Origin: a virus
Length of the DNA: 64,000 nucleotides
Strand: one strand, 5' to 3'
Virus record (IMG/VR): IMGVR_UViG_3300044547_000928
Location: 1 to 64,000 of that record
Both the position numbers and the translations under genes were made by a program. The first letter of the stretch is position 1, and each line of letters opens with the position of its first letter. This document shows positions 1 to 64,000 of this stretch, piece by piece. A model generated the notes under the pieces. It was not told the origin of the DNA. It searched no databases and saw nothing but the letters and a program-made list of their open reading frames with translations.

Positions 1-51
1 CACCAAAACCCCCAGTAACCAAGAAACCACTAACAAGAAAGAAGAAATAAT

Positions 52-318
52 ATGGAAGTAGTAATCGTAATCGTACTTGCATTCATTCTCGGAGTATTCA
101 CTGAGAAGGCCCGCGTAGAAGCACGAGCAGAACTAAAGCGAATCAGGACAGACAAGACCAAAGCAGTAATTGCAAAAGCAACCGCATTAGTACAAGATAC
201 AAAGTCTGCCCCGCCCGTTAAAAAAACACAGAAGGCTCCAGTAAAGAAAGTAACCAAGACTCCAGTAGCAAAGAAGACAGTAGCCAAGAAAAAGACAAGT
301 ACTCCTAAGAAGAAGTAA
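52..318 (+). CDS. Small membrane-anchored Lys/Pro/Thr-rich protein
   Basis: The 88-residue product starts with one hydrophobic helix (about residues 2-16), continues with a charged helical stretch, and ends in a basic tail made of KKT, KKA and PVKK steps that resembles histone H1 or AlgP tails. I infer a membrane anchor with a cytoplasmic, possibly nucleic-acid-binding tail. The ribosome site is weak (AAGAAG upstream of the ATG). No specific family recognised. Confidence 0.7.
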   Translation: MEVVIVIVLAFILGVFTEKARVEARAELKRIRTDKTKAVIAKATALVQDTKSAPPVKKTQKAPVKKVTKTPVAKKTVAKKKTSTPKKK

Positions 319-326
319 CTCACTCT

Positions 327-488
327 ATGTCTTCCCTAGAGTGCGATTACTGTGGGAACCAGTACAACCCTATTGCTACTAGATGGAGGTGTACTGCTTG
401 TGGACTTAAGTCAAATTGCTGTGAAGGAGAGATGCTTTCAGAGCATACAAGCCCAGTTGAACAGTATACACAGACAGACATACAGTAG
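327..488 (+). CDS. Zinc-ribbon miniprotein
   Basis: A 53-residue frame begins 8 bases after the previous stop. It holds two CxxC knuckles (CDYC near residue 6 and CTAC near 22) plus a CC pair, the layout of a small zinc ribbon. No clear ribosome site is visible, so translation may be coupled to the gene before. Function unknown. Confidence 0.55.
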   Translation: MSSLECDYCGNQYNPIATRWRCTACGLKSNCCEGEMLSEHTSPVEQYTQTDIQ

Positions 489-523
489 TAATATATTATT
501 ATCAACTTAGCATGCTTGTAAGA

Positions 524-563
524 CCCTACTTGTATGCGAACATGTGCATGTATACAAGTAGGG
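524..563. repeat. 12-bp inverted repeat (hairpin)
   Basis: CCCTACTTGTAT (524-535) is the exact inverse of ATACAAGTAGGG (552-563), with a 16-base loop. There is no T-run after it. It could be a terminator of the U-less type, a protein-binding palindrome or a leader structure, since an ATG lies at 534 inside the left arm. Confidence 0.6.
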
Positions 564-713
564 CAAGTTGTATTGAAACAGGCGTACGGTAAACCAGATA
601 CCAGAGCGTCAAACTGGGCATACATAAGGGAATGGATAAGGCAAATCGAAAAGGGCAAAATGCTTAAATATCCGCACATTTATCGGCGCAAAAAAAGTTC
701 GTATTTGTCGTAA
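534..713 (+). CDS. Possible small basic protein
   Basis: An open frame of 59 codons from an ATG inside the hairpin arm, or 46 codons from TTG at 573, fills an otherwise empty gap. The product is basic with Trp and Tyr residues (RASNWAYIREWIRQIEKGK). No good ribosome site is visible. Treat as a weak gene call. Confidence 0.3.
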   Translation: MRTCACIQVGQVVLKQAYGKPDTRASNWAYIREWIRQIEKGKMLKYPHIYRRKKSSYLS

Positions 714-732
714 TACGGCTGTCTGATATAGT
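705..732 (+). promoter_or_regulatory. Promoter for a near-leaderless mRNA
   Basis: TTGTCG (705-710) and TATAGT (727-732) are 16 bp apart. The downstream ATG is only 9 bases past the -10 box, so the transcript would have almost no leader. Confidence 0.45.
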
Positions 733-740
733 ATTCCGCT

Positions 741-947
741 ATGCCTATCTATGTATACAGATTTGAAGACGGTACGGAAGTCGAAATGGCTCAAGGTATC
801 CGTGAAGATGCCTATGAAGTACTCCCTCACCCAGTTACGCGCGCTGTAGGGCCTGTAAGGCGCGTATACGGGCGCGTTGGAGTGGCCTTTAAGGGTGGCG
901 GCTTCTATAAGACCTCTAATAGACCCAAAGAAACGGGCGGCGAGTAA
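741..947 (+). CDS. FmdB-like protein without the zinc cysteines
   Basis: The 68-residue product starts MPIYVYRFEDG and ends with FKGGGFYKTSNRP. Both ends match the FmdB family of small putative regulators (MPxYxYRCxxC at the start, FKGSGFYxTD at the end). The CxxC pairs that bind zinc in typical members are absent here. Its last codons double as the first box of the repeat element at 924. It is preceded by a promoter 9 bases from the ATG. Confidence 0.7.
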   Translation: MPIYVYRFEDGTEVEMAQGIREDAYEVLPHPVTRAVGPVRRVYGRVGVAFKGGGFYKTSNRPKETGGE

Positions 948-1062
948 AATAAACCCGATGTCGATGGAACACCATATTCTTCGGCCGCAGGCCAATTAAA
1001 GCCAAAAAAGACAAAATAAAACCGAATCTGCTGGAACACCATATTCTTGGCGGATAGGGGAC
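924..1062. repeat. Two-box repeat element, copy 1 (tandem 1a and 1b)
   Basis: Copy 1a has CCCAAAGAAACGG (924-936), AAATAAACCCGA (947-958) and GGAACACCATATTCT (966-980). Copy 1b repeats the last two boxes (1014-1025 and 1033-1047) followed by GGATAGGGGAC (1052-1062). The gap between AAATAAACC and TATTCT is 19 bp in 1a and 18-19 bp in 1b. Copy 1a overlaps the 3' end of the FmdB-like gene. Confidence 0.8.
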
Positions 1063-1111
1063 ACTTCTATCCAGACGGTGGATAAAGCGCATTTATTTAA
1101 TGTTATAGTCC

Positions 1112-1123
1112 GTGATATATCAC
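1112..1123. promoter_or_regulatory. Palindromic operator GTGATATATCAC
   Basis: Perfect 12-bp palindrome lying 19 bp upstream of the -35 box at 1143. One of thirteen TGATATATCA sites in the left arm. Confidence 0.7.
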
Positions 1124-1142
1124 TGAAATATTACGAACAATG

Positions 1143-1171
1143 TTGTGAATAGCACTCAGACCTGCTATAAT
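1143..1171 (+). promoter_or_regulatory. Promoter TTGTGA-17-TATAAT
   Basis: TTGTGA (1143-1148) and TATAAT (1166-1171) with a 17-bp spacer, upstream of a strong GGAGGAGGTG ribosome site and the 50-residue gene at 1202. Confidence 0.7.
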
Positions 1172-1201
1172 TGACTCATAACTAAATGGAGGAGGTGAAT
1201 A

Positions 1202-1354
1202 ATGGAAGTAAATATCTTTGATAACTCTACCGAAGCGCGTCGAGCGATGGCGGTAAAAATGTTTAGATACGAGCAGTGGTGTAAGACGCAAGGACTAGAT
1301 GTCGAGGACGACAACAACTGGAATAGTTTTAGCGAGATGATGAATAACCGCTGA
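1202..1354 (+). CDS. Small acidic hypothetical protein
   Basis: Fifty codons follow an unusually strong GGAGGAGGTG ribosome site and a 17-bp-spaced promoter. The product begins MEVNIFDNSTEARRAMAVKMF and is helical and polar with no metal-binding pattern. The stop codon overlaps a degenerate copy of the TGATATATCA operator (1351-1362). Function unknown. Confidence 0.7.
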   Translation: MEVNIFDNSTEARRAMAVKMFRYEQWCKTQGLDVEDDNNWNSFSEMMNNR

Positions 1355-1427
1355 TATATTACCAAAGGCAGGTTGTGATAGAACCCTGCAGGTCGTATAC
1401 TCGGATATCTAACATAATGGAGAAAAT

Positions 1428-1769
1428 ATGCTCTCAAAAGAGGCGCTAGAGAAATTGTCCCCCTATTGGCTTCGTCAGTATCAGATATTCTTCTGTACGG
1501 GCGTTGGCAAGATGTGGAGAATTGTACTTTCGTTTTGGGGCGCTGCGTGTTTCGTAGAAGTCCAACCAGCAATTTCAATCGGGTTTTTCCTGTGCGGAAC
1601 TTGGTTATTCGTAAGTACCATTCACAAGCATGTGTGGGGATTGTATAAGTTTATGTACGGCCCAACACCAAGCCAACTAGTAAGGAGTTACAACAAAATA
1701 TGGCGCGTCGCTCAAAAAGGACCAATCCAAACAAAAATAACGGTACCATCCTCGCAAAATACGCCGTAG
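1428..1769 (+). CDS. Small membrane protein
   Basis: The 113-residue product has two hydrophobic segments (about residues 31-42 and 45-65) between polar ends and starts after GGAG. Its last 70 bases overlap the next gene in another frame, so the true stop region or the next start could be misjudged. No family recognised. Confidence 0.6.
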   Translation: MLSKEALEKLSPYWLRQYQIFFCTGVGKMWRIVLSFWGAACFVEVQPAISIGFFLCGTWLFVSTIHKHVWGLYKFMYGPTPSQLVRSYNKIWRVAQKGPIQTKITVPSSQNTP

Positions 1770-1954
1770 TCGTCTGTCAAGGCGCTTACATCGAGTGCGA
1801 TACATGTTGCTTTACAAGTCCGACGATGTATGAGTTCGAAGACGGCTCATGCATCTGCGAGACCTGTTTACACGGAATGCAACCTATGGAGTACCTTATG
1901 GCAGGAATATTTATGTCGGGTGGGATATACGGTTACGGAGGAGATTCCTGGTGA
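1700..1954 (+). CDS. Cys-rich zinc-binding-like protein
   Basis: The 84-residue product carries a C-x7-CDTCC cluster and CICETC, arranged like a zinc ribbon, then a Gly/Met/Tyr-rich tail. A start at 1700 uses AAGGAG placed rather far upstream (about 13 bases). It overlaps the end of the membrane protein gene before it. Function unknown. Confidence 0.6.
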   Translation: MARRSKRTNPNKNNGTILAKYAVVVCQGAYIECDTCCFTSPTMYEFEDGSCICETCLHGMQPMEYLMAGIFMSGGIYGYGGDSW

Positions 1955-2112
1955 GCAAGATGCCATACAACTGGAAGTGCGCGGTGTGCGGAAGAAAGAC
2001 TGGAACAATTAGTTCTATGTATCCGCCAGAGTGCACCAATCCAGAGAAACACTCAACAAAAGTCGTTGAGATGGAACTTATAACACCCAAGAAAGATAAC
2101 AAGGTAGAATAA
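1951..2112 (+). CDS. Zinc-knuckle miniprotein (GTG start)
   Basis: Fifty-three codons start at a GTG that overlaps the preceding stop (GTGA) behind GGAGGAG. It has CAVC near residue 10 and a later C-x7-H, suggesting one zinc site. Overlap with the gene before implies coupled translation. Confidence 0.65.
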   Translation: MSKMPYNWKCAVCGRKTGTISSMYPPECTNPEKHSTKVVEMELITPKKDNKVE

Positions 2113-2116
2113 AATA

Positions 2117-2581
2117 ATGGAACAGAAGCGACGCAAGCATATCGACAGGATTATCCTCATGGATTTGAATGTCGCCCTTTCAAGCAATTTTAAGGACATG
2201 CGGAACCACAACTTTGAGACTTTCGTCAAGGAAGTCGAGGAGTATCGCGACTGGATGGTAGACCTTCTTCGTGACGAGTATGTAATTTTAATTACGGCTC
2301 GTGACCAGAAGTGGGCGCGCCCAACCCTAAAGCGTATCTGGGACACTAACCAGTGGTCGCCGAACCATGCAATGTTCAATGACACAGGCATCTCTGGTTC
2401 TGAGGCACCCCTGGTGAAGAAGAAGCAAGTCCTTGAAAAAGTATTTCCGATGTACGGAGATAACCCTAAACAATATTTTGCTATCGAGTCAAACATTCGC
2501 ACGCGCGAAATGTATGCCTCACTAGGAGTGAATGTATTTGATTGCGAGCGCGAAGGAAAGTGGGATAATCTTCCCTTCTAG
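2117..2581 (+). CDS. HAD-like phosphatase fold protein, catalytic site altered
   Basis: The 154-residue product has the order of motifs seen in HAD and T4 polynucleotide-kinase phosphatase domains: a hydrophobic strand ending in MDLNVAL (usual DxDxT), VILITAR, lysines in PLVKKKQVLEKVF, and a final FAIESNIRTREMYASLGV where active members have DD or DN. The second nucleophile-loop Asp is Asn and the last acidic pair is ES, so activity is doubtful. Four bases separate it from the previous gene. Confidence 0.6.
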   Translation: MEQKRRKHIDRIILMDLNVALSSNFKDMRNHNFETFVKEVEEYRDWMVDLLRDEYVILITARDQKWARPTLKRIWDTNQWSPNHAMFNDTGISGSEAPLVKKKQVLEKVFPMYGDNPKQYFAIESNIRTREMYASLGVNVFDCEREGKWDNLPF

Positions 2582-2582
2582 G

Positions 2583-2611
2583 TTGCAATCTGATATATCA
2601 GTGAGTACAAT
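2583..2611 (+). promoter_or_regulatory. Promoter with operator inside its spacer
   Basis: TTGCAA (2583-2588) and TACAAT (2606-2611) are 17 bp apart. The palindrome CTGATATATCAG occupies 2590-2601, exactly between the two boxes, so a bound protein would block RNA polymerase. Confidence 0.75.
2590..2601. promoter_or_regulatory. Palindromic operator CTGATATATCAG
   Basis: Perfect 12-bp palindrome in the spacer of the promoter at 2583-2611. It is the clearest sign that this repeated site is a repressor operator. Confidence 0.75.
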
Positions 2612-2661
2612 GTAATAAGCAATACTTAATAACTAAACAACAACAATAATAGGAGAATATA

Positions 2662-2901
2662 ATGACCGCGATAGAATTTCGCAATCCACCGACACCCAAG
2701 AACGGCTCGCCAGGGCAAGTTCGTAAGTTCGTAGAACAACTGATGGCAAGTCCTAACACATGGGCTGTGTACAGTGCAGGCAATACAGCACGCACGGGTC
2801 ACTCAAAGGCGCAGCAATATAAAAAGCGTTACCCTGGAACTGAATGGCTCGTTCGTTCAGAAGGCGAAGGATACACAGTGTTTGGTCGCTGGGTAGGATA
2901 G
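2662..2901 (+). CDS. Hypothetical phage protein
   Basis: The 79-residue product (TAIEFRNPPTPKNGSPGQVRKFVEQL, then a C-terminal GRWVG) follows AGGAG and the operator-controlled promoter. It looks like a small soluble alpha/beta protein of a type common in actinophages. No function can be assigned. Confidence 0.7.
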   Translation: MTAIEFRNPPTPKNGSPGQVRKFVEQLMASPNTWAVYSAGNTARTGHSKAQQYKKRYPGTEWLVRSEGEGYTVFGRWVG

Positions 2902-2938
2902 TTAAAAACTATACGATTTAAAGTGGCAGTATGGAGAC

Positions 2939-3187
2939 ATGCAGCCACTCAAATTATCCGCTCGGATGCCAACCTTCGAGTCCTGCATAGAACTAGCGGC
3001 GTTGCTACGCGCAATCGACGGCGAAGCACTCGTCGCTATTTCGGAGGGGAGGAATTGCAGTGGAGCCTGGATGTTCGACAGTAATTTTATTCTGGAGAAT
3101 GTCTCAATAAGGTTTCGCGACCTGCAAGAATTATTCGCTACCTCGATTGCAGAAATGGGAGGCACTTCGTTTCTGGCGCGGGTCTAG
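2939..3187 (+). CDS. Hypothetical protein
   Basis: The 82-residue product starts 37 bases after the previous stop behind GGAG. A nearby ATG at 2931 opens only 19 codons, so 2939 is preferred. The two-box repeat begins directly at its stop codon. No family recognised. Confidence 0.55.
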   Translation: MQPLKLSARMPTFESCIELAALLRAIDGEALVAISEGRNCSGAWMFDSNFILENVSIRFRDLQELFATSIAEMGGTSFLARV

Positions 3188-3259
3188 CCCAAGGGAAACG
3201 GCAGCGATTAAAATAAAACCTAAGTTCTTGGAACACCATATTCTCGCTGGATAGGGGAC
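3188..3259. repeat. Two-box repeat element, copy 2
   Basis: CCCAAGGGAAACGG (3188-3201), AAATAAAACC (3211-3220), GGAACACCATATTCT (3230-3244) and GGATAGGGGAC (3249-3259). It abuts the stop codon of the preceding gene. Confidence 0.85.
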
Positions 3260-3303
3260 AACCCACCCAGTAGATGTGGTGTTTTTTTATTTTATCTACA
3301 ATC

Positions 3304-3314
3304 TGATATATCAC
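3304..3314. promoter_or_regulatory. Operator site TGATATATCAC
   Basis: TGATATATCA core, 45 bases after repeat copy 2 and upstream of a TATACT -10 box at 3348 and the gene at 3384. Confidence 0.65.
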
Positions 3315-3383
3315 AAACAAATCCGCCCGCTTTGTGCAATATTGCTGTATACTTGAAGTAACGCAATAACAAAGGAGAAACCA

Positions 3384-3632
3384 ATGGAAGAAAAACAATT
3401 TATCGGTGGAAACCCAGACTGGTTTGAGTGCAGGTGTGGAAACACGCCTCACTCATCTGGCTTCTATCCATGCCATCAGAACGGAGTAATCCGAGAGCCT
3501 GATGGCGACTGGAAGGGTATCTATGTCTGCTTTGACTGCGGAAATATTATTCAGTGGGATACTTTAGAAATAATTGCACAAGCAACCTACATGGCTGGAC
3601 TGTTTAATGCAGATTATTTCAGCACTCTGTAG
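3384..3632 (+). CDS. Zinc-ribbon protein
   Basis: An 82-residue product behind a consensus AAAGGAGAAACC ribosome site. CRCGN near residue 17, a lone Cys near 31 and CFDCGN near 53 make a four-cysteine zinc ribbon, suggesting nucleic-acid or protein binding. Stands as its own transcription unit. Confidence 0.7.
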   Translation: MEEKQFIGGNPDWFECRCGNTPHSSGFYPCHQNGVIREPDGDWKGIYVCFDCGNIIQWDTLEIIAQATYMAGLFNADYFSTL

Positions 3633-3700
3633 TTGCAATTCACAAGTAACCGTGCTATAATAGATACAACACAATAAACAACTTAACAAAGGAGAATACA

Positions 3701-4165
3701 ATGGGCTTAGACCAATACCTATACGCAACAAAATATGTTTCAAATGCAGAGTGGCGACCTGATGAAGTTCGGGCGGAGTTCAATGCTCTGGTCGCTTCAA
3801 TGGAAGCAGAGAAGATGATTTCAAAGGCAGATATCAAATCTGCTCATATCCAGTTCCAAGTTGGATACTGGCGCAAGGCTAATCAAATTCACGGCTGGTT
3901 CGTGGACAATGTTCAAGGCGGAGAAGATGACTGTCGTGAATACGGTGTTAGCCGAGAACAACTTCAACAGTTGCTACAACTCTGCAGAGAGGCAGTAAAA
4001 ACCAAGAACCCAAATCTCATCTCGCCAAGAGAGGGATTTTTCTTTGGCTCAACAGAAGTAGATGAGTACTACTGGGGCGATATCCAACAGACAATAGAAA
4101 TAATTAATCATGTGTTGAAAAATACACCTGACGATTACAACTTTCTATACCAGTCGAGTTGGTAA
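3701..4165 (+). CDS. MGLDxYL-type conserved phage protein
   Basis: The 154-residue product opens with MGLDQYLYATKYV, the signature of a family found in phages and prophages with no settled function. It has GYWRKANQIHGWFV and ends EYYWGDIQQTIEIINHVL. It follows AAAGGAG and is closed by the hairpin at 4194. Family recognition is by the N-terminus. Confidence 0.75.
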   Translation: MGLDQYLYATKYVSNAEWRPDEVRAEFNALVASMEAEKMISKADIKSAHIQFQVGYWRKANQIHGWFVDNVQGGEDDCREYGVSREQLQQLLQLCREAVKTKNPNLISPREGFFFGSTEVDEYYWGDIQQTIEIINHVLKNTPDDYNFLYQSSW

Positions 4166-4193
4166 TATCCAACATTGTTGATAAACTAGATGT

Positions 4194-4228
4194 AGTGGGG
4201 CGGTTGCTGTCGGGGCAACTGCCCCACT
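4194..4228 (+). terminator. Hairpin terminator, possible terminator-promoter fusion
   Basis: AGTGGGGC and GTTGC pair with GCAAC and GCCCCACT. A TTGCTG sits in the left arm and TATTCA follows, a weak version of the fused modules seen from 11.5 kb on. Confidence 0.65.
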
Positions 4229-4255
4229 ATTCAAAACTAAACAAAGGAGAACCTA

Positions 4256-4492
4256 ATGAAAACTTACTTAGTACAACAGTCAGTCGATGTGGCAATCACT
4301 TATCAAGTTACTGCTAACAGCCTAGAAGAAGCACAAGCATTGGCAAATAATGGCGACCACATCTACGAGGACATAATTGATATTCAGGTACTTCCGTGGG
4401 ATAAACCGTGGGAAGTAGAGGAAGTAGAGCACTGGACAGCAGTAATGACACAAGAACAACTAAAGCCTTATATTATTTTGGGACTGGATTAG
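4256..4492 (+). CDS. Hypothetical protein of a five-gene run
   Basis: The 78-residue acidic product (TYLVQQSVDVAITYQVTANSLEEAQALANNG) has the beta-strand then EEA helix pattern of small DpnD/PcfM-like proteins. It follows AAAGGAGAACC and is the first of a tightly packed set reaching 5867. Similarity is only by look. Confidence 0.65.
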   Translation: MKTYLVQQSVDVAITYQVTANSLEEAQALANNGDHIYEDIIDIQVLPWDKPWEVEEVEHWTAVMTQEQLKPYIILGLD

Positions 4493-4501
4493 GAGAACAC
4501 A

Positions 4502-4732
4502 ATGAAAGCATGGGAAGTAATTAGAATGTTAGAGCGATACCCAAAAGATGAGGAACTCTGTGTTTCTTGGTGGGGTAAGGAACTGTTTACGGACGCCGAC
4601 GACAAGCCGTGCACTGACGAACAGTGGCTAAAAGCCGTAGAGGACTTTGATGCCAATGAAGGCTACGAACACATTAATACAAAAATATGGGAAATATTAA
4701 ATTATGTAATCTATGAAAAAGGAGACTTCTAA
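4502..4732 (+). CDS. Acidic hypothetical protein
   Basis: The 76-residue product begins MKAWEVIRMLERYPKDEELCVSWWGKELF and is rich in Asp, Glu and Trp. It starts 10 bases after the previous stop, with TAGGAG as ribosome site, and its stop overlaps the next ATG. Function unknown. Confidence 0.7.
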   Translation: MKAWEVIRMLERYPKDEELCVSWWGKELFTDADDKPCTDEQWLKAVEDFDANEGYEHINTKIWEILNYVIYEKGDF

Positions 4733-5073
4733 TGACAATGAAAATACTTGAAAAAGACTTAGACAAAGAAGCCAAGAAACTTGGAATAGTAATGTTCCAG
4801 TTAGACGATGTTATTCGTCACGCAAAGCAAAAGTGCGGTGCGATGCGCTTGCTTCACGCTATGGGCCTGGGCAACTATCACCTAGAGTATGACGAGTGGG
4901 ACTCGTACAACGACCACATCGACATTAATTATTATATTAACGAGCACGGTGTCTTGAAGGCACTTGCATACCCAATCGTTGATGGCGCAGTAGATACAGA
5001 CCAGTCAGTAGAAGTTTTACTGATTTCTGTTCCTTTTATTGAGGAAACAGACGAAGAAACTGATATAATGTAA
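4732..5073 (+). CDS. Acidic hypothetical protein
   Basis: The 113-residue product starts at an ATG overlapping the previous stop (TAATG), behind AAAGGAG. ATG at 4738 is an alternative. Helical N-terminus, then a beta-rich acidic half. No family recognised. Confidence 0.65.
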   Translation: MTMKILEKDLDKEAKKLGIVMFQLDDVIRHAKQKCGAMRLLHAMGLGNYHLEYDEWDSYNDHIDINYYINEHGVLKALAYPIVDGAVDTDQSVEVLLISVPFIEETDEETDIM

Positions 5074-5099
5074 GTAACACAACAACAAAGGAGAAACTA

Positions 5100-5456
5100 A
5101 TGGCTACAACAACAATGGAAGACTGCTGGAGCGATGTAGAGAATGCACTTGATGGTGCGCACCTAATCGCTTTTGATGGCTGTCACAAGATTTATCTTGC
5201 GATGGACGAGCACGAGGCACAGTGGTTCCGTGAGAACTACAACGGCACGGACTGTGATGACCGCAACTTTACGGGTACACCACAGCAAATGCTGGAAAAA
5301 CTCAAAGAGTGGTACGAAGGCTCTTGCTCACTCCGCTTTATTCAATCCGTAGAGCGCAACGAGAAAGACCCTAACGCTGGCTTTAAGTCGCTTATCCCGC
5401 AAGGCGCAAGCGATGTAGAAGACAGTTGGTATGACGATGAAGATGAGGAGTACTAA
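5100..5456 (+). CDS. Acidic hypothetical protein
   Basis: The 118-residue product (DCWSDVENALDGAHLIAFDGCHKIYLAMDEHEAQWF) follows AAAGGAG and ends in an Asp/Glu tail. The stop overlaps the next start. It may be a DNA-mimic or small inhibitor by charge alone, which is weak evidence. Confidence 0.65.
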   Translation: MATTTMEDCWSDVENALDGAHLIAFDGCHKIYLAMDEHEAQWFRENYNGTDCDDRNFTGTPQQMLEKLKEWYEGSCSLRFIQSVERNEKDPNAGFKSLIPQGASDVEDSWYDDEDEEY

Positions 5457-5692
5457 TGAAAAAGAATAATAAACAGTATTACTTTGTCGTTTACTACGAC
5501 TCCGACACCAACAGGTGGGTTCACGATGTGGACACAGAAGAAGCAATGTTTGGAAACAGACTAATTTGGAACAACGATACTTCAGAGTTTGAGTGTGGCT
5601 ATCTCGGTGACGGGAAGTTTGAGGAGAACGAAGAAGAAGTTGTAGAACTATTTAACAAAATGATTAGAGAGGCAAGTAATGAATCACTATAG
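5456..5692 (+). CDS. Acidic hypothetical protein
   Basis: The 78-residue product begins MKKNNKQYYFVVYYDSDTNRWVHDVDTEEA and is acidic after its basic N-terminus. It is coupled by TAATG overlap to the gene before and overlaps the next gene by 14 bases. Confidence 0.65.
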   Translation: MKKNNKQYYFVVYYDSDTNRWVHDVDTEEAMFGNRLIWNNDTSEFECGYLGDGKFEENEEEVVELFNKMIREASNESL

Positions 5693-5867
5693 AGTTTATA
5701 TGGAATTTATGCAGGAACACGATACCGAAGCACCTACAGCACAAGCGGCGATAGAAAACTTCAAGGCAATGTTGCAGTTGTACACGGTAGACGAACTCAT
5801 TGAGATGGGCAGTTTCGGCGTAGATGACTTAACACATAACGAAAGAACTGAAGTTATCAACTGGTAA
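5679..5867 (+). CDS. Hypothetical protein
   Basis: The 62-residue product (MNHYRVYMEFMQEHDTEAPTAQAAIENFKAML) has a beta-strand then helix layout. It starts inside the previous gene behind GAGAGG and is the last gene before the whiB promoter. Confidence 0.6.
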   Translation: MNHYRVYMEFMQEHDTEAPTAQAAIENFKAMLQLYTVDELIEMGSFGVDDLTHNERTEVINW

Positions 5868-5888
5868 GAATAAATAATCTTTAGATGC

Positions 5889-5917
5889 TGGACACGGTTA
5901 GCAGGATGTTGTATATT
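5889..5917 (+). promoter_or_regulatory. whiB promoter TGGACA-17-TATATT
   Basis: TGGACA (5889-5894) and TATATT (5912-5917) are 17 bp apart. The ATG of whiB is 9 bases past the -10, so the mRNA is leaderless or nearly so. Its -35 differs from the TTGCAA type used by its neighbours. Confidence 0.6.
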
Positions 5918-5925
5918 CTGCAACT

Positions 5926-6300
5926 ATGTCTAGCCCTTGGGATTCTTACCGCGCGCCCAAGCAACGCTATGCACAAACAGAGTGGGAGTCAGGTACGGGT
6001 TTCCGTATCGAGCGACCAGCGTGGACAAAGCAGGCGAACTGCAAAGACGAGCCAACAACTACCTTCTATCCCGCACCTGGCGATGTAGAAAAGTTAAGGC
6101 GCGCCAAAAGCATTTGCAAGGAGTGTGTAGTAAGACACGATTGTTTAGAATCAGCATTGGAGTCATCAGAAAGATTCGGAATATGGGGTGGCAAGTCTGC
6201 CCGCGAACGAAGTCTTATTTTAAGAGCACAAAGGCTCTTGAATAGCGGAAGTTCAAAGCATTTCGAGGAAGATGAAGGCGACTCTGAGGTGACATCCTGA
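5926..6300 (+). CDS. whiB: WhiB-family iron-sulfur transcription regulator
   Basis: The 124-residue product has the four cysteines of a WhiB [4Fe-4S] site: C39, then C64, C67 and C73 in CKECVVRHDC, followed by the GIWGGKSARER turn and basic segment near residues 85-95. WhiB proteins partner with the primary sigma factor of actinobacteria, so this phage copy probably redirects host transcription. The end of the gene carries the first of four GTGRCA palindromes, which could be a site for its own control. Confidence 0.93.
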   Translation: MSSPWDSYRAPKQRYAQTEWESGTGFRIERPAWTKQANCKDEPTTTFYPAPGDVEKLRRAKSICKECVVRHDCLESALESSERFGIWGGKSARERSLILRAQRLLNSGSSKHFEEDEGDSEVTS

Positions 6301-6369
6301 CACCCCCCTAGTGACATCCTGTCACCCCCCAGTGGCAATTTGTCACCTCTAGGGGTGGCATACTGTCAC
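6289..6369. promoter_or_regulatory. Four phased GTGRCA-NNN-TGTCAC palindromes
   Basis: Imperfect 15-bp palindromes start at 6289, 6311, 6332 and 6355, that is every 21-23 bp or about two helix turns. The first overlaps the whiB stop. The pattern suggests cooperative binding of a dimeric regulator along one DNA face. Confidence 0.75.
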
Positions 6370-6372
6370 CCA

Positions 6373-6411
6373 TAACCGTACATATAACCGTCCCTTAACC
6401 ACACATTAACC
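6373..6411. repeat. Four phased TAACC direct repeats
   Basis: TAACC at 6373, 6385, 6396 and 6407, spaced 11-12 bp (one helix turn), lies just after the GTGRCA array and 12 bp before the -35 of the next promoter. A likely binding array for an activator. Confidence 0.65.
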
Positions 6412-6492
6412 GCGCAACTAAAGTTGCCAAAGAAGCAAAAAACTGATATACTTGAATATGTAATAACTAACTCAACAACAAAGGAGAAACAA

Positions 6493-6606
6493 ATGAAACC
6501 GAACAGAATACTGAAGTCCCTTCTAAGCCCTCTAGGAGCCTCTAGGAAGCGCAAACAAGAACGCTCCCGTGCAGCACACCCAACAGCGTTTAGGAAGCCC
6601 TCATGA
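6493..6606 (+). CDS. Small basic peptide
   Basis: Thirty-seven codons behind a consensus AAAGGAGAAAC site encode an Arg/Lys/Ser-rich peptide (RKRKQERSRAAHPTAFRKPS). It overlaps the next start by ATGA. The frame is open further upstream, but the ribosome site fixes the start here. Function unknown. Confidence 0.6.
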   Translation: MKPNRILKSLLSPLGASRKRKQERSRAAHPTAFRKPS

Positions 6607-6845
6607 ACGCTCCTGTGTGCCCGCGGTGCCAAGGATATATTCCGAGCAACCTGACGCCTGGTCGATACCCTGGAGCACTCTCTAGGACTGACAATAAAAC
6701 AGAAGTATGTTCTGATTGCGGACGAGAAGAGGCAATGAGCATTCACGCTCTCGAATCGCTTTGGCCCGTAAGTGCACTGCCAGAGTTCCCAGCGGCGGCA
6801 ACCCGTGCCTTTGAAAGGATGCTACTTGTTGAAGACATTCGATGA
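6603..6845 (+). CDS. Zinc-ribbon protein
   Basis: The 80-residue product has CPRC near residue 6 and CSDCGRE near 36, a classic zinc ribbon, followed by a helical tail. Start overlaps the previous stop (ATGA). Function unknown. Confidence 0.7.
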   Translation: MNAPVCPRCQGYIPSNLTPGRYPGALSRTDNKTEVCSDCGREEAMSIHALESLWPVSALPEFPAAATRAFERMLLVEDIR

Positions 6846-7101
6846 AATCACAGGATATGTGTTTAAGGCGGAAACATTCTGCCCTAAGTGCCTACGACGC
6901 AAGATGTACCTAGATGGTTTTATCGACAAGACTCTCAAGTCACAGTCGACGGAAGACATGCTCGACTTACTGGCAGATGATTTAAAAGTAGATAGAGAAA
7001 ATGAATGGTCATTCGACTCAGACATGTTTCCTAAAGTTATCTTTAAATCAGACTCTGAGTTAGTTCCAGACTTCTGTACATCATGCGATAAATTTGTTTA
7101 A
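6829..7101 (+). CDS. Zinc-ribbon protein (TTG start)
   Basis: About 90 codons. CPKCLRRK comes early and FCTSCDKF at the end, so the two zinc knuckles are separated by a long acidic helical segment. TTG at 6829 or 6826 is chosen because AAAGGA sits 6-9 bases upstream. It overlaps the gene before and is closed by a strong terminator. Confidence 0.65.
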   Translation: MKTFDEITGYVFKAETFCPKCLRRKMYLDGFIDKTLKSQSTEDMLDLLADDLKVDRENEWSFDSDMFPKVIFKSDSELVPDFCTSCDKFV

Positions 7102-7143
7102 GTTCGCGATGGCTCCTTAATCTCCTTTGTGAGCCACCTGCGC

Positions 7144-7185
7144 GGCCCAGTCTAGTTTACCCCCGTTACTAGGCTGGGCCTTTTT
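7144..7185 (+). terminator. Intrinsic terminator
   Basis: GGCCCAG pairs with CTGGGCC, with CTAGT and ACTAG pairing further in, followed by TTTTT. This is a textbook terminator with a U-tract. Confidence 0.9.
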
Positions 7186-7206
7186 CTATTTGCGCGCCAG
7201 CCAGAG

Positions 7207-7275
7207 CCCAAGGGAAACGGAGTGCGAAAATAAACCCGAACAATCTGGAACACCATATTCTCAGGGAGCAGGGGT
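7207..7275. repeat. Two-box repeat element, copy 3
   Basis: CCCAAGGGAAACGG (7207-7220), AAATAAACCCGA (7228-7239), GGAACACCATATTCT (7247-7261), then GGAGCAGGGGT. The AAATAAACC to TATTCT gap is 19 bp. Confidence 0.85.
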
Positions 7276-7332
7276 AAGAAAAGATAAATCACTTCCCAGC
7301 GGGGGCAGCGCGGGTCTATTTAGCACTAACTC

Positions 7333-7344
7333 GTGATATATCAG
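7333..7344. promoter_or_regulatory. Operator GTGATATATCAG
   Basis: TGATATATCA core between repeat copy 3 and the promoter at 7443. Confidence 0.65.
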
Positions 7345-7442
7345 CAAGATAATTTTATTTTGAGGTTGGTGTTTTGGCAATGTCCCGATAGAATTGAATT
7401 ATCAAGTTATCAAGAAGAAATAAAAAAAATCTTCTGTACAGG

Positions 7443-7471
7443 TTGCAAAGCCTGCGATAAAGTGATACAAT
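7443..7471 (+). promoter_or_regulatory. Promoter TTGCAA-17-TACAAT
   Basis: TTGCAA (7443-7448) and TACAAT (7466-7471), upstream of the DUF932 gene. The stretch 7272-7442 between repeat copy 3 and this promoter holds only the operator at 7333. Confidence 0.7.
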
Positions 7472-7517
7472 AGTATCAGTAAGTAATCAAACAACAAACT
7501 AACAAAGGAGCAATAAA

Positions 7518-8558
7518 ATGGGAATGGAAACTACCGAGTGGTACAACACGCAGATTTTGGTTGGTATGACCGACCAGCGTGGAAATGCGTGGCACTACAA
7601 GAAAGAAGCACAAGGCGACGAGCCGAACCATTATGCAGGTGCAATTCCTGTTGAAGATGTACAGCGCAGGCTGTTCTCGTGGTCGGCACAAGAAGCCCCA
7701 GTCTTCATTCAAGTACCAGCAACAATGGAAGATGCGACAAGCGTTGACGAAAACGGTAATCCCGTCAAGTTCATCAAGGCTGGAAATCGCAAAGCAATCC
7801 TACGAGATGATACAAACGACCTGTTTGAAATCTTCAAAGATGGCTATGCAATCCACCAGTACAACGACTGGCTCGTAAAGAACCTCGCAAATCTCGTAGA
7901 TGATGATTTGGCAATCGGTTCCGCTGGGCTACTCAAAAATGGTGGAGTGGCTTGGGTGTCGCTTGAAATGCCCGAAAGCATTGAAGTAATTGACGGGTTC
8001 AAGGTTCGCCCACACTTGCTTGCAACGACCAGTCATATCGGCACGCTGGCAACGACCTACAAGAAAGTATCTACTTTCGTGGTCTGCGACAACACGCACT
8101 CAATGGCTATGGGCGAAGATGGCGAGCAGTTCAAGGCTCGTCACTCAAAGCACAGCGCACTCAAAATCCAATCGGCTCGTGATGCGCTAGGCATTATCCA
8201 CAAAATGACTGATGATGTAATTGCAGAGATTACAAAATTGTCAGAGTGGAAAGTGACTGATGAACAGTGGAACACACTGCTCAACCAGTTAGTGCCAGTG
8301 CCTACCGACCTAGAGCAAAAGACGGCGATTACTCGTGCAGAGAATAAGCGTTGGGCGTTGAAAGACCTCTACGCTAACGATATGCGAGTAGCCCCGTGGT
8401 CGGGAAGTGCGCTCGGCGTGTTGCAGGCTTACAACACCTACAACCACCACAAGGCTGGAACCGACAAGAACCGAGTAGAGCGAAATATGCTCAACGCACT
8501 TAGCGGTTCAACTGGTACGGCAGATGCGAAAGTGTTGCAGGCTCTAGCGAGCCTGTAG
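7518..8558 (+). CDS. DUF932 phage/plasmid-like protein
   Basis: The 346-residue product fits the DUF932/TIGR03299 phage-plasmid family in length and pattern: N-terminal METTEWYNTQILVGMTDQRGNAWHY, a central GLLKNGGVAWVSLEM, and FVVCDNTHSMA. The family is common on actinophages and plasmids and has no settled biochemical role. AAAGGAG fixes the start. It is a single-gene unit with its own promoter and terminator. Confidence 0.88.
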   Translation: MGMETTEWYNTQILVGMTDQRGNAWHYKKEAQGDEPNHYAGAIPVEDVQRRLFSWSAQEAPVFIQVPATMEDATSVDENGNPVKFIKAGNRKAILRDDTNDLFEIFKDGYAIHQYNDWLVKNLANLVDDDLAIGSAGLLKNGGVAWVSLEMPESIEVIDGFKVRPHLLATTSHIGTLATTYKKVSTFVVCDNTHSMAMGEDGEQFKARHSKHSALKIQSARDALGIIHKMTDDVIAEITKLSEWKVTDEQWNTLLNQLVPVPTDLEQKTAITRAENKRWALKDLYANDMRVAPWSGSALGVLQAYNTYNHHKAGTDKNRVERNMLNALSGSTGTADAKVLQALASL

Positions 8559-8563
8559 CACTA

Positions 8564-8605
8564 GCGGGTCGGGCCCGATGGGAAACTGTCGGGCCCGATA
8601 GCCCG
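8564..8605 (+). terminator. Hairpin terminator
   Basis: TCGGGCCCGA (8569-8578) pairs with a second TCGGGCCCGA (8589-8598), extended by GGG and CCC. There is no U-run, as is common for actinobacterial terminators. Confidence 0.75.
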
Positions 8606-8668
8606 TCCTAAAATTTAGAAAAAAGTGGCGGGGGTAGGGGCCCGCGAAATAAAATCTTTTATTAGAGG

Positions 8669-8697
8669 TTGCTAAACCCCACATAACCTGCTATAAT
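8669..8697 (+). promoter_or_regulatory. Promoter TTGCTA-17-TATAAT
   Basis: TTGCTA (8669-8674) and TATAAT (8692-8697). AGGTT and AACCT flank the -35 and spacer as a weak inverted repeat. Confidence 0.75.
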
Positions 8698-8731
8698 ATA
8701 TACATACCCAATGACAACAAAGGAGAAACTA

Positions 8732-8995
8732 ATGAGAAAACCAAGAATGTACGGCTCACCCGCAATTCGTGTGGTCTTGACAATGGCGCGCGAGGAGTGG
8801 TTCTACGATGTAGTAGAGGCAGTTGAGTTCGTCACCAAGAACTGGAAAGAGGGCACAGAACTGAGCGCAAGGGTTCGCAGTGGAAACTACTGGGAACCAG
8901 TGTTCACCATCACCAAAGACGGCGAAGCATACGCCTCACCAGTCTATGCAGAGTTGCTCGCATCAGCGCCAGTAAAAATGGAGATAGCACTATGA
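8732..8995 (+). CDS. Hypothetical protein
   Basis: The 87-residue product (MRKPRMYGSPAIRVVLTMAREEWFYDVVEAVEFV) starts behind AAAGGAGAAAC. A frame-matching ATG at 8711 lies upstream of that site and is unlikely. It overlaps the next start by ATGA. Confidence 0.7.
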   Translation: MRKPRMYGSPAIRVVLTMAREEWFYDVVEAVEFVTKNWKEGTELSARVRSGNYWEPVFTITKDGEAYASPVYAELLASAPVKMEIAL

Positions 8996-9195
8996 GCCAC
9001 TACGCAGACACACTTATCGGAAAAACAATCGCGAGGGTGCGGAGCCTGGAAGACGAGGAGTACGAACAACTCGGTTGGTATAAAAACAGCAACCCAACTG
9101 CCGTACTTGAATTCACTGACGACACATACGCTATTGTTATGGCAGACCCCGAAGGTAATGGCACGGGATTTCTAGACATAGGAGAATACGCATGA
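8992..9195 (+). CDS. Acidic hypothetical protein
   Basis: The 67-residue product (YADTLIGKTIARVRSLEDEEYEQLGWY, then VLEFTDDTYAIVMADPEGNG) has a compact beta fold pattern. It is coupled to genes on both sides by ATGA overlaps. Confidence 0.7.
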   Translation: MSHYADTLIGKTIARVRSLEDEEYEQLGWYKNSNPTAVLEFTDDTYAIVMADPEGNGTGFLDIGEYA

Positions 9196-9347
9196 GCGAA
9201 TCTTTAGTGAATGCGACTCAACTTGTAGATAAAGCAATACAAAAAATAGCGGGGCAATCACTTGTCTCATCTGCAGAAATGACCGACTTACTATTAGACA
9301 TAAGACTTTGCCTAATGAGTTGCGAAACATCAGTAGAACTGGTATAA
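9192..9347 (+). CDS. Small hypothetical protein
   Basis: Fifty-one codons after AGGAGAA, overlapping the previous stop. The product is helical (ESLVNATQLVDKAIQKIAGQ). Its last codons contain the -10 box of the next promoter. Confidence 0.6.
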   Translation: MSESLVNATQLVDKAIQKIAGQSLVSSAEMTDLLLDIRLCLMSCETSVELV

Positions 9348-9348
9348 T
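9320..9348 (+). promoter_or_regulatory. Promoter TTGCGA-17-TATAAT
   Basis: TTGCGA (9320-9325) and TATAAT (9343-9348) lie inside the 3' end of the preceding gene and serve the gene at 9382. Confidence 0.7.
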
Positions 9349-9381
9349 AGAATATAACACAAACCAACAAAGGAGAAACTA

Positions 9382-10005
9382 ATGCCAAATCATTGCGATA
9401 ATAGACTTACGATTACAGGAGACAAAGAGGAACTAAAGCGTTTTGTCTCTAAAACACATAAAGGCGGAAACGATTACAACTTCAATGAACTCGTACCGCT
9501 AGACCCACGAGCAAGCAAAGTAGTTCGCTGGGCAAAAGAAGACGGCACTGAGCAAGTATTCGGCGCATTCTCAAATGCAGAAGATGGCTTTGACGGCTAT
9601 CAGAACGCACTAGATGTATGGGGAAGCAAGTGGGGCGCATACGACATTCAACCGAATGGAGCGTGGCACGAAGTTCTTGACAAAGAGGACTACCACGACA
9701 TTACATTCAACTATCAGTCGGCTTGGTCGCCTGCTCGTGGTCTCATTCAGCGCATTTCAGCGCAATTCCCTACGCTTGCATTTGGTGTTTGGTACACCGA
9801 AGAAGGAATGGGTTTTGCTGGTTGGGAATTATACAAAGGCGGAGAAGAGATTTCCGAAAATAGTATAAGCCTAAATAATCTGCCCGAATACGACTGGGAC
9901 GATGATGCCTCAATGGAGAAGCACGACCAAGCGATGGAAGAAGTGTACGAAACACTTGAAAGCGCACTACACGAAGCAACAATGGAAGTGATGGTGGGGC
10001 AATAG
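9382..10005 (+). CDS. Api92/YubB-like ferredoxin-fold protein
   Basis: The 207-residue product opens MPNHCDNRLTITGDKEELKRF and contains WGSKWGAYDI and FNYQSAWSPARGLIQRISAQFP, all typical of the DUF1281/Api92-like family found on plasmids and phages. Function unknown. The acidic C-terminus ends at a hairpin that overlaps the stop codon. Confidence 0.85.
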   Translation: MPNHCDNRLTITGDKEELKRFVSKTHKGGNDYNFNELVPLDPRASKVVRWAKEDGTEQVFGAFSNAEDGFDGYQNALDVWGSKWGAYDIQPNGAWHEVLDKEDYHDITFNYQSAWSPARGLIQRISAQFPTLAFGVWYTEEGMGFAGWELYKGGEEISENSISLNNLPEYDWDDDASMEKHDQAMEEVYETLESALHEATMEVMVGQ

Positions 10006-10014
10006 CCCCATCAC
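9988..10014 (+). terminator. Hairpin terminator over a stop codon
   Basis: GTGATG and GGGGC pair with GCCCCATCAC around the stop codon of the Api92-like gene. There is no U-run. Confidence 0.6.
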
Positions 10015-10032
10015 ATTCCAGTTAGGAAACAA

Positions 10033-10239
10033 ATGGAAGACAACGAAGAAAACTATATTGAAGTAGACCCAAGAGACATTGTAATCAACAGATTGCAGTC
10101 AACGATTTACATGATGTCAGCACCACACTCAACAGATGGCGGGAAAGAACCTCACTGCATTTACTGCGGCACACCATTCCCCTGCATGACATCGAGACTC
10201 GCTCGAAGGTCGGCGACTGCGTGGCGCGGGCTGGAGTAG
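10033..10239 (+). CDS. Small Cys-containing hypothetical protein
   Basis: The 68-residue product has CIYCGTPFPC, a tight three-cysteine motif suggesting a metal site, after a VDPRDIVINRLQ helix. The start follows GGAAAC only. The stop TAG abuts repeat copy 4. Confidence 0.6.
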   Translation: MEDNEENYIEVDPRDIVINRLQSTIYMMSAPHSTDGGKEPHCIYCGTPFPCMTSRLARRSATAWRGLE

Positions 10240-10308
10240 CCCAAGGGAACGGTTTCGAGAAATAAAGTCAATTAGTTCTACTTACCATATTCTCAGGCGG
10301 AGAGGGGC
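10240..10308. repeat. Two-box repeat element, copy 4 (divergent)
   Basis: CCCAAGGGAACGG (10240-10252), AAATAAAGT (10260-10268), ACCATATTCT (10284-10293) and GGAGAGGGGC (10299-10308). The 19-bp gap to TATTCT is kept though the boxes have drifted. Confidence 0.8.
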
Positions 10309-10369
10309 ATATATAACCCTCAACCTCTACTTTAGGTTTAGGCGTGGGGGCCAGGGCGCGCGGGTCGCT

Positions 10370-10381
10370 GTGATATATCAG
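10370..10381. promoter_or_regulatory. Operator GTGATATATCAG
   Basis: TGATATATCA core, 20 bp upstream of the -35 box at 10402. Confidence 0.65.
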
Positions 10382-10401
10382 CAATATATTCTAAAATGAA
10401 G

Positions 10402-10430
10402 TTGCTATTATCGCACATTGGGTGTATAAT
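10402..10430 (+). promoter_or_regulatory. Promoter TTGCTA-17-TATAAT
   Basis: TTGCTA (10402-10407) and TATAAT (10425-10430), ahead of the 56-residue gene at 10468. Confidence 0.75.
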
Positions 10431-10467
10431 TTATAGGGTAAGGAACAACCACAACGGAAGGAACACA

Positions 10468-10638
10468 ATGAAACAAAAAATCGAATTGCTAAGAGTACTT
10501 CTCGTAATCATTGAGGAGATGAACGGGACACACGACTTCATCGGCAAAGATGATGTACAGCAGAGATTGCGCTGGACAGCCAAGTCGCTTGCGGAACAAA
10601 TCCACGACAAGCGTCTTGACTTGACGGTATCGGCATAA
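10468..10638 (+). CDS. Small helical hypothetical protein
   Basis: The 56-residue product (MKQKIELLRVLLVIIEEMNGTHDFIGKDDVQQRLRW) starts behind GGAAGGAAC. Mostly amphipathic helix. An upstream in-frame ATG at 10396 lies before the promoter and is rejected. Function unknown. Confidence 0.65.
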   Translation: MKQKIELLRVLLVIIEEMNGTHDFIGKDDVQQRLRWTAKSLAEQIHDKRLDLTVSA

Positions 10639-10649
10639 TCTGATACAAT
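10621..10649 (+). promoter_or_regulatory. Promoter TTGACG-17-TACAAT for a possible RNA
   Basis: TTGACG (10621-10626) and TACAAT (10644-10649) lie over the end of the preceding gene. No open frame follows, only the structured segment at 10658-10727. Confidence 0.6.
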
Positions 10650-10655
10650 AGATGT

Positions 10656-10730
10656 AGTCGGCGGGGCGAAACCGCACAACATAGAGGGCCGTGTGCCAAG
10701 TCGGTTGTAGCCAAAGTAACCCGCCGATTA
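10656..10730 (+). ncRNA. Candidate small structured RNA
   Basis: TCGGCGGG (10658-10665) pairs with CCCGCCGA (10720-10727) to close a 54-base interior that contains GCACA/TGTGC and GGTTGTAGCC hairpins. The size is like a tRNA but no T-arm (GTTCRANYC) or anticodon arm fits. It could also be a terminator for the gene before. No reading frame of use is present. Confidence 0.4.
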
Positions 10731-10743
10731 TTTACAAATAAGG

Positions 10744-10772
10744 TTGTGATTAGTGATACAACCTGCTATAAT
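10744..10772 (+). promoter_or_regulatory. Promoter TTGTGA-17-TATAAT with hairpin
   Basis: TTGTGA (10744-10749) and TATAAT (10767-10772). AGGTTGT (10741-10747) and ACAACCT (10758-10764) form an inverted repeat around the spacer. Confidence 0.75.
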
Positions 10773-10779
10773 GGATATA

Positions 10780-11036
10780 TACCAAATGAAAGGAACACAA
10801 CACAGTAAGTAATTCTTGACAACACATAGGTGGACATACTTCTCACCGCATCAAGTTTTGTATCCCAGCGATAGCACGATAGCCCCTCACACTTTCCTAG
10901 GAAGTCCCTGTAGGGCTTGGCACTCCCTCCTGCGTGACCAACCTCTGTCGGATTAGAAAGTCACTACGAAACCCTCTGCTGGTGCAACAGCGGTAAATAT
11001 GTGGGAACTGACGAGTTCTGTTGAGAATTACTTAGT
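10780..11036 (+). ncRNA. Candidate structured non-coding RNA, about 255 nt
   Basis: A consensus promoter is followed by about 260 bases without a usable reading frame. AAGTAATTCT near the 5' end pairs with AGAATTACTT near the 3' end, closing about 190 bases. Inside are GGTG/CACC, AAGTCCC/GGGCTT and GCTG/CAGC hairpins. An eight-codon frame with AAAGGA sits at the 5' end. The closing stem and the dedicated promoter support an RNA product. I recognise no known RNA family. Confidence 0.5.
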
Positions 11037-11039
11037 GGG

Positions 11040-11068
11040 TTGTGTTTTATACAACAACCTGCTATAAT
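11040..11068 (+). promoter_or_regulatory. Promoter TTGTGT-17-TATAAT with hairpin
   Basis: TTGTGT (11040-11045) and TATAAT (11063-11068). GGTTGT and ACAACAACC flank the spacer as an inverted repeat. Confidence 0.7.
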
Positions 11069-11110
11069 ATAATAGCAAGGATAAACCAAACTAACAAAGG
11101 AGAAAATCAA

Positions 11111-11536
11111 ATGAGTACAGCATTACAAATTGCCGAATATGTGGACAACATGGATATGTTCGGAATTGAGAGTACAGAAATCAAAACAGCAGGACTGTAT
11201 TCAGTCCGAGGCGAAAACACAATGCTCGTGGCAGAACACGGTGATGTGTACGAAATGCTTGAGAGCGTAGAGGCGCAAGCCGTTGCTATGTTGTCAGACG
11301 CAGTCGTAGTTCGCACCGCTGGCTGGGCTTCACCTATCGCAGATGATGGTGACGAGTACAAAGGCGTAGCACCGTCAGAACACCCACAACGCAGGCGAGT
11401 TCGCTTGCTCGTAGTGGCAAAGGCTGGCGAAACAGCAAGCGTGCTTCGCTTTACAGATGACTGGGCAAACCCTATCTTTGACGAAGGTCAAGCAACGGGC
11501 AGTCTGGCAGACGCAGTTCAGTCGCTGTTCGTCTGA
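11111..11536 (+). CDS. Hypothetical protein
   Basis: The 141-residue product (MSTALQIAEYVDNMDMFGIESTEIKTAGLYSV) has a central AVAMLSDAVVVRTAGWASPI and ends in SLADAVQSLFV. AAAGGAGAAAATC fixes the start. Single-gene unit ended by the first clear terminator-promoter module. No function known to me. Confidence 0.75.
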   Translation: MSTALQIAEYVDNMDMFGIESTEIKTAGLYSVRGENTMLVAEHGDVYEMLESVEAQAVAMLSDAVVVRTAGWASPIADDGDEYKGVAPSEHPQRRRVRLLVVAKAGETASVLRFTDDWANPIFDEGQATGSLADAVQSLFV

Positions 11537-11543
11537 AAAAATC

Positions 11544-11584
11544 TAGTGGGGCAGGTTGCGAAACTTGCCCCACTATGATATAAT
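11544..11584 (+). promoter_or_regulatory. Terminator-promoter fusion module 1
   Basis: TAGTGGGGCA pairs with TGCCCCACTA (11544-11575). The -35 TTGCGA (11556-11561) is in the loop, the right arm fills the 17-bp spacer, and TATAAT is 11579-11584. An A-tract precedes the hairpin. Confidence 0.8.
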
Positions 11585-11628
11585 ATAAGAGTAAGATAAA
11601 CAAACCGCAAGGCGGAGAGGGGACAACT

Positions 11629-11715
11629 ATGTACTTTTTAGGGTTCGCAATCGGGGTAGTCCACGGGCTACTCGCTGGCTACGCCGTAGCGGTACTAAGT
11701 AAAAAAAATAAGTAA
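11629..11715 (+). CDS. 28-residue membrane micropeptide
   Basis: MYFLGFAIGVVHGLLAGYAVAVLSKKNK would be a single membrane helix with a basic end. It has its own promoter (module 1) and a GGAGAGG ribosome site within CGGAGAGGGGAC, a string also found in the two-box repeats. Too short to assign, but promoter, site and frame agree. For scale, known phage membrane micropeptides are of this size. Confidence 0.65.
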   Translation: MYFLGFAIGVVHGLLAGYAVAVLSKKNK

Positions 11716-11721
11716 ATGAAG

Positions 11722-11750
11722 TTGCTTTATATGCTACAACAGTGTATAAT
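11722..11750 (+). promoter_or_regulatory. Promoter TTGCTT-17-TATAAT
   Basis: TTGCTT (11722-11727) and TATAAT (11745-11750), starting 7 bases after the micropeptide stop. Confidence 0.7.
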
Positions 11751-11797
11751 GTAATAGCAAGGAAAAACCAAACCAACACAACAAAGGAGAAAACATA

Positions 11798-12220
11798 ATG
11801 AGTAAACAAATGGCAGTAAAAGTACAGACCACAAAGGTCATCAAGGCTCTTGAGGAAGCCCTCAAAATCCGCGATAAGAAGTTCGCTGACAGCAAAAAGG
11901 CACAAGTGGACTTTGACAAGGAAGTGGCAAAGTACAAAGAGGAACTTTTCAGGTTGGCAAAGTCGCCAAAGGCAAAAGTAACCGAGGTAACAACCTACGA
12001 GCGTTGGCATCAAAAGAATGAAGCAGAGCAAGAAATCTCTGTAACTATCAAAGTCCCTCGCTCGCTTGTTCCAAAAGAGCCTGAGAACCAGTCCAACTAC
12101 CACGAGCGTATTTACAAGGACGAAGTTGAGGAAATCAACAACGCCCTTCGCTTGTTGCGTATGACAGACCAAGAGTATGTGAACGCCTCAACAATGAAGT
12201 CCGTTTCACAGTACCTCTAA
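11798..12220 (+). CDS. Coiled-coil hypothetical protein
   Basis: The 140-residue product has a long charged helix (about residues 5-55) then a beta segment EQEISVTIKVPRSLVP and another helix. Behind AAAGGAGAAAAC. No family recognised. Confidence 0.7.
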   Translation: MSKQMAVKVQTTKVIKALEEALKIRDKKFADSKKAQVDFDKEVAKYKEELFRLAKSPKAKVTEVTTYERWHQKNEAEQEISVTIKVPRSLVPKEPENQSNYHERIYKDEVEEINNALRLLRMTDQEYVNASTMKSVSQYL

Positions 12221-12230
12221 ACAAAATCTT

Positions 12231-12264
12231 GACGGGGTGGGTACGAGAAGTGACCCGCCCCGTC
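12231..12264 (+). terminator. Hairpin terminator
   Basis: GACGGGGTGGGT pairs with ACCCGCCCCGTC. The -35 box of the next promoter starts at the very next base. Confidence 0.75.
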
Positions 12265-12293
12265 TTGACAAGACCGCAATAAAATGATATAAT
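12265..12293 (+). promoter_or_regulatory. Consensus promoter TTGACA-17-TATAAT
   Basis: Perfect sigma70-type boxes (12265-12270 and 12288-12293) with 17-bp spacing. The transcript has no evident gene, only the hairpins at 12311-12385. Confidence 0.8.
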
Positions 12294-12299
12294 TGTAAC

Positions 12300-12400
12300 A
12301 CTACTCGCTTGAGCCCCTTACCCCCTTTCGGGGCTCGCGGTAGAGGTGGGGGGCTGCTTGCTTTCCTTTCGCAAGCGCCCCCACCGACCATTCAACAAGA
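12300..12400 (+). ncRNA. Candidate small RNA with two GC-rich hairpins
   Basis: GAGCCCC (12311-12317) pairs with GGGGCTC (12330-12336). GGTGGGGG...GCTTGC (12345-12361) pairs with GCAAGCGCCCCCACC (12371-12385). The window's best consensus promoter lies directly upstream and no start codon with a ribosome site follows within 150 bases. The rest of 12400-12500 holds only a 25-codon frame without a ribosome site. Confidence 0.5.
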
Positions 12401-12500
12401 GGGAGAAACGAGGGCAAGATTATTGCGATACTACTACTGGCGTACTTTATAAAAATGAGGAAGTCAATATATAAAAATGCAAGAAAACATAGATATCGAG

Positions 12501-12529
12501 TTGCTAATAATAAGATGGAATGGTATAAT
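12501..12529 (+). promoter_or_regulatory. Promoter TTGCTA-17-TATAAT
   Basis: TTGCTA (12501-12506) and TATAAT (12524-12529), ahead of the gene pair at 12562. Confidence 0.75.
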
Positions 12530-12561
12530 TAGTACACAACCTAATACAAAGGAGCAATAAA

Positions 12562-12648
12562 ATGGATATTACAATTCACTGCGTAGAATGCGACAATCAG
12601 ATTCCTGCAGAGGAATACGCTTACGGGCACGACTGCGAGGCGTCATGA
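12562..12648 (+). CDS. 28-residue zinc-knuckle peptide
   Basis: MDITIHCVECDNQIPAEEYA then GHDCEAS gives CxxC and HxxC, a minimal zinc knuckle. Promoter and AAAGGAG site are in place, and the stop overlaps the next ATG (ATGA), so it also serves to couple translation. Confidence 0.65.
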   Translation: MDITIHCVECDNQIPAEEYAYGHDCEAS

Positions 12649-13022
12649 AACTAAGCGGAGAGATTACGACGGGATGCGCATGCGTGGACGAAGACGGCAA
12701 TGAGTTCTACAACGAACACTGCGACGGCATTTGCTACGAATATGCACTCGAAGACTTTGCACAAGTTATCGAGCCGCTATTTAAAGATACCAATCACTTT
12801 CGAGTGAGCGGCATTCAATTGTGGAGTGGAACGGTCGGCGGAGTCGCCAGGTGTGACACTGCCAATGACCTCGTCCGTGCAATGTCGGTAAGTGGAGAAT
12901 TCATTCTGCGATGGGAGTTTGACGACGAGACCAATAGTCTCGGAGCAAGACTTAGCCACCACGACAACCCGATGGGCAGTTGGGTAACTGTGGAGCCAGT
13001 AGAAGAGCCAGAGTACGATTAG
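12645..13022 (+). CDS. Acidic hypothetical protein
   Basis: The 125-residue product (MKLSGEITTGCACVDEDGNEFYNEHCDGICYEYALEDF) has an early cluster of five cysteines and an acidic beta-rich body. Start is set by overlap with the zinc-knuckle peptide. It is closed by the terminator at 13031. Function unknown. Confidence 0.7.
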   Translation: MKLSGEITTGCACVDEDGNEFYNEHCDGICYEYALEDFAQVIEPLFKDTNHFRVSGIQLWSGTVGGVARCDTANDLVRAMSVSGEFILRWEFDDETNSLGARLSHHDNPMGSWVTVEPVEEPEYD

Positions 13023-13030
13023 ATTTGGTG

Positions 13031-13064
13031 CGGGCAGAGACTTATTTCCTTTCGTCTCTGCCCG
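13031..13064 (+). terminator. Hairpin terminator
   Basis: CGGGCAGAGA pairs with TCTCTGCCCG across a T/C-rich loop. Confidence 0.75.
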
Positions 13065-13077
13065 CCCTTGCTACCTG

Positions 13078-13145
13078 CCCGAGGAAACGGAGCGAGCAAA
13101 ATAAACCCTGATATTTACTCTTACCATATTCTCGCGGAGAGGGGC
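13078..13145. repeat. Two-box repeat element, copy 5
   Basis: CCCGAGGAAACGG (13078-13090), AAATAAACC (13099-13107), ACCATATTCT (13123-13132) and GGAGAGGGGC (13136-13145). The gap to TATTCT is 19 bp. Confidence 0.8.
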
Positions 13146-13157
13146 CAGGGTGAGGTA

Positions 13158-13170
13158 CGAACAGGTGTTT
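13158..13170. promoter_or_regulatory. Degenerate SOS-box-like site
   Basis: CGAACAGGTGTTT matches the left half and centre of CGAAC-N4-GTTCG but loses the right end. Confidence 0.4.
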
Positions 13171-13216
13171 GGTCTGGGGCTAACCCTCAACTAGAGGTTT
13201 AGACTTTCAGACGCCC

Positions 13217-13228
13217 GTGATATATCAG
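13217..13228. promoter_or_regulatory. Operator GTGATATATCAG
   Basis: TGATATATCA core, 18 bp upstream of the -35 box at 13247. Confidence 0.65.
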
Positions 13229-13246
13229 AACAATATCACCCACGAG

Positions 13247-13275
13247 TTGCGAAGTGTGCTATAAAGTGGTAAACT
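13247..13275 (+). promoter_or_regulatory. Promoter TTGCGA-17-TAAACT
   Basis: TTGCGA (13247-13252) and TAAACT (13270-13275). A leader of about 120 bases follows, with CGAG/CTCG and AGGT/ACCT pairings, before the KTSC gene. Confidence 0.55.
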
Positions 13276-13403
13276 TATAGTATCGTAAAAATGATACAGC
13301 AATAACGGCACAGGTAGTCGCAAGCGAGTGGAAGGCTCGCACCTAGAAACTATGTAACACCCATTAGATACAATGTAAGTAACCCAACAAGAAAGGTAAC
13401 ACA

Positions 13404-13655
13404 ATGAAATTCCGAATTACAGAAATTGAAAGTCAAGTAATCCGAACCCTTGAATGGGTAGGACAAGTAGAGGAAGGCTTCGGCGTAGGAACACTTACCG
13501 TAGAGTTTCAGACGGGCAGAGTGTACAACTACTTCGGAGTACCATTCACCGAAATTGAGTACTTGACAACTGCCGAAAGTATCGGCTGGTACTTCAACAA
13601 TGTGTTCAAGGGAGTGTTCGGGAAAGACTACCTAGAAGTAACCCCGATATTCTAA
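13404..13655 (+). CDS. KTSC-domain protein
   Basis: The 83-residue product matches the KTSC pattern: GTLTVEFQTGRVYNYFGVPFTEIEYLTTAESIGWYFNN, with the hallmark small-beta strand, VYxYxGVP and the S-x-GxYFN helix. The domain is often found alone or fused to RNA-binding proteins, and an RNA-related role has been suggested. Start follows GAAAGG. It has an unusually long leader. Confidence 0.85.
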   Translation: MKFRITEIESQVIRTLEWVGQVEEGFGVGTLTVEFQTGRVYNYFGVPFTEIEYLTTAESIGWYFNNVFKGVFGKDYLEVTPIF

Positions 13656-13664
13656 AAAAATCTG

Positions 13665-13703
13665 CCCTAGTAGGTTGCAAAGCCTACTAGGGTATGATAT
13701 AAT
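13665..13703 (+). promoter_or_regulatory. Terminator-promoter fusion module 2
   Basis: CCCTAGTAGG (13665-13674) pairs with CCTACTAGGG (13683-13692). TTGCAA (13675-13680) is in the loop and TATAAT is 13698-13703. A7 precedes the hairpin. Confidence 0.88.
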
Positions 13704-13739
13704 AATATAGTAAGGTAATCACAACGAAAGGGAAACCCA

Positions 13740-14003
13740 ATGGACTACGAAGTAGAAGCAGTACTAACTCTCAAGCACGGATACGAGGAATGTGAAAGTT
13801 TCCTCGTCACCATTGACGAGAATGACGAACGGTTCGCTACTCACCTTCACGAGTTGCTCGTAGAGGCTTGGTACGAAAAATTCGCCAGTACCTGCACAGA
13901 GGAACAGTTCGCCTACATACTCAAAAGTACCGAAGACGGTAAATGGTGGGTAGATGGTGAAGAGTTCCGCTACGGTTCGGAAAACTACATAGACACTATG
14001 TAG
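13740..14003 (+). CDS. Acidic hypothetical protein
   Basis: The 87-residue product (MDYEVEAVLTLKHGYEECESFLVTIDENDERF) is driven by module 2 and ended by the hairpin at 14016. Beta-strands at both ends and a central helix. No family recognised. Confidence 0.7.
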   Translation: MDYEVEAVLTLKHGYEECESFLVTIDENDERFATHLHELLVEAWYEKFASTCTEEQFAYILKSTEDGKWWVDGEEFRYGSENYIDTM

Positions 14004-14015
14004 CCCTAAGCGGTT

Positions 14016-14055
14016 CGGGAAGGGTATAACGGCTAACCCTGTTACACCCTTCCCG
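14016..14055 (+). terminator. Hairpin terminator
   Basis: CGGGAAGGGTATAAC pairs with GTTACACCCTTCCCG with one mismatch in 15. Confidence 0.8.
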
Positions 14056-14110
14056 TACAATATAGGTACAGTGGAAAAGACCTATTACCCCCCGCGGGCG
14101 GAGGCTATCG

Positions 14111-14122
14111 GTGATATATCAC
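14111..14122. promoter_or_regulatory. Operator GTGATATATCAC
   Basis: Perfect palindrome, 44 bp upstream of the -35 box at 14167. Confidence 0.7.
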
Positions 14123-14166
14123 GGAGGGTCGGATAAAAATAAATAAAAGAAATCTGCCCATAGAGG

Positions 14167-14195
14167 TTGTGAAGCGTGCTATAAAATGCTATACT
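14167..14195 (+). promoter_or_regulatory. Promoter TTGTGA-17-TATACT
   Basis: TTGTGA (14167-14172) and TATACT (14190-14195), ahead of the zinc-ribbon gene at 14226. Confidence 0.7.
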
Positions 14196-14225
14196 TGTAT
14201 TATCAACCTAACGAAAGGAAATCCA

Positions 14226-14426
14226 ATGGACAACTACCCACCAGGCGTACGAGCAAGCGACTTCCCCGATACTACCGTGTACGAGTTTGAGGCTACCTGC
14301 CCCAAGTGCGACGAGGTATCGGAACAGTACGACGAGGTCGTAATGGGTCGGTATGTAGATGTGACCTGCATCTGTAATGAGTGCGGGCACGAGTGGGAAG
14401 ACGAGCACGACCTATCCCAAGACTAA
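14226..14426 (+). CDS. Zinc-ribbon protein
   Basis: The 66-residue product has CPKCDE near residue 25 and CNECGHEWED near 52, a complete zinc ribbon in an acidic context. GAAAGGAAATCC sets the start. A role in binding nucleic acid or a host protein is plausible but not shown. Confidence 0.75.
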   Translation: MDNYPPGVRASDFPDTTVYEFEATCPKCDEVSEQYDEVVMGRYVDVTCICNECGHEWEDEHDLSQD

Positions 14427-14434
14427 AAAAACTT

Positions 14435-14474
14435 AGCCTGCGAGGTTGCAAAGCCTCGCAGGCTATGGTATAAT
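14435..14474 (+). promoter_or_regulatory. Terminator-promoter fusion module 3
   Basis: AGCCTGCGAGG (14435-14445) pairs with CCTCGCAGGCT (14454-14464). TTGCAA (14446-14451) is in the loop, TATAAT is 14469-14474. A7 precedes it. Confidence 0.9.
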
Positions 14475-14514
14475 ATAATAGTAAGAACAACCCAACAAAC
14501 GAAAGGTAAAACCA

Positions 14515-14745
14515 ATGTCCACCAAAGTAACACATCACCTGCGAGATACAGAGCAAATGTCACTCTCGCTTATGGAATTGTCCATCTCTAAGTGTGTAGT
14601 GCTCACGCTAACGGTCAAAGATGGATACCGTACAGTGTCCGAGATAAACTTCACCACTGAAACCCCAGAGCAGGAATTGCTACTGCGTACGCTTGTAGAA
14701 GCCTACGAAAAGAGCAAGTTCACTATTCCTCTGGAATTAGTCTAA
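14515..14745 (+). CDS. Hypothetical protein
   Basis: The 76-residue product (HLRDTEQMSLSLMELSISKCVVLTLTVKDGYRTVSEINF) is beta-rich with a final helix. Lies between modules 3 and 4 as its own unit. No family recognised. Confidence 0.7.
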   Translation: MSTKVTHHLRDTEQMSLSLMELSISKCVVLTLTVKDGYRTVSEINFTTETPEQELLLRTLVEAYEKSKFTIPLELV

Positions 14746-14753
14746 GAAACTTG

Positions 14754-14792
14754 GCGGGTGGGGTTGCGAAACCCTGCCCGCTAGGCTATACT
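14754..14792 (+). promoter_or_regulatory. Terminator-promoter fusion module 4
   Basis: GCGGG and GGGTT pair with AACCC and CCCGC (14754-14781). TTGCGA (14764-14769) is the loop, TATACT is 14787-14792. Confidence 0.8.
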
Positions 14793-14826
14793 AGAATATG
14801 ACAACAACACAACAAAGGAGAACAAA

Positions 14827-15018
14827 ATGCAAACAAAAGTAAAAGGGTTGCCTACCTCGGTAGTGCAAAGCGGAAAGTATGTCCAAATCTGGTGCAGTAG
14901 CCCAGATGGTGACAGTTCAGACAGTCAAATCCTAGAGATTAGGTGCGCCAACGAACAACAAGCCTCGGTAGTGTGGCAGGCTTGGGTCGATATGGCAGGA
15001 CTGAACGGAAACAAATAA
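14827..15018 (+). CDS. Hypothetical protein
   Basis: The 63-residue product (MQTKVKGLPTSVVQSGKYVQIWCSSPDGDSSDSQILEI) follows AAAGGAGAAC. Beta-rich and small. Lies between modules 4 and 5. Function unknown. Confidence 0.65.
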   Translation: MQTKVKGLPTSVVQSGKYVQIWCSSPDGDSSDSQILEIRCANEQQASVVWQAWVDMAGLNGNK

Positions 15019-15031
15019 ATATAAAAAACTT

Positions 15032-15071
15032 AGCCCGCTAGGTTGCAAAGCCTAGCGGGCTATGCTATAAT
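15032..15071 (+). promoter_or_regulatory. Terminator-promoter fusion module 5
   Basis: AGCCCGCTAGG (15032-15042) pairs with CCTAGCGGGCT (15051-15061). TTGCAA (15043-15048) is in the loop, TATAAT is 15066-15071. Confidence 0.9.
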
Positions 15072-15077
15072 ATATAT

Positions 15078-15150
15078 ATAAGGAAATAGACGAGCAGTGC
15101 CAGCGGGGGCACGGAAAGAGGGGAGAAGGTGCTCGGCGGGGGCTGAGGGC
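15078..15150 (+). ncRNA. Candidate small RNA from module 5
   Basis: Module 5 fires into a segment with no convincing gene. CGAGCA (15091-15096) pairs with TGCTCG (15130-15135), and GTGCC pairs with GGCAC inside. A 33-codon GTG frame at 15097 has only a distant AGGA and is less likely. Confidence 0.4.
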
Positions 15151-15175
15151 GCAAAAAATAAAATACCTTTACGAG

Positions 15176-15204
15176 TTGCAAAGTGTGCTAGAAAGTGATA
15201 TACT
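15176..15204 (+). promoter_or_regulatory. Promoter TTGCAA-17-TATACT
   Basis: TTGCAA (15176-15181) and TATACT (15199-15204), ahead of the gene at 15245. Confidence 0.7.
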
Positions 15205-15244
15205 TATATTAGTGAGTTACCAACCCAATACGAAAGGCAAACAA

Positions 15245-15586
15245 ATGATAACAACAGTTCAGCGAGAAGGTCGGGAATTACACCCGCTAATCCTTCTCAA
15301 GCAAATCGGCGGTATGAACCTACTCGCAATTAGCGGTGGTCGTAAGTCGGTTATTTTCTACACAGACCTAGACGGTGATACCTACCCTATCGGCGTAGCG
15401 TTGCCAGTCGCACAGGGTCGCAGTGTTGAGGTCACGCTTGACTGGAATGACACCTACCGAGTGCGCCGAATTCGCAAAGTCACCAACGGCGCAAAGCGTG
15501 GTAGCGAAGTCGTAGAGGCGGAACAGACCGAGGTCTATTGCGAGGAAGTGGGCGAAGTTGCCTACTCTATGAGTTGCTGGAAATAA
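15245..15586 (+). CDS. Hypothetical protein
   Basis: The 113-residue product (LILLKQIGGMNLLAISGGRKSVIFYTDLDGDTYPIGVALPV) resembles the small beta proteins of unknown role found in many actinophages and plasmids. GAAAGGCAAAC sets the start. Lies between its promoter and module 6. Confidence 0.7.
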   Translation: MITTVQREGRELHPLILLKQIGGMNLLAISGGRKSVIFYTDLDGDTYPIGVALPVAQGRSVEVTLDWNDTYRVRRIRKVTNGAKRGSEVVEAEQTEVYCEEVGEVAYSMSCWK

Positions 15587-15598
15587 TCTAAAAAATGT

Positions 15599-15638
15599 AG
15601 CGGGTGGGGTCGCAAAGCCTCGCCCGCTATGCTATAAT
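15599..15638 (+). promoter_or_regulatory. Terminator-promoter fusion module 6
   Basis: AGCGGG and GGG pair with CCT and GCCCGCT (15599-15628). The -35 is TCGCAA (15610-15615), TATAAT is 15633-15638. A6 precedes it. Confidence 0.82.
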
Positions 15639-15668
15639 ATAATAACAACACAATGAAGGGAAAACAAA

Positions 15669-15842
15669 ATGACCGAGGAACAGGCAATTAGATACATCAC
15701 CGAGGCATTCCGCGCGAGGGTAGTACCTCTAAGCGAAATCGTAAAGGTGCGTTCACTGAAATCACTCAACGCCGAACTGTACGCCGAAATGGACAACGAG
15801 GGCGCGTTTGACGAACCGTGGTGGCTTGACTACCAAGAGTGA
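15669..15842 (+). CDS. Small acidic hypothetical protein
   Basis: Fifty-seven codons (MTEEQAIRYITEAFRARVVP, ending EPWWLDYQE) follow GAAGGGAAAAC and module 6. Helical. The sequence CGGAGAGGGGAC right after the stop is an isolated copy of a box from the two-box repeats. Confidence 0.65.
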   Translation: MTEEQAIRYITEAFRARVVPLSEIVKVRSLKSLNAELYAEMDNEGAFDEPWWLDYQE

Positions 15843-15898
15843 GGGCGGAGAGGGGACGCGCGGGCTTCTGCTGGCGTAAAGAAAAATAGAATTACAAG

Positions 15899-15927
15899 TT
15901 GTAAATACCACGAAAGGGTGCTATAAT
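15899..15927 (+). promoter_or_regulatory. Promoter TTGTAA-17-TATAAT for a leaderless gene
   Basis: TTGTAA (15899-15904) and TATAAT (15922-15927). The ATG is the seventh base after the -10 box. Confidence 0.75.
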
Positions 15928-15933
15928 ATACTT

Positions 15934-16098
15934 ATGGGAAAAACAATGAGAAACAACAACTACAAAGCGTGGGGCGAGGCAGACCGCCAAGCCTTCCGTG
16001 ACGGAAACAAACTCCGTGCCTCAACCATTCAGGGCAAGCGCAAGCCAGCCCCGACACTTGAGGAATGGGGCGACCTTGAGGACTGGCTAGATGATTAG
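15934..16098 (+). CDS. Small basic protein, probably leaderless
   Basis: Fifty-four codons (MGKTMRNNNYKAWGEADRQAFRDGNKLRAS). The first ATG coincides with the expected transcription start, so translation would begin without a leader. An internal ATG at 15946 is a less likely start. Ends in an acidic LEEWGDLEDWLDD tail and overlaps the next gene by 8 bases. Confidence 0.65.
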   Translation: MGKTMRNNNYKAWGEADRQAFRDGNKLRASTIQGKRKPAPTLEEWGDLEDWLDD

Positions 16099-16255
16099 CC
16101 AGCAGAGGGTCTGCTCAATTTGCACAGCGCCGTGGAGCGTTGGCGAGGACGAGGACTACCGAGACCCGCATACCAAAGAACTGGTCTGCAACACCTGCGC
16201 CCTTGACGGTGAAGGAACAGACTACTACGAACGAAAGGATTATTCAGATGACTAG
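16091..16255 (+). CDS. Zinc-ribbon protein
   Basis: Fifty-four codons with CSIC near residue 8 and CNTC near 33 and an acidic C-terminus. It overlaps genes on both sides by 8 bases, which suggests translational coupling in a three-gene set. Confidence 0.65.
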   Translation: MISQQRVCSICTAPWSVGEDEDYRDPHTKELVCNTCALDGEGTDYYERKDYSDD

Positions 16256-16493
16256 CCAACTACCACCAAACACCACCAAACTACTAGCACAAGGCGTGGA
16301 CGCTATGGATATCCTGCACCACCACCTAAAGAGCCTTATATACGAGGCTCAGGGTGATAGCGAGTACGGAGAGCCAAGCGACCCATACGCACGAGGAGTA
16401 TTTGACACGCTTTGCGAAATGTACCGCTTGACCTACGCGCTTACCTTTGCAGAAATGGATAAAGGTTGCAATTCAGCCGAGAGCGTGATATAA
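16248..16493 (+). CDS. Hypothetical protein
   Basis: The 81-residue product (MTSQLPPNTTKLLAQGVDAMDILHHHLKSLIY) starts behind GAAAGGA inside the end of the zinc-ribbon gene. Helical. The same frame is open upstream, but the ribosome site and overlap favour this start. Its last bases contain the next promoter. Confidence 0.65.
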   Translation: MTSQLPPNTTKLLAQGVDAMDILHHHLKSLIYEAQGDSEYGEPSDPYARGVFDTLCEMYRLTYALTFAEMDKGCNSAESVI

Positions 16494-16494
16494 T
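16466..16494 (+). promoter_or_regulatory. Promoter TTGCAA-17-TATAAT
   Basis: TTGCAA (16466-16471) and TATAAT (16489-16494) over the end of the preceding gene. Confidence 0.75.
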
Positions 16495-16521
16495 ATATAC
16501 ATACACCGAAAGGACAAAACA

Positions 16522-16851
16522 ATGAACACAACACAACTAGAACGCAGAGAGTGGTTAGTAACAGCACTCATAGTGGTATTCTTTACAGGGCTTATTCTCT
16601 TTATTTGGAATGACTTCTATGACCGAATGACACAGTACTCGTGCGACCCTTCGCCACACATTGTGCAAGAGGGCGACACTATCTACAAGTTCGGAATGGC
16701 GTACTGCGTAGGTGCGCGTGAGGTTGCCATAGATGACGCCGTAGAGGCTTACGGAACGAACCTGCAAATTGGGCAGGTAATCTACCTACCGATAAAGAAC
16801 GGTTGCCCACTCAGAGTGACTGACGGCGGGGAAGTGTTCCAAGACTGCTGA
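16522..16851 (+). CDS. Membrane-anchored LysM-like protein
   Basis: The 109-residue product has one membrane helix (about residues 12-29) and then an outside domain whose PHIVQEGDTIYKFGMAYCV...LQIGQVIYLPI matches the start and end of a LysM domain. LysM binds peptidoglycan or chitin-type sugars. Cysteines near 41, 62 and 95 may pair. I infer an envelope protein that could act in exclusion or lysis timing. Confidence 0.65.
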   Translation: MNTTQLERREWLVTALIVVFFTGLILFIWNDFYDRMTQYSCDPSPHIVQEGDTIYKFGMAYCVGAREVAIDDAVEAYGTNLQIGQVIYLPIKNGCPLRVTDGGEVFQDC

Positions 16852-16868
16852 CCCGCGAGGGCCCAGGG

Positions 16869-16940
16869 CCCAAGGGAACGGAAGCGCTAAATAAACCCGA
16901 TACTAAGGAAACACCATATTCTCCGAGGGCGGAGAGGGGC
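16869..16940. repeat. Two-box repeat element, copy 6
   Basis: CCCAAGGGAACGG (16869-16881), AAATAAACCCGA (16889-16900), GGAAACACCATATTCT (16907-16922), GGAGAGGGGC (16931-16940). The gap to TATTCT is 19 bp. An SOS-box-like site follows 6 bases later. Confidence 0.85.
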
Positions 16941-16945
16941 ATAAA

Positions 16946-16959
16946 CGAACATATGTTCG
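16946..16959. promoter_or_regulatory. SOS-box-like site CGAACATATGTTCG
   Basis: A perfect 14-bp palindrome matching the Gram-positive LexA/DinR box CGAAC-N4-GTTCG. Confidence 0.7.
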
Positions 16960-17017
16960 GTCTAACTCAAACCCTAACCCTCAAGTAGAGGTTTAGGTCT
17001 GGGGCACGGGCGCAAAG

Positions 17018-17038
17018 TTATCCACAGCCTGTGGATAA
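17018..17038. promoter_or_regulatory. Inverted pair of DnaA boxes
   Basis: TTATCCACA (17018-17026) and TGTGGATAA (17030-17038) are consensus DnaA boxes facing each other. A third partial box TGTGGAAAA follows. Confidence 0.75.
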
Positions 17039-17099
17039 GTCTGTGGAAAAATAAATAAAGAAAATGTCAGAAAATGCGATGAAATGCTATAAAACCGTG

Positions 17100-17105
17100 T
17101 ATAAT
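17100..17105 (+). promoter_or_regulatory. Probable -10 box
   Basis: TATAAT lies 50 bases before the next ATG. The -35 region is poor, so this promoter may need an activator. Confidence 0.4.
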
Positions 17106-17154
17106 GAATAGGTAAGCAAAACCGCTTACAGAACCTAATGAAAGGCAGTACCTA

Positions 17155-17529
17155 ATGAATACAGTACAAACCCTCATAAACGCCAAGCGAGCCGTAGAAC
17201 TCGCAACGGAAGCCTACGAAAGCGCCAAAGCGCAATTTGAGGCACAAGTTGCCGAGAGTGGCGAAAAGTCCGTGACCATTGACGGCGTGACCGTCTCGCT
17301 GGTATCGGTAGAGCGCCGAAACTTTGACACGGCAGAACTCGCCAAGCACATTACAGCGAGCACCTACCAAGCCGTTACCAAAGTGGCAGTGGATAACAAA
17401 GCCTTTGACCTTGCCCGCAAGGCTGGCGAAATCACGGAAGCCACCGAGCAGGCAGTCGTGACTATCACGCACTACAACCAAGTGCGAGTGACCGAAGCCA
17501 AAGTGGCAAAGGTGGCGCAAGTCGCCTAG
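17155..17529 (+). CDS. Coiled-coil hypothetical protein
   Basis: The 124-residue product is an Ala/Glu/Lys-rich helix at each end with a short beta segment KSVTIDGVTVSLVSVERRN between. GAAAGGCAG precedes it. This looks like a small structural or tethering protein. No family recognised. Confidence 0.65.
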   Translation: MNTVQTLINAKRAVELATEAYESAKAQFEAQVAESGEKSVTIDGVTVSLVSVERRNFDTAELAKHITASTYQAVTKVAVDNKAFDLARKAGEITEATEQAVVTITHYNQVRVTEAKVAKVAQVA

Positions 17530-17540
17530 TCGCTGGGTAG

Positions 17541-17565
17541 TCGGGCGGGCTAATCACCCGCCCGA
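17541..17565 (+). terminator. Hairpin terminator
   Basis: TCGGGCGGG pairs with CCCGCCCGA over a 7-base loop, 12 bases after the stop. Confidence 0.8.
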
Positions 17566-17570
17566 CACAC

Positions 17571-17584
17571 CGAACAGGTGTTCG
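17571..17584. promoter_or_regulatory. SOS-box-like site CGAACAGGTGTTCG
   Basis: Matches CGAAC-N4-GTTCG. The rest of 17585-17760 shows no gene, only GC-rich DNA. Confidence 0.65.
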
Positions 17585-17763
17585 CCCCGTGGGGGCAAAG
17601 TCTCCCGATATGGCGTATACCGTTCGGCGAGGTGGGCGTGAATGCCCGCCAGACGCAATAGGAAGCCTTTACAGCGTCTCGCCAGACCTCAAAAGACTGA
17701 GGGCTTAGTTTACTTTTACTCGCACAATATCGCATTGTGACGCATATGGTGGCAACCGACCCC

Positions 17764-17777
17764 CGAACACTTGTTCG
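17764..17777. promoter_or_regulatory. SOS-box-like site CGAACACTTGTTCG
   Basis: Matches CGAAC-N4-GTTCG, 16 bp before an operator palindrome and 57 bp before a -35 box. Confidence 0.7.
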
Positions 17778-17792
17778 CCTACGCCGAGGGCG

Positions 17793-17803
17793 GTGATATA
17801 TCA
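17793..17803. promoter_or_regulatory. Operator GTGATATATCA
   Basis: TGATATATCA core, 30 bp upstream of the -35 box at 17834. Confidence 0.65.
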
Positions 17804-17833
17804 AAAGAATATCGAAAATAATTCTATTTTAGG

Positions 17834-17862
17834 TTGTGTTGTGTGACAGAGTGTGCTATAGT
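17834..17862 (+). promoter_or_regulatory. Promoter TTGTGT-17-TATAGT
   Basis: TTGTGT (17834-17839) and TATAGT (17857-17862), ahead of the gene at 17904. Confidence 0.65.
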
Positions 17863-17903
17863 ATATATATAGGGAAAACGAAGTACCTATGCGAAAGGGA
17901 AAT

Positions 17904-18161
17904 ATGCGACCAGCACGAAATAGCAAAATCCAGTGGTCAGGCTTGACAAACTCAAGCCAAGCCAAAACCACGATGGCAGTCAGCCGAGACAACGGCTTGA
18001 CCTACGCCCTCGCCAGCAACCGTGCGCTACGCACGGAAAAGGACACGCCCGACACGCTTGTTATCGCACCAGTCACGGTTGGCGCATACAGCAACGACAG
18101 CGTTGCCGACTACGAAGGAACGGCAGTCTCGTTCCGCAAAAACTGGTTGTACTACCGCTAG
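17904..18161 (+). CDS. Small basic hypothetical protein
   Basis: The 85-residue product (MRPARNSKIQWSGLTNSSQAKTTMAVSRDNGLTYALASN) starts behind GAAAGGGAAAT. An ATG five codons upstream overlaps that site. Beta-rich. Followed by a strong terminator. Confidence 0.65.
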   Translation: MRPARNSKIQWSGLTNSSQAKTTMAVSRDNGLTYALASNRALRTEKDTPDTLVIAPVTVGAYSNDSVADYEGTAVSFRKNWLYYR

Positions 18162-18180
18162 ACGGTAGCCAGTCCGAGCC

Positions 18181-18213
18181 AACCCAGCCCGCACCCCCCG
18201 CGGGTTGGGTTTT
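18181..18213 (+). terminator. Intrinsic terminator
   Basis: AACCCA and CCCGC pair with GCGGG and TGGGTT, followed by TT. Confidence 0.8.
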
Positions 18214-18261
18214 GGCGTACCTGCCCACGGGCGGAGGCTAGTGGGTTTGGGCACGCGGGCG

Positions 18262-18376
18262 ACCAAGCCAAGAATTGCCCCAGGGCACGCTCCAGGGCTC
18301 CAGGGCGAACGAGGGAAAGTTTGCGAGACTGAGGGCTTGTCCGAGGGCGCGCGGGCGCCAGGGCGACGCAGGGCAA
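18262..18376. repeat. GC-rich GAGGGC/CAGGGC intergenic repeat, unit 1
   Basis: Dense CAGGGC and GAGGGC words and the shared string ACTGAGGGCTTGTCCGAGGG (18328-18347), which recurs at 19478 and 20298. Confidence 0.7.
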
Positions 18377-18393
18377 AAATATTTGGAAATAAG

Positions 18394-18422
18394 TTGTCAA
18401 GCGTGGCAGAGTGTGCTATACT
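18394..18422 (+). promoter_or_regulatory. Promoter TTGTCA-17-TATACT for a leaderless gene
   Basis: TTGTCA (18394-18399) and TATACT (18417-18422). The ATG is the seventh base after the -10 box. Confidence 0.75.
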
Positions 18423-18428
18423 GTATAT

Positions 18429-18608
18429 ATGACGATTACACTGAACAACCACGAAATTACATTGTCCGCCTATTGTGTGAACGACGAGGGCGCACTCGTT
18501 GTTTGTGGCTCAACCGTTGAGCACTCATACCTCGGTCGCGGAGGGCGCGAGGACAACTGGGAAAAGTTGTATGTCCCTATCTGCGCCAACTGCGGGGACT
18601 GGCTCTAG
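18429..18608 (+). CDS. Cys-containing small protein, leaderless
   Basis: The 59-residue product (MTITLNNHEITLSAYCVNDEGALVVCGSTVEHSY, ending CANCGDWL) has no ribosome site, and its ATG sits where transcription should start. Four cysteines ending in CANC suggest a zinc site. Confidence 0.65.
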   Translation: MTITLNNHEITLSAYCVNDEGALVVCGSTVEHSYLGRGGREDNWEKLYVPICANCGDWL

Positions 18609-18667
18609 TAGCCCCGCGGGCGCAAGGGCGACGGGTCAAAAATAATTTATTTATTTTGCAAATTGAC

Positions 18668-18696
18668 TTGCATATTGTCGCACGAATTGGTATACT
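18668..18696 (+). promoter_or_regulatory. Promoter TTGCAT-17-TATACT for a leaderless gene
   Basis: TTGCAT (18668-18673) and TATACT (18691-18696). The ATG at 18703 is the seventh base after the -10 box. Confidence 0.75.
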
Positions 18697-18702
18697 TGTA
18701 TT

Positions 18703-18834
18703 ATGAACAACACAACAAACACAACAACCGAGGACGATATCCAAGTATGCGAGGACTGCCAAGTGTGGGCTTGCGATTGCTTCTGTGACGAAATCGCAGA
18801 CCAGCACCGAGAAATCGCCCGAGGACTTTACTAG
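18703..18834 (+). CDS. Cys-rich 43-residue protein, leaderless
   Basis: After an Asn/Thr-rich start comes CEDCQVWACDCFC, five cysteines within thirteen residues, then a helix DEIADQHREIARGLY. Likely binds metal. No ribosome site. Ends at a hairpin. Confidence 0.65.
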   Translation: MNNTTNTTTEDDIQVCEDCQVWACDCFCDEIADQHREIARGLY

Positions 18835-18841
18835 CCCGAAG

Positions 18842-18866
18842 GGAGCAGGGCTGGCGACCCTGCTCC
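18842..18866 (+). terminator. Hairpin terminator
   Basis: GGAGCAGGG pairs with CCCTGCTCC over a 7-base loop, with no U-run. Confidence 0.75.
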
Positions 18867-18908
18867 GAGGGGCGCGCGGGCGTTGGCGTAAAATAATCTA
18901 GGAATAAG

Positions 18909-18937
18909 TTGCAAAGCGTAACAGAGTGTGCTATACT
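18909..18937 (+). promoter_or_regulatory. Promoter TTGCAA-17-TATACT
   Basis: TTGCAA (18909-18914) and TATACT (18932-18937), ahead of the gene pair at 18968. Confidence 0.75.
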
Positions 18938-18967
18938 GTAATTACCAACTCAACGAAAGGAAATGAA

Positions 18968-19105
18968 ATGACTAAGAAAATTGATTGCGGAACCTGCGGG
19001 TTCAGGGAAGCAACCCACTACTACGAGACAGAGACAGTCCACGCCGAGGGCGAGGGCGAGTACTCGTGCTGTGCTTGCGACCACGGGACAGAGGGGTGTG
19101 CGTGA
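18968..19105 (+). CDS. Cys-rich zinc-ribbon peptide
   Basis: Forty-five codons with CGTC near residue 7 and CCAC near 34 and a final Cys, an acidic zinc-ribbon-like peptide. GAAAGGAAATG precedes it. Stop overlaps the next start (TGATG). Confidence 0.65.
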   Translation: MTKKIDCGTCGFREATHYYETETVHAEGEGEYSCCACDHGTEGCA

Positions 19106-19308
19106 TGGAAACATACACCGAACACCAACTCAAGGCGAGGGTCACAGACCTAGAGTATGCGCTCTCGCAAATCGTAAGCCACATTGAGAGGTTTGCCCCC
19201 GAAATCCTCATTGAGCAAGAGGGCTACGCCTACACCGCGGGCGCACTTCAGTCCCGTCTGAAGGAAGTCCGTGCTATCGCACAGCGAGGGCTTGACCTGA
19301 TGGTATGA
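19105..19308 (+). CDS. Helical hypothetical protein
   Basis: The 67-residue product (METYTEHQLKARVTDLEYALSQIVSHIERFAPEIL) is mostly coiled-coil helix. Translation is coupled to the Cys-rich peptide before it. Followed by a strong terminator. Confidence 0.65.
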   Translation: METYTEHQLKARVTDLEYALSQIVSHIERFAPEILIEQEGYAYTAGALQSRLKEVRAIAQRGLDLMV

Positions 19309-19316
19309 AAAACAGA

Positions 19317-19348
19317 GCCCGCCCCGCACCCCCGCGGGGCGGGCTTCT
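19317..19348 (+). terminator. Intrinsic terminator
   Basis: GCCCGCCCCGC pairs with GCGGGGCGGGC, then TTCT. Confidence 0.85.
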
Positions 19349-19409
19349 GCATACCCACAGGAGGGACGACAGGGGACAAAATCGCAGGAGGGCTTGCCCT
19401 GCAATTTTG

Positions 19410-19545
19410 CGACCAACCCCCGCGGGATACCCAGGGCTCACCACGGGCGCCAGGGCGTGAGCGCGAGGGATTGTCCAACTGAGGGCTTGTTCGAGGGCTT
19501 GCGCCGCAGGAGGGGCGCCAGGGCGCGTGTCGTTGAGGGCAAAAT
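19410..19545. repeat. GC-rich GAGGGC/CAGGGC intergenic repeat, unit 2
   Basis: Shares TTGTCCAACTGAGGGCTTGT and GCCAGGGCG words with units 1 and 3. No gene is visible in 19349-19570. Confidence 0.7.
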
Positions 19546-19571
19546 AGTTTAGAAAAATCTGCCCGATAGAG

Positions 19572-19600
19572 TTGCATTGTGTGGCATAGTATGCTATACT
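19572..19600 (+). promoter_or_regulatory. Promoter TTGCAT-17-TATACT
   Basis: TTGCAT (19572-19577) and TATACT (19595-19600), ahead of the gene at 19651. Confidence 0.7.
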
Positions 19601-19650
19601 ATTATTACAAGGGCAAGCACACCGCAAGCCCCACAACGGAAGGCAACTCA

Positions 19651-19893
19651 ATGGCAAAATTGGCAGACCTAGCAACCAAGCCCGTGAAGGCGGGGCGTTC
19701 ATTCAAGGCTTCATCGTGGCGCGCGGTAGACATTGACGAGAACACCCGTCATATCTACCACTACTCCACCTTGATGGCAGAACTAACCAAGGGCGAACTG
19801 ACCCAAGTCTCCGAAGGTTGGGGCTCAATGTCAGACAAGCAAGGAATGGGCAAAATCCGCAACGCATTGTTGAAGGCTTCAGTCAAAAAATAA
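19651..19893 (+). CDS. Hypothetical protein
   Basis: The 80-residue product (MAKLADLATKPVKAGRSFKASSWRAVDIDENTRHIYHYSTLMAEL) is basic with a KASSWRAVDID strand and helices. GGAAGGCAAC sets the start. This type of sequence recurs in actinophage genomes, but no role is known to me. Confidence 0.7.
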   Translation: MAKLADLATKPVKAGRSFKASSWRAVDIDENTRHIYHYSTLMAELTKGELTQVSEGWGSMSDKQGMGKIRNALLKASVKK

Positions 19894-19908
19894 TTTAGAA
19901 AATAGTTG

Positions 19909-19946
19909 CCCCGCGGGTTGCATTGGCTCGCGGGGTATGCTATAAT
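19909..19946 (+). promoter_or_regulatory. Terminator-promoter fusion module 7
   Basis: CCCCGCG (19909-19915) pairs with CGCGGGG (19929-19935). TTGCAT (19918-19923) is in the loop, TATAAT is 19941-19946. Confidence 0.8.
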
Positions 19947-19975
19947 ATATACATAACCTAATGGAAGGAAACCAA

Positions 19976-20035
19976 ATGAGACTAATGCTTACCATCGCCC
20001 AACTAATCGCGGGACTGCGGGCGGGCAGGTTCTAA
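19976..20035 (+). CDS. 19-residue micropeptide
   Basis: MRLMLTIAQLIAGLRAGRF follows GGAAGGAAACC and module 7. It would be an amphipathic or membrane-seeking helix. The full set of signals argues for expression in spite of its size. Confidence 0.45.
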   Translation: MRLMLTIAQLIAGLRAGRF

Positions 20036-20039
20036 CCGC

Positions 20040-20345
20040 CGAGGGAACTGAGCCGAGGAGAGGCGCGCGGGCTTCGCACTCCAGGGCTCACCCAAGGGCG
20101 CACGAGGGCGACGCAGGGCTTCCGCAAGGAGGAGGGCCAGGGCGTTGGCTGGCGTTGGCGTCCCCGCAGGAGGGGCGCGCGGGCTTCCGCTGGCGTTCAG
20201 AAAAAAAACAGAGGGTCGCGGGTCAAGGGCGTTCACGCCAAGGGTTGGCACCAGGGCGCTCCCAGGGCTTCAGGTGGTGCGCGCAAATAATCGTCCAACT
20301 GAGGGCTTATCCGAGGGGGAAGGGTCGCGAGGGTGGCGCAAGGGT
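20040..20345. repeat. GC-rich GAGGGC/CAGGGC intergenic repeat, unit 3
   Basis: About 300 bases without a credible gene on the plus strand. It is packed with GCGCGGGC, CAGGGCTTC and GGCGTTGGCG words and holds the shared string at 20298-20317. Confidence 0.7.
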
Positions 20346-20354
20346 GATATGCCG

Positions 20355-20366
20355 TTGATATATCAC
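20355..20366. promoter_or_regulatory. Operator TTGATATATCAC
   Basis: TGATATATCA core, with a half-site GTGATAT 12 bases before it. Confidence 0.6.
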
Positions 20367-20418
20367 GGGAGGAGGGTCGCGAGGGTTGGCGAGGCTCACG
20401 CCCCGCCCGCCGTTGGCG

Positions 20419-20532
20419 TCAGTCCACCGCCTTGTAGCAACAATCGAGGCAGTAGCCCTCAGCGCCCTCAACCTTGTCGTTCAGGCAATCGCTTGCCTCG
20501 CACTTATTGTCTATGTCGTGTGTGTTTGTCAT
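20419..20532 (-). CDS. Cys-rich 37-residue protein on the minus strand, leaderless
   Basis: The leftward frame MTNTHDIDNKCEASDCLNDK, ending GYCLDCCYKAVD, has C-x4-C and CLDCC, a zinc-finger-like layout similar in style to the rightward Cys-rich peptides at 18703 and 18968. Its ATG is the seventh base after a minus-strand -10 box. It is the only leftward gene in the left arm. Confidence 0.6.
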   Translation of the reverse strand: MTNTHDIDNKCEASDCLNDKVEGAEGYCLDCCYKAVD

Positions 20533-20538
20533 AATAAT

Positions 20539-20567
20539 AGTATAGCACGCTATAGCATACAATGCAA
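20539..20567 (-). promoter_or_regulatory. Minus-strand promoter TTGCAT-17-TATACT
   Basis: Read leftward, TTGCAT (20567-20562) and TATACT (20544-20539) are 17 bp apart, and the ATG follows at base seven. Confidence 0.75.
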
Positions 20568-20590
20568 CTCAAATAAATAATAATTTGGGG

Positions 20591-20619
20591 TTGCCGTGCG
20601 CGACTTAGTGTGCTATAAT
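20591..20619 (+). promoter_or_regulatory. Promoter TTGCCG-17-TATAAT
   Basis: TTGCCG (20591-20596) and TATAAT (20614-20619), back to back with the minus-strand promoter. Confidence 0.7.
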
Positions 20620-20649
20620 AGTATTCTAACCTAGTGAGAGGAAAATACA

Positions 20650-20940
20650 ATGGGCAACTTACACGCAGACGGCGCTTGGATAGAATTCACCAAGTGGCGC
20701 GACACCTGCATAAACTCAACCAATATCGAGAATGTCTATATGGCAGGCGATACACGCTACACCTTGCAACTCTCGCGTAAGCAACAGCGCGACTGCGCGG
20801 TGGTGGGCGCGGTGTACCGTGCAATTCACACGGACGCCGAGACGGGCGTTACCCAAGCCGTCAAGGCAGGCTCATTCCGCATTGAGCCGAACGGCGAGGT
20901 GACACGCTACCCAGTGGGGTTGCGCGCGTTACTCCGCTAA
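20650..20940 (+). CDS. Hypothetical protein
   Basis: The 96-residue product (MGNLHADGAWIEFTKWRDTCINSTNIENVYMAGDTRYTLQLSRKQQ) looks like a mixed alpha/beta soluble protein. GAGAGGAAAATAC precedes it. Ends just before module 8. Confidence 0.65.
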   Translation: MGNLHADGAWIEFTKWRDTCINSTNIENVYMAGDTRYTLQLSRKQQRDCAVVGAVYRAIHTDAETGVTQAVKAGSFRIEPNGEVTRYPVGLRALLR

Positions 20941-20958
20941 ATAAGTGGAAAAATAGTG

Positions 20959-20998
20959 CGGGTTGGTGGTTGCAATTACTGCCAACCCGTGCTATAAT
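20959..20998 (+). promoter_or_regulatory. Terminator-promoter fusion module 8
   Basis: CGGGTTGG (20959-20966) pairs with CCAACCCG (20982-20989). TTGCAA (20970-20975) is in the loop, TATAAT is 20993-20998. No gene follows, only a CCCCGC/GCGGGG hairpin, so a short RNA is possible. Confidence 0.8.
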
Positions 20999-21045
20999 AT
21001 AAGTATGAGATAGCGCGACAGAGCCCCGCTAAAAAGGCGGCGCGG

Positions 21046-21137
21046 GGTGCTGGCGTTGGCGTGAGGGCGCAGAGGGTCGAGCCAAGGGCGCAAGGGTCGA
21101 GGGAAACGCTCAAGGGTCGAGGGCAGGGACCAGACCG
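21046..21137. repeat. GC-rich AGGGTCGAG/AGGGCGC repeat, unit 4
   Basis: GGCGTTGGCG and AGGGTCGAGGG words like those of unit 3. No gene visible. Confidence 0.6.
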
Positions 21138-21203
21138 CCCGAGGAACGGAAGCGCGAAATAAACCCGAACCCAAGGAAACACCATATTCTTGGCGCAGGG
21201 GCC
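21138..21203. repeat. Two-box repeat element, copy 7
   Basis: CCCGAGGAACGG (21138-21149), AAATAAACCCGA (21157-21168), GGAAACACCATATTCT (21175-21190). The gap to TATTCT is 19 bp. The G-box is reduced to GGCGCAGGGGCC. Confidence 0.85.
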
Positions 21204-21290
21204 GTGATATATCTCTGATATATCACGGCAAAACCCACAAAACGCGGGTCGGTGATATATCACCAAGATATCACGCCCGTGATATATCAC
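21204..21290. promoter_or_regulatory. Cluster of four TGATATATC operators
   Basis: GTGATATATCTC (21204), CTGATATATCAC (21215), GTGATATATCAC (21252) and GTGATATATCAC (21279). Densest group of this site in the window. Confidence 0.75.
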
Positions 21291-21299
21291 ACTCTCCGC

Positions 21300-21530
21300 G
21301 TTCGCCGTTGAGAGTTATCCACAGGCTAAAAAGTTATCCACAAGGCTACGCCGTCACCGTCTCGCGCCGTTGCCCGTCTCACCGTCTCGCGCGCCGTCTC
21401 GCCGTGTCTATATATAGCGCGCCGTCAATTTGGGCAGATATCGCGGAAACCCTTACGGCGTAAGGCTTAGACGGGATAACGGGAAAATATAAAAAAAAAT
21501 TAGAAAATATGCGCATATTCCGCACATTCT
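21300..21530. other. Candidate replication origin region
   Basis: Paired DnaA boxes, a cluster of operator palindromes just upstream, GCGCGCCGTCTCGCCGTCTC repeats, and then an A-rich stretch (about 21483-21515) that could unwind. There is no gene between 21006 and 21598. This fits an origin but nothing here proves it. Confidence 0.45.
21315..21342. promoter_or_regulatory. Two direct DnaA boxes
   Basis: TTATCCACA at 21315-21323 and 21334-21342, 19 bp apart, both perfect. Confidence 0.8.
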
Positions 21531-21598
21531 GCCATTCAGTCGGCTAAATTGTTCTCACTGGCGAAACGCGCCAGCACCTAATGAAAGAGAGTTACCCA

Positions 21599-21856
21599 AT
21601 GAACACAAGCCCATTCACTACGGCGGAACTAATCCGCCTACCGCGTAACGCTTACGCATACCGAAACAGGTTCGGCGTGTGGGGTATTCGTCAAGACGCC
21701 GTCAGTGTTGAGACAGTCGTAGAGACTGGCAATAACCAACCACTACGCCCATCGGATTACTACCTAGCACCCGTTGACAGTGTCGTTATCGCAAGCCGTC
21801 AAGCACGCGCGACACAAGTAGAGCGTTCACTAGAGAGCGCGAACTACTGGAACTAG
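21599..21856 (+). CDS. Hypothetical protein
   Basis: The 85-residue product (MNTSPFTTAELIRLPRNAYAYRNRFGVWGIRQDAVSVETVV) starts behind GAAAGAGAG. No TTGCAA-type promoter is visible upstream. Followed by a 13-bp hairpin. Function unknown. Confidence 0.65.
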   Translation: MNTSPFTTAELIRLPRNAYAYRNRFGVWGIRQDAVSVETVVETGNNQPLRPSDYYLAPVDSVVIASRQARATQVERSLESANYWN

Positions 21857-21866
21857 TCCAGTAGGT

Positions 21867-21901
21867 GAATGTCACCGCGTACCCCTCGCGCGGTGACATT
21901 C
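21867..21901 (+). terminator. Strong hairpin terminator
   Basis: GAATGTCACCGCG pairs perfectly with CGCGGTGACATTC over a 9-base loop. Confidence 0.8.
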
Positions 21902-21939
21902 CTAGAGTGCCTAGACAAGTGCTAGACATTCTAGGAATG
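21898..21939. repeat. CTAG-rich inverted repeat
   Basis: CATTCCTAGA and TCTAGGAATG flank two inner CTAGA words, giving four CTAG in 33 bases. A possible operator for the membrane protein gene at 21985. Confidence 0.55.
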
Positions 21940-21984
21940 GTAAAACATTCACAACAACAACAACAACAGAAACGGAACAACATA

Positions 21985-22671
21985 ATGAAAACTACATTCA
22001 CACAAAAATTAGATAACTACATAGAAAAAACTAGCGGAATGATTACAATTCTTAGCCTTATTGGTGTTTTCGTTGGGGCATTGTTCGCATTGTCACTTGC
22101 GCACGATTACAACACGGGAACGGCTAACGCGTTCGGAATTGTAATTTTCTTAGTGTTTTTCGGCGTATGTCTCGGCGGAATGGGAACCTGGATATTCGTT
22201 GAGAAAGTAGGCGAACAGAACACCGCGAACACGGCTAAGCACCTACACGCCTACTACAAGAACGAACTAGACAAAGTGCGCGTAGCACTACACGCCGACA
22301 AGAACGCCGACACTGGCGCGCTAGTCGCGCAAGCCAACTACCTCTCGCGCGAATTGTTCCGCGTTCGTGAACTTGCCGAAACGCAAGAGACAGAGATAGA
22401 CGCGCTAGAGCGTGACTTAGTGAAAACGGAACAGCGCAAGAACTTTGCCCTACGCGATATGGCAACGGCAGAGCGTCAGCGTGACGGCTACCGTTCACTA
22501 TGCGACACGAACGAACTACTAAAGAACGCGCTACGCGAGACACACGCACGCAAAGAACGCGAATTAGTGGCAGACCTTGCGCACGCACGCGAACTACTGG
22601 CGCGGTTCGGACTTGACCTAGTAGAACACGAACAGGCAGACGCCTACGCGCAAGAGAACTACACGCGCTAG
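21985..22671 (+). CDS. Two-helix membrane protein with long coiled coil
   Basis: The 228-residue product has two membrane segments (about residues 18-40 and 49-72) and then about 140 residues of Arg/Glu-rich heptads (RELAETQETEIDALERDLVKTEQ). It has no clear ribosome site, only CGGAAC. Shape resembles spanin-like or tethering proteins, but no such motif is present. Codon choice is markedly GC-rich compared with the head genes. Confidence 0.7.
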   Translation: MKTTFTQKLDNYIEKTSGMITILSLIGVFVGALFALSLAHDYNTGTANAFGIVIFLVFFGVCLGGMGTWIFVEKVGEQNTANTAKHLHAYYKNELDKVRVALHADKNADTGALVAQANYLSRELFRVRELAETQETEIDALERDLVKTEQRKNFALRDMATAERQRDGYRSLCDTNELLKNALRETHARKERELVADLAHARELLARFGLDLVEHEQADAYAQENYTR

Positions 22672-22691
22672 TCACTAAGTACCGCGCAACA

Positions 22692-22730
22692 CGGCGCGCA
22701 CATTCTCACCCGTTGAGAGTGTGCGCGCCG
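22692..22730 (+). terminator. Very strong hairpin terminator
   Basis: CGGCGCGCACATTCTCA pairs over its full 17 bases (one wobble) with TGAGAGTGTGCGCGCCG around a 5-base loop. Confidence 0.85.
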
Positions 22731-22776
22731 TTCGCGTATATATGGGAACACACACACGACACGAAAGAGAATGAGA

Positions 22777-23052
22777 ATGAACTACTACACACGCACACGA
22801 AAACACTGGCGAAAGTACTGGCGAACGGTACGCGCCGAAACACTGGCGAACCTGTACGGCACGACACGACACGACACGCGCGCGCACGCGTTCACGCTTG
22901 CCGACATAGAGCCCGACACGGAACTAGACACGGAACTAGACACGGCGCAAGTATGGGAACTACCGACACGGCGCGACACTCTCACACTGGCAGAGTGGCG
23001 CGATATGCGGAACGACATAGACGCGACACACAACACGGCAGACGATTACTAG
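22777..23052 (+). CDS. Arg/Thr/Asp-rich hypothetical protein
   Basis: The 91-residue product (MNYYTRTRKHWRKYWRTVRAETLANLYG) is basic at the start and acidic at the end with PDTELDTELDTAQ repeats. AAAGAGA lies 6 bases before 22777. An overlapping frame from 22713 exists but is all Arg/His and looks like a shadow. The DNA is dominated by ACACG and ACGCG words. Confidence 0.55.
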   Translation: MNYYTRTRKHWRKYWRTVRAETLANLYGTTRHDTRAHAFTLADIEPDTELDTELDTAQVWELPTRRDTLTLAEWRDMRNDIDATHNTADDY

Positions 23053-23183
23053 GCGCGCGCTACGCGTAGCCCCTGAGACACGCCTAGACGCGCTTAGACG
23101 CGCGCTAGGCACTCTCACGCCCAGACACACGCAACGGCACGCCGAACGCGTTAGAACGCACTAGAACGCGCCTACGGCGAAGG

Positions 23184-23197
23184 CGAACAAGTGTTCG
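23184..23197. promoter_or_regulatory. SOS-box-like site CGAACAAGTGTTCG
   Basis: Matches CGAAC-N4-GTTCG, 10 bp before a DnaA box pair. The gap 23053-23432 has no gene; it holds this site, DnaA boxes, an operator and a second SOS-like site. Confidence 0.7.
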
Positions 23198-23207
23198 GGC
23201 AGAGGCT

Positions 23208-23227
23208 TTATCCACAGGTTATCCACA
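23208..23227. promoter_or_regulatory. Two direct DnaA boxes
   Basis: TTATCCACA at 23208-23216 and 23219-23227, 11 bp apart (one helix turn). Confidence 0.8.
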
Positions 23228-23247
23228 GGCAAGCGACCACTCAGAGT

Positions 23248-23259
23248 GTGATATATCAG
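23248..23259. promoter_or_regulatory. Operator GTGATATATCAG
   Basis: Last TGATATATCA site I found. None was noticed in the structural half. Confidence 0.65.
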
Positions 23260-23281
23260 ATACCCCCCCACCCCCCTAAAG

Positions 23282-23295
23282 CGAACATATGTTCG
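23282..23295. promoter_or_regulatory. SOS-box-like site CGAACATATGTTCG
   Basis: Identical 14 bases to the site at 16946. It marks the boundary between the left arm and the leftward block. Confidence 0.7.
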
Positions 23296-23348
23296 GTCAG
23301 GAATTTTTATTTAGCGTCCCCCACATTTTTTACCTGTAATCACCTGTA

Positions 23349-23364
23349 TAGGTGACCTGTCCTA
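23349..23364. repeat. Inverted repeat TCACCTGTATAGGTGA
   Basis: TCACCT and AGGTGA arms around GTAT, flanked by two more ACCTG words. It lies between convergent genes and may stop transcription from both sides or bind a protein. Confidence 0.5.
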
Positions 23365-23432
23365 TGTATGGTCCCGATACCACACTGCTGCCATCAAAGT
23401 CAGCGCTGATAGTAGAACTAGTAGGTCCATGA

Positions 23433-23921
23433 CTAAAACTTCAAATGTTCTGGTGAGATGAGTCGCGTATCATCTGGTGAATAGTTTGCAGGAGTACCAA
23501 GTTCCCAAGCCTTGTCATACTCAATCCAGCCAAAGATTTCACAGATGCGAAGTTCAGGCATGAATGGTTTAGCAACAAACAAGATTAAACCCTTGCCCAA
23601 GTCCTTGCGCCGCACTGCGGCGGTATCCCGAGTACGAAGTCTCCGTACTTCAATGTTGCTTCCAACATCAGGTTGCCCCCTGTACTTGCCGTGTTCTTGT
23701 GCATTCCATACATGACCAGACCAATATCTGTTGGTGTACTTTGCTACTGATAGTTCTGCTACACAAGCAGCAACTTGAGCAGTACGGTCGTCTTCCATGC
23801 GACTCTTGTCGTAATAAGCAGCATCGCTCTTGCCCCAGTTCTCGATGTATCTACGAGTGCCTACATGGGAAGCCCATTCGTATTCCCAAGGTTCTAGTGT
23901 GATGACGATAGGTGTGTTCAT
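23433..23921 (-). CDS. PD-(D/E)XK nuclease-like protein
   Basis: The 162-residue product has an N-terminal helix with ACVAELSVAKYTNRYW, then QPDVGSNIEVRRLRTR, which fits D...E-x-(K/R) of the PD-(D/E)XK fold, with a final beta-rich part (GLILFVAKPF...EIFGWI). ATGA overlap with the gene before (leftward) and GGAG fix the start. Comparable proteins of this size occur in many phages. Enzyme activity is inferred. Confidence 0.6.
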   Translation of the reverse strand: MNTPIVITLEPWEYEWASHVGTRRYIENWGKSDAAYYDKSRMEDDRTAQVAACVAELSVAKYTNRYWSGHVWNAQEHGKYRGQPDVGSNIEVRRLRTRDTAAVRRKDLGKGLILFVAKPFMPELRICEIFGWIEYDKAWELGTPANYSPDDTRLISPEHLKF

Positions 23922-24673
23922 TTCTTTCTCCATATGAGTTGATTGTTGACTAGGGAACAAACTGCTCTCTTACCGTTAATCCGAGTCTGCCCGTAACGAT
24001 AGAGACAAGCCCTGCCAAAGGCAGGTCTAGCGGGGAGCACAGTAATAGTTACAATGGGTGCTACTGTGGCAGGTAATGAGACAGTTGTGGAAGATGTGGG
24101 AGTGGGAAATGCGCCGAGCCCTGCAGGCGATGAAGCAATCACCAACGCCCCAGGTAGGACTATCGTCTTACTCCAAGAAGAATTTAAGCCATAGTCGTAT
24201 TTCACCGCAATTTCGAGATGGTATGAACCAGCGTACATATAAGACTGAATCTGCACAGGCCCGAATGCAAAGTATGGGCTACAAGGGTTATCGGAAGAAC
24301 ACTTCACATTATAATAGCCCATCGGATTACCATCAGATGACCCTGCGTAACCAATCGAATACCCCCGACCAGTAAGAGTGTGGACAAGGGTTCCATCAGC
24401 AATCCAGAAGTTACCCATTGGGTTATTGATTCCAATACGAAGTCCTCTGATTTGAACTGGAGCAGTAACTACCTCAGGTAGTCGCAGATAACCATCAAGA
24501 CCTCTGATTTGGGTGAATGATTGGATGTATGCAGCACCATCTAAAGTGGGGCAATTTTCCCAGCAAAAGCCGTTCTCATCCCAAGACAAATTTTGTGAAC
24601 GAACAGGAATGGGACCGTATAGGAAGATTATAAGAGAGAGTAAAATTCCAAAAATCTTTTTTGCTTTCCTCAC
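23918..24673 (-). CDS. Secreted protein of unknown function
   Basis: The 251-residue product has a clean signal peptide (KKIFGILLSLIIFLYGPIPVRSQ) and six later cysteines (CWENC, CSSDNPC, and a C-terminal pair), as expected for an exported disulfide-bonded protein. Gly/Tyr/Asn-rich beta sequence and a Thr/Pro/Val linker near residues 190-215 precede a small C-terminal domain (ACLYRYGQTRINGKRAVCSLVNNQLIWRKK). Could alter the host surface. Confidence 0.7.
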   Translation of the reverse strand: MRKAKKIFGILLSLIIFLYGPIPVRSQNLSWDENGFCWENCPTLDGAAYIQSFTQIRGLDGYLRLPEVVTAPVQIRGLRIGINNPMGNFWIADGTLVHTLTGRGYSIGYAGSSDGNPMGYYNVKCSSDNPCSPYFAFGPVQIQSYMYAGSYHLEIAVKYDYGLNSSWSKTIVLPGALVIASSPAGLGAFPTPTSSTTVSLPATVAPIVTITVLPARPAFGRACLYRYGQTRINGKRAVCSLVNNQLIWRKK

Positions 24674-24852
24674 AGGTCGCGCATCCGAACTTTGTCCGAT
24701 GTCCAGCGCATCTGATAGGCGCGGCGTGCGGCGTTGGACTCAAGGCGTCGGGTGCGTTCAGGTTCAGGAAGTTGCATAATCTTCTCTACGCGCTTCTTAT
24801 TCTTTCTCTCGCGTTCATATGCTTTGCGTGCTTCAGGGTCTTTAAGTGGCAT
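24670..24852 (-). CDS. Small basic protein
   Basis: Sixty residues, MPLKDPEARKAYERERKNKKRVEKIM, highly charged and helical. The opening MPLKDPEARKAY is a common start among small phage DNA-binding or HNH-associated proteins. Coupled by ATGA to the secreted protein gene. Confidence 0.65.
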   Translation of the reverse strand: MPLKDPEARKAYERERKNKKRVEKIMQLPEPERTRRLESNAARRAYQMRWTSDKVRMRDL

Positions 24853-24860
24853 TGATTTCC

Positions 24861-25340
24861 TCAGTCTGTAAAGGGTCTTTGTTTAGCACCAACAAGTGCT
24901 GCTTCTTCTGGAGTACAAGTCATTCTAGTGCCGCGAAAGCCTACAGGGCAGATTCTATCTTTTTCCATTACCCAAAGGTGATATTGATTTGCCTCATCAA
25001 TTAGTTCTGATTCACGAGGATAAATCTCGATTGCTTCGTATTCTTCACCTACTAATTCATTCTTGATTCGCTGTAGGGCACGCCAGTCATGGATTGCCTT
25101 TTTATCCCTACGCTTAATGGACAGATACTTCCAGGTATGCCCGTCTTCGTCTTTAATGTCTTTCATATTGACTTGATAAACATCGTTAACAAAGCATTCA
25201 GTCTCTTGGCGCCACCTCATCATCTCTTCCCATTGGTCTTGAGAGATGTGGTCTGGCTTGCCAGTGGCTGGGTAATTGCCGATATGCCACTCGCCCCATG
25301 TCCGTGGTTGAGTCCGCCCTGACTTCTTTTTCTTGGTCAT
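24861..25340 (-). CDS. Conserved phage protein (DUF7694-like)
   Basis: The 159-residue product has HDWRALQRIKNELVGEEYEAIEIYPRESELIDEANQYHLWV, a block I recognise from a widespread family of small phage and bacterial proteins (WRxLQRIKNE...AVELFPxES.LVD.ANQYHLWV). Function unknown. AAAGGAG precedes the start. First gene of the leftward block. Confidence 0.75.
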   Translation of the reverse strand: MTKKKKSGRTQPRTWGEWHIGNYPATGKPDHISQDQWEEMMRWRQETECFVNDVYQVNMKDIKDEDGHTWKYLSIKRRDKKAIHDWRALQRIKNELVGEEYEAIEIYPRESELIDEANQYHLWVMEKDRICPVGFRGTRMTCTPEEAALVGAKQRPFTD

Positions 25341-25359
25341 TATTTTCTCCTTTATTAGG

Positions 25360-25389
25360 TTGACATCAGTATAGCACCACATTTATACT
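25360..25389 (+). promoter_or_regulatory. Rightward promoter in divergent region
   Basis: TTGACA (25360-25365) and TATACT (25384-25389), 18-bp spacer. On the other strand TATACT at 25373-25368 may serve the leftward block, so the two promoters overlap. Confidence 0.6.
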
Positions 25390-25434
25390 TTCGTTGTGAT
25401 ACTCTTTTATCAACCTTGTTAGGAGGTGAATGTG

Positions 25435-25632
25435 ATGATATTCGAAAAAGGAATATTTGTAGAGCATAAGAATGTGCGACAGAAAGTTAATGTCGGTTGT
25501 GCATTGTGCTTCACAGGAATCGCAGACGCGAGAAGTCATGTAGGCTCTCCGTTCTGTGAAGAGCAAAGCATTGCATCTGGTGGCCGTTGGGCTCATTGCC
25601 AGTGTGATACTTGCAAATCAGCAACTAACTGA
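25435..25632 (+). CDS. Cys-rich small protein
   Basis: The 65-residue product has CALC near residue 22, a later single Cys and CQCDTC near 57, consistent with a zinc fold. AGGAGGTG is 6 bases before ATG 25435. GTG starts just upstream are alternatives. First gene of the packaging arm. Confidence 0.65.
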   Translation: MIFEKGIFVEHKNVRQKVNVGCALCFTGIADARSHVGSPFCEEQSIASGGRWAHCQCDTCKSATN

Positions 25633-25781
25633 TTTTAAAACAAAATTAGCAAGTGGCAAGTTGTGGATACTTTAGTCCCCAAGCAAGGGTTTGGTAGCGG
25701 GAGGGAATAGTAAATGGCATCGAATAGGGGAATTATACAAGATGGAAAAATTACAAAAAAACTTTTACGGGTCTCTTAATC

Positions 25782-26105
25782 ATGGCTGAAAAAGTAAGAG
25801 GCGGAATGCCCAAGTCGGATTGGAAGCGACAACTTTCAGACGATGCCCTAAATCGTCTTCAGCGACGCAAACTAGTTCTTGAAACTCTACGCAAACAAAC
25901 TGCTATTGCAGAACAAAGGCTCCGTAATGACATTTTTAATACATGGAGAACTGGTGAAGGAACAATGCGCGCTATTGGCGAAGCATGTGGTTACACGACT
26001 AACTGGATTTCTCTCTTGATTCAACGAATTAAGAACGATGACACTTTGCTTGAACAAGCAATTGAAGATTGGATGAAGGAAAATCCTGGTGAGGAACTCA
26101 AATGA
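25782..26105 (+). CDS. Helix-turn-helix DNA-binding-like protein
   Basis: The 107-residue product ends in TMRAIGEACGYTTNWISLLIQRIKNDD, a clear helix-turn-helix, behind a basic helical N-terminus. It lies just upstream of the terminase genes and could be an accessory packaging or regulatory protein. No good ribosome site. Overlaps the next start by ATGA. Confidence 0.65.
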   Translation: MAEKVRGGMPKSDWKRQLSDDALNRLQRRKLVLETLRKQTAIAEQRLRNDIFNTWRTGEGTMRAIGEACGYTTNWISLLIQRIKNDDTLLEQAIEDWMKENPGEELK

Positions 26106-26380
26106 GTGACGAGAAAAAAGAAGTGAAACACCGAAGCATTATCCGAGAGTCTTTGACCTGGCCTAAAAAGGTGACAGAGGAAAAGTATCCGTGGAAAGAA
26201 TGGTTTGATGGTCATGTGTGGAGACTTAAGCAAGGCGAAGACTTTGATGTTGATATGAGGTCATTCCGTGCTGCTATTTATATGGCTGCCGATAGGTACG
26301 GTTACAAAGTAAAGACTCATATCCCTCGCAAGAAGGACTGTATTTTTATTCAGAAGATTGGTAAAAAAGATGGCAACTAG
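26102..26380 (+). CDS. Hypothetical protein
   Basis: The 92-residue product (YPWKEWFDGHVWRLKQGEDFDVDMRSFRAAIYMAADRYGYKVKTHI) is basic and mixed alpha/beta, typical of small proteins beside actinophage terminases. Coupled to both neighbours. Confidence 0.65.
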   Translation: MSDEKKEVKHRSIIRESLTWPKKVTEEKYPWKEWFDGHVWRLKQGEDFDVDMRSFRAAIYMAADRYGYKVKTHIPRKKDCIFIQKIGKKDGN

Positions 26381-26975
26381 AAAAATACCAGCAGCAAATA
26401 ACGCTGCGCGCAAAGTAAACGGCGAGATTGTTACTACTTGTGAAATTATGGGACCAGTCATTATTGATTTGGTTCGTGCTGGCATGACGCCATCTCGTGC
26501 AGCAGAAGCAAACAGGATTTCCAAATCGACAGTGTCTGTTTGGATTTCTCGCGGTATTGCTGAAACTGTTCATCGTGAAAAAGGCGGAGTTCCTAACAAG
26601 TCAGAAGAGGTTTACATGAACTTCTCTGAAGGACTTGCTAAAGCCGAGTCTGAATCAATGGGCGCTCTTGTTCTTTCATGGTTCAAAGAAGCAAGAGGTG
26701 GAGACTGGAAAGCAGCAGAAAGATTCCTTGCTCGCCGCTTTCCACAAGAGTGGGGCGATAACAATACTGTCAAACTTGAAGTTTCTGCTGGTGCTGGATT
26801 TGGCAATAACGATGGTCGCGATAAAGAACTTACCGCCACAGAAGACGAAGAAAGAAAGAGAGCAATTCTTTCTGCACTTGTTGAGTCTGGAGACCTCCCG
26901 TCAAATGTTCTTAATGCATGGGACGAAGAAGAATCAGACATTATTGATGCAGAAATTGTTGAGCCAAAAGAATGA
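26370..26975 (+). CDS. Terminase small subunit-like protein
   Basis: About 200 residues. VIIDLVRAGMTPSRAAEANRISKSTVSVWISRG is a helix-turn-helix as used by small terminases to bind pac/cos DNA, and FLARRFPQEWG recurs in that family. Acidic C-terminus may contact the large subunit. Ends by ATGA overlap with the large terminase gene, which fits the role. Confidence 0.75.
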   Translation: MATRKIPAANNAARKVNGEIVTTCEIMGPVIIDLVRAGMTPSRAAEANRISKSTVSVWISRGIAETVHREKGGVPNKSEEVYMNFSEGLAKAESESMGALVLSWFKEARGGDWKAAERFLARRFPQEWGDNNTVKLEVSAGAGFGNNDGRDKELTATEDEERKRAILSALVESGDLPSNVLNAWDEEESDIIDAEIVEPKE

Positions 26976-28297
26976 CAACACGCGAGCAACTAGCATCTTT
27001 GACCGATTGGAAACAGCCGTGTGGGTTTAAGTTTCCCCACACAATGCACCCAAAGCAACAGGCTTATTTGACTTGGACAACAACGCGCGAGGCACTTTAT
27101 GGTGGCGCTGCAGGTGGAGGAAAGTCAGACACGCTACTGATGTCTGCACTCCAGTACATTTGTGTTCCTGGTTATTCTGCTCTCCTTTTGCGTCAGACAT
27201 ACCCGCAGTTATCTGGCCCTGACGGCTTTATTGACCGTTGCAATGCGTGGCTTGCAGGTACTGGTGCTGTTTATGTTTCTACTAATAAGCGATGGACATT
27301 TCCATCTGGCGCAACTCTTTCATTTGACCACTGCGAACGAGATGAAGACCGTTACAAGTTCCAGTCATTTGCTTATCACTTTGTTGGCGTAGACGAGTTG
27401 ACACAGTGGAAGACCGACCGTGTTTACCGTTATGTTGGCTTCTCTCGTGTTCGTAAACCGATGCAGAGCGATTCGCTTCCTGCTTGTCCTCATTGTGGGT
27501 TGACATCAGCAGATATTCCGCTAAGGACTCGTGCTGCAACCAACCCTGGAGGACCAGGAAATAACTGGGTGTACGAGCGTTTCATTCTTGACAAAAAGCC
27601 AGAGCGAAAGTTCATGCCAGCAAAGATTTCGGATAACCCGTCACTTGACTCTGAGGCATACATCAAAGGCTTGAATGAACTTGACGCAATTGAACGCGCA
27701 CGACTGCTTGACGGAAACTGGGAAATCCGTGAAGAGGGTGGAATGTTTAAGCGCGAGTCATTCTCTGTAACTGGAAACTTTCCAGAAGGAATGAAGACAG
27801 TTCGTTACTGGGACTTGGCGGCAACACCAAAGAGTCGCTCAAATGACCCCGACTACACAGTTGGTGCATTGGTCGGAATGAAAGATGGTCGCTACTTTGT
27901 AATGGATATTCGTCGCCTCCGTGGAACACCATACGAAGTTGAAAAGATGATTGCACAGACTGCACAGATTGACGGTGTCTCTACGCCAATCATCATTGAA
28001 CAAGAACCTGGTTCGTCTGGAGTAAATGTTATTGACCACTATGCGCGCACTGTTCTTCAAGGATTTATATTCCGAGGAGAGAAGTCAAATGTTTCAAAGA
28101 AAGACCGCGCACTTGTATTCTCATCAGCGGCAGAAGCAGGCAATGTCATGCTTGCAAGAGCATCCTGGAACTCACCATTCATTGACGAATGTGAAGTTTT
28201 TCCTTACGGAGCACACGATGACCAAGTTGACGCAGTTGCTGGTGCAATTCAATCTTTAGTTGGGAAGAAGAAAGCATCCGTGAGGATTATTCTTTAA
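26972..28297 (+). CDS. terL: Terminase large subunit
   Basis: The 441-residue product has Walker A GGAAGGGKS (about 44-52), Walker B HFVGVDEL (about 136-142), a zinc-like CPHC near 165, and a RuvC-like nuclease domain with YWDLA, IIIEQEPGSSG and HDDQVDAVAGA supplying the acidic residues. It is the ATP-driven motor and cutter that packs DNA into the prohead. Confidence 0.95.
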   Translation: MTTREQLASLTDWKQPCGFKFPHTMHPKQQAYLTWTTTREALYGGAAGGGKSDTLLMSALQYICVPGYSALLLRQTYPQLSGPDGFIDRCNAWLAGTGAVYVSTNKRWTFPSGATLSFDHCERDEDRYKFQSFAYHFVGVDELTQWKTDRVYRYVGFSRVRKPMQSDSLPACPHCGLTSADIPLRTRAATNPGGPGNNWVYERFILDKKPERKFMPAKISDNPSLDSEAYIKGLNELDAIERARLLDGNWEIREEGGMFKRESFSVTGNFPEGMKTVRYWDLAATPKSRSNDPDYTVGALVGMKDGRYFVMDIRRLRGTPYEVEKMIAQTAQIDGVSTPIIIEQEPGSSGVNVIDHYARTVLQGFIFRGEKSNVSKKDRALVFSSAAEAGNVMLARASWNSPFIDECEVFPYGAHDDQVDAVAGAIQSLVGKKKASVRIIL

Positions 28298-28761
28298 TGA
28301 AGGGTGATTGTGAAGGGAGAAAAGATAAATGCTCTTTTCAAGATTGTCCAAAGTTTGGAACATTAAAAGAATCAACTGATGGTTTAAATAGAATTAAAGG
28401 GTGTGGAGATAATTCCGCACCATTGTTGCGTAGAACACCAGTAAAACAAAATAAAAAAAAGATTTCTCAAATTTCTAAAAAGACTAAAAGCCAAGCCCCG
28501 CAACGCGCAGAGGTCCGTCGTATAGTCCTTGAACGCGATATGGGGTTGTGTCAAGCGAAATTTTTGGTAACATATCTGTCATGTTCAGGTCCACTTGATG
28601 TGGACGAAGTTATCCCGAGAGGTCGCGGAGGCGACCATTTAGACCCGAGTAACTGCCAAGTGTTGTGCCGTATGCACCACCGCTGGAAACATGACAACCC
28701 CGCCGAAGCGGAAAGACTTGGTCTTACTAAGTCTTTACCACCGAAGGAGGGCCGACAGTAG
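28297..28761 (+). CDS. HNH endonuclease
   Basis: The 154-residue product has a Lys-rich linker then CSGPLDVDEVIPRGRGGDHLDPSNCQVLCRMHHRWK, a full HNH motif with DVDEVIPRGRGG, N and CRMHH. It directly follows the terminase, where HNH proteins are often needed for genome packaging. An N-terminal CEGRKDKCSFQDCPKFG adds four cysteines. Confidence 0.9.
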   Translation: MKGDCEGRKDKCSFQDCPKFGTLKESTDGLNRIKGCGDNSAPLLRRTPVKQNKKKISQISKKTKSQAPQRAEVRRIVLERDMGLCQAKFLVTYLSCSGPLDVDEVIPRGRGGDHLDPSNCQVLCRMHHRWKHDNPAEAERLGLTKSLPPKEGRQ

Positions 28762-28770
28762 GAGAGACTA

Positions 28771-29484
28771 TTGATATCAAAACCTTTAATTACCACATTG
28801 GCAATCTGGCTTACCGCAACATTTGGGTGGGTCGGGAATCAAGTAAACAACTCAGTGAGCGCACAAGGCGCACCCGTGGCAGTAGTCGCGGAAGTAACTC
28901 AACCCCAAGTCCTGGACCAAGTAGCGGCCGAAGCAATTCTCAGGCAGAAGTTTAAGTTGAATGAAGTATCCAAGCGAGTAGCAGACCTCCAAAAGGTCAT
29001 AGGAACCGTCGCTGTAGACGGTCACTACGGAATGATTACCCGCAGGGAACATATTGAGGCACTTGAGGCACGCGGCCTTCCAACTGCAAATGTTCCTAAG
29101 CAGAACACACCTCGCTACAACATCTCATATGACCCAGCAAAGCGTTGCCCGATGTGGGAGCCACTGTTTGCTGAGTTCGGTCTTCCAGTAGATGTGTTCT
29201 CGTACATTGCATGGCGCGAGAGTGGTTGCAATCCAAAAGCACAGAACGCAACTTGGAAGAATGGAAAAATGACTTACGCTTTGAACAAGAACGGAAGTTA
29301 TGACACTGGCCTCCTGCAGGTCAACTCCAGTTGGTACACAGCAGTCAAGGGCGTGTGCGGTGAAGACGCAGTGGACAATCACATGCAGGGCCTAAAAGAC
29401 CCAGTCTGCAATGTCAAGTTTGCAAAGTGGCTAATGGATAACTCCAAGGGTCAACTAGGCAACTGGAGCGTCTACAAACTGTGA
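28771..29484 (+). CDS. Secreted lytic transglycosylase (endolysin candidate)
   Basis: The 237-residue product starts at TTG behind AGGAGAG with a signal-like segment (about residues 6-30). A peptidoglycan-binding-like VDGHYGMITRREHIEAL stretch is followed by an SLT-type domain: IAWRESGCNPKAQN with the catalytic Glu, then DTGLLQVNSSWY. Likely cleaves host peptidoglycan at exit or entry. Confidence 0.85.
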   Translation: MISKPLITTLAIWLTATFGWVGNQVNNSVSAQGAPVAVVAEVTQPQVLDQVAAEAILRQKFKLNEVSKRVADLQKVIGTVAVDGHYGMITRREHIEALEARGLPTANVPKQNTPRYNISYDPAKRCPMWEPLFAEFGLPVDVFSYIAWRESGCNPKAQNATWKNGKMTYALNKNGSYDTGLLQVNSSWYTAVKGVCGEDAVDNHMQGLKDPVCNVKFAKWLMDNSKGQLGNWSVYKL

Positions 29485-29496
29485 TACCTTTTATTC

Positions 29497-29664
29497 ATGG
29501 CTCTTCTTATACATATGGCAAGGTATGAAGTTGTCGAGCGTACTGAAGCAAGTAAAGAAGTAATAGCAACCACAGCGTGCGGGATGTATGTCGGGAAAGA
29601 CATGTCAGTATCCGTACATCAAAAACATGTGACATGCTTGTCTTGCTTAACACATCAAAAATAG
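29497..29664 (+). CDS. Small Cys/His protein
   Basis: Fifty-five codons with Cys near 28, HVTCLSC near 44-50 and a nearby His, which could bind one metal ion. ATG 29515 is an alternative start. No strong ribosome site. Confidence 0.5.
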   Translation: MALLIHMARYEVVERTEASKEVIATTACGMYVGKDMSVSVHQKHVTCLSCLTHQK

Positions 29665-29673
29665 AAAACTAGG

Positions 29674-29701
29674 TTGTCATTTTTCTGACACCACCTATAC
29701 T
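29674..29701 (+). promoter_or_regulatory. Promoter TTGTCA-16-TATACT
   Basis: TTGTCA (29674-29679) and TATACT (29696-29701), 27 bases before the gene at 29728. Confidence 0.6.
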
Positions 29702-29727
29702 CAACCAAACAAACAGTTAGGAAAACA

Positions 29728-30138
29728 ATGGGAAGCGCAAGAACAACAATGCCAACTGGTAAAAAGTTGGAAAAATTACGCAAAGAAGCACTCAAGAAAG
29801 CAGGCGCTGGAAGTATCAAGTACCACAGCGGTACGCACAGGGTGTTGTTATATGCAAAGTTTAAGAAAAAGGCATTTAAGTGGGATGACTGGGTTAACTT
29901 TCACGCAGATAATTACGACATGCGTCGTTCTTCTGGTGAGTGTTTTGAGTTTCTATTAGTCTGCGGCTATCTCTATCATCGTTTAATAAAAGGAGTTGAC
30001 TACTTTCAGATAACTCCAGAAGGAGAGTTAAAATTAATCACCTTGTCCGAGAGCGAACAGAAGCGAAGGGCAAAACTTGCAAGCAAATCTTCTTACAAGG
30101 GACGGAAAACATACCTTGAGAAAACTGGTCAGTGGTGA
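29728..30138 (+). CDS. Basic hypothetical protein
   Basis: The 136-residue product is Lys-rich (KKLEKLRKEALKKAGAGSIKYHSGTHRVLLYAKFKKKAFKWDDW) with a central hydrophobic helix CFEFLLVCGYLYHRL. DNA binding is plausible. Start follows AGGAAAAC. Overlaps the next GTG. Confidence 0.65.
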   Translation: MGSARTTMPTGKKLEKLRKEALKKAGAGSIKYHSGTHRVLLYAKFKKKAFKWDDWVNFHADNYDMRRSSGECFEFLLVCGYLYHRLIKGVDYFQITPEGELKLITLSESEQKRRAKLASKSSYKGRKTYLEKTGQW

Positions 30139-30632
30139 GTAGTTTTAAAAAGGTCTCTGGATACAACCCCGACTTTGATATTGAGCCATCTTCGGAAGTA
30201 AAACAGTTTAATTTTAAAGACGACCTTCAGTATGGACAAGTTGGAGAAACACTTGTTGCCACAATGTTGGATGCACTCGTTAATGGCTCATTTGAAATAA
30301 AGACCGACAGATATAGGAATGGAAATATGGTCATTGAAACAGACCAGAATCCAGGTCTGAAGGGATGGAAGAAAAGCGGAATCAATGTAACCAAGGCAGA
30401 GTGGTGGGTGTATGTTTATGCTCTCGATGGCGGAATGACAATCGTCCATGTTGAAAGACTCAAAAGGTATCTGAGACTCAATAAGCATTTATTCAACGAA
30501 GAAACAAAGCGCAATTTTGCCGAGGGCAGTGACAACCCAGCAAGAGGATTTATTTTAAAGCCTAGGCATGTTATGGATATGTTAATCAATAAAAAATATG
30601 ACTCAATTGGAGGAAGCAGTGAAGAGCAATAA
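30135..30632 (+). CDS. PD-(D/E)XK nuclease-like protein
   Basis: The 165-residue product has GQVGETLVATMLDALVNGSFEIKTDRYRNGNMVIET: an early Glu, then E-x-K followed by D and N-x-x-IE, as in phage resolvase and restriction-fold proteins. GTG start overlaps the previous stop. Probably trims or resolves DNA before packaging. Confidence 0.65.
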   Translation: MSSFKKVSGYNPDFDIEPSSEVKQFNFKDDLQYGQVGETLVATMLDALVNGSFEIKTDRYRNGNMVIETDQNPGLKGWKKSGINVTKAEWWVYVYALDGGMTIVHVERLKRYLRLNKHLFNEETKRNFAEGSDNPARGFILKPRHVMDMLINKKYDSIGGSSEEQ

Positions 30633-30909
30633 TGATTTAGTAGGTCAAATGAAGGACTCAAATAAGTACCTAGCCAGCATTGTTAGGTGCGAAGATGTAA
30701 TTGAGGACCTGAATACATATTTAGCATTCAAGAATTCTGCCGCTGTCCATTTCTACCCATCCCAAATTGAGATAATCATGGATTTGCTCATAGACATGAA
30801 AACTATGGTTTTTGAGTATTCTGAAGCATTTGATAAATTGCAGGATATGCTTGAACAAGAGCAAATTAAGAACGCACAATGGGCCGACTTGTTTAAACCG
30901 CAAAATTAA
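30598..30909 (+). CDS. Coiled-coil hypothetical protein
   Basis: The 103-residue product is mostly helix (QLEEAVKSNNDLVGQMKDSN, DKLQDMLEQEQIKNAQW). Starts 35 bases inside the previous gene behind GGAGG-like sequence. Function unknown. Confidence 0.6.
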   Translation: MTQLEEAVKSNNDLVGQMKDSNKYLASIVRCEDVIEDLNTYLAFKNSAAVHFYPSQIEIIMDLLIDMKTMVFEYSEAFDKLQDMLEQEQIKNAQWADLFKPQN

Positions 30910-30936
30910 TATACACTTAGACCAACAGGAGAATAT

Positions 30937-31269
30937 ATGTCAAAAGTTTCAGGATTCGACATGGGTCGAGATGAGTTCTCGATTCCAGCAAACAGAGTGA
31001 CTGGCCAAGATGGCGCAGTTAGTATCTCATCAAATTTTAATCTCAATGATGTGAATACAGTTGTTTTAGCACGCGAGATGAACGGTGCTTCAGACTCATT
31101 CAACAATAAATTGAAAAAGATTAAAGACCACCTCGCCGCGCTTGAAGTAGACAAGACAACAGACATGGTCGTAATGGACAAGTCTTTTGTTACAAAGTTG
31201 GCAAAACTAGTTGAGCAGATGCAATCAGATTTTAATAAAATTGTTCAGACTGCACAGCACCTCAAGTAG
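30937..31269 (+). CDS. Hypothetical protein
   Basis: The 110-residue product has a short beta N-terminus (SKVSGFDMGRDEFSIPANRV) and helical C-terminal half. AGGAG precedes the start. Last base overlaps the GTG of the next gene. Confidence 0.65.
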   Translation: MSKVSGFDMGRDEFSIPANRVTGQDGAVSISSNFNLNDVNTVVLAREMNGASDSFNNKLKKIKDHLAALEVDKTTDMVVMDKSFVTKLAKLVEQMQSDFNKIVQTAQHLK

Positions 31270-31496
31270 TGGCAACTAAAAAAGCATCATCAAAAACGCC
31301 AACTAGAATTGACATAACCTTTATTGGTGGTTCATTCGATGGCAAAGAACTAGAGTTTGTTTACCCTACTCCAGAGTATCTTGTAATGAATCGTGGTTTA
31401 GATTTGTACAAGAGAGCAAGTTCAACACAATATATATACCAGGCTGATTGGTCTGAGTATCAAAAAACAATTGACAAGGACAGAATTTACAAATGA
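31269..31496 (+). CDS. Hypothetical protein (GTG start)
   Basis: The 75-residue product begins with a KKASSKTPT tail and then ITFIGGSFDGKELEFVYPTPEYL, a compact beta module often found as a stand-alone phage protein. Overlaps both neighbours. Confidence 0.6.
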   Translation: MATKKASSKTPTRIDITFIGGSFDGKELEFVYPTPEYLVMNRGLDLYKRASSTQYIYQADWSEYQKTIDKDRIYK

Positions 31497-32269
31497 CAAA
31501 TCCAAAAGTCCAGACAGTTTCAATAAATGGAAATCGACACTACAAGCATCCAAACATTAAAAACATGGTTGCTCCAAGCGTCACATCAATTGTAGGAATG
31601 CTCCCTTCTCCGTATCTTCCAAAGTGGAATAGCAAGGTGACAGCAGAAGCAGCGATTAACGAGCGCGAGCACATTGACTCCCTGTTGGGCAGTGCTGGAG
31701 GAAAAGTCAAGGCGATTGATTGGCTCAAGGCTGCTGCAGAACGAGAGTTGAATAAGGCAGCAGATACTGGAACACGAGTCCACGAGGCTATCGAGCAGTT
31801 AATTATTGACCCAAACTATAAGTATGATGATGACCTGCTTCCATACCTACATGGTTTCTGGGAATTTGAGAAGCGTTTTGAGCCAGAGTGGATTCATGTG
31901 GAGAAGTCAATATTTTCCATCACTCACAACTATGCAGGTTCTTTTGATGCAATCTGCAAGATTAACGATAAAAAGATTCTGCTCGACTTTAAGACAACAC
32001 GCTCTGGAATCTCGGCAAAGGTTGCACTTCAATTAGCAGCATATGCAAACGCCGATGTTATTTTTGATGGAGACAATGAGATACCAATGCCAAAGGTAGA
32101 TGGCGGGGCGGCACTGCTACTTCGTCCAGATAAGTGGTCATACCAACCGTTGCGAATTGACGATGATATTTTTGCTACATTCTTAGCCTTGCGCAGAACA
32201 TTCGAATGGGAATCTAGGCAGTCTAAAACTGCTATGCTTGCCCCAATACAAAACAAGGGGCTGATGTGA
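31493..32269 (+). CDS. RecB/Cas4-like PD-(D/E)XK exonuclease
   Basis: The 258-residue product has GTRVHEAIEQL (motif I helix), HNYAGSFDAICKINDKKILLDFKTTRS (the D and DFK catalytic residues) and KVALQLAAYANA (the QxxxY-type motif). This is the order of the RecB-nuclease/Cas4 branch. Next to SSB it likely works in recombination or DNA end processing. Confidence 0.85.
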   Translation: MTNPKVQTVSINGNRHYKHPNIKNMVAPSVTSIVGMLPSPYLPKWNSKVTAEAAINEREHIDSLLGSAGGKVKAIDWLKAAAERELNKAADTGTRVHEAIEQLIIDPNYKYDDDLLPYLHGFWEFEKRFEPEWIHVEKSIFSITHNYAGSFDAICKINDKKILLDFKTTRSGISAKVALQLAAYANADVIFDGDNEIPMPKVDGGAALLLRPDKWSYQPLRIDDDIFATFLALRRTFEWESRQSKTAMLAPIQNKGLM

Positions 32270-32814
32270 GAAAAGATATTACTCCAGGAAATTGGGAAAG
32301 CGCCGCTGCTTTAGTAGTAAATGAAATTGCTGATAAGTGCAAACAATACGAGATTGCAAAAAGCAAGAGCGAATCTAAAGTCAATGATTTTGTTCAAAAG
32401 AACTTTGACGAAATTGTAGACTTGGCATTTCACACTAAAGATGTAGACCCAGACTTCCTTGAGGAAATGTTTTTTAATCTTGCAATTGCTGGTCTACATG
32501 GGTATTCTTTGGTCGGGAAAGAAGACCATAAGGCTTCAGCAGCATTTGTGTATACAACTGTTGTGGGAAAACAAAAGATGTACGGGCATGGAAACATCGC
32601 CCGTTTCGAGGTTCCAGGCATTGTCATTCGCATGAATGATAAGTTGGAAAGACTCAAGAACCTGCGTGGCTTTGACGGCCCCGTACTTTTTGAGCCTGTA
32701 AAAGACACATGGCTTGACATTTGTGGTTATTCCATAATTGCAATCATGTGGATTAGAGGCTGGTTCTTGTTAGACATGAAAAATCAGGAAAAAGAAAAAT
32801 CAGGAGAAAAATGA
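32266..32814 (+). CDS. DUF1599-like nucleotide modification-associated protein
   Basis: The 182-residue product (GTG start) has MYGHGNIARFEVPGIVIRMNDKLERLKNL followed by DTWLDICGYSIIAIMWI. This is the pattern K..YG...G...R..DK..RL.NL...DT..D..GY of the DUF1599 domain, tied by genome context in other phages to modified nucleotides. Overlaps SSB by ATGA. Confidence 0.7.
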   Translation: MRKDITPGNWESAAALVVNEIADKCKQYEIAKSKSESKVNDFVQKNFDEIVDLAFHTKDVDPDFLEEMFFNLAIAGLHGYSLVGKEDHKASAAFVYTTVVGKQKMYGHGNIARFEVPGIVIRMNDKLERLKNLRGFDGPVLFEPVKDTWLDICGYSIIAIMWIRGWFLLDMKNQEKEKSGEK

Positions 32815-33257
32815 GCACACAGGTAACAATGACTGGAAATCTCACAGCAGACCCAGTTCTTAAGTCAACGAAGACTGGTTCTTCGCTATTAACAGTAGGT
32901 ATTGCTGTCACTCGCCGTTGGCGGGACAAGCAAGATAACTGGGAAGAGCAAACATCATTCTTTGACCTCACAGCGTGGGGAGAACTAGCAGACAACGCAG
33001 CAGCCAGCCTAAGCAAGGGCAATAAGGTTGTTGTGGTTGGACGACTAGAACAGCAGGAATGGACAGACAAAAACGACGGCTCAACCAAGAAAAAGGTTGT
33101 AGTTATTGCTGATGACATTGCAGTTTCACTGCGAAAAGCAACAGTACAAGGCGTAGAAAAGTCTGGAAATCCAGCCGCGCAGAGCGGTCAGCAGTACCAG
33201 AATACTGGCAAGAAGCCAGCAGCGGCATCGTTTCTTGATGACGAACCGCCATTCTGA
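32811..33257 (+). CDS. ssb: Single-stranded DNA-binding protein
   Basis: The 148-residue product has the OB fold of SSB: QVTMTGNLTADPVLKST, LLTVGIAVTRRW, SFFDLTAWGELADNAAASLSKGNKVVVVGRLEQQEW, and the acidic tip DDEPPF that recruits replication partners. Confidence 0.95.
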   Translation: MSTQVTMTGNLTADPVLKSTKTGSSLLTVGIAVTRRWRDKQDNWEEQTSFFDLTAWGELADNAAASLSKGNKVVVVGRLEQQEWTDKNDGSTKKKVVVIADDIAVSLRKATVQGVEKSGNPAAQSGQQYQNTGKKPAAASFLDDEPPF

Positions 33258-33267
33258 TTGAATTTGT

Positions 33268-33309
33268 GTGTCACGGGAGGGTTAGTGGGAACGACTTATC
33301 CCGTGACAC
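33268..33309 (+). terminator. Hairpin terminator after ssb
   Basis: GTGTCACGGGA pairs with TCCCGTGACAC over a 20-base loop. Confidence 0.7.
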
Positions 33310-33390
33310 GCAAACAATTCTATGAAAATTTAGTGTAACTTAGTGTTGGTATATGAAATTGGCACGGCTAATTCAAAAGAGGATTTCGGT

Positions 33391-33615
33391 ATGTATATAG
33401 GTCTAGCAGTAGCAGTATTTATGGCTGGCCTAGTTTGGTTTATATCGCCCAAGTTGAACATTGATTTGCGGGGAAGAATTTCCACTACCGCCATCGCTGG
33501 TGGTGTGGCTTCCGCTTCCACTGCTGGTTTCATGTATAGCGACATTGCTGGAGTATGCGTAATTGCGGCGTGTCTAATCGGTATCGGTATTTTATTTGGA
33601 TACGAGAGAGGGTAG
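33391..33615 (+). CDS. Small multi-pass membrane protein
   Basis: The 74-residue product has three hydrophobic segments (about 2-18, 29-45 and 50-68) with a short basic loop. AGAGGA sits about 8 bases before ATG 33391; a GTG at 33343 is possible. Size and topology would suit a holin, but it is between SSB and portal and not beside the lysin, so this is open. Confidence 0.6.
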   Translation: MYIGLAVAVFMAGLVWFISPKLNIDLRGRISTTAIAGGVASASTAGFMYSDIAGVCVIAACLIGIGILFGYERG

Positions 33616-33618
33616 TAA

Positions 33619-35790
33619 ATGGCATTCCTTCGCTCATTTAACACACACGACCAACAAGGTTTTGTAGCCCCAGATAAGAAACAGTTTTACGCACCATCAA
33701 GCGGTCCTGGCCGCCCCCTAAAGCCATACAAAGATGGCTGGGACTTGGAGCGCTCAGTAACACAAGCACTTGACAGAGTTACTTGGGTTTACAAAGCAGT
33801 TTACGCAATTTCAGCAAACGCTGCATCTCTCCCAATCGCAATCAGAAAAGGCGACTGGAGAATTGGCGAACTAACATACGACGACCCAATTTTGCAGATT
33901 ATGAATCGCAATGCAAACCCTGGTCAAGATGCTTTTTCATTCCGCTTTATGCTGTCATCGCAGTTGTTGCTTTCGCAGCGCGGTGCGTTCGTTGAAATTA
34001 TTCGTAATCGAATGGGTGAAGTAGCGGCACTAGTTTTGCTTCCACCGCAATACACATTCCCGATTCCAGACCCAGACCGATTTGTTTCTGGATTCTCTGT
34101 TGAATATCCGAATACTCCAAAAAGAATTATTGATTCTAAAGATGTAATTTGGGCACGAGTACCACACCCAATTGACCCATTCAAAGGACAGACGCCACTT
34201 GAATCTGCTGGACTTGCAATTGAGTATGACTACTACGCAAAGGTATTCAATCGCAACTTTATGGTTAACGATGGTCGACCAGGCGGAATTCTTGTAATCA
34301 ACGGAGACATGGAAGAAGAGCAGGCAGAAGAAATTCAGCGCCGCTTCAAGGGAAGCACTGGCTCAAATATTGGTGGCGCTGGTCGTCTGACAGTAATGTC
34401 GGCAGAAGACGCAAAGTTTATTGATACATCAACTAGCCAAAGGGATGCTCAATATATTGAAGCACGCCAAATGAACAAAGAGGAGATTCTTCTCGCTTTT
34501 GGTGTTCCAGAATCAGTAATTGGCAATGCATCTAACAGAACATTTGCTAATGCCGATGTTGAACTAGAGGTATTTTGGCGAGAGACGATGGTCCCTCACC
34601 TAACGCTTCTTGAGCGCGCATTTGACAAACTAGATGAAGACCCTAAGACATATTTTGCCTACGACCTTTCGTCAGTAGCAATCCTTAGTCGTGATGACCG
34701 AGAGCGTGCCCGATTCCATCTAGAAGAGTTGAAGCAGGGTGCAATTTCAATCGATGAATACCGCGAACTGACTGGACGCGAAGGTGTTGGAATCGACGAG
34801 TTGCTTATCCCAACAAACCTCTCGCCAGTTGTTATGCAGACAAATACAGGTGGTCAGCAAGCACCAGAAGATGGTGCTCCATTAAACCCAAATCAAAGGC
34901 CAGGTCGCCGTCCTGCAGATGCACCAGACCCAGCGTTGCCTAATTCAACGCCAAACTCGCGACCAAACGATTCAATAGAACCGACTAATCCCCCAACCCC
35001 AAGACCAATTTTTACGCCACCGCTAACTCCTTTGGCTCATGATATTGAGGAATCAAAGTCCTCCGAGGATATTGGAGTACGCCGCACGCGCCAGATTACC
35101 CGTCTTGAGCAGAGCGTCGCTCTCCAGATTGGTTCAATGCTGAAGCGCCAAGAGCGAGTGACGATTGAGAAGGCAGCCTCTAAGAAGGTTAAAGAAAAAT
35201 GGGATTCTGGCGAAGGAATTAAAGCAGAAGACATTTTTGATGTTGCCGTGTGGAATGACCAACTCATCTCCGATGCAAAAACATGGGTGGCATCAGTATT
35301 CCTTGATGGGGCAATTGAAGTAGCCTCAACAAAAGTTGATTCCTTAAACCCAGGAAATGTAACGATGGATGAAATCGTTAGCCCACGAATTAAGGCTATT
35401 TCATCTATTAACGAGACGAGCAAGCGCAATATTGAAAAGATTATTAGCGAGCATCGCTCAAAGTCGCACCAAGAGTTCATCACTGCTCTAAAAGCATGGT
35501 TCGCTTCAGCATTTAGTTCGCGAGTTAAAACAATCTCCAAAACAGAAGTTGGCGGGGCGTTCAATGCTGGTCTTCTATGGGCAGCAAAAGAACTTGGATA
35601 TACAAAAAAGACATGGGTTCACCGCCCAAGTCAAGACTCAGCACGCAATGAGCACGCTGAACTTGCCAGTCAGACAGTCGGCATCGACGAGAAGTTTGAG
35701 ATTAATGGCAAGTCTGCAATGTACCCTGGAGACCCAGAAGCACCAACTGAGTTTGTGATGAACTGCAGTTGCACACTTTTGTTTTCATAG
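33619..35790 (+). CDS. Portal protein fused to a MuF-like head protein
   Basis: The 723-residue product is an HK97-type portal in its first about 400 residues (TWVYKAVYAISANAASLPI, NFMVNDGRPGGIL, EEILLAFGVPESVIGN). A Pro-rich linker follows, then a MuF-like minor head domain at the end (KTISKTEVGGAFNAGLLWAA, TWVHRPSQDSARNEHAEL, FVMNCSCTLLF). In many phages the two are separate genes. The portal forms the DNA entry ring. Confidence 0.9.
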   Translation: MAFLRSFNTHDQQGFVAPDKKQFYAPSSGPGRPLKPYKDGWDLERSVTQALDRVTWVYKAVYAISANAASLPIAIRKGDWRIGELTYDDPILQIMNRNANPGQDAFSFRFMLSSQLLLSQRGAFVEIIRNRMGEVAALVLLPPQYTFPIPDPDRFVSGFSVEYPNTPKRIIDSKDVIWARVPHPIDPFKGQTPLESAGLAIEYDYYAKVFNRNFMVNDGRPGGILVINGDMEEEQAEEIQRRFKGSTGSNIGGAGRLTVMSAEDAKFIDTSTSQRDAQYIEARQMNKEEILLAFGVPESVIGNASNRTFANADVELEVFWRETMVPHLTLLERAFDKLDEDPKTYFAYDLSSVAILSRDDRERARFHLEELKQGAISIDEYRELTGREGVGIDELLIPTNLSPVVMQTNTGGQQAPEDGAPLNPNQRPGRRPADAPDPALPNSTPNSRPNDSIEPTNPPTPRPIFTPPLTPLAHDIEESKSSEDIGVRRTRQITRLEQSVALQIGSMLKRQERVTIEKAASKKVKEKWDSGEGIKAEDIFDVAVWNDQLISDAKTWVASVFLDGAIEVASTKVDSLNPGNVTMDEIVSPRIKAISSINETSKRNIEKIISEHRSKSHQEFITALKAWFASAFSSRVKTISKTEVGGAFNAGLLWAAKELGYTKKTWVHRPSQDSARNEHAELASQTVGIDEKFEINGKSAMYPGDPEAPTEFVMNCSCTLLFS

Positions 35791-35870
35791 ACTATACGAA
35801 ATTAAATAGTTAGTCTCTACATTACAACATTTACTGCAATTTTCTGCTACTCTTCTTGCAGGAGGCCGTT

Positions 35871-38543
35871 TTGGAACACAAACAAGTATCAGTTTCATCA
35901 GTTCGTGGCATTGATGATGTAGATGGAATCGTTGAGGCAATTGTCTCCGTTACCAATATTGTCGACTCCGTAAACGATGTAATTGAGCCAGGCGCTTATA
36001 AATTAACGCTAAAGAAGCGTAATCCTAAAGTCGTATGGTCTCACGATACGAATATCCCAGTTGGTAAGACTCTCCGTGTTGAGGAACTTCTTCCAAATGA
36101 CCCACGCCTTCCAAATGACCTTATTCAGCAAAATGCTGGTGCTCTGCTTGTAAAAATGCAGTTCAACCTAAATACAAGCCGTGGGCGCGATGCTTTTTAT
36201 GATGTCCAGTTCTTCGGCCCAGAGCAAGAATGGTCAATTGGCTATGCGGTTCCAGAAGGAAAATACGAAGTTGATTCAAAAACTGGAATTCGTTATATTA
36301 AGCAATTGGAATTATTTGAGTACTCACCAGTAATTTTTGGTGCCGCCCCAAGCACCCGTACATTAAGCCTGAAAGAGGACGGAGTCGAAATTGAAGCAAA
36401 GGCTCCTGGCAAGTACGATGACATTGATTTCGGCATTCCTTCTGGTGTTAAAAGTCAAGCAGAGACTGGTCTCAGGTGGTCGAAAGAATTTAACCGAGGC
36501 GGAACTGAGGTTGGTAAGGCTACGGCTAATTACCTACTCAACAATTCTACTGTTAGCCCTGAAAAGGCTCGTCACATCGCGCGCTACTTCCCACGCCACG
36601 CAGTAGACCTCAAGACTCCAGCAAATAGCAAACCAGGCGCAGATGGATATCCAGGTGCAGGACTGATTGCATGGAAACTGTGGGGTGGAAATGCTGGATG
36701 GCGCTGGGCTCAAAAACTTGTTGACGCAATGAACTCACGCGATGAAATGAAAGCAGAACCAAACGGGCTGAAGACTAGCGACTTTGTTACTTGGCGCGCA
36801 TCTGGCGGTAGAGCGTACGGACGAATTGAGCGTATTGAGCGCGACGGTGAAATAGATGTCCCGAATAGCAGTTTCACTATTACTGGTACACCAGAAGACC
36901 CAGCAGCGCTGATTCGTGTTTACCGCAAAGAGGGACTTGATTATTCACCCACAGAAGTACGAGTTGGGCATAAGTTCTCAACCCTTACAAAGATGGATAT
37001 TTCAAAGAAGGACGCCTTCACTGATATGCCATCAGGAACACCAGGTTCTTTCGGTACCCCACAAAGAATTGGTACCACGCCAAATGCTCCAGAAGAAAAG
37101 CCATACAGCATTGAGCAAGATGTTCAGGGTTGTAGCGGTTATGCAGTCGTTAAAGTTGGAGAAGGAATTGTTTCAGGTGGATGCCATCTGACTCTCGCCG
37201 AAGCACAAGCACACCTTGCTGCTTTAAATGCAGCAATGCAGGGAGAAAAGGACATGCATGAAGAAATGCAGGGTCCAGAAGTCGTACCGCACCAAGATGA
37301 CATGGTTGAAGGTCTTGCCGAACAGCAAGAGATGGGGTTGAACCCACGCCAGTTCACAATGTATGACCTGTTTGAAACTATGGCTGAAGAATTCGGTATG
37401 TGGGACCAAGGAAGTGGCGCTAATGGCGCTCACTACATGGAAGAGAATCCATTTGCTTCAGAGGGCATGAAGTGTTCTAATTGCGTCTTCTTTGAGGGTG
37501 GGAAGAAGTGCGAAATTGTGTCTGGAAGTATTGAACCAGAAGCAATTTGCAAACTATGGATTATCCGCGAAGAACTTTTAGCAAATCCTAAAATGCGTGA
37601 AGAATCTGCTGGAGCAAAATCTGCTGAACAAGAAGAAGTTAAAGATGCGGGTCCAAACGGACGAGTTATTGCAACGCACAAAACAGGTGTGAATACATCA
37701 CGCGCATGGGATAAAACTGCTCCATTCAGAAGCATGAAATCACCAGGGACCCCATCTTATTTCAACAAAATATTTGCATTCCAGAATCCGAATACAGATG
37801 GAACTCGTAAGACCCATTATAACTATATTCACCACTATGTTGGTGCTGACGGAACTCCAGGCGAGGCTTCATACTCAGCGTTGATTAACTCAATGGCTGT
37901 TTTGAACGGCGGTCGTTCTGGAACGATTCTTCGTGGCGAAGCACGCCGTGGTGTTTACAACCACATTGCTGCTCATTACCGAGATGCTGGAAAAGAGCCA
38001 CCAGAACTTAAGTCAGACGAGTTTGTCGACTTCGTTATGATTCAAAAAGGAATTATTACAAAGCCACTCAGCGAAGATTCTGGCATTGAGGTTAAGGCTG
38101 AAGGTGGACCAATTCCTTCGCATTCAACGGCAGTTCGTGACGATGAAACACTCGACCGTTCCGCCATTCTGAACACTCGTTCACCAGAAGGCAAAGATTA
38201 TTATCGAAAGATTTTTGCCTACCATACACCTGGAACAGATGGCACTCGTAAGACCCACTACACATTTATCCATCACCATGTTTCAGAAGATGGTCGCCCT
38301 GGAGCAGCCGCTTATTCAGAGTTGAAGTCGGAGATGGCAATTCTCAACGGCGGACGCGGTGGAACGATACTTCGCGGAGAAGACCGCAAGGCTGTGTACA
38401 ATCATCTCGCCCGTCACTACCGTGACTTCGGTAAGAAGCCACCTGAACTAAAGTCAGATGGGTACATTGATAATGTTATGATGCAAAAAGGCCTCATTAG
38501 TGAGCCACTATCTATCACGGAGAAAACAGATGAGCAAGATTGA
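35871..38543 (+). CDS. Prohead protease with large multidomain extension
   Basis: The TTG start is set by AGGAGG. Residues about 1-165 are an HK97-type (U35) prohead protease with His in WSHDTNIPVG (about 58) and Ser in EWSIGYAV (about 121). Then comes an SGVK...RGGT...ARYFPRHAVD...LWGG domain (about 180-285), an SH3-like VTWRASGGRAYGRIERI domain, CSGYAVVKVGEGIVSGGCH, a four-Cys CSNCVFFEGGKKCE segment (about 534-563) like high-potential iron-sulfur or zinc sites, and two copies of a 95-residue domain near 628-730 and 776-870. At 890 residues it is several times the usual protease size. Confidence 0.85.
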   Translation: MEHKQVSVSSVRGIDDVDGIVEAIVSVTNIVDSVNDVIEPGAYKLTLKKRNPKVVWSHDTNIPVGKTLRVEELLPNDPRLPNDLIQQNAGALLVKMQFNLNTSRGRDAFYDVQFFGPEQEWSIGYAVPEGKYEVDSKTGIRYIKQLELFEYSPVIFGAAPSTRTLSLKEDGVEIEAKAPGKYDDIDFGIPSGVKSQAETGLRWSKEFNRGGTEVGKATANYLLNNSTVSPEKARHIARYFPRHAVDLKTPANSKPGADGYPGAGLIAWKLWGGNAGWRWAQKLVDAMNSRDEMKAEPNGLKTSDFVTWRASGGRAYGRIERIERDGEIDVPNSSFTITGTPEDPAALIRVYRKEGLDYSPTEVRVGHKFSTLTKMDISKKDAFTDMPSGTPGSFGTPQRIGTTPNAPEEKPYSIEQDVQGCSGYAVVKVGEGIVSGGCHLTLAEAQAHLAALNAAMQGEKDMHEEMQGPEVVPHQDDMVEGLAEQQEMGLNPRQFTMYDLFETMAEEFGMWDQGSGANGAHYMEENPFASEGMKCSNCVFFEGGKKCEIVSGSIEPEAICKLWIIREELLANPKMREESAGAKSAEQEEVKDAGPNGRVIATHKTGVNTSRAWDKTAPFRSMKSPGTPSYFNKIFAFQNPNTDGTRKTHYNYIHHYVGADGTPGEASYSALINSMAVLNGGRSGTILRGEARRGVYNHIAAHYRDAGKEPPELKSDEFVDFVMIQKGIITKPLSEDSGIEVKAEGGPIPSHSTAVRDDETLDRSAILNTRSPEGKDYYRKIFAYHTPGTDGTRKTHYTFIHHHVSEDGRPGAAAYSELKSEMAILNGGRGGTILRGEDRKAVYNHLARHYRDFGKKPPELKSDGYIDNVMMQKGLISEPLSITEKTDEQD

Positions 38544-39435
38544 TATTGAGTCGTATAAGTCCTTTGTTGGGCAGCAGGCTCTATTGAGCGATGACAGCAT
38601 TGGCATCATCGTTGGAATCTCCGAAGATGGACAGGCGCTTGTGCAGAAATGTCTTGACATGGAAGGACTTGAAGAGACAGACGAAACTGTTTTAATTGCA
38701 GTTGAAGATGTAAAACTTCGCACTTTTGTGGTCATGGAAAAAGTTGATGAGGGAATGACCGAAGGCGCGCTTGTCTCGTGGGAGACATCAAACGGCACAT
38801 ATTATGGAGACATCTTGTCTTCGTCTTCAGAAGGAACTGTTCGCGGTGAGCCGCAGGGCCTTGAAATTGAAGGGTCCGCCGAACGCCCAGCCTATGTCGT
38901 ACGGGTTATGATGTGGGATGAAGACGAATGGATGCCTACTAATGTTACTGTAGTAGCATACGGTGATGCATTGACTATGGTTGAAGAACTTCCAGAGCCG
39001 ATGGATGACGAAGACCCAGCAGATGAAGATATGCCAGAAGACGAGATGTCAATGGTTGAGGATAACGAAAAGAGCATAGATATGAACATTGAAGCACAGA
39101 TTGCCGAGATTGTTGCACGCGAAGTTGCTAAGGCTCTTGCTGCAATGAACACCGCAGAAGTAAAAGCAGAAGAAATTGCTGTTGAGACCAAGTCGGATGA
39201 AGCCGCCGAAGCAGTTGCTGAAGAAGTAGTTGCTGAAGTTGCTGTCGAAGAAGTTGCTGCAGATGCACCAGCAGAAGAAGTAGCAGTTGAAGTAGCAGTT
39301 GAAGAAGTCGCCGCTGAAGAAGTTGTTGCTGAAGAAGTTGTTGCTGAAGAAAAGTCTGAATTGGTTCAGATGGAAACAGCAGAACTTTCATTCGATGACC
39401 TTAAAGAGTTCCACGACCTCCTGAAAGTGCTATAG
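38530..39435 (+). CDS. Acidic head protein with SH3-like domain and EEV repeats
   Basis: About 301 residues. The first half has GALVSWETSNGTYYGDIL...ERPAYVVRVM, the same SH3-like layout as one domain in the protease gene. The second half is an extremely acidic Ala/Val/Glu repeat (AEEVVAEVAVEEVAA). The place between protease and capsid gene and the helical acidic tail suit a scaffold or capsid-assembly protein. Confidence 0.7.
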   Translation: MSKIDIESYKSFVGQQALLSDDSIGIIVGISEDGQALVQKCLDMEGLEETDETVLIAVEDVKLRTFVVMEKVDEGMTEGALVSWETSNGTYYGDILSSSSEGTVRGEPQGLEIEGSAERPAYVVRVMMWDEDEWMPTNVTVVAYGDALTMVEELPEPMDDEDPADEDMPEDEMSMVEDNEKSIDMNIEAQIAEIVAREVAKALAAMNTAEVKAEEIAVETKSDEAAEAVAEEVVAEVAVEEVAADAPAEEVAVEVAVEEVAAEEVVAEEVVAEEKSELVQMETAELSFDDLKEFHDLLKVL

Positions 39436-39439
39436 TATT

Positions 39440-39462
39440 CACGGGCGTTAGTAGCGCCCGTG
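39440..39462 (+). terminator. Hairpin terminator
   Basis: CACGGGCG pairs with CGCCCGTG over a short loop, with GGAGGGG following. Confidence 0.65.
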
Positions 39463-39470
39463 GAGGGGTT

Positions 39471-39731
39471 GTGGATATTGGCAAGGAAATAGCCAGAGTT
39501 CAAAAGAGCACGACAATCGGCAAGGTAGATAAACTTTTGGCATCTTTGAGTGCAAAAGATTCTGCTTCGCTCGTTGATGCAATGAAAGACTTATCAGTTT
39601 CGAGTCGCACAATTTCAAAAGTTTTAAAAGGGCGCGGCTATGTAATTGGCAGGAGTGCTGTAGATAATTGGCGACATGCTAATGTTGAAAATTTTGAAAC
39701 TAGAAGCAACAATTATATTGGGGGCAAATAA
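39471..39731 (+). CDS. Helix-turn-helix-like small protein (GTG start)
   Basis: The 86-residue product (DIGKEIARVQKSTTIGKVDKLLASL, then VSSRTISKVLKGRGYVIGRSAVDNWRHAN) has the look of a small DNA-binding domain with a winged or HTH end. GGAGGGG precedes GTG. Stop overlaps the next start. Confidence 0.6.
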   Translation: MDIGKEIARVQKSTTIGKVDKLLASLSAKDSASLVDAMKDLSVSSRTISKVLKGRGYVIGRSAVDNWRHANVENFETRSNNYIGGK

Positions 39732-40717
39732 TGTCATTGTCAAAAGATTTAAAATCAGCAATGAATCGCAACTCCCCAGAATGGCCAGTAGTAAAAAGAG
39801 GCCCGTCAATAAAACTTCCTACAGTTGCAACTGTTAAAAAAGAAAAGTCGCAGTTTAAAACATGCGTAGTTTTGCCAGATATGCAATGTGGTTATTTCAG
39901 GGATGTAAACGGCAATTTTGTTGCTATCCATGATGAAATTGCAATTAATTTGGCTGTTGAATTTATCAAAGAATCAAAGCCAGATGTGATTGCAATGAAT
40001 GGAGACAATGCTGACTTTGCAGAATTTGGAAAGTACAGACTAACTCCTGCTTATCAATTGACAACACAAAAAACAATTGATTATTTAACAACGCTTATGG
40101 CGCGCCTTCGCGCAGCATCTCCACTCGCTGAAATTGTTTGGCTTGAGGGAAATCACGAAGCAAGATTAGGAAATTATATTCTTGATAATGCAAATGCTGC
40201 TTTTGGTTTGAAGCGTGGGAATATCCCAGACTCATGGCCAGTTATGTCGCTTCCTTATCTTTGCAGATTTGAAGAATTTGGTGTTAAGTATTTGCCAGGA
40301 TACCCAGCGTCAACATATTGGGTTAATCGCAAGTTAAGAATTATTCACGGACATAAAGTCGCATCTGGCGGAAGCACTGCTCATAAATATCTCGCAACAG
40401 AAAAGACTTCAGTTCTTTATGGACATATCCATCGCCGCGAATGGGCAGAGCGAACCCGCCAAGATTGGGATGAAGATAAAACTATTCTCGCCGCATCTGC
40501 AGGATGTCTTGCTCGCGTGGACGGCGTCGTGCCAAGCACAAAAGGCGGGACAGACCTCGACGGACGCCCAATCCCATGCACGGAAGATTGGCAGCAAGGA
40601 ATTGCTGTTGTGCACTATGTTGCTGGAGATGGTCCATTCCATCTAGAACTTGTTCCAATTCACAATGGTTCTATGTTCTATCGCGGAAAGACATACAAGG
40701 CAGACAAGAAAAAATGA
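39731..40717 (+). CDS. Calcineurin-like metallophosphoesterase
   Basis: The 328-residue product has the metal-binding motifs in order: VLPDMQCGYF (Asp), MNGDNADF (GDxx), LEGNHEARL (GNHE), IIHGHKV and YGHIHRREW (GHxH). It would hydrolyse phosphate esters of DNA or nucleotides. An unusual position just ahead of the capsid gene. Confidence 0.9.
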   Translation: MSLSKDLKSAMNRNSPEWPVVKRGPSIKLPTVATVKKEKSQFKTCVVLPDMQCGYFRDVNGNFVAIHDEIAINLAVEFIKESKPDVIAMNGDNADFAEFGKYRLTPAYQLTTQKTIDYLTTLMARLRAASPLAEIVWLEGNHEARLGNYILDNANAAFGLKRGNIPDSWPVMSLPYLCRFEEFGVKYLPGYPASTYWVNRKLRIIHGHKVASGGSTAHKYLATEKTSVLYGHIHRREWAERTRQDWDEDKTILAASAGCLARVDGVVPSTKGGTDLDGRPIPCTEDWQQGIAVVHYVAGDGPFHLELVPIHNGSMFYRGKTYKADKKK

Positions 40718-41016
40718 CAGAGGGTCGCGACCCTCTTGAAAGCCAGATGAACCTGCGCTTTCCAATGATTACTATTTCTGTATCCTACGAAGACCGAGAT
40801 GAGCCAATCCATGTTGATTTAGGCTCAATACCACCATTTGTTGCTGTTTCTGTATTTGAACGCATACTAGATGCGATGAGCAATATTGCAGTGGGCCCAA
40901 AAATTACATTCAAAGGCGATGTAATAGCCAAGCCCTTTATGGCTTCTGATGTTACATTCCAAGACCTATTGGACATGTTTGGTCAAAACGAAGACGAAGA
41001 AGACGAAGACAATTAA
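40714..41016 (+). CDS. Small acidic-tailed protein
   Basis: The 100-residue product (FPMITISVSYEDRDEPIHVDLGSIPPFVAVSVFERILDAM) has a beta N-terminus and ends in EDEEDEDN. Coupled by ATGA to the phosphoesterase gene. Function unknown. Confidence 0.65.
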   Translation: MTEGRDPLESQMNLRFPMITISVSYEDRDEPIHVDLGSIPPFVAVSVFERILDAMSNIAVGPKITFKGDVIAKPFMASDVTFQDLLDMFGQNEDEEDEDN

Positions 41017-41034
41017 AAATAACCTAACCCCTGC

Positions 41035-41063
41035 TTGACAAACTAGCAAACAACAAGCATAAT
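41035..41063 (+). promoter_or_regulatory. Capsid gene promoter TTGACA-17-CATAAT
   Basis: TTGACA (41035-41040) and CATAAT (41058-41063), with a leader of about 55 bases before the major capsid gene. Strong, as expected for the most abundant protein. Confidence 0.75.
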
Positions 41064-41127
41064 ATTTAATACGAGGTGCTTACCTTGTGTCCGAAGTTCC
41101 ACTATTACTCAAAAGGAGTATATCACT

Positions 41128-42426
41128 ATGGCTACAGATAGCCGTTTAAAGGAACTCAAGTCAGCCCTCCGTGCAGTTCTTGCAGACAACGATGCAATCG
41201 TTGACCATGCAGGCGCTACCCGCGAAGAAGGCGGACCTGAAGTTCAAGTACAAGCAAAGCATGTTGAAGCATTCCGAGGCAACCTCGCAAAGGCACGCGA
41301 AATCCGTGCTGAAATCGAGGCCTTGGAAGGTATGGGCGAAATTCGCTCATGGGCTGAAGGCATGACCGCACCAGTAGCACAGACCAAGTCTGGTTTGATT
41401 GTTCCACAGGGCTCAAAGAGCCTCGGCGAGCAGTTCGTTGAATCAGATGAGTTCAAGGCAATTGCTGGTGGTAAGTCTGGTTACACGATGCACGCACCAT
41501 TCCAAGTAAATGGTTCGTTCTCGTCACACTGGGGTCGCAAAGATGTCTACACAGGATTGCCATCAGGCACCCCTACAGACTTCGGTACGCCACAGCGTGA
41601 AGGCATCATCGAGCGTCAGAAGCGCACTATGCGCGTACGCGAACTCTTCGATGTACAGCAGACGAACAGCAACATGGTTGAATACTTCCGTGTTTCTGGT
41701 TTCACCAACAACGCATCGACAGTTGCAGAGCGCAACGACGCAAACAACGCCTTTGGTGTAAAACCACAGTCGTCAATGACCGTCGTTGGTGTTCAGGCTC
41801 CAGTTCGCACGATTGCTCACTACGAAGTTGCTCACCGCAATGTGTTGGACGACGAGCCAACCCTTCGTGGAATTATCGACAACGAACTGTTGTACGGACT
41901 CCGCTTGGTAGAAGATGACCAGATTCTTAACGGAAACGGTGTTGGCCAAAACCTCACTGGTATCCGTTCGACTTCTGGAATTCAGACCTCTAATTGGTCA
42001 AGTGGTGTTGCAAACGACACCCGCCTCGATGCAATTCGTCGTGGTATCACCAAGTCGTTGCTCGCTTACTACGAGCCAACAGGCATGATTGTCCATCCAA
42101 ACGACCTTGAAGACATCGAACTCTCAAAGGATGCAAACTATAACTACTTGATGGTTATGTCGGTATCGATGGGTGCAGATGCTCGCTTGTGGCGTTTGCC
42201 AATCGTCAGCACGCCAGCAATCACCGAAGGCAAGGTTCTCCTTGGTTCATTCGGTGTTGGCGCAACGCTGTACGACCGTATGGAAGGCAACATCCGCGTT
42301 TCCGAGCAACACAGCGACTTCTTTGTTCGCAACGCAGTTGCAGTACTTGCTGAAGAGCGTATTGCACTTGCTGTTAAGCGTCCAGAGTCGTTCGTCGAAG
42401 TTACCCTCGACAGCGCACCTGCCTGA
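41128..42426 (+). CDS. Major capsid protein, HK97 fold
   Basis: The 432-residue product has a helical N-terminal scaffold-like region (about 1-80), then the HK97 core: GIIERQKRTMRVRELFDVQQTNSNMVEYF, a central LLYGLRLVEDDQILNGNGVGQNLTGI, and P-domain/A-domain strands up to ITEGKVLLGSFGVGATLYDR. AAAGGAG precedes it, and a strong terminator follows. Confidence 0.93.
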   Translation: MATDSRLKELKSALRAVLADNDAIVDHAGATREEGGPEVQVQAKHVEAFRGNLAKAREIRAEIEALEGMGEIRSWAEGMTAPVAQTKSGLIVPQGSKSLGEQFVESDEFKAIAGGKSGYTMHAPFQVNGSFSSHWGRKDVYTGLPSGTPTDFGTPQREGIIERQKRTMRVRELFDVQQTNSNMVEYFRVSGFTNNASTVAERNDANNAFGVKPQSSMTVVGVQAPVRTIAHYEVAHRNVLDDEPTLRGIIDNELLYGLRLVEDDQILNGNGVGQNLTGIRSTSGIQTSNWSSGVANDTRLDAIRRGITKSLLAYYEPTGMIVHPNDLEDIELSKDANYNYLMVMSVSMGADARLWRLPIVSTPAITEGKVLLGSFGVGATLYDRMEGNIRVSEQHSDFFVRNAVAVLAEERIALAVKRPESFVEVTLDSAPA

Positions 42427-42446
42427 TAATTACAGTCAGAAAAGTG

Positions 42447-42475
42447 AAAAGCCTGGGCTTCGGCCCAGGCTTTTT
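42447..42475 (+). terminator. Intrinsic terminator after capsid gene
   Basis: AAAAGCCTGGGC, tetraloop TTCG, GCCCAGGCTTTTT. Textbook form. Confidence 0.95.
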
Positions 42476-42496
42476 GCTTTGTGCTAACATGTTTGC

Positions 42497-42661
42497 ATGT
42501 CACAAATTGTAGTAATCGCTCCACGCGATATTTACGAGAACATCGAAGGCAAGAGTGTGAAGGTTGTCCGTAAGGGCGAGCGCATTAGTGTCGAAGATGC
42601 AATGCGATATAAGGTCATGCCTATCTCGGTAAATGACCCATTCGCTACAGAAACAAAGTAA
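42497..42661 (+). CDS. Small hypothetical head-region protein
   Basis: Fifty-four codons (MSQIVVIAPRDIYENIEGKSVKVVRKGERISVEDAMRY) directly after the capsid terminator. Beta-rich. No strong ribosome site or promoter. Confidence 0.6.
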   Translation: MSQIVVIAPRDIYENIEGKSVKVVRKGERISVEDAMRYKVMPISVNDPFATETK

Positions 42662-42664
42662 TCC

Positions 42665-43081
42665 GTGGACAGCCTGGACCCAAAGAAATTTGGGTTGAAC
42701 GACGATATAGATTTTGCTGCGTACTGGGTGAAGGACGAACCTTTTCTTAGCCTAAAAAACGCAATGTATGAACTAATCCAAGATGATAAAGATTTTCAAT
42801 ACGACTATCCATACGATGCAATTTTCAATCAGGTATGTGCAAGTGGTTTAATAAAACAAGCCCATACAAGTGATTCCCTAATCGAGGTCAGGTATGGATG
42901 GGAGCCGCTGGATTCAAGTAGCGTAATCATGCACTCCTGTAGGGGTTATGTGGTTCACCCAAGGATTTATTTTGAAGGCAACAATGCTGGCTTTTTGCTT
43001 GAGATGGAAGAGGATGATGCGGAGCCAATAATTTGCTTCTTTGAATACCGCAAGATTTTCTGGGTTGCCCCAATCCGATAG
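42665..43081 (+). CDS. Hypothetical protein (GTG start)
   Basis: The 138-residue acidic product (SLDPKKFGLNDDIDFAAYWVKDEPFLSLKNAMYELI) has no family I recognise. Four bases after the previous stop. Lies where many phages have a head-decoration or completion gene. Confidence 0.6.
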   Translation: MDSLDPKKFGLNDDIDFAAYWVKDEPFLSLKNAMYELIQDDKDFQYDYPYDAIFNQVCASGLIKQAHTSDSLIEVRYGWEPLDSSSVIMHSCRGYVVHPRIYFEGNNAGFLLEMEEDDAEPIICFFEYRKIFWVAPIR

Positions 43082-43113
43082 ACCCTCTAAAAACAATGGT
43101 GTAATGTGTTTTT

Positions 43114-43686
43114 ATGGCAATTTTGAATTACGCTGACCTTGCTCGTGCAATGAACAAGACTTTTACTGCTGGTGAGCAGGCTGCGGCTTCAACTATTCTT
43201 GCTGGTCTCGAATCAGAAATTTCGTATTTGCTGAATCGCCCCCTGAACCCAGTTCGCATTACGGACGAAAAGCACATGCTTGAGCCTGGACAGCGCCAGT
43301 TGTTTTTACGCAAAGCCCCAGTACGAAGTATTATCTCATTCAGCATTGGGTTAATAGATAATGCCTCTGCAACCTACACAGCGCAAAATATCTACGACTT
43401 TGATGTTTACCCTTGGGGAATTGATAATGTTCTGATTGCTGGTCTTGGTTATCAGGCACTCGTAACCTACAACGCTGGCATGCTTGATGCTGATGCATCA
43501 GCACTAGAGCGCGTAATTCTTTCTGCTGCAACACGAGAAATGAGCAAGGTCCTGATTGATGCTCAAGGCATGGAGCGTCTTAAGGTTGAAGGAACTGAGT
43601 ACTTTTTTGAGCCGACTCCTGGCGGTGGATTCACCGACCAAGAAGTAAAAAATATTCTTCGCTACAAGCGCAGGGTTATTAGGTAG
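43114..43686 (+). CDS. Head-tail connector (gp6-like)
   Basis: The 190-residue product has a helical N-terminus (MAILNYADLARAMNKTFTAGEQAAASTILAGLESEISYLLNRPL) and the pattern of HK97 gp6-like adaptor proteins that bind below the portal. Assigned by pattern and place. Confidence 0.7.
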   Translation: MAILNYADLARAMNKTFTAGEQAAASTILAGLESEISYLLNRPLNPVRITDEKHMLEPGQRQLFLRKAPVRSIISFSIGLIDNASATYTAQNIYDFDVYPWGIDNVLIAGLGYQALVTYNAGMLDADASALERVILSAATREMSKVLIDAQGMERLKVEGTEYFFEPTPGGGFTDQEVKNILRYKRRVIR

Positions 43687-43689
43687 ACC

Positions 43690-44025
43690 ATGCGCGGCGC
43701 ATTTGAACAAATCACTGTTCGGCGCAAATCATCTGTGACTGTAGATGCAGAGGGCGTTTGGACACCAGTAGTAACTGATACTACATACAAGGGCTCAATC
43801 CATCAAAAATTTACGCAAGAAGGACAGCCAGAAGAGTTGGGTAAGTATGGCGAGCGTAGAGGTCTTATTGTTCGCTTGCCAAAACAGGCTTCCGTGGTTA
43901 ACAACGACCAAATAGTTGTTACTGGATACCACGACAGCATGGATGGCGTTTACGACATTGAGGGATTGATTTTTACTCATACACATCTTCGCCTTGAATT
44001 GAGAAGGACTCTTTTAAATGAGTAA
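43690..44025 (+). CDS. Head closure-like protein
   Basis: The 111-residue beta-rich product (FEQITVRRKSSVTVDAEGVWTPVVTDTTYKGSIHQK, then GVYDIEGLIF) matches the size and place of SPP1 gp16-type head closure proteins. Overlaps the next gene by 8 bases. Confidence 0.65.
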   Translation: MRGAFEQITVRRKSSVTVDAEGVWTPVVTDTTYKGSIHQKFTQEGQPEELGKYGERRGLIVRLPKQASVVNNDQIVVTGYHDSMDGVYDIEGLIFTHTHLRLELRRTLLNE

Positions 44026-44521
44026 AGAAAGCGCATCTCTTGATAGGGCAATAAAACAACTTGATATTCGCATACAGCGAATTATTCAGGCTGGTGTATC
44101 TTCAATGACTCAATCCGCAAATGAACTTGCAGACATTGGTGCGGAACTTGTTCGCGATTCAATAAGGCACGAAGGAACATACAAGCCATACATTGATAAG
44201 CGCGGAAAACAAAGAATGTCTAGCGCCCCTGGAGAGGCTCCAGCGTCAGCCCCTGGAAACGACCTTGATAAAAGCATTTACTCAAAAAAAGTTTCAAAAG
44301 CAAACGGAAATCCAGCCGTTGCAGAATTTGGGTCTACTTCACCATATGCAATGGCGCTTGAGTACGGCACCGAAAGAATGTCGCCACGACCATTCATTAG
44401 GCCAGCAGCAATAAAACTTAGAAAAGAAAAAGTTGCCGATATTGTAACTTCAAATTTTGCAGCAAGAATGGCCAAAAAAATTAGAAGTATGGGTCATCTA
44501 AAAGTAAGGTTGGATGTGTAA
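44018..44521 (+). CDS. HK97 gp10-like neck/tail protein
   Basis: The 167-residue product has GAELVRDSIRHEG, MSSAPGEAPASAPGNDLDKSI and EFGSTSPYAMALEYGTERMSPRPFIRPA, the clear signature of the HK97 gp10/neck family (APGEAP, YA..LE.GT....PRPFL.PA). Confidence 0.88.
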   Translation: MSKESASLDRAIKQLDIRIQRIIQAGVSSMTQSANELADIGAELVRDSIRHEGTYKPYIDKRGKQRMSSAPGEAPASAPGNDLDKSIYSKKVSKANGNPAVAEFGSTSPYAMALEYGTERMSPRPFIRPAAIKLRKEKVADIVTSNFAARMAKKIRSMGHLKVRLDV

Positions 44522-44907
44522 TGGCTTCAATAGGCGGTTCGATAAGGACGATTCTTGTCAATGCTGGCATAACTGGAGTAACTGGAATTTTTCGTGACTT
44601 TGCACCCCCAAGCACCGAAAAGCCATACATCACATATAGCGATGAACTTCGGAATGTTCCAGAACTTATCGGTGATGGATTTGTAAAAACACGAAGGAGA
44701 ATGGTTCAGTTTGACCTATGGCAAAATAGGCAAAACGAAGACACCTCTCTTGTAGATTCTCTTGTTTCAGCGCTTGACGGTGCTGGCCAATTTGATGATG
44801 GAACATATGTATTTCGTCTTAGGGTATCCGATATACAGCGCATGGTATCATTAGAGGACAATGTCGTTCATCATGCCCTAACGCTTGATGTATTTCAGAA
44901 GGCGTAA
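44521..44907 (+). CDS. Tail terminator-like protein
   Basis: The 128-residue product (SIGGSIRTILVNAGITGVTGIFRDFAPPSTEKPYITY) fits the small alpha/beta tail terminator family in size, pattern and place. Overlaps the previous stop. Confidence 0.7.
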   Translation: MASIGGSIRTILVNAGITGVTGIFRDFAPPSTEKPYITYSDELRNVPELIGDGFVKTRRRMVQFDLWQNRQNEDTSLVDSLVSALDGAGQFDDGTYVFRLRVSDIQRMVSLEDNVVHHALTLDVFQKA

Positions 44908-44909
44908 TC

Positions 44910-45578
44910 ATGGCTTTTACACTCATAACAGTTACTGGCACCTACCTACTGCCTACTGGTGCGCCCGCAAGCGGCTCAGTCTCATTCACGCTCACCGCTC
45001 CAATGCGAGATGCAACTTCTGATGTAACCATCACCCCGCAAGAGCAAGTTGTTGCACTAAACGCAAGTGGCTCAATATCAATAAATCTTTATGCTAACGA
45101 CGATGATTCAACGGTTCCAGATGGTGTTACATACGAGGTAAACGAGCGCCTTAATGAGACTGGATACAACAAGTACTTTTTCACACTAAACAGCAATTCC
45201 CCAAATGGCAGATTCGACCTTGCTGATGTAGCCCCAAATACGGAGCCCATAGTTACCTATAACTATGCGACAAAAGAGTATGTTGATAGCCATATTGGCG
45301 TTACGGCAACAGACATCATTTTTACACCGACAAGCGAAATAACATCGACTACGGTTCAGGCCGCGATAGAAGAGGTACGGGCAAAATCAAAATATGTCCA
45401 TACTCAGGGAGCGCCGTCAACGACCTGGTCGGTAACACATAATCTCAAATTTTACCCAAATGTGTCAATTGTCGACTCGGCACTTTCTCATGTAATGGGC
45501 GAAGTTACTTATATAAACGAGAACAGCCTTACCGTCTCATTTACTAGCGCATTCTCTGGAAAAGCCTTTCTTTCCTAG
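44910..45578 (+). CDS. Tail-fibre-like protein
   Basis: The 222-residue product has an N-terminal beta domain (GTYLLPTGAPASGSVSFTL), the YATKEYVDSHIG attachment helix common in phage fibres, and a C-terminal VHTQGAPSTTWSVTHNL...FSGKAFLS module found at fibre ends. First of the long adhesin array. Confidence 0.75.
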   Translation: MAFTLITVTGTYLLPTGAPASGSVSFTLTAPMRDATSDVTITPQEQVVALNASGSISINLYANDDDSTVPDGVTYEVNERLNETGYNKYFFTLNSNSPNGRFDLADVAPNTEPIVTYNYATKEYVDSHIGVTATDIIFTPTSEITSTTVQAAIEEVRAKSKYVHTQGAPSTTWSVTHNLKFYPNVSIVDSALSHVMGEVTYINENSLTVSFTSAFSGKAFLS

Positions 45579-45618
45579 ATACCTTCGCACACTTTTGATA
45601 GAAAAAAGCGTATTCTTG

Positions 45619-45630
45619 GGGTGCGCACCC
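45619..45630. repeat. Palindrome GGGTGCGCACCC
   Basis: Perfect 12-bp palindrome six bases before the GGAGG site of the fibre gene at 45648. Could be a leader hairpin or operator. Confidence 0.5.
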
Positions 45631-45647
45631 GCTATGGAGGTTTTTAG

Positions 45648-47351
45648 ATGAAATTCGTAACAAACTTAGACCTTAATCAAAATCAACTGATTAAGGGTAC
45701 TTTTGAAGTATTGGCAAGCGAGCCAAATACTAACCTGTTTGACGGTCGATTGATTTTTGATAGTACCGAAGGTGTCGTCAAGGTTTACGATATTACCGCC
45801 TCCGCATGGCGGAAGATGGTTACAGGTGTAACTTCTGCTGGCGCCCAGTCTTCAGCGCTAACAATCAATGAGGCAAATGGTGTAGTTTCAATTACTCCAA
45901 ACCTTGCAAGTTCTGCAAGCGCTGGTTTGATGTCCGCCTCGGACTTCTCAAAGTTGGCAGATGCAGCGTCAGAAGCAACCGCAAGCAAACTGGTTATTCG
46001 CGATGCCAGTAGCCAGGCAAAGTTTGGAACTCCTACAGACGCATCTCATGTGGCAACCAAGGGCTATGTTGACTCAGCCCGCTCTGGCTTAGATGTTAAG
46101 CAGTCGGTTCGTGCTGCTACTACAGCAACCGTAAACCTCTCCACTGATGTAGATGACGGAAGCATTATCGACGGCGTAACCCTTGCAACTGGTGACCGAA
46201 TCCTTATCAAGGACCAGGGCGCTGGTGGAATTGCCCATGCTGATAACGGCATTTATACCGTCAACGCATCTGGAGTACCAACACGAGCAACTGACTTTGA
46301 TTCTGATGCAGAAGTAACACCAGGCGCGTTTACATTCGTTGAAGAAGGTACTGCAAACGGCGACTCTGGATATGTCGTTGCCACCAATGGTTCAATCACG
46401 GTTGGTTCAACTGCAATTCTATTTACACAGTTCTCTGGTACTGGTCAAATCACTGCTGGCGATGGTATGTCGAAAGACGGAAGCACCCTCAATGTCAATG
46501 ATGACGATGTAACCATCTATGTTGACGGAAACGATGACCTTGCTGTTAAGTCTTCAGCAACTGCTGGTCAAGTTCTTCGCTCAGTTGGTTCAGGAACCGC
46601 TGCTTGGGGTGCTCTAGACCTTGCTGATTCAGATGCCGTAACTGGTGCTTTGCCAATTGCAAATGGTGGTACTGGTTCAACAACTGCCGCTGATGCCCGC
46701 GTCGCTCTTGACCTTGAAATCGGTGTTGATGTTCAGGCTTACGATGCAGAACTTGCAGCACTTGCTGGTCTAACCTCTGCTGCTAATAAACTTCCATACT
46801 TCACTGGCTCTGGAAGCGCATCAGTTGCAGACTTCACCTCAGCAGCGCGTGCACTTTTGGACGATGCAGACGCATCGGCAATGCGAGACACTCTTGGTCT
46901 TACAATTGGAACCAATGTTCAGGCCTATAGCGCAGCGCTTGCGGCAGTTTCGGCAAGTACCTATGTTGGTGATGACAGCATCACAACGCTGGGAACAATT
47001 ACTACTGGTACATGGAATGGCAGCACAATCGCCATTGCAAACGGTGGCACCGCAGCAACATCTGCATCAGATGCACGGGCAAATCTTGCAGCAACCACGG
47101 CTGGAACAACAACCACACCAGTTCTTGCCCGTATTGCCAGCCAGGGTTGCGCGGCACATTCTGGAGGAGTTTCAACGACGACAGTAACCCATAACTTTGG
47201 AACTACTAATGTTATTGTTCAGGTTCTGGAAGTTGCAAACTACAATGCGACGGTAATTGCTGATGTAACAAGGCCGAATGGCAACACTGTAACTGTTACG
47301 ATTAACGGACAAGTAGACAGCAACGATTATACAATTGTTGTAACAGGCTAA
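45648..47351 (+). CDS. Tail fibre protein
   Basis: The 567-residue product has [20 protein letters not shown] followed by a [10 protein letters not shown]...NGIYTVN domain, seen in many phage fibres, then repeats built on [20 protein letters not shown] and [15 protein letters not shown], and a [16 protein letters not shown] tip. GGAGG precedes the start. Long beta-rich trimeric fibre expected. Confidence 0.85.
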
Positions 47352-47358
47352 TATAAAT

Positions 47359-47372
47359 AACCCCGCGGGGTT
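47359..47372. terminator. Short hairpin AACCCCGCGGGGTT
   Basis: Perfect palindrome between two fibre genes. May be a weak terminator. Confidence 0.5.
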
Positions 47373-47395
47373 CATACAAGAGATTGACTGAGGTC

Positions 47396-50300
47396 ATGGC
47401 TCAAAAATTTACAGTACCAGTAACGATTAAGAATCTGTCATCGGCAGGCTCGGATGGTATAACTGTATTTCTTGACCAGGAATCTTTTGCAAGACTTAAG
47501 GTAGAAGCGGGCGGGCGCATTACATGGGGTGCTGGCGCTGGCGCTGGCGATACAAACCTATACCGCGACACTGCAAATGTCCTCAAGACTGATGATACTT
47601 TTAAGTCAGAGGGACTTTTTGTTGCTGGAACACAGATTGACCCAAGCGGTGCAACTCTCGGCGACGCTCTTGTATTTAATGGGACCAAGTTTGTCTCTGC
47701 ATCAGTCGCTGCTGGTGGTGGAACTGGAAATGCCTCACTAACTATTTCGGACACTCTGCCAGTCGGCGGAGAAGAGGGAGACCTCTGGTTTGAGTCCGAC
47801 ACTGGAAAGACATTTGTTTATTACGACTCATTCTGGGTTGAAGTAGGCGGTGGCGTAGGCGCGCAAGGCCCAACTGGACCAACTGGTGCGACTGGAGCAA
47901 CTGGAGCAACTGGACCACAAGGACCTACTGGTGCCACTGGGCCTGCTGGTCCTTCTGGTTCAACTGGACCATTGGATGGCTTGTCAGATGTAAGTGCATC
48001 TACTCCATCAACTGGAGATTTTTTAAAGTGGGATGGAACTGCGTGGGTAAATGACGCAATCAACCTCGGAACAGATACTGCTGGGCTGTATGTAGCAGAC
48101 CTTATTGCTGGCACTGGTGTAACTATTAGTAATAGTTCTGCAGAAAGCGCAAGCCCAACCATAGCAATTGGTCAGTCAGTAGCAACTAGTGCTTCAGTGA
48201 CTTTTGCTCATGTCGCTGCTGATGTAACTGGAAATATCACTGGAAATATAACTGGTAGTTCTGGTTCTACCACTGGTAACGCTGCGACGGCAACTGCTCT
48301 ACAGAGCGCGCGCAATATCTCGCTAACTGGTGATGTTTCTGGTTCTGTATCGTTCGACGGAACATCTGATATTTCAATTACGGCAACCGTACAACCAAAC
48401 TCAGTTGCCCTTGGCACAGATACAACTGGCAACTTTGTCAACGACATTACTGCTGGAACTGGCGTATCCGTTACTCACACGCCTGGAGAGGGTTCATCAC
48501 CGACAATTGCTATCGGTCAGGCTGTTGGAACTTCATCTTCTGTACAGTTCGCAGCGGTCACTGCACCGTTGGTCGGTAATGCCTCTACTGCTACAACGCT
48601 TGAAAATGCACGAACAATCTCTTTGGGCGGAGATGTAAGTGGCTCTGTTTCTTTCAATGGCTCATCTGATGTAAGTATTTCGGCAACAATTCAGCCAAAT
48701 TCGGTCGCGCTAGGAACAGACACAACTGGAGACTATGTCTCATCACTTGTCGCTGGTACTGGTGTTGCACTAACGAATAATAGCGGTGAAACTGCTACCC
48801 CAACAATCGCAATTGGACAAGATGTAGCCACTAGCGCTTCTGTGACATTTAGTCATGTTTCAGCACCAGTAACTGGAAATGTAATTGGTGACTTGACTGG
48901 AAATGCAGATACAGCAACTGCGCTTGAGACAGCACGAACCATCTCCCTCGGTGGAGACTTAAGCGGTTCTGCTTCTTTTAACGGAACTTCAGATATAACC
49001 ATAAGTGCAAGCGTTGTTAACTCTGGTGTTATCCTTGATGAAATTTCAGATGTTGTAATTGCTTCTCCAATTCAATTCCAAGGATTGATGTATGACGGAA
49101 CCAACTGGGTAAACAGCAACATCCCAAATACATACCTTGTCAGGAATGATACTGGCTCAACAATACTCAAAGGAACCTTGGTTGGTGCTGTTGGCGCAGA
49201 GCCTAGCGGAAGAATAGATGTTGCACCGTTTCAAGTAACAGGAACAGAAAACTCAGAACTTCGTGCGATGGGCATTGCTACAAGCAATATATCTAACGGC
49301 GTTAACGGCGAAGTGATGAGTTTTGGAACTCTAACTGGTCTTGACACAAGAGGAAGCACCGTCAGTGCACTTGCGGTCGGTGACGAGACTTGGGCTGCTG
49401 GTGACATCCTTTTTGCCCACCCAACCGTTGATGGGAAACTCACAAATGTAAGACCACAACACGACCTTGCTGTTGCATTCATTACAGTTCGTCATGCTTC
49501 TTCTGGTCAGATTGCAATCAGAATTATTCCTGGTAACAACCACCTTGAGTGGATGCATGATGTTGTTTTAACATCTCCAACCGATGGACAGTTTTTGCGT
49601 TACAACAGCGCATCAACTGTATGGGTCAACGACACAATCAACCTTGGGACTGATACCGCTGGAGATTATGTTCAAAGCCTGACTGCTGGAACTGGTGTAA
49701 CACTCAGTAACAACTCTGGTGAAGGAGCGACCCCTACGGTTGCAATTGGCCAGAGCGTGGAAACTAGCGCTTCGGTTACATTTGCTCACCTCATCGTTCA
49801 GGGTGACATGGAGGTTCAGGGAACTATCACCCGCCTCAATGAAACAAACCTAGATGTTGAGTCTGCATTTGTTTATCTAAATGCAACTAGCGCAAGTGCT
49901 AACCCAGACATGGGTGTTGCTTTCAACTACAACGACGGAACATACCGCCATGCTGGATTGTTCCGAGATTCAAGCGACGGAGTATTTAAGGTTTTTGAAG
50001 GATACGAGCCAGAGCCAGTATCGCCAATCAACACATCTGATGCAACATACAGCGATGCAAGGTTCCAGGCGGAGAGCATTATTCTCACCCAGACAACTGG
50101 CACTGCTCCAATGTCTGTTTCGTCTTCAACTGTTGTCGCAAATCTTAACGCTGACAAACTTGATGGGCAAGACGGCTCATACTACGCACCAATTGATAGT
50201 CCAACATTTACTGGAACAGTAAGTCTTCCAAATAACACTGTTGCTCTTGGTACGCAGACGACAGGAAATTATGTAGCAGATATAAGTGGCGGCACTGGTG

Positions 50301-51709
50301 TCACGATTACCCACACCCCAGGTGAAGGAACAACGCCAAGTGTTGCTATAGGTCAAGATGTTTCTACATCTGCCAGCGTCACTTTTGCGGCTGTAACGGC
50401 ACCAGTAGTTGGTAACGCCAGTACTGCATCTACACTTCAAACACCACGCACTATTTCTCTAAGCGGAGATATATCGGGTTCTGTTTCATTCAACGGCTCG
50501 TCAAATGTTGATATTTCTGCAACGATTCAGCCCAACTCTGTTGCCCTTGGAACCGATACGACTGGCAACTATGTCGCTGATGTTGTTTCTGGAACAGGAA
50601 TCACTATTACGCACACCCCTGGAGAGGGTTCGTCTGCATCTGTTGCGCTCAACGCAACGCTTGATGATTTGAGCAATGTCAGCGCCTCTGCGCCCGTTGA
50701 TTACAGTCCCCTTATTTGGTCTTCATCTGCATCTGCATGGATTGCAAATAGTCAAGACCTCACCCTAGGTACACCTGGCACTACTGATTATGTAACGATA
50801 ACTTCTTACAACAGCCATATTGCTATGTCTTCAGCGACAGAAGGCATGGTGCAAATAACGCCAAGCCAATTCTCTGGTTCAGACATAGATAATGGTCCAT
50901 ACTTCTTGCTAAACGCTAACAACTTGACATTCAGCAACGGCTCTGATTCGTTCTTGATTGACCCATATTGGGGTACGAGTGGTCAAGTCTTGGCGTTTAC
51001 TCCTGGTGGCGGTAGTGGTGGAACATGGGGACCAACAACCCTTAACCTTGACAACATTGCTGATGTCAGTGCTTCTGCTCCAACCGACGGCCACTTCCTC
51101 AAGTATGTCTCTGCTTCTTCTGCATGGATTCCTGCGGCAGTTCCAACAATTAATTTCCTAGATGACATAGGAAATGTCTCTGCATCAGCACCCTCAATTA
51201 ATGATGTTCTTGTTTACAACGGTTCAGTGTGGACTTCTGGTTCAGCATCAGGTGGTGGAGCAAGTGTTACCGTTTCAGACACCGCACCAGCGTCACCAAG
51301 TGCTGGTGACTTATGGTTTGAGTCAGATACAGCACAAACTTTTGTTTATTACGATTCCTCGTGGATTGAAATTGGCGCTGCTGCAATGGGTGCCACCGTT
51401 TCCACGACTTCACCAAACTCGCCTATCGCTGGTCAGATTTGGTTTAATTCTGATACTGGCGGTACTTATGTTTACTTCGGAACAACATGGATTGAAGTAG
51501 GAGCAGTAGCGGCCAATACGGTATTCAACCTTGCTGATGCCAAGGGTGATTTGATTGTGGGTACAGCAAATAACGCTCTAGACAATTTGGCTGTTGGCTC
51601 TGATGGTTCAGTTTTAACGGCTGATTCTTCTACGGCTACTGGTCTAAAATGGGCTACCCCAGTTTCAACAGGTAAAGCAATCGCAATGTCAATAGTTTTC
51701 GGAGGATGA
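47396..51709 (+). CDS. Giant tail fibre with collagen-like segment
   Basis: About 1437 residues. After an N-terminal beta domain comes a collagen-like GPTGPTGATGATGATGPQGP stretch (about residues 155-190), then many 75-80-residue repeats with ISLGGDVSGSVSFNGSSDVSI and NSVALGTDTTGDYV, a central 230-residue non-repeat part, and DLWFESDTxxTFVYYDSSWIEIG modules at both ends. Start is ATG 47396, or TTG 47384; neither has a good ribosome site. Largest gene here. Confidence 0.85.
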   Translation: MAQKFTVPVTIKNLSSAGSDGITVFLDQESFARLKVEAGGRITWGAGAGAGDTNLYRDTANVLKTDDTFKSEGLFVAGTQIDPSGATLGDALVFNGTKFVSASVAAGGGTGNASLTISDTLPVGGEEGDLWFESDTGKTFVYYDSFWVEVGGGVGAQGPTGPTGATGATGATGPQGPTGATGPAGPSGSTGPLDGLSDVSASTPSTGDFLKWDGTAWVNDAINLGTDTAGLYVADLIAGTGVTISNSSAESASPTIAIGQSVATSASVTFAHVAADVTGNITGNITGSSGSTTGNAATATALQSARNISLTGDVSGSVSFDGTSDISITATVQPNSVALGTDTTGNFVNDITAGTGVSVTHTPGEGSSPTIAIGQAVGTSSSVQFAAVTAPLVGNASTATTLENARTISLGGDVSGSVSFNGSSDVSISATIQPNSVALGTDTTGDYVSSLVAGTGVALTNNSGETATPTIAIGQDVATSASVTFSHVSAPVTGNVIGDLTGNADTATALETARTISLGGDLSGSASFNGTSDITISASVVNSGVILDEISDVVIASPIQFQGLMYDGTNWVNSNIPNTYLVRNDTGSTILKGTLVGAVGAEPSGRIDVAPFQVTGTENSELRAMGIATSNISNGVNGEVMSFGTLTGLDTRGSTVSALAVGDETWAAGDILFAHPTVDGKLTNVRPQHDLAVAFITVRHASSGQIAIRIIPGNNHLEWMHDVVLTSPTDGQFLRYNSASTVWVNDTINLGTDTAGDYVQSLTAGTGVTLSNNSGEGATPTVAIGQSVETSASVTFAHLIVQGDMEVQGTITRLNETNLDVESAFVYLNATSASANPDMGVAFNYNDGTYRHAGLFRDSSDGVFKVFEGYEPEPVSPINTSDATYSDARFQAESIILTQTTGTAPMSVSSSTVVANLNADKLDGQDGSYYAPIDSPTFTGTVSLPNNTVALGTQTTGNYVADISGGTGVTITHTPGEGTTPSVAIGQDVSTSASVTFAAVTAPVVGNASTASTLQTPRTISLSGDISGSVSFNGSSNVDISATIQPNSVALGTDTTGNYVADVVSGTGITITHTPGEGSSASVALNATLDDLSNVSASAPVDYSPLIWSSSASAWIANSQDLTLGTPGTTDYVTITSYNSHIAMSSATEGMVQITPSQFSGSDIDNGPYFLLNANNLTFSNGSDSFLIDPYWGTSGQVLAFTPGGGSGGTWGPTTLNLDNIADVSASAPTDGHFLKYVSASSAWIPAAVPTINFLDDIGNVSASAPSINDVLVYNGSVWTSGSASGGGASVTVSDTAPASPSAGDLWFESDTAQTFVYYDSSWIEIGAAAMGATVSTTSPNSPIAGQIWFNSDTGGTYVYFGTTWIEVGAVAANTVFNLADAKGDLIVGTANNALDNLAVGSDGSVLTADSSTATGLKWATPVSTGKAIAMSIVFGG

Positions 51710-51710
51710 A

Positions 51711-52070
51711 ATGACAGCACCAAATATAGTCAATGTAACAACTATCACAGGCAAAACTGCCGTGCAGCAAGTTACTACTGCCGCCACGGCTATCGTGACA
51801 AACGCCGCATCAAGCAACAAGGTGTTTAAAGTAAATGCTCTATATGTTGCAAATGTTGACGGCGTGAACGCCGCAGACATCTCTGTTGGTTTGTACCGTT
51901 CTTCTGCTTCTGTTTCTTACGAGATTGCCCACACTGTTTCGGTCCCAGCAGACGCAACGCTAGATGTCATTAGTAAATCTATTTATCTAGAAGAAGGCGA
52001 CGAATTACGCCTTACCGCATCTGCCAACTCTGACCTTGAAGCAGTATGTAGTTATGAGGAGATTAGTTAA
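51711..52070 (+). CDS. Small beta-sandwich tail module, type A
   Basis: The 119-residue product (TAATAIVTNAASSNKVFKVNALYVANVDGVNAADISVGLYR, then SIYLEEGDELRLTASANSD) shares its pattern with the products at 55489 and 61325. I infer a small virion subunit that sits beside a fibre. Confidence 0.7.
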   Translation: MTAPNIVNVTTITGKTAVQQVTTAATAIVTNAASSNKVFKVNALYVANVDGVNAADISVGLYRSSASVSYEIAHTVSVPADATLDVISKSIYLEEGDELRLTASANSDLEAVCSYEEIS

Positions 52071-52993
52071 TGGCTGGACCAGGTGGTTCTATTGGACCGA
52101 AGCGAACTAGTACGAATGGGATGTTAAATTTCACAACCCTTCAGCAACTTGTTCTGACGGGTCCCACGGGAACAGTTGAGTATTTGGTTGTCGGAGCGGG
52201 TGGGGGTGGAAACTCTGCTGGAGGTGGTGCAGGCGGTATGCGAACAAACATGGTTGGCGCAACCTCTGGTGGTGGTGGTGCGGCAGAAGCATCATTTCCA
52301 ATAACGACAGGCACTGCATACACAGTGACAATAGGTGCTGGCGGTGCTGCTGGTTTCTGGCCCGAACCTGGTGGGTACAAAGGTGGAGATAGTGTTTTCT
52401 CAACCATCACAAGTATTGGTGGAGGAGGAGGTGAGCATGGCGCTCAGTATGGTGCTGGAGATACAAAAAATGGTGGCTGTGGAGGTGGTGGTGGCTACAA
52501 TAACGCTGGTGGAACTGGGACAACAAATCAAGGGTTTGGGGGAGGAAGTGGCGTAAATATTGCAACTGGCTATCCTGGTGGTGGTGGTGGTGGTACATCT
52601 TCCGCTGGCAGCAATGCGTCAGGGCAAAATGGCGGCAATGGTGGTGCAGGTACCAACTCGTCAATAACGGGTAGCACCATTGCATATGGTGGTGGTGGAG
52701 GTGGTGGGTCACGACAGGGTGCTGGTTCTGCTGGTTCGGGTGGTTCTGGCGGTGGCGGTAACGGTTCAAACTCCACAACAGCCACTTCAGGAACCGCCAA
52801 CACTGGTGGAGGTGGAGGTGGCGGTGGTGTCAATTCTGGTCTAGTTGGTGGTGCTGGTGGGTCTGGCGTTGTGGTCATTCGCTACCCCGCCACATTCTCA
52901 ATTGCTTCAGCAACCACTGGTTCCCCAACCGTAGCAATCACAGGTGGTTATCGGATATATACTTTTACTGCATCGGGCAGTATAACTTTCTAA
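52070..52993 (+). CDS. Glycine-rich tail adhesin 1
   Basis: The 307-residue product has VEYLVVGAGGGGNSAGGG, TAYTVTIGAGG and long GGGGG runs, ending SGVVVIRYPATFS...GGYRIYTFTASGSITF. This is the glycine-rich fold of phage adhesins in which polyglycine helices pack side by side. Receptor binding is likely. Confidence 0.85.
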   Translation: MAGPGGSIGPKRTSTNGMLNFTTLQQLVLTGPTGTVEYLVVGAGGGGNSAGGGAGGMRTNMVGATSGGGGAAEASFPITTGTAYTVTIGAGGAAGFWPEPGGYKGGDSVFSTITSIGGGGGEHGAQYGAGDTKNGGCGGGGGYNNAGGTGTTNQGFGGGSGVNIATGYPGGGGGGTSSAGSNASGQNGGNGGAGTNSSITGSTIAYGGGGGGGSRQGAGSAGSGGSGGGGNGSNSTTATSGTANTGGGGGGGGVNSGLVGGAGGSGVVVIRYPATFSIASATTGSPTVAITGGYRIYTFTASGSITF

Positions 52994-53004
52994 GGAGAAA
53001 AAAC

Positions 53005-53373
53005 ATGGCACATTTTGCAGAACTTGGCGAAGACAACATTGTATTGCGAGTAATCGTAGTATCTAATGATGATTGTAAAGACTCAGAGGGCAACGAATCA
53101 GAAGCCGTAGGCGCTGAATTCTGTCGCAATCTTTTGGGCGGAACATGGAAGCAGACCTCATATAACGGCAACATGCGTGCTCGTTATGCAGGAATCGGCT
53201 ACAAGTATGACTCTGCTCTAAACGCATACATCGCCCCAAAACCCTTCCCATCATGGACTCTCAATGAAGAAACTACTGAATGGGAAGCCCCTGTCGCTCG
53301 CCCAGAAGAAGGAATGTACACATGGGACGAAGACGGACAATCGTGGGTGGAATTCGTTATTCCGACGGAATAG
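53005..53373 (+). CDS. Small WxxDE-type tail protein 1
   Basis: The 122-residue product (MAHFAELGEDNIVLRVIVVSN, NGNMRARYAGIGYKYD, PFPSWTLNEETTEWEAP) belongs to a small family common in cyanophage-like fibre loci and is a paralogue of the gene at 54797. AAGGAG precedes it. Confidence 0.75.
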   Translation: MAHFAELGEDNIVLRVIVVSNDDCKDSEGNESEAVGAEFCRNLLGGTWKQTSYNGNMRARYAGIGYKYDSALNAYIAPKPFPSWTLNEETTEWEAPVARPEEGMYTWDEDGQSWVEFVIPTE

Positions 53374-53376
53374 TCT

Positions 53377-53946
53377 ATGTCCCTTAATTTTCCTTCCTCT
53401 CCAAGCGTTGATGATACCTACACAGTAGGTGCTCGTACATGGACATGGACTGGCTCTATTTGGGAACTTAGGTCTACTACAGTTGGTGTTGGTTCTATCG
53501 GCACAACCGAATTAGCCGATAGTGCTATAACCAGTGCAAAGATTGCTGCTGGAGCAGTTGCTGAAGCGGATATTGCTAATAGCGCAGTCACGCAAACGAA
53601 GTTGGCTGATAGGTCTGTTGGTTCATCAAAATTGACTGGCTTAACTATAAATGCACAAACTGGAACTACATACACACTCGCACTTAGTGATGCACACGAT
53701 TTAGTTACATTAAGTAACGCCTCGGCAATTTCTCTTACTGTCCCAACCAACGCTTCTGTGGCTTTTGATATTGGCGACCAAGTAAACATAGTTCAACTTG
53801 GTGCTGGTCAGGTTACTGTTGGTGGTGCTGGAGTGACGCTTCGTTCGCAAGGTTCTAAGTTGAAACTCAACGGACAATACTCAGCGGCTACTTTGATAAA
53901 AATTAACTCTGATGAGTGGGTTTTAGTCGGCAATACGGCGGCATAG
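53377..53946 (+). CDS. Fibre protein with LNFPSSP adapter
   Basis: The 189-residue product starts MSLNFPSSPSVDDTYTVGARTWTWTGSIWEL, an N-terminal adapter shared with the genes at 55144 and 58813, followed by TELADSAITSAKIAAGAVAEADI repeats (helical trimer repeats) and a beta tip. Confidence 0.75.
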   Translation: MSLNFPSSPSVDDTYTVGARTWTWTGSIWELRSTTVGVGSIGTTELADSAITSAKIAAGAVAEADIANSAVTQTKLADRSVGSSKLTGLTINAQTGTTYTLALSDAHDLVTLSNASAISLTVPTNASVAFDIGDQVNIVQLGAGQVTVGGAGVTLRSQGSKLKLNGQYSAATLIKINSDEWVLVGNTAA

Positions 53947-53948
53947 TC

Positions 53949-54797
53949 GTGCAAATCATTGGCATCGCTAACTCCTATGACTCTGTAACACCTACAGTTG
54001 AATATCTTGTTATTGCTGGTGGCGGTGGAGGTGGAACATTTACTGGTGGTGGCGGTGGAGGTGCTGGCGGATACCGTACAACTACTGGAACATCAGGTGC
54101 AAACAGTGCCTCTGAATCACAACTATCAATAACTGCTGGAACTGCATACACAGTTACTATTGGTGGAGGTGGTGGTGCAGTAACTAGTGGTTCTGATTCA
54201 GTTCTTGGTTCTATCACTTCCGTTGGTGGTGGTCGTGGTGGTAACTGGAACGAACGAAGTAGTGGAGCAAGTGGTGGTTCAGGCGGTGGTGGTTGTGGAG
54301 GTACATCAAGCGCTAAATCTGGTGGTTCAGGAACTGCAAACCAAGGAACATCAGGTGGAGCAAACTTCACTGCATCACAATACGGTGCAGGTGGTGGTGG
54401 TGGAGCAAGTGGTGGCGGTGGAAACGGTTCATCAACTGTTGGTGGTAATGGTGGTGCTGGTCTATCTAACTCAATTACTGGTACTGCTGTGACCCGTGGC
54501 GGTGGTGGAGGCGGTGGTGGCGACTTTACTAGCGGTGGTTCAGGTGGTTCAGGTGGTGGAGGAAACGGTGGTTCTGCCACTGCTGGTTCAACAAATACAG
54601 GTGGTGGAGGTGGTGGAACAACTTATGGCGGTAGCGGTGCATCAGGTGGTTCGGGAGTAGTAATTGTTGCTTATCCTGATTCATACCTTCCAATAACAAC
54701 AATTGGCGCAGGACTTACATACTCTGTTAGCACAGTAAGCCGTGCTGGCTACAGGGTTTACACATTTACGGCTGGAACAGGAACGATAACATTCTAA
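53949..54797 (+). CDS. Glycine-rich tail adhesin 2
   Basis: The 282-residue product from GTG 53949 has VEYLVIAGGGGGGTFTGGG, AYTVTIGGGGG and the C-terminal GVVIVAYPDSY...AGYRVYTFTAGTGTITF. Paralogue of the gene at 52070. Its stop overlaps the next ATG. Confidence 0.82.
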   Translation: MQIIGIANSYDSVTPTVEYLVIAGGGGGGTFTGGGGGGAGGYRTTTGTSGANSASESQLSITAGTAYTVTIGGGGGAVTSGSDSVLGSITSVGGGRGGNWNERSSGASGGSGGGGCGGTSSAKSGGSGTANQGTSGGANFTASQYGAGGGGGASGGGGNGSSTVGGNGGAGLSNSITGTAVTRGGGGGGGGDFTSGGSGGSGGGGNGGSATAGSTNTGGGGGGTTYGGSGASGGSGVVIVAYPDSYLPITTIGAGLTYSVSTVSRAGYRVYTFTAGTGTITF

Positions 54798-55144
54798 TGG
54801 CGCACTACGCATTTCTAGATGAAAACAATATTGTTACACAAGTGATTGTGGGGCGAAACGAAGATGAAGTAGTCGACGGTATTTCGGATTGGGAAAACTA
54901 TTACGGTGAACTTGTGGGTCAAAAGTGTGTTCGTACCTCGTATAACCACAACATCCGCAAGCAATATGCAGGTATCGGGTACGCATACGATGTTGATACT
55001 GATGTTTTTATTTCGCCACAACCATACCCTAGTTGGTCGCTTGACGAGAATCATGATTGGCAAGCCCCCTATCCGAAACCAGAGGGAGATAAGTTCTATA
55101 ATTGGGATGAAGATATTTTGGAATGGAAAGAGATTGAAGCATAA
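54797..55144 (+). CDS. Small WxxDE-type tail protein 2
   Basis: The 115-residue product ([52 protein letters not shown]) is a clear paralogue of the gene at 53005. TAATG overlap on both sides. Confidence 0.75.
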
Positions 55145-55488
55145 TGGCTATAGATTTCCCTAACTCCCCGTCTAACGGAGCAACTTATTCTGCTGGCGGA
55201 AAAAACTGGCAGTACAACGGAACTGCATGGGTCCTTCAAGGTATTGTCCCATCGATTCCCGATGCATCAATCACGGCTACACAACTTGCATCAAATGCTG
55301 TCACTACTGCAAAAATAGCAACAGACGCTATTACTGCAGCGAAACTAGCGGCTGGAGCGTCTAATACCTATGTCCTTACCGCTGACTCCAGCACCACTTC
55401 AGGCGTAAAATGGGCTATAATTCCTGCATCTGGCGGTCTTTCAACGACTACAGAGGGAGCAATTATGACGATGAGTATCGGAGGATAA
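55144..55488 (+). CDS. Fibre protein with IDFPNSP adapter
   Basis: The 114-residue product has the adapter [33 protein letters not shown] and then [30 protein letters not shown] repeats, ending [13 protein letters not shown]. Short version of the fibre at 53377. Confidence 0.75.
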
Positions 55489-55827
55489 ATGGCAATTGGA
55501 GACAGAAACGAAGCGCGGCTTGGTGGTCCAGTCCAATTGGGTACATCTACGACCACGATTGTAACCGCTGCAACTGGCTATGCCGATATTATTAAGCAGT
55601 TAATCATAGCAAACACAGACACGGTTGACCGTACTGTGACTTTGGCTATTGGTTCTGCTGCTTCTCCGTCGTATCACATTATGTCGGCTCTACCTATTGG
55701 CGCAAACGACCTTATGGTGTTTGACACCGCCATCGTATTAGCCGCTGGTGAAACCCTGCAAGGTTTGTCAGATACAGCCGCCAAAGTAACAGTTACAGCC
55801 GTTGGCTGGGAGAAGCAAACCGCCTAA
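55489..55827 (+). CDS. Small beta-sandwich tail module, type A
   Basis: The 112-residue product (TTTIVTAATGYADIIKQLIIANTDTVDRTVTLAIGSAA) parallels the genes at 51711 and 61325. Its ATG directly follows the previous stop. Confidence 0.7.
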   Translation: MAIGDRNEARLGGPVQLGTSTTTIVTAATGYADIIKQLIIANTDTVDRTVTLAIGSAASPSYHIMSALPIGANDLMVFDTAIVLAAGETLQGLSDTAAKVTVTAVGWEKQTA

Positions 55828-56843
55828 TGGGTCTTAGTTCTGCCTACGGTCTTGGTTCTATTAGAACAGGTGTATGCACTAGTACTTCTCGCCCTGCGTC
55901 ACCTTTTGTAGGTCAAACTATCTTTGAAACTGACACAAAATTAGTGCGTGCGTGGCTTGGTACTGCATGGTCTGCAGGTTTTAAACACTCAGTCACTCTT
56001 GCTATTGAATATGTTGTTGTTGCTGGCGGAGGTGGCGGTGGAAGACCATATGCTGGTGCTGGTGGAGCAGGTGGTTACCGCTCGTCCGTTGTTGGCGAAT
56101 CAACTGGTGGTGGTGGCACCATTGAATCTGTTTTAGGTTTGCCAATAGGAACATATACCGTAACTATTGGTGCTGGTGGTGCTGGCGGGAACCCAGACGG
56201 TGCATTTATGGTTGGTGCTACTGGAGCAAATACAGTTTTCCACACTATTACATCACTGGGTGGAGGTGGTGGTGGTAACTATGACTCAGCCTATCCACCT
56301 ACCAACGGTGGTTCTGGAGGCGGTGGTGGCGGTGAGCAGTCTTCACATCGAGGTTCTGGTGCAACTGGACAAGGATTTGAAGGAGGATACGGAAGTAGTG
56401 GTGGAATTTACCGAGGCGGTGGTGGAGGTGGCGCAGGAGCCGCTGGAGCATCAGGAAATACAACTGGGAACGGTGGTATTGGCGTTCAAACATCTATAAA
56501 TGGCACCGCAACATATTTTGCTGGCGGTGGAGGCGGTGGTCTTTACAACGCTACTTCTGGTTCTGCTGGCTCAGGTGGCACTGGTGGAGGTGGAGCAGGT
56601 GGTAAAGGTGCTGCTGGTACAGCAGGGACTGCAAACACTGGTGGTGGCGGAGGTGGTCAAGGTGGAATTGGAAGCGGTGCAACTGGTGGTGGAAACGGTG
56701 GTGCTGGCGGTTCAGGTATTGTAATTTGCCGATATACAACGACAGATGCAACTGGTTACACGATTACAGGTGGAACTAAAACAACATCGGGCACATATAC
56801 AATCCATACATTTACAGCCTCTGGTAGTTTGGTAATAGCATGA
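55827..56843 (+). CDS. Glycine-rich tail adhesin 3 with GVCTST adapter
   Basis: The 338-residue product begins with GVCTSTSRPASPFVGQTIFETDTKLVRAWLGTAW, an adapter shared with the next two genes, then the glycine-rich body (EYVVVAGGGGGGRPYAGAGG) and the usual TFTASGSLVIA end. Confidence 0.82.
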   Translation: MGLSSAYGLGSIRTGVCTSTSRPASPFVGQTIFETDTKLVRAWLGTAWSAGFKHSVTLAIEYVVVAGGGGGGRPYAGAGGAGGYRSSVVGESTGGGGTIESVLGLPIGTYTVTIGAGGAGGNPDGAFMVGATGANTVFHTITSLGGGGGGNYDSAYPPTNGGSGGGGGGEQSSHRGSGATGQGFEGGYGSSGGIYRGGGGGGAGAAGASGNTTGNGGIGVQTSINGTATYFAGGGGGGLYNATSGSAGSGGTGGGGAGGKGAAGTAGTANTGGGGGGQGGIGSGATGGGNGGAGGSGIVICRYTTTDATGYTITGGTKTTSGTYTIHTFTASGSLVIA

Positions 56844-57463
56844 CCATTTCTGCTACTACACAAGGTTTGAAACCTGGAGTTTGTACTTCAACTAATCGTC
56901 CTGCTAACCCGTTTGACGGCATGATGATTTACGAGACTGATACAAACCTTGTGTGTATTTGGAATGGTACAGCGTGGAAAACATTATCGTATTCTGATTA
57001 CGCATCAGGTACTGTTTTGCAGGTTGTCAATACACGCAAAACTGATGATTGGGTTGCTACAACAGGCACCACCTACACAGATGTAACTGGTTTAAGCGCT
57101 TCAATAACTCCGTCAAGTGCCTCAAATAAAGTACTTATTACCATATCATTATGTGCTTCATCTGATAGTGGTAACTTTGGCTATGCAAGAATGTTGCGAG
57201 GAGCAACAGAAGTTGGTGCAAGTCAAAATCCTGGATATGGCGGGTTTGGTTCTGTTTTGCATGATGGCGGAACTACTGGTGGTAACTATTACAAAACAAT
57301 AAGTACCTCTTTCTTAGATAGTCCATCTACCACTAGTGCAACTACTTATAAGATACAAATGTGCCACCATTCCGCTGGCGGTATTGTTTCTGTAAACCGC
57401 CGTGCTGGTTTTACTGGAATATTTGGAACTTCAACTATTACATTGCAAGAGATTGCGGGTTAA
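56840..57463 (+). CDS. Fibre protein with GVCTST adapter
   Basis: The 207-residue product has KPGVCTSTNRPANPFDGMMIYETDTNLVCIWNGTAW, then a beta domain with TSASNKVLITISLCASSD-like strands. Overlaps the previous gene by ATGA. Confidence 0.75.
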   Translation: MTISATTQGLKPGVCTSTNRPANPFDGMMIYETDTNLVCIWNGTAWKTLSYSDYASGTVLQVVNTRKTDDWVATTGTTYTDVTGLSASITPSSASNKVLITISLCASSDSGNFGYARMLRGATEVGASQNPGYGGFGSVLHDGGTTGGNYYKTISTSFLDSPSTTSATTYKIQMCHHSAGGIVSVNRRAGFTGIFGTSTITLQEIAG

Positions 57464-57465
57464 TT

Positions 57466-58650
57466 ATGCCTTTGTCATCTGTTGTTGGAGCACAGTCGAT
57501 TGTTAAGCCTGGTGTGTGTACTAGTACCACTAAGCCCGCATCACCGTTTGATGGTCAGGTTATTTATATGACTGATGTTGACCAGACAGCGGTGTGGGAT
57601 GGTTCACAGTGGACTGTGTTGGCTCCTATTGCTGGTGGTCGTAATGTGATTATCAATGGCGATATGCAGGTTGCACAACGAGGAACAAGTTTTTCATTCC
57701 CTTCTGCTGGTGGTGGTTTTTGGTGGGGCGCAGATAGGTTCAGCACTCTTGACTACACCTGGACTGCTGGTTCAAATATCACAGTTTCTCAAGAAACATC
57801 TGTAGTGCCAACTGGTTTCAATTCAGCGTACAAAATTGCTACTGGTGCGACTGGTTTAACTTTTGGTTCTGGTGGTGTTATGCGAATCAGAACCCTTATT
57901 GAGGGCTTCAATATGCGTGCGCATTATTCCAAAACGATGACTTTATCGTTTTGGGTTCGTTCAAGTATTGCTGGAACATACAACTTGTTTTTAGAAAATG
58001 GCAACTGGGATGCCAGTACGACAACTCGTGCCTTTCAGCCCGAATACACAATCAGCGCAGCAAATACTTGGGAAAAGAAAACAATTACTATTGATATGGC
58101 TTCGGCAACATCGGCTGGTACATGGGGTACAACCAATGGTATTGGTTTAGGCATAACTTGGTGTCTTGGCGCAAACGCAAACAGAACTGGTGACGCATAT
58201 AAAAGCGCTTGGACAACATATAGTTCTATCCATATGCAAACCTCTACTGGAACTCAATGGGCAACGAACGCTAATGCTACATTTTACCTAACTGGTGTGC
58301 AGTTAGAGGCTGGTGCTGTTGCTACACCATTTGAGTTTGAAGACTACGGGACAACACTCGCCAAATGCCAACGGTACTACGAGTCTGTCAGTTGGGGCAT
58401 CTACTATGCGGCTGCACTTGCTGGAACAGACATCTACCTGCCACTCTCTTACAGAGTTACAAAAAGAGTCGCACCGACCGTGACCCTGCCATCATCAACT
58501 AACGCAATCAGAAACACATCAAACGCCAACGCCACCCCAATATATGCTTGGACAACAAACGGCACAACAGATATGTTCAACATCTACGCTGGAAGCAGCA
58601 GTATTTGGGCAATTAACGCAGGTACGGCAACAGCATCGGCGGAACTCTAA
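57466..58650 (+). CDS. Tail fibre with GVCTST adapter and carbohydrate-binding-like body
   Basis: About 394 residues. KPGVCTSTTKPASPFDGQVIYMTD is followed by GGRNVIINGDMQVAQRGTSFSF, the start of a jelly-roll-like domain common in phage fibres, and ends with FYLTGVQLEAGAVATPFEFEDYGTTLAKCQRYYESV. ATG 57466 is preferred to an upstream in-frame ATG inside the previous gene. Confidence 0.8.
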   Translation: MPLSSVVGAQSIVKPGVCTSTTKPASPFDGQVIYMTDVDQTAVWDGSQWTVLAPIAGGRNVIINGDMQVAQRGTSFSFPSAGGGFWWGADRFSTLDYTWTAGSNITVSQETSVVPTGFNSAYKIATGATGLTFGSGGVMRIRTLIEGFNMRAHYSKTMTLSFWVRSSIAGTYNLFLENGNWDASTTTRAFQPEYTISAANTWEKKTITIDMASATSAGTWGTTNGIGLGITWCLGANANRTGDAYKSAWTTYSSIHMQTSTGTQWATNANATFYLTGVQLEAGAVATPFEFEDYGTTLAKCQRYYESVSWGIYYAAALAGTDIYLPLSYRVTKRVAPTVTLPSSTNAIRNTSNANATPIYAWTTNGTTDMFNIYAGSSSIWAINAGTATASAEL

Positions 58651-58823
58651 TGTACAAAATCATGCGTTCACGCTCCAATGAAATCATGACTATCAATGTT
58701 GAGCAAGCGGATGGGTCTGTAATGTGCATCCCAACCGACCCCGCTAACTCTGACTACCAGCAATACCTAGCATGGGTTGCTGAAGGTAACACCGCCGAAG
58801 AATGGAGTCCTGATGCCACTTAA
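58650..58823 (+). CDS. Small tail-region protein
   Basis: Fifty-seven codons (MYKIMRSRSNEIMTINVEQADGSVMCIPTDPANSDYQQYLAWVAEGNT). The QQYLAWVAEGNT end resembles short phage proteins with PxDPxNxDYxxYLxW near fibre genes. Overlaps both neighbours. Confidence 0.7.
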   Translation: MYKIMRSRSNEIMTINVEQADGSVMCIPTDPANSDYQQYLAWVAEGNTAEEWSPDAT

Positions 58824-59100
58824 TTTTCCTGACTCCCCAGATACCAACGATATCTACACAGTAGACACAAGTTCGTGGAAATTTGATGGTGAAAAGTGGC
58901 TGATTCTTTCCGCCTCCGCCTCTATAGATACGCTTAATTCGCTCACAGATGTATCTATATCCTCACCCATAAGTGGTGAGGTTCTAGCATATAATGGCAG
59001 TACATGGGTTAATGAGTCTGTGCCGTCTGGAGGCTATCTAGATGGCGGGAACGCCCTTACGGTTTATGAGAACGAGCCGATTGACGGAGGAGCAGCATAA
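58813..59100 (+). CDS. Fibre protein with LNFPDSP adapter
   Basis: The 95-residue product begins MPLNFPDSPDTNDIYTVDTSSWKFDGEKWLIL, the third copy of this adapter, followed by LTDVSISSPISGEVLAYNGSTWVNE. It overlaps the previous gene by 11 bases and the next by one. Confidence 0.75.
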   Translation: MPLNFPDSPDTNDIYTVDTSSWKFDGEKWLILSASASIDTLNSLTDVSISSPISGEVLAYNGSTWVNESVPSGGYLDGGNALTVYENEPIDGGAA

Positions 59101-61325
59101 TGAGAATTCAGATACGGCGCGATACGGCTCTCAACTGGTACAATGCTAACCCTGTACTCTATTCTGGAGAATTCGGGTACGAGACAGATACGAAAAAACT
59201 AAAAATCGGTACTGGCAGCAACTGGAACAGTATTGACTATTTTGTCTATGAGGATACCAAACTCACAAACCTAAATGATGTCACCATCACCTCTCCAGCC
59301 AACGGCGATTTCCTGCGCTACAACGGCTCTGCTTCGGTTTGGATTAATGACCCCATAAACCTCGCCACAGACACTGTCGGCGATTATGTTTCTCATCTTG
59401 TCCAGGGCACTGGTTTAACGATTGTTAACAACTCTGGAGAAGGTTCAACCCCAACAATTGGCGTGACCCCGAATACATATGATGCATATGGTTCTGCCTC
59501 CATTGTGGCGAGCGATTTAATTGGTGAAGTAGAAACAATCTATGAAACCATTGACCTGCTAACAACGACAGATATAGCAGAAAGTGGAAATCTTTACTTC
59601 ACTTCGCAGCGCGCTATCGACGCTACTGTTCTTTCCTATGATGGAGTAGGCAGTGCGTCTGTTGCAGAAATTTCTGCAGTCAATCAAGCAAATAGTTATA
59701 CTGATGGACGATTTAGTGCGGTAACTCTTGACGACATATCAAATGTAAGTGCCTCAACTCCATCTAGTGGTGATTTCCTAAAGTGGAACGGCACAGCATG
59801 GGTCAACGATGCAATTAATCTAGGGACAGACACAACTGGCAATTATATGTCAGACCTTACTCAAGGCACTGGTGTCACGATTACTCACACACCTGGCGAA
59901 GGCTCTAATGCAACAATTGCAATTGGCCAGGCAGTTGCAACCTCCTCATCTGTAACTTTTGCAGCAGTAAATGCTCCGCTGACTGGAAATGTCACTGGAA
60001 ATGCAGACACGGCAACAGCACTTGATAATGCACGAACAATCTCGCTAACGGGTGATGTTTCTGGCTCTGTTTCATTTGATGGTACATCTGATGCGGCTAT
60101 CTCAGTGACGATTCAGCCAAACTCTGTAGAACTTGGAACCGATACGACTGGAGACTATGTAAGCACGATTACTGCTGGTACTGGCGTAACAGTTACTGGT
60201 GGAACTGGAGAAACATCAACTCCGACAGTTGCCATTGGGCAAGATGTTGCTACTAGCGCATGTGTAGTATTCCATCAGTTAGAGACTACTGGCAGTTTGA
60301 TTGTTGGCCAGAACATCTATGTAAGCGGTTCTGTTGTTACAGAAAACCAAGTAAGTTTAGTAATTGACGACCCATTTATTTATTTGGCAAGTTCTGGAAG
60401 TGTTGCGAACACAGACTTCGGAATCGCTGGAAACTACAACGATGGCACATATCACCACTCTGGTGTGTTCAGGGATGCAACAGACGGAAAGTGGAAGTTC
60501 TTTGACTCTTATGTCCCAGAACCAGTCCACCCAATTGATACGAGCGATGCTTCTTATTCACCAGCACCTGTTGTTGCAGACTTTTTTGAGAGTCTTGTTG
60601 CAAATGGTACCGCGCCACTCACGGTTTCATCTAGCACGGTAGTCACAAACCTTAACGCTCACCTGCTTGATGGGCAGCATGGGTCGTACTATGCACCGTT
60701 GAATAGCCCAACCTTCACTGGCACTGTTTCACTTCCAAACAATACTGTTGCACTTGGCACCCAGACAACAGGCAACTACATGCTTGATGTTTCTGCTGGA
60801 ACAGGACTTACTGTTTCGCATACGCAATCAGAAGGCTCAACTGCTACTGTTTCACTTGACGCAACGCTCGACAATCTATCAAATGTTACTGCTCCGTCAC
60901 CATCTGACGGTCAGTTCCTGAAGTATGTCTCTGCGTCAACAGCATGGGTGCCAGCAGCGATTCCAACCATCAATGCCCTTGATGATATTGGAAATGTCAA
61001 CGCCCCAAGCCCTTCGGATGGTGAATTCCTTAAGTATGTTTCGGCTTCCACGGCGTGGGTTCCTGCTGCAATCCCAACCATCAACGCACTTGATGACATC
61101 GGCGATGTTTCTGCGTCTACGCCATCATCTGGTCAGTTCCTTAAGTGGAATGGAACAGCATGGGTTGCAGACAGCATCCCAACTATCAACGCACTAGACG
61201 ATGTCGGTGATGTTTCTGCTCCATCTCCAACAACTGGAGAAGTTTTGGCCTGGAATGGTAGCGCCTGGGCTGATAGCACAGTGGTTCGAGATAATTTGAT
61301 AAGATTCTACATGGAGGTTATGTAA
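59100..61325 (+). CDS. Large tail fibre, partial paralogue of the giant fibre
   Basis: The 741-residue product starts RIQIRRDTALNWYNANPVLYSGEFGYETDTKKLKIG, a hyaluronidase-like fibre N-terminus, and then carries the same repeats as the gene at 47396 (ISLTGDVSGSVSFDGTSD, NSVELGTDTTGDYV, a PFIYLASSGSVANTDFGIAGNYNDGTYHHSGVFRD domain) with three LDDIGDVSASTPSSG repeats at the end. Confidence 0.82.
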   Translation: MRIQIRRDTALNWYNANPVLYSGEFGYETDTKKLKIGTGSNWNSIDYFVYEDTKLTNLNDVTITSPANGDFLRYNGSASVWINDPINLATDTVGDYVSHLVQGTGLTIVNNSGEGSTPTIGVTPNTYDAYGSASIVASDLIGEVETIYETIDLLTTTDIAESGNLYFTSQRAIDATVLSYDGVGSASVAEISAVNQANSYTDGRFSAVTLDDISNVSASTPSSGDFLKWNGTAWVNDAINLGTDTTGNYMSDLTQGTGVTITHTPGEGSNATIAIGQAVATSSSVTFAAVNAPLTGNVTGNADTATALDNARTISLTGDVSGSVSFDGTSDAAISVTIQPNSVELGTDTTGDYVSTITAGTGVTVTGGTGETSTPTVAIGQDVATSACVVFHQLETTGSLIVGQNIYVSGSVVTENQVSLVIDDPFIYLASSGSVANTDFGIAGNYNDGTYHHSGVFRDATDGKWKFFDSYVPEPVHPIDTSDASYSPAPVVADFFESLVANGTAPLTVSSSTVVTNLNAHLLDGQHGSYYAPLNSPTFTGTVSLPNNTVALGTQTTGNYMLDVSAGTGLTVSHTQSEGSTATVSLDATLDNLSNVTAPSPSDGQFLKYVSASTAWVPAAIPTINALDDIGNVNAPSPSDGEFLKYVSASTAWVPAAIPTINALDDIGDVSASTPSSGQFLKWNGTAWVADSIPTINALDDVGDVSAPSPTTGEVLAWNGSAWADSTVVRDNLIRFYMEVM

Positions 61326-61687
61326 TGGCATTAACACAAAAGCGCTTGGTTGGCCCAACCCAACTGACCACAACAACATCTACGGTTCTCTACACGACGC
61401 CGATTAGCACCACGACCATTGCAAAGCAGATTATTTTGTGCAATACGACTGGCAGCGCCGTGACTGTAACTCTTGCCCTAAAGCCATTAAATGTTACTCA
61501 GGCAACATCGCACAACTTCACAAGTGCACTTTCACTGGCGGCAAACGAAACCATTACGATTTCAACTTCTTTGGTTTTGAACAATAACGGAAGCACTGCA
61601 AACGCTACAAATAGCGACCAAATCATTGGTTATGCAAGTTCAAACACAGCAGTAAACATTATTGTAACTGGTATCGAGGAGTCGTAA
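61325..61687 (+). CDS. Small beta-sandwich tail module, type A
   Basis: The 120-residue product (TSTVLYTTPISTTTIAKQIILCNTTGSAVTVTLAL) is the third copy of the module at 51711 and 55489 and again lies after a fibre gene. Confidence 0.72.
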   Translation: MALTQKRLVGPTQLTTTTSTVLYTTPISTTTIAKQIILCNTTGSAVTVTLALKPLNVTQATSHNFTSALSLAANETITISTSLVLNNNGSTANATNSDQIIGYASSNTAVNIIVTGIEES

Positions 61688-62421
61688 TGGCATCGTTCGT
61701 TCGCTTAAATGGAACGACAATATCAACTGCAGAAAGTACATCTACAATTTCAAGTACATGGACAAATGTGGTTGATTATGTAAATGTTCCTGACCCTATT
61801 TATAACTCTGGCTCAGATGGAACTGCAACCATATCTAGCAACACCTCATTATCAGAAGATAAGTTTTACACAAACTTGACTATTGATGACGGTGTCACTC
61901 TTGCAACAAATGGATATAGGCTTTTTGTGCGCAATGTCCTCACCCTTGGTTCTGGTTCCAGAATTGGCTATACGACTGGGTATTCAACTGCTGGAACATT
62001 GGGCCAAGGTGGCGCCACAAGTGCCGCTGTAACTCACAGTCTTGGCGGAAATAGCGCTACGCATACTGCCACCGCCCCATCAGCAGCGCTTGGTGGCTCG
62101 CTCTACTATCAACAACCACTCCAAGCGGTAAGAGGATGGGCTGTGTCTGCGGCTAGTCCAACACCAACATTTCTTCGCGGTGGTGCTGGTGGAACCGTTG
62201 GAGTCGGCGGCGGAGTAGTCATGGTTGTAGCAAGATATATAACAGTTTCATCTGGAACTGCATATATTTCTGCCCCTGGAACAGCGGGTGCTGGCGGAGG
62301 TGGAGGCGGTGCTATTTTAATCATCTCTTCAGCATCAAGTCTTAATGCCTCAGTATCCACGGATGTGAGTGGAGGCACTGGCTGTGCTTCTGGAACTGTA
62401 TACTACATGCAGGTCGCATAA
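61687..62421 (+). CDS. Tail adhesin with Gly-rich end
   Basis: The 244-residue product has SGSDGTATISSNTSLSEDKFYTNLTIDDGVTLATNGYRLFVRNVLTL, a beta-helix-like domain shared with the next gene, then a Gly/Ala-rich end (APGTAGAGGGGGGAILIISSAS). Confidence 0.75.
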   Translation: MASFVRLNGTTISTAESTSTISSTWTNVVDYVNVPDPIYNSGSDGTATISSNTSLSEDKFYTNLTIDDGVTLATNGYRLFVRNVLTLGSGSRIGYTTGYSTAGTLGQGGATSAAVTHSLGGNSATHTATAPSAALGGSLYYQQPLQAVRGWAVSAASPTPTFLRGGAGGTVGVGGGVVMVVARYITVSSGTAYISAPGTAGAGGGGGGAILIISSASSLNASVSTDVSGGTGCASGTVYYMQVA

Positions 62422-63809
62422 TGGCAAAATTTAGATTTAACACACCATCAAACAAGGCTGCCCAAAACGATAGGGCAATAAAAATGTTTGGCAACGGCGC
62501 TGACGGAAATGTCATCATTTCCACCAATCAGACAATATCAAGAGATATGTATTACAACAACCTAACTGTTAATAATGGAATTACTTTATTTACAAATGGT
62601 TTTAAAATATTTGTAAAGGGAACTCTTGAAAACAATGGCACAGTAGGAATGCCTAGCGGAACTTCGCAAACAACATCGGTTCTTGCTGGAAGCGTGATGA
62701 CGCGAGATGACGGAACTGCTGGGTACGACTCGGCTGATGCCATTGACGGAAGTATTGCCTCTATTGCTTCAATTGATGATTTTGATGCTCTTATTTATGG
62801 AGTACGCCAAACTGGACTTCAGATTAGGCGTTGGTACCCTGGTTCAAAAGGTGCTGACGGTGCTGACGGTACTGACGGTACTGACGGTACGGCAAATCCT
62901 GGCTCCGCTGGTTCTGGAGGCGGTTCTGGCTCAGGAAACGCAGGAACCGCTGGAACAAAAGGGTCAAAGGGAACTGCTGGTACATTTGGTCAGTCTGGCG
63001 GTTCAGTAGTAATTGTTGCAAATAACATTATTGGAAGCGGTACTTTTGTAAGCCAAGGAACATCTGGAACATCTGGAACATCTGGAGGCTCTGGCAACCC
63101 TGGGGTCGCTGGAAATGCTGGAACCACAATTGCTGCTGCTCCGTTTCATAATCCAGGTGGGCATAATCCAGGTGGGCATAATCCTGGCGGTCATAACCCA
63201 TCAGGCGTAAACCCACATTCTGACACTGGTAGTGGCGCAACGGCTAACCCACATACAGATACTGGAGCAGGTGGACACCCAGGAAACACTTTTACATTCT
63301 CAAACCCAAACCATCAACACCCACATACCGTTCCTGGAAACCCTGGGCATAACGCAGGTAGACATGTCGCCGCCCACCACCGCCCAGCAAGAAATTCTCC
63401 GCCAAAGGTATCAGCGGCACACGACCCTGCACACTTCACGCCAGGAAACCCATTCCATAACGCAAGCCACCACACGCACAAGGGACATAGTCATCCAAAA
63501 AGCAACCCCCCAGTAGCGAATTATCATGCCCCTGGAAATCACAACGCGAATACACATGTCGCTGGAAACCCACATCCAGGAAACCCACACCCAGGAAACC
63601 CACACCCAGGAAACCCACATCCTGGAAATCCTGGACATAACCCAGATTACCCAGGAGGCGCTGGAGGAACTGCAAACCCTGGAAATGCTGGAAACCCTGG
63701 AACTTCTGGAAACCCTGGAGCCCCTGGCACTCTTGTTGTATTTACAAGAAATATTTCTAGCCACATTGCTAACTCAAATGTGACTATAATCAAAGATATA
63801 GATTCATAA
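62421..63809 (+). CDS. Tail adhesin with His/Pro/Gly/Asn-rich repeats
   Basis: The 462-residue product begins with the same NLTVNNGITLFTNGFKIFVKGTL domain, then GADGADGTDGTDGTANPG collagen-like and GTSGTSGTSGG runs, then about 180 residues very rich in His: GGHNP repeats and at least four GNPHP repeats with HQHPH and HHTHKGHSH. The end returns to a GTLVVFTRNISSHIA strand. Possibly metal-binding. Confidence 0.75.
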   Translation: MAKFRFNTPSNKAAQNDRAIKMFGNGADGNVIISTNQTISRDMYYNNLTVNNGITLFTNGFKIFVKGTLENNGTVGMPSGTSQTTSVLAGSVMTRDDGTAGYDSADAIDGSIASIASIDDFDALIYGVRQTGLQIRRWYPGSKGADGADGTDGTDGTANPGSAGSGGGSGSGNAGTAGTKGSKGTAGTFGQSGGSVVIVANNIIGSGTFVSQGTSGTSGTSGGSGNPGVAGNAGTTIAAAPFHNPGGHNPGGHNPGGHNPSGVNPHSDTGSGATANPHTDTGAGGHPGNTFTFSNPNHQHPHTVPGNPGHNAGRHVAAHHRPARNSPPKVSAAHDPAHFTPGNPFHNASHHTHKGHSHPKSNPPVANYHAPGNHNANTHVAGNPHPGNPHPGNPHPGNPHPGNPGHNPDYPGGAGGTANPGNAGNPGTSGNPGAPGTLVVFTRNISSHIANSNVTIIKDIDS

Positions 63810-63824
63810 CGAAAAGGGTAAAAA

Positions 63825-64000
63825 ATGAAGCCAATTGAACTTGCAACATGTATTTATGTGTACGAGAACGCATTCAAACCAGCAAACTGCATTGAGTTGC
63901 TGGAACAAGAGTGCAAGCAAGAATGGGGATATGTTCAGTGGTTTAGGTCCCAAACTGGTGATGATAATACAGCGACCGTTAGTTCTTACCGCTCTTCTTT
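63825..64000 (+). CDS. Fe(II)/2-oxoglutarate oxygenase-like protein, partial
   Basis: The first 58 codons before the window edge (ELATCIYVYENAFKPANCIELLEQEC, then VSSYRSS) look like the N-terminus of phage 2OG-Fe(II) oxygenases (xYxYxNAFxxxxxxIELLE, then YRxS). AAAAGGG precedes the ATG. The catalytic HxD...H lies outside the window, so the call is tentative. Confidence 0.5.
   Translation, partial: MKPIELATCIYVYENAFKPANCIELLEQECKQEWGYVQWFRSQTGDDNTATVSSYRSS

What the first reader, a model, noticed from the sequence alone, without database searches (positions are those of the whole stretch)
924..21203. Eight-copy two-box intergenic element with fixed 18-19 bp spacing
Copies at 924 (two in tandem), 3188, 7207, 10240, 13078, 16869 and 21138 share CCCAAGGGAAACGG, then AAATAAACC, then (GGAACA)CCATATTCT, then GGAGAGGGGC. 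AAATAAACC and TATTCT are always 18-19 bp apart, even in the divergent copies 4 and 5. Two boxes at promoter-like distance plus a purine-rich start region suggest a promoter class for a phage or alternative sigma factor, or a WhiB-dependent promoter. Most copies come right after a gene end and before the TGATATATCA operator. I do not recognise this element.
Basis: partly seen in the sequence, partly recalled or inferred. Interest (0 to 1): 0.85.

Follow-up and report, generated by a model that had tools for sequence, protein, structure and literature searches.

The report
Dispersed two-box phage control element
Upstream of its early genes this water-bacterium virus carries eight copies of an unrecorded two-part DNA signal, and related viruses show its key letters switched together at nearly every copy, the mark of a docking site for one of the virus's own regulatory proteins, although that protein and its exact effect are not yet proven.

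Summary
All eight copies exist (0.04 expected by chance). I found about 90 more in 13 related IMG/VR records. The distance from AATAAANNC to CCAT is identical in every copy, although the flanks vary. All copies read rightward, lie only in the early region, and are absent from 50,697 deposited phage genomes.

Three new facts bear on function. (1) Between deep branches the element stays with the downstream gene, not the upstream one (6:1, 9:0 and 8:1 in three genome sets). (2) Recognition letters switch genome-wide: column 30 differs in 7 of 8 window/G002 pairs and 11 of 12 G011/G014 pairs, while neighbouring columns hardly change. This implies a coevolving trans-acting factor. (3) In six relatives, copies 1 and 2 bracket a leftward operon encoding a metallopeptidase-like and a winged-helix protein.

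No copy-specific RNA pairing, sigma region 2, T7-type polymerase or integrase was detected; the polymerase search had no working control. WhiB is identical in two phages whose boxes differ. Genes after a copy carry ordinary sigma-A promoters as often as other early genes.

Best reading: an asymmetric operator-like site for a phage regulator of early gene blocks. A phage-specific promoter remains the main rival.

The parts
947..980 (+). Copy 1 core (box 1 AAATAAACCC, N9, GGAACACCATATTCT); full element about 920-997
1014..1047 (+). Copy 2 core, in tandem with copy 1; full element about 989-1072
3211..3244 (+). Copy 3 core; full element 3184-3269
7228..7261 (+). Copy 4 core, upstream of the DUF932-like gene 7518-8558; the copy before this gene is kept in all eight genomes compared
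10260..10293 (+). Copy 5 core, subtype without GGAACA (CTACTTACCAT); full element 10237-10318
13099..13132 (+). Copy 6 core, subtype without GGAACA (CTCTTACCAT); follows hairpin 13030-13065
16889..16922 (+). Copy 7 core; full element 16864-16943
21157..21190 (+). Copy 8 core, right end of the early region, followed by a cluster of TGATATATCA sites
1113..1122 (.). TGATATATCA palindrome between copies 1/2 and the next promoter; also at 3304, 7334, 10371, 13218 and 21216-21289 (context, not part of the core)
   Evidence: 17 matches with up to 1 mismatch against 1.9 expected
1143..1171 (+). Ordinary sigma-A-type promoter TTGTGA-17-TATAAT of the gene after copies 1/2; similar ones at 7443 and 10402 (context)
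5926..6300 (+). WhiB-family protein, 100% identical in G002, whose element letters differ

Best explanation
The element is a clade-specific cis-acting DNA control site placed upstream of early-gene blocks and read by a phage-encoded, rapidly coevolving DNA-binding regulator. I think it most likely works as an asymmetric operator. A protein, or a rigid protein complex, contacts box 1 (AAATAAANNC) and box 2 (CCATNTTYT) about 2.4 helical turns apart. It then controls entry of transcription into each block, probably by silencing or road-blocking in one direction. The candidate reader is the winged-helix protein whose operon, shared with an HExxH metallopeptidase-like protein that could act as antirepressor, is bracketed by copies 1 and 2 in relatives. 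Shown: the copies, the rigid spacing, the single orientation, the restriction to the early region, the linkage to the downstream gene, the concerted letter switches, and the bracketed operon in six relatives.
For: 87 non-redundant copies with zero spacing variation. Linkage to the downstream gene. Genome-wide concerted switches at columns 8, 9, 11, 30 and 33; column 30 differs in 7/8 and 11/12 aligned pairs while columns 22-29 never change in those pairs, against about 12% mismatch in flanks and 26% at fourfold sites. Copies 1 and 2 bracket the winged-helix/metallopeptidase operon in G011, G013, G014, G020, G021 and G022; in G013 copy 1 ends about 5 bp from the winged-helix stop codon, and copy 2 lies about 30 bp upstream of the conserved start codon in G013, G014 and G020. 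The model has a winged-helix fold at pLDDT about 90 over the core, PadR/LmrR/AspA-like with Z 10.6-11 and rmsd 1.5-2.6 A. That protein is among the fastest diverging: rank 4 of 49, 64% against a median of 88%, in the G011/G014 pair that differs at column 30. No copy-specific RNA pairing.
Against: No binding or expression data exist. The winged-helix gene was not found in the window's own sub-clade (G000, G001, G002, G004), whose records are incomplete on that side, and in that sub-clade copies 1 and 2 stand 67 bp apart with nothing between. No tyrosine integrase was found in nine records, so a lysogeny repressor is not assured. The element lies a variable 54-194 bp upstream of most sigma-A promoters, too far to block initiation directly. 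Linkage to the downstream gene is also what a promoter would show.
Confidence: 0.42

Rival explanations
1. Phage-specific promoter class: box 1 acts as a -35-like box and box 2 as a -10-like box for a phage-modified host polymerase (sigma appropriation, as with T4 MotA) or an unrecognised phage polymerase, giving a second, later transcript of early blocks that already have sigma-A promoters.
For: Orientation and upstream position; linkage to the downstream gene; often just downstream of the previous gene's terminator-like hairpin; box geometry like -35/-10; both boxes switch together; G-rich sequence right after box 2. WhiB and a sigma-region-4-like helix-turn-helix protein are encoded next to the early region.
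Against: No spacing variation in 87 copies; no sigma region 2 in 8 records; the -10-like box becomes TTTTTT in relatives; copy 1 in relatives would fire antisense into the winged-helix operon. Polymerase absence is not established, because the control did not ring.
Confidence: 0.33
2. Structured RNA (leader or processing element): CCCAAGGGAA pairs with TTTTTTGGGGC to close a stem around the conserved core.
For: Consensus complementarity with G-U pairs, up to 14 bp in single copies.
Against: Pairing is no better within copies than between permuted copies (z -0.6 overall, -0.3 within genomes). No Rfam match at any copy above the weak, below-threshold level. The element lies downstream of terminator-like hairpins and upstream of the predicted promoters.
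Confidence: 0.07
3. Partition, replication or nucleoid-organising site (centromere-like), for example for an AspA-like winged-helix protein.
For: The winged-helix model superposes well on the pNOB8 centromere-binding protein AspA (Z 10.9, rmsd 1.5 A). Many dispersed copies; DnaA-box-like pairs lie near some copies.
Against: Winged-helix similarity is generic. The sites stay with particular downstream genes and always follow their orientation.
Confidence: 0.1
4. Passive boundary or recombination sequence that moves gene cassettes.
For: Blocks are mosaic: genes upstream of a copy in one phage lie downstream of a copy in another (cross cases).
Against: Concerted single-letter switches and rigid spacing are not expected of passive homology.
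Confidence: 0.05

Closest known systems
Cluster A mycobacteriophage stoperators and operators (L5, Bxb1, TipsytheTRex; PMC9283540, PMC6550527)
   Same: Many dispersed, asymmetric, intergenic sites oriented with transcription; subcluster-specific consensus that tracks the repressor.
   Different: 13-14 bp core, whereas this core is 34 bp with two rigidly spaced boxes. No stoperator-like sequence above chance in the window. Here the site stays with downstream genes and is absent from the structural arm. The winged-helix candidate is not shown to be related to the cluster A repressor.
Cluster K SAS and extended SAS repeats (TM4 group; PMC3203893)
   Same: Restricted to the non-structural half, mostly one orientation, consensus differs by subcluster; those authors also inferred DNA-binding specificities for ESAS.
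   Different: SAS lie 3-7 bp before start codons and ESAS are 17-bp inverted repeats. This element is asymmetric and mostly about 150-260 bp upstream. No SAS above chance in the window.
T4 middle promoters (MotA box plus -10, sigma appropriation)
   Same: Two boxes at promoter-like distance in front of early genes; the winged-helix model has the T4 MotA activation domain among its top Foldseek hits (rank 5, E 0.037).
   Different: The -10-like box is not kept in relatives; the MotA similarity is generic winged-helix.
ImmR/ImmA-type regulator plus metallopeptidase modules
   Same: A DNA-binding protein and an HExxH protein in one operon, in a divergent control region.
   Different: Winged helix rather than a Cro/CI-type domain; homology not shown; no integrase found.

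Membership tests
Sigma-factor promoter class | Cognate sigma factor (region 2) encoded in the clade | tested here: not met
   PF04542: 0 of 8 records, controls rang in 10; the records may be incomplete
Sigma-factor promoter class | -10 box with conserved A at position 2 | tested here: not met
   Column 30 is T in 45 and A in 42 of 87 copies
T7-like polymerase promoters | Single-subunit RNA polymerase gene in the phage | tested here: inconclusive
   PF00940: 0 of 8 records, but the control rang nowhere
WhiB-dependent promoter | WhiB as the specificity determinant | tested here: not met
   WhiB is 100% identical in G000 and G002 while the sites switched letters; a supporting role is not excluded
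Cluster A stoperators | Dispersed asymmetric sites oriented with transcription, genome-specific consensus | tested here: met
Cluster A stoperators | 13-bp stoperator consensus | tested here: not met
   28 matches against 28 expected by chance
Cluster A stoperators | Bound by the phage repressor and blocks elongation | not testable with these tools
   needs binding and reporter assays
Cluster K SAS/ESAS | GGGATAGGAGCCC 3-7 bp before start codons | tested here: not met
   8 matches against 9.2 expected; next gene starts lie mostly over 100 bp away
Structured RNA | Copy-specific compensatory pairing | tested here: not met
   permutation tests

The most novel reading that the evidence does not exclude
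A promoter class with completely rigid box spacing, used by a phage-modified host polymerase through the winged-helix protein and/or the WhiB and sigma-region-4-like proteins, whose recognition letters switch genome-wide between sister phages.
Probability: 0.28. Interest if true: 0.75.

Novelty: new variant of a known kind. Interest (0 to 1): 0.58.

Why it matters
It gives a signature regulatory element for a group of uncultured, actinophage-like viruses known only from metagenomes. It also gives a natural experiment: paired sister phages (window/G002 and G011/G014) whose roughly ten sites each changed the same letter. That makes the identity of the reader protein, and the evolution of its specificity, directly testable by binding assays without culturing the phage.

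Tried and rejected
1) The exact window pattern in IMG/VR returned 17 unrelated single hits; relatives had to be found through terminase and DUF932. 2) The one genome-contig hit lacks the flanks and looks like chance, as does G024. 3) RNA stem: attractive by eye, rejected by permutation. 4) Hairpin around box 1/box 2: weak only (z 2.4). 5) Leftward promoter reading: considered because copy 2 is about 30 bp from the leftward start codon; no consistent -10 was seen by eye, and the element stays with rightward genes. 6) Terminator or 3'-end element: intrinsic-terminator counts before and after the element were not informative, and the upstream gene is not the conserved partner. 7) Rfam: no family at any copy above its gathering score. 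8) The first gene-call-based count of neighbours was repeated without gene calls because some upstream genes had been mis-called. 9) WhiB as the switching reader: rejected, identical protein.

Full report
WHAT IS THERE. The window is 64,000 of the 67,861 bases of a virus record with tailed-phage structural genes and a WhiB protein. Its first 21 kb hold many small rightward genes, about half with a detectable TTGNNN-17-TANNNT promoter. The reported element occurs eight times there, all rightward. AATAAANNC-N15-CCATATTCT matches exactly eight times against 0.04 expected. The boxes alone are weak or not significant (AAATAAACC is at chance level with one mismatch; CCATATTCT 26 against 14); the pair with its spacing is what stands out.

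RELATIVES. Exact-pattern scans of IMG/VR failed, but terminase and DUF932 relatives carry homologous copies. A better pattern with the common GGAACACCAT then found 36 stretches. Those whose contigs I followed up are relatives of this phage, apart from one chance-like hit (G024); 257 Gb of bacterial and archaeal genomes gave one chance-like hit. In total 14 records hold about 98 copies, 87 of them non-redundant in the set used for statistics. Every copy is rightward and lies in the early region. In the two longest records, G011 (104,851 bases) and G013 (106,278), there are 12 and 13 copies and none among the structural genes. blastn found no match in 50,697 deposited phages; such short diverged sites could be missed.

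ANATOMY. Consensus: (C)CAAGGGAACGGC, a variable stretch, [AG]AATAAANNC, nine variable bases, GGAACACCATNTTYT, variable bases, then G-rich (GGCAGGGGC). The box 1 to CCAT distance never varies: AATAAA sits at the expected place in 75 of 87 copies, the rest have substitutions, and none is shifted. The left motif's distance does vary, which shows that the profile search tolerated length changes. Copies 5 and 6 lack GGAACA and so do their syntenic partners in G001 and G002.

IT BELONGS TO THE DOWNSTREAM GENE. Comparing the window sub-clade with the other branches, pairs of copies share only the downstream gene in 6, 9 and 8 cases and only the upstream gene in 1, 0 and 1, with three different genome sets and no reliance on gene calls. 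For example, the copy before the DUF932-like gene is present in all eight genomes compared, about 220-260 bp upstream of the start. Upstream of the element there is often a GC-rich hairpin closing the previous gene; downstream come palindromes (TGATATATCA, GAAC-N4-GTTC, GTTAGG-N4-CCTAAC, DnaA-like boxes), then the sigma-A-type promoter. Genes after a copy have that promoter as often (55%) as other early genes (48%; shuffled 9%), at a variable 54-194 bp for most. So the element is additional to, not instead of, the normal promoter.

CONCERTED SWITCHES. Permuting genome labels shows strong between-genome structure at columns 8, 9, 11, 30 and 33 among others. Eight syntenic pairs between the window and G002 differ at column 30 in 7, column 9 in 7, column 8 in 6 and column 11 in 7, but never at columns 1-4, 6, 7, 10, 22-29 or 31-33; flanks differ by about 12% and fourfold sites by 26%. 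G011 and G014 differ at column 30 in 11 of 12 pairs. G013 and G020 are mixed. Parallel change at unlinked sites means that something in trans reads these letters. It is not WhiB alone, which is identical between the window and G002.

CANDIDATE READER. In G011, G013, G014, G020, G021 and G022 the first two copies bracket a leftward operon: an HExxH protein and a small protein (copy 2 and the operon also in G025). AlphaFold2 gives the small protein a canonical winged helix, closest to PadR/LmrR repressors and the centromere-binding protein AspA (Z 10.6-11); the T4 MotA activation domain is also among the Foldseek hits. Winged-helix similarity is generic and does not tell repressor from activator. 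The protein is among the fastest diverging between G011 and G014 (64% against a median of 88%, rank 4 of 49) and between G013 and G020 (rank 11 of 66). It has no match in deposited phages. In the window sub-clade the two tandem copies (924 and 990) lie where the operon would be, but part of the neighbouring region is missing from all records, so presence elsewhere is open.

MECHANISM. I favour an operator-like site for this regulator (0.42) over a phage promoter class (0.33). Both explain orientation, upstream position and concerted change. The rigid spacing, the loss of the -10-like consensus, the absence of a recognisable sigma factor and the position of copy 1 between convergent genes favour an operator. 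The linkage to downstream genes and the position after the previous gene's end fit a promoter at least as well. An RNA element is disfavoured: no copy-specific pairing.

COMPARISON. The behaviour resembles cluster A stoperators (dispersed, asymmetric, oriented, consensus co-varying with the repressor; PMC9283540, PMC6550527) and cluster K ESAS (PMC3203893), but the sequences of both are at chance level here and the architecture differs. It is therefore a new variant of a known kind rather than a member of either.

LIMITS. All records are metagenomic and their completeness is unknown. Gene calls are my own simple ones. The winged-helix link rests on position, divergence and fold only. The host is inferred as actinobacterial from WhiB and promoter style, not shown; a freshwater origin is a guess from the kind of relatives, not tested.

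Noticed in passing
window 13030-13065; also G014 15500-15539, 18955-18988, 21876-21909 and others: Perfect GC-rich hairpins in the early regions carry pyrimidine loops resembling the 16S anti-Shine-Dalgarno end (CCTCCTTTC): 27 of 134 hairpins in 8 records, against 1 with the complementary SD-like loop.
   Followed up: partly
window 13665-13692, 14434-14465, 15031-15062: Several sigma-A promoters have their -35 (TTGCAA) inside the loop of a 10-12 bp inverted repeat that reads as an intrinsic terminator on the minus strand: a promoter with a built-in insulator.
   Followed up: no
window 1113, 2591, 3304, 7334, 10371, 13218, 14112, 17794, 20356, 21216, 21253, 21280, 23249: TGATATATCA occurs 13 times exactly, all in the first 23.3 kb, often just upstream of a -35; likely an operator of another regulator.
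   Followed up: partly
window 16950-16962 and G009, G013, G020, G021 intergenic regions: GAAC-N4-GTTC sites like actinobacterial LexA boxes, and inverted TTATCCACA (DnaA-box-like) pairs, lie between the element and the promoter in several blocks.
   Followed up: no
window core columns 12-19 of each copy: The nine-base spacer has a fixed length but differs by 47% between the window and G002, faster than fourfold sites (26%); in G011/G014 it is near neutral.
   Followed up: partly
window 12300-12389: Weak Rfam hit to CcsR1 (CCUCCUCCC-loop sRNA, E 0.058, below the gathering score) in a double hairpin without an element copy.
   Followed up: no
G013 15768-17693, 74150-77016: Relatives encode a B12-dependent ribonucleotide reductase and two large adjacent ParB-like proteins next to a methyltransferase-like gene.
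   Followed up: no
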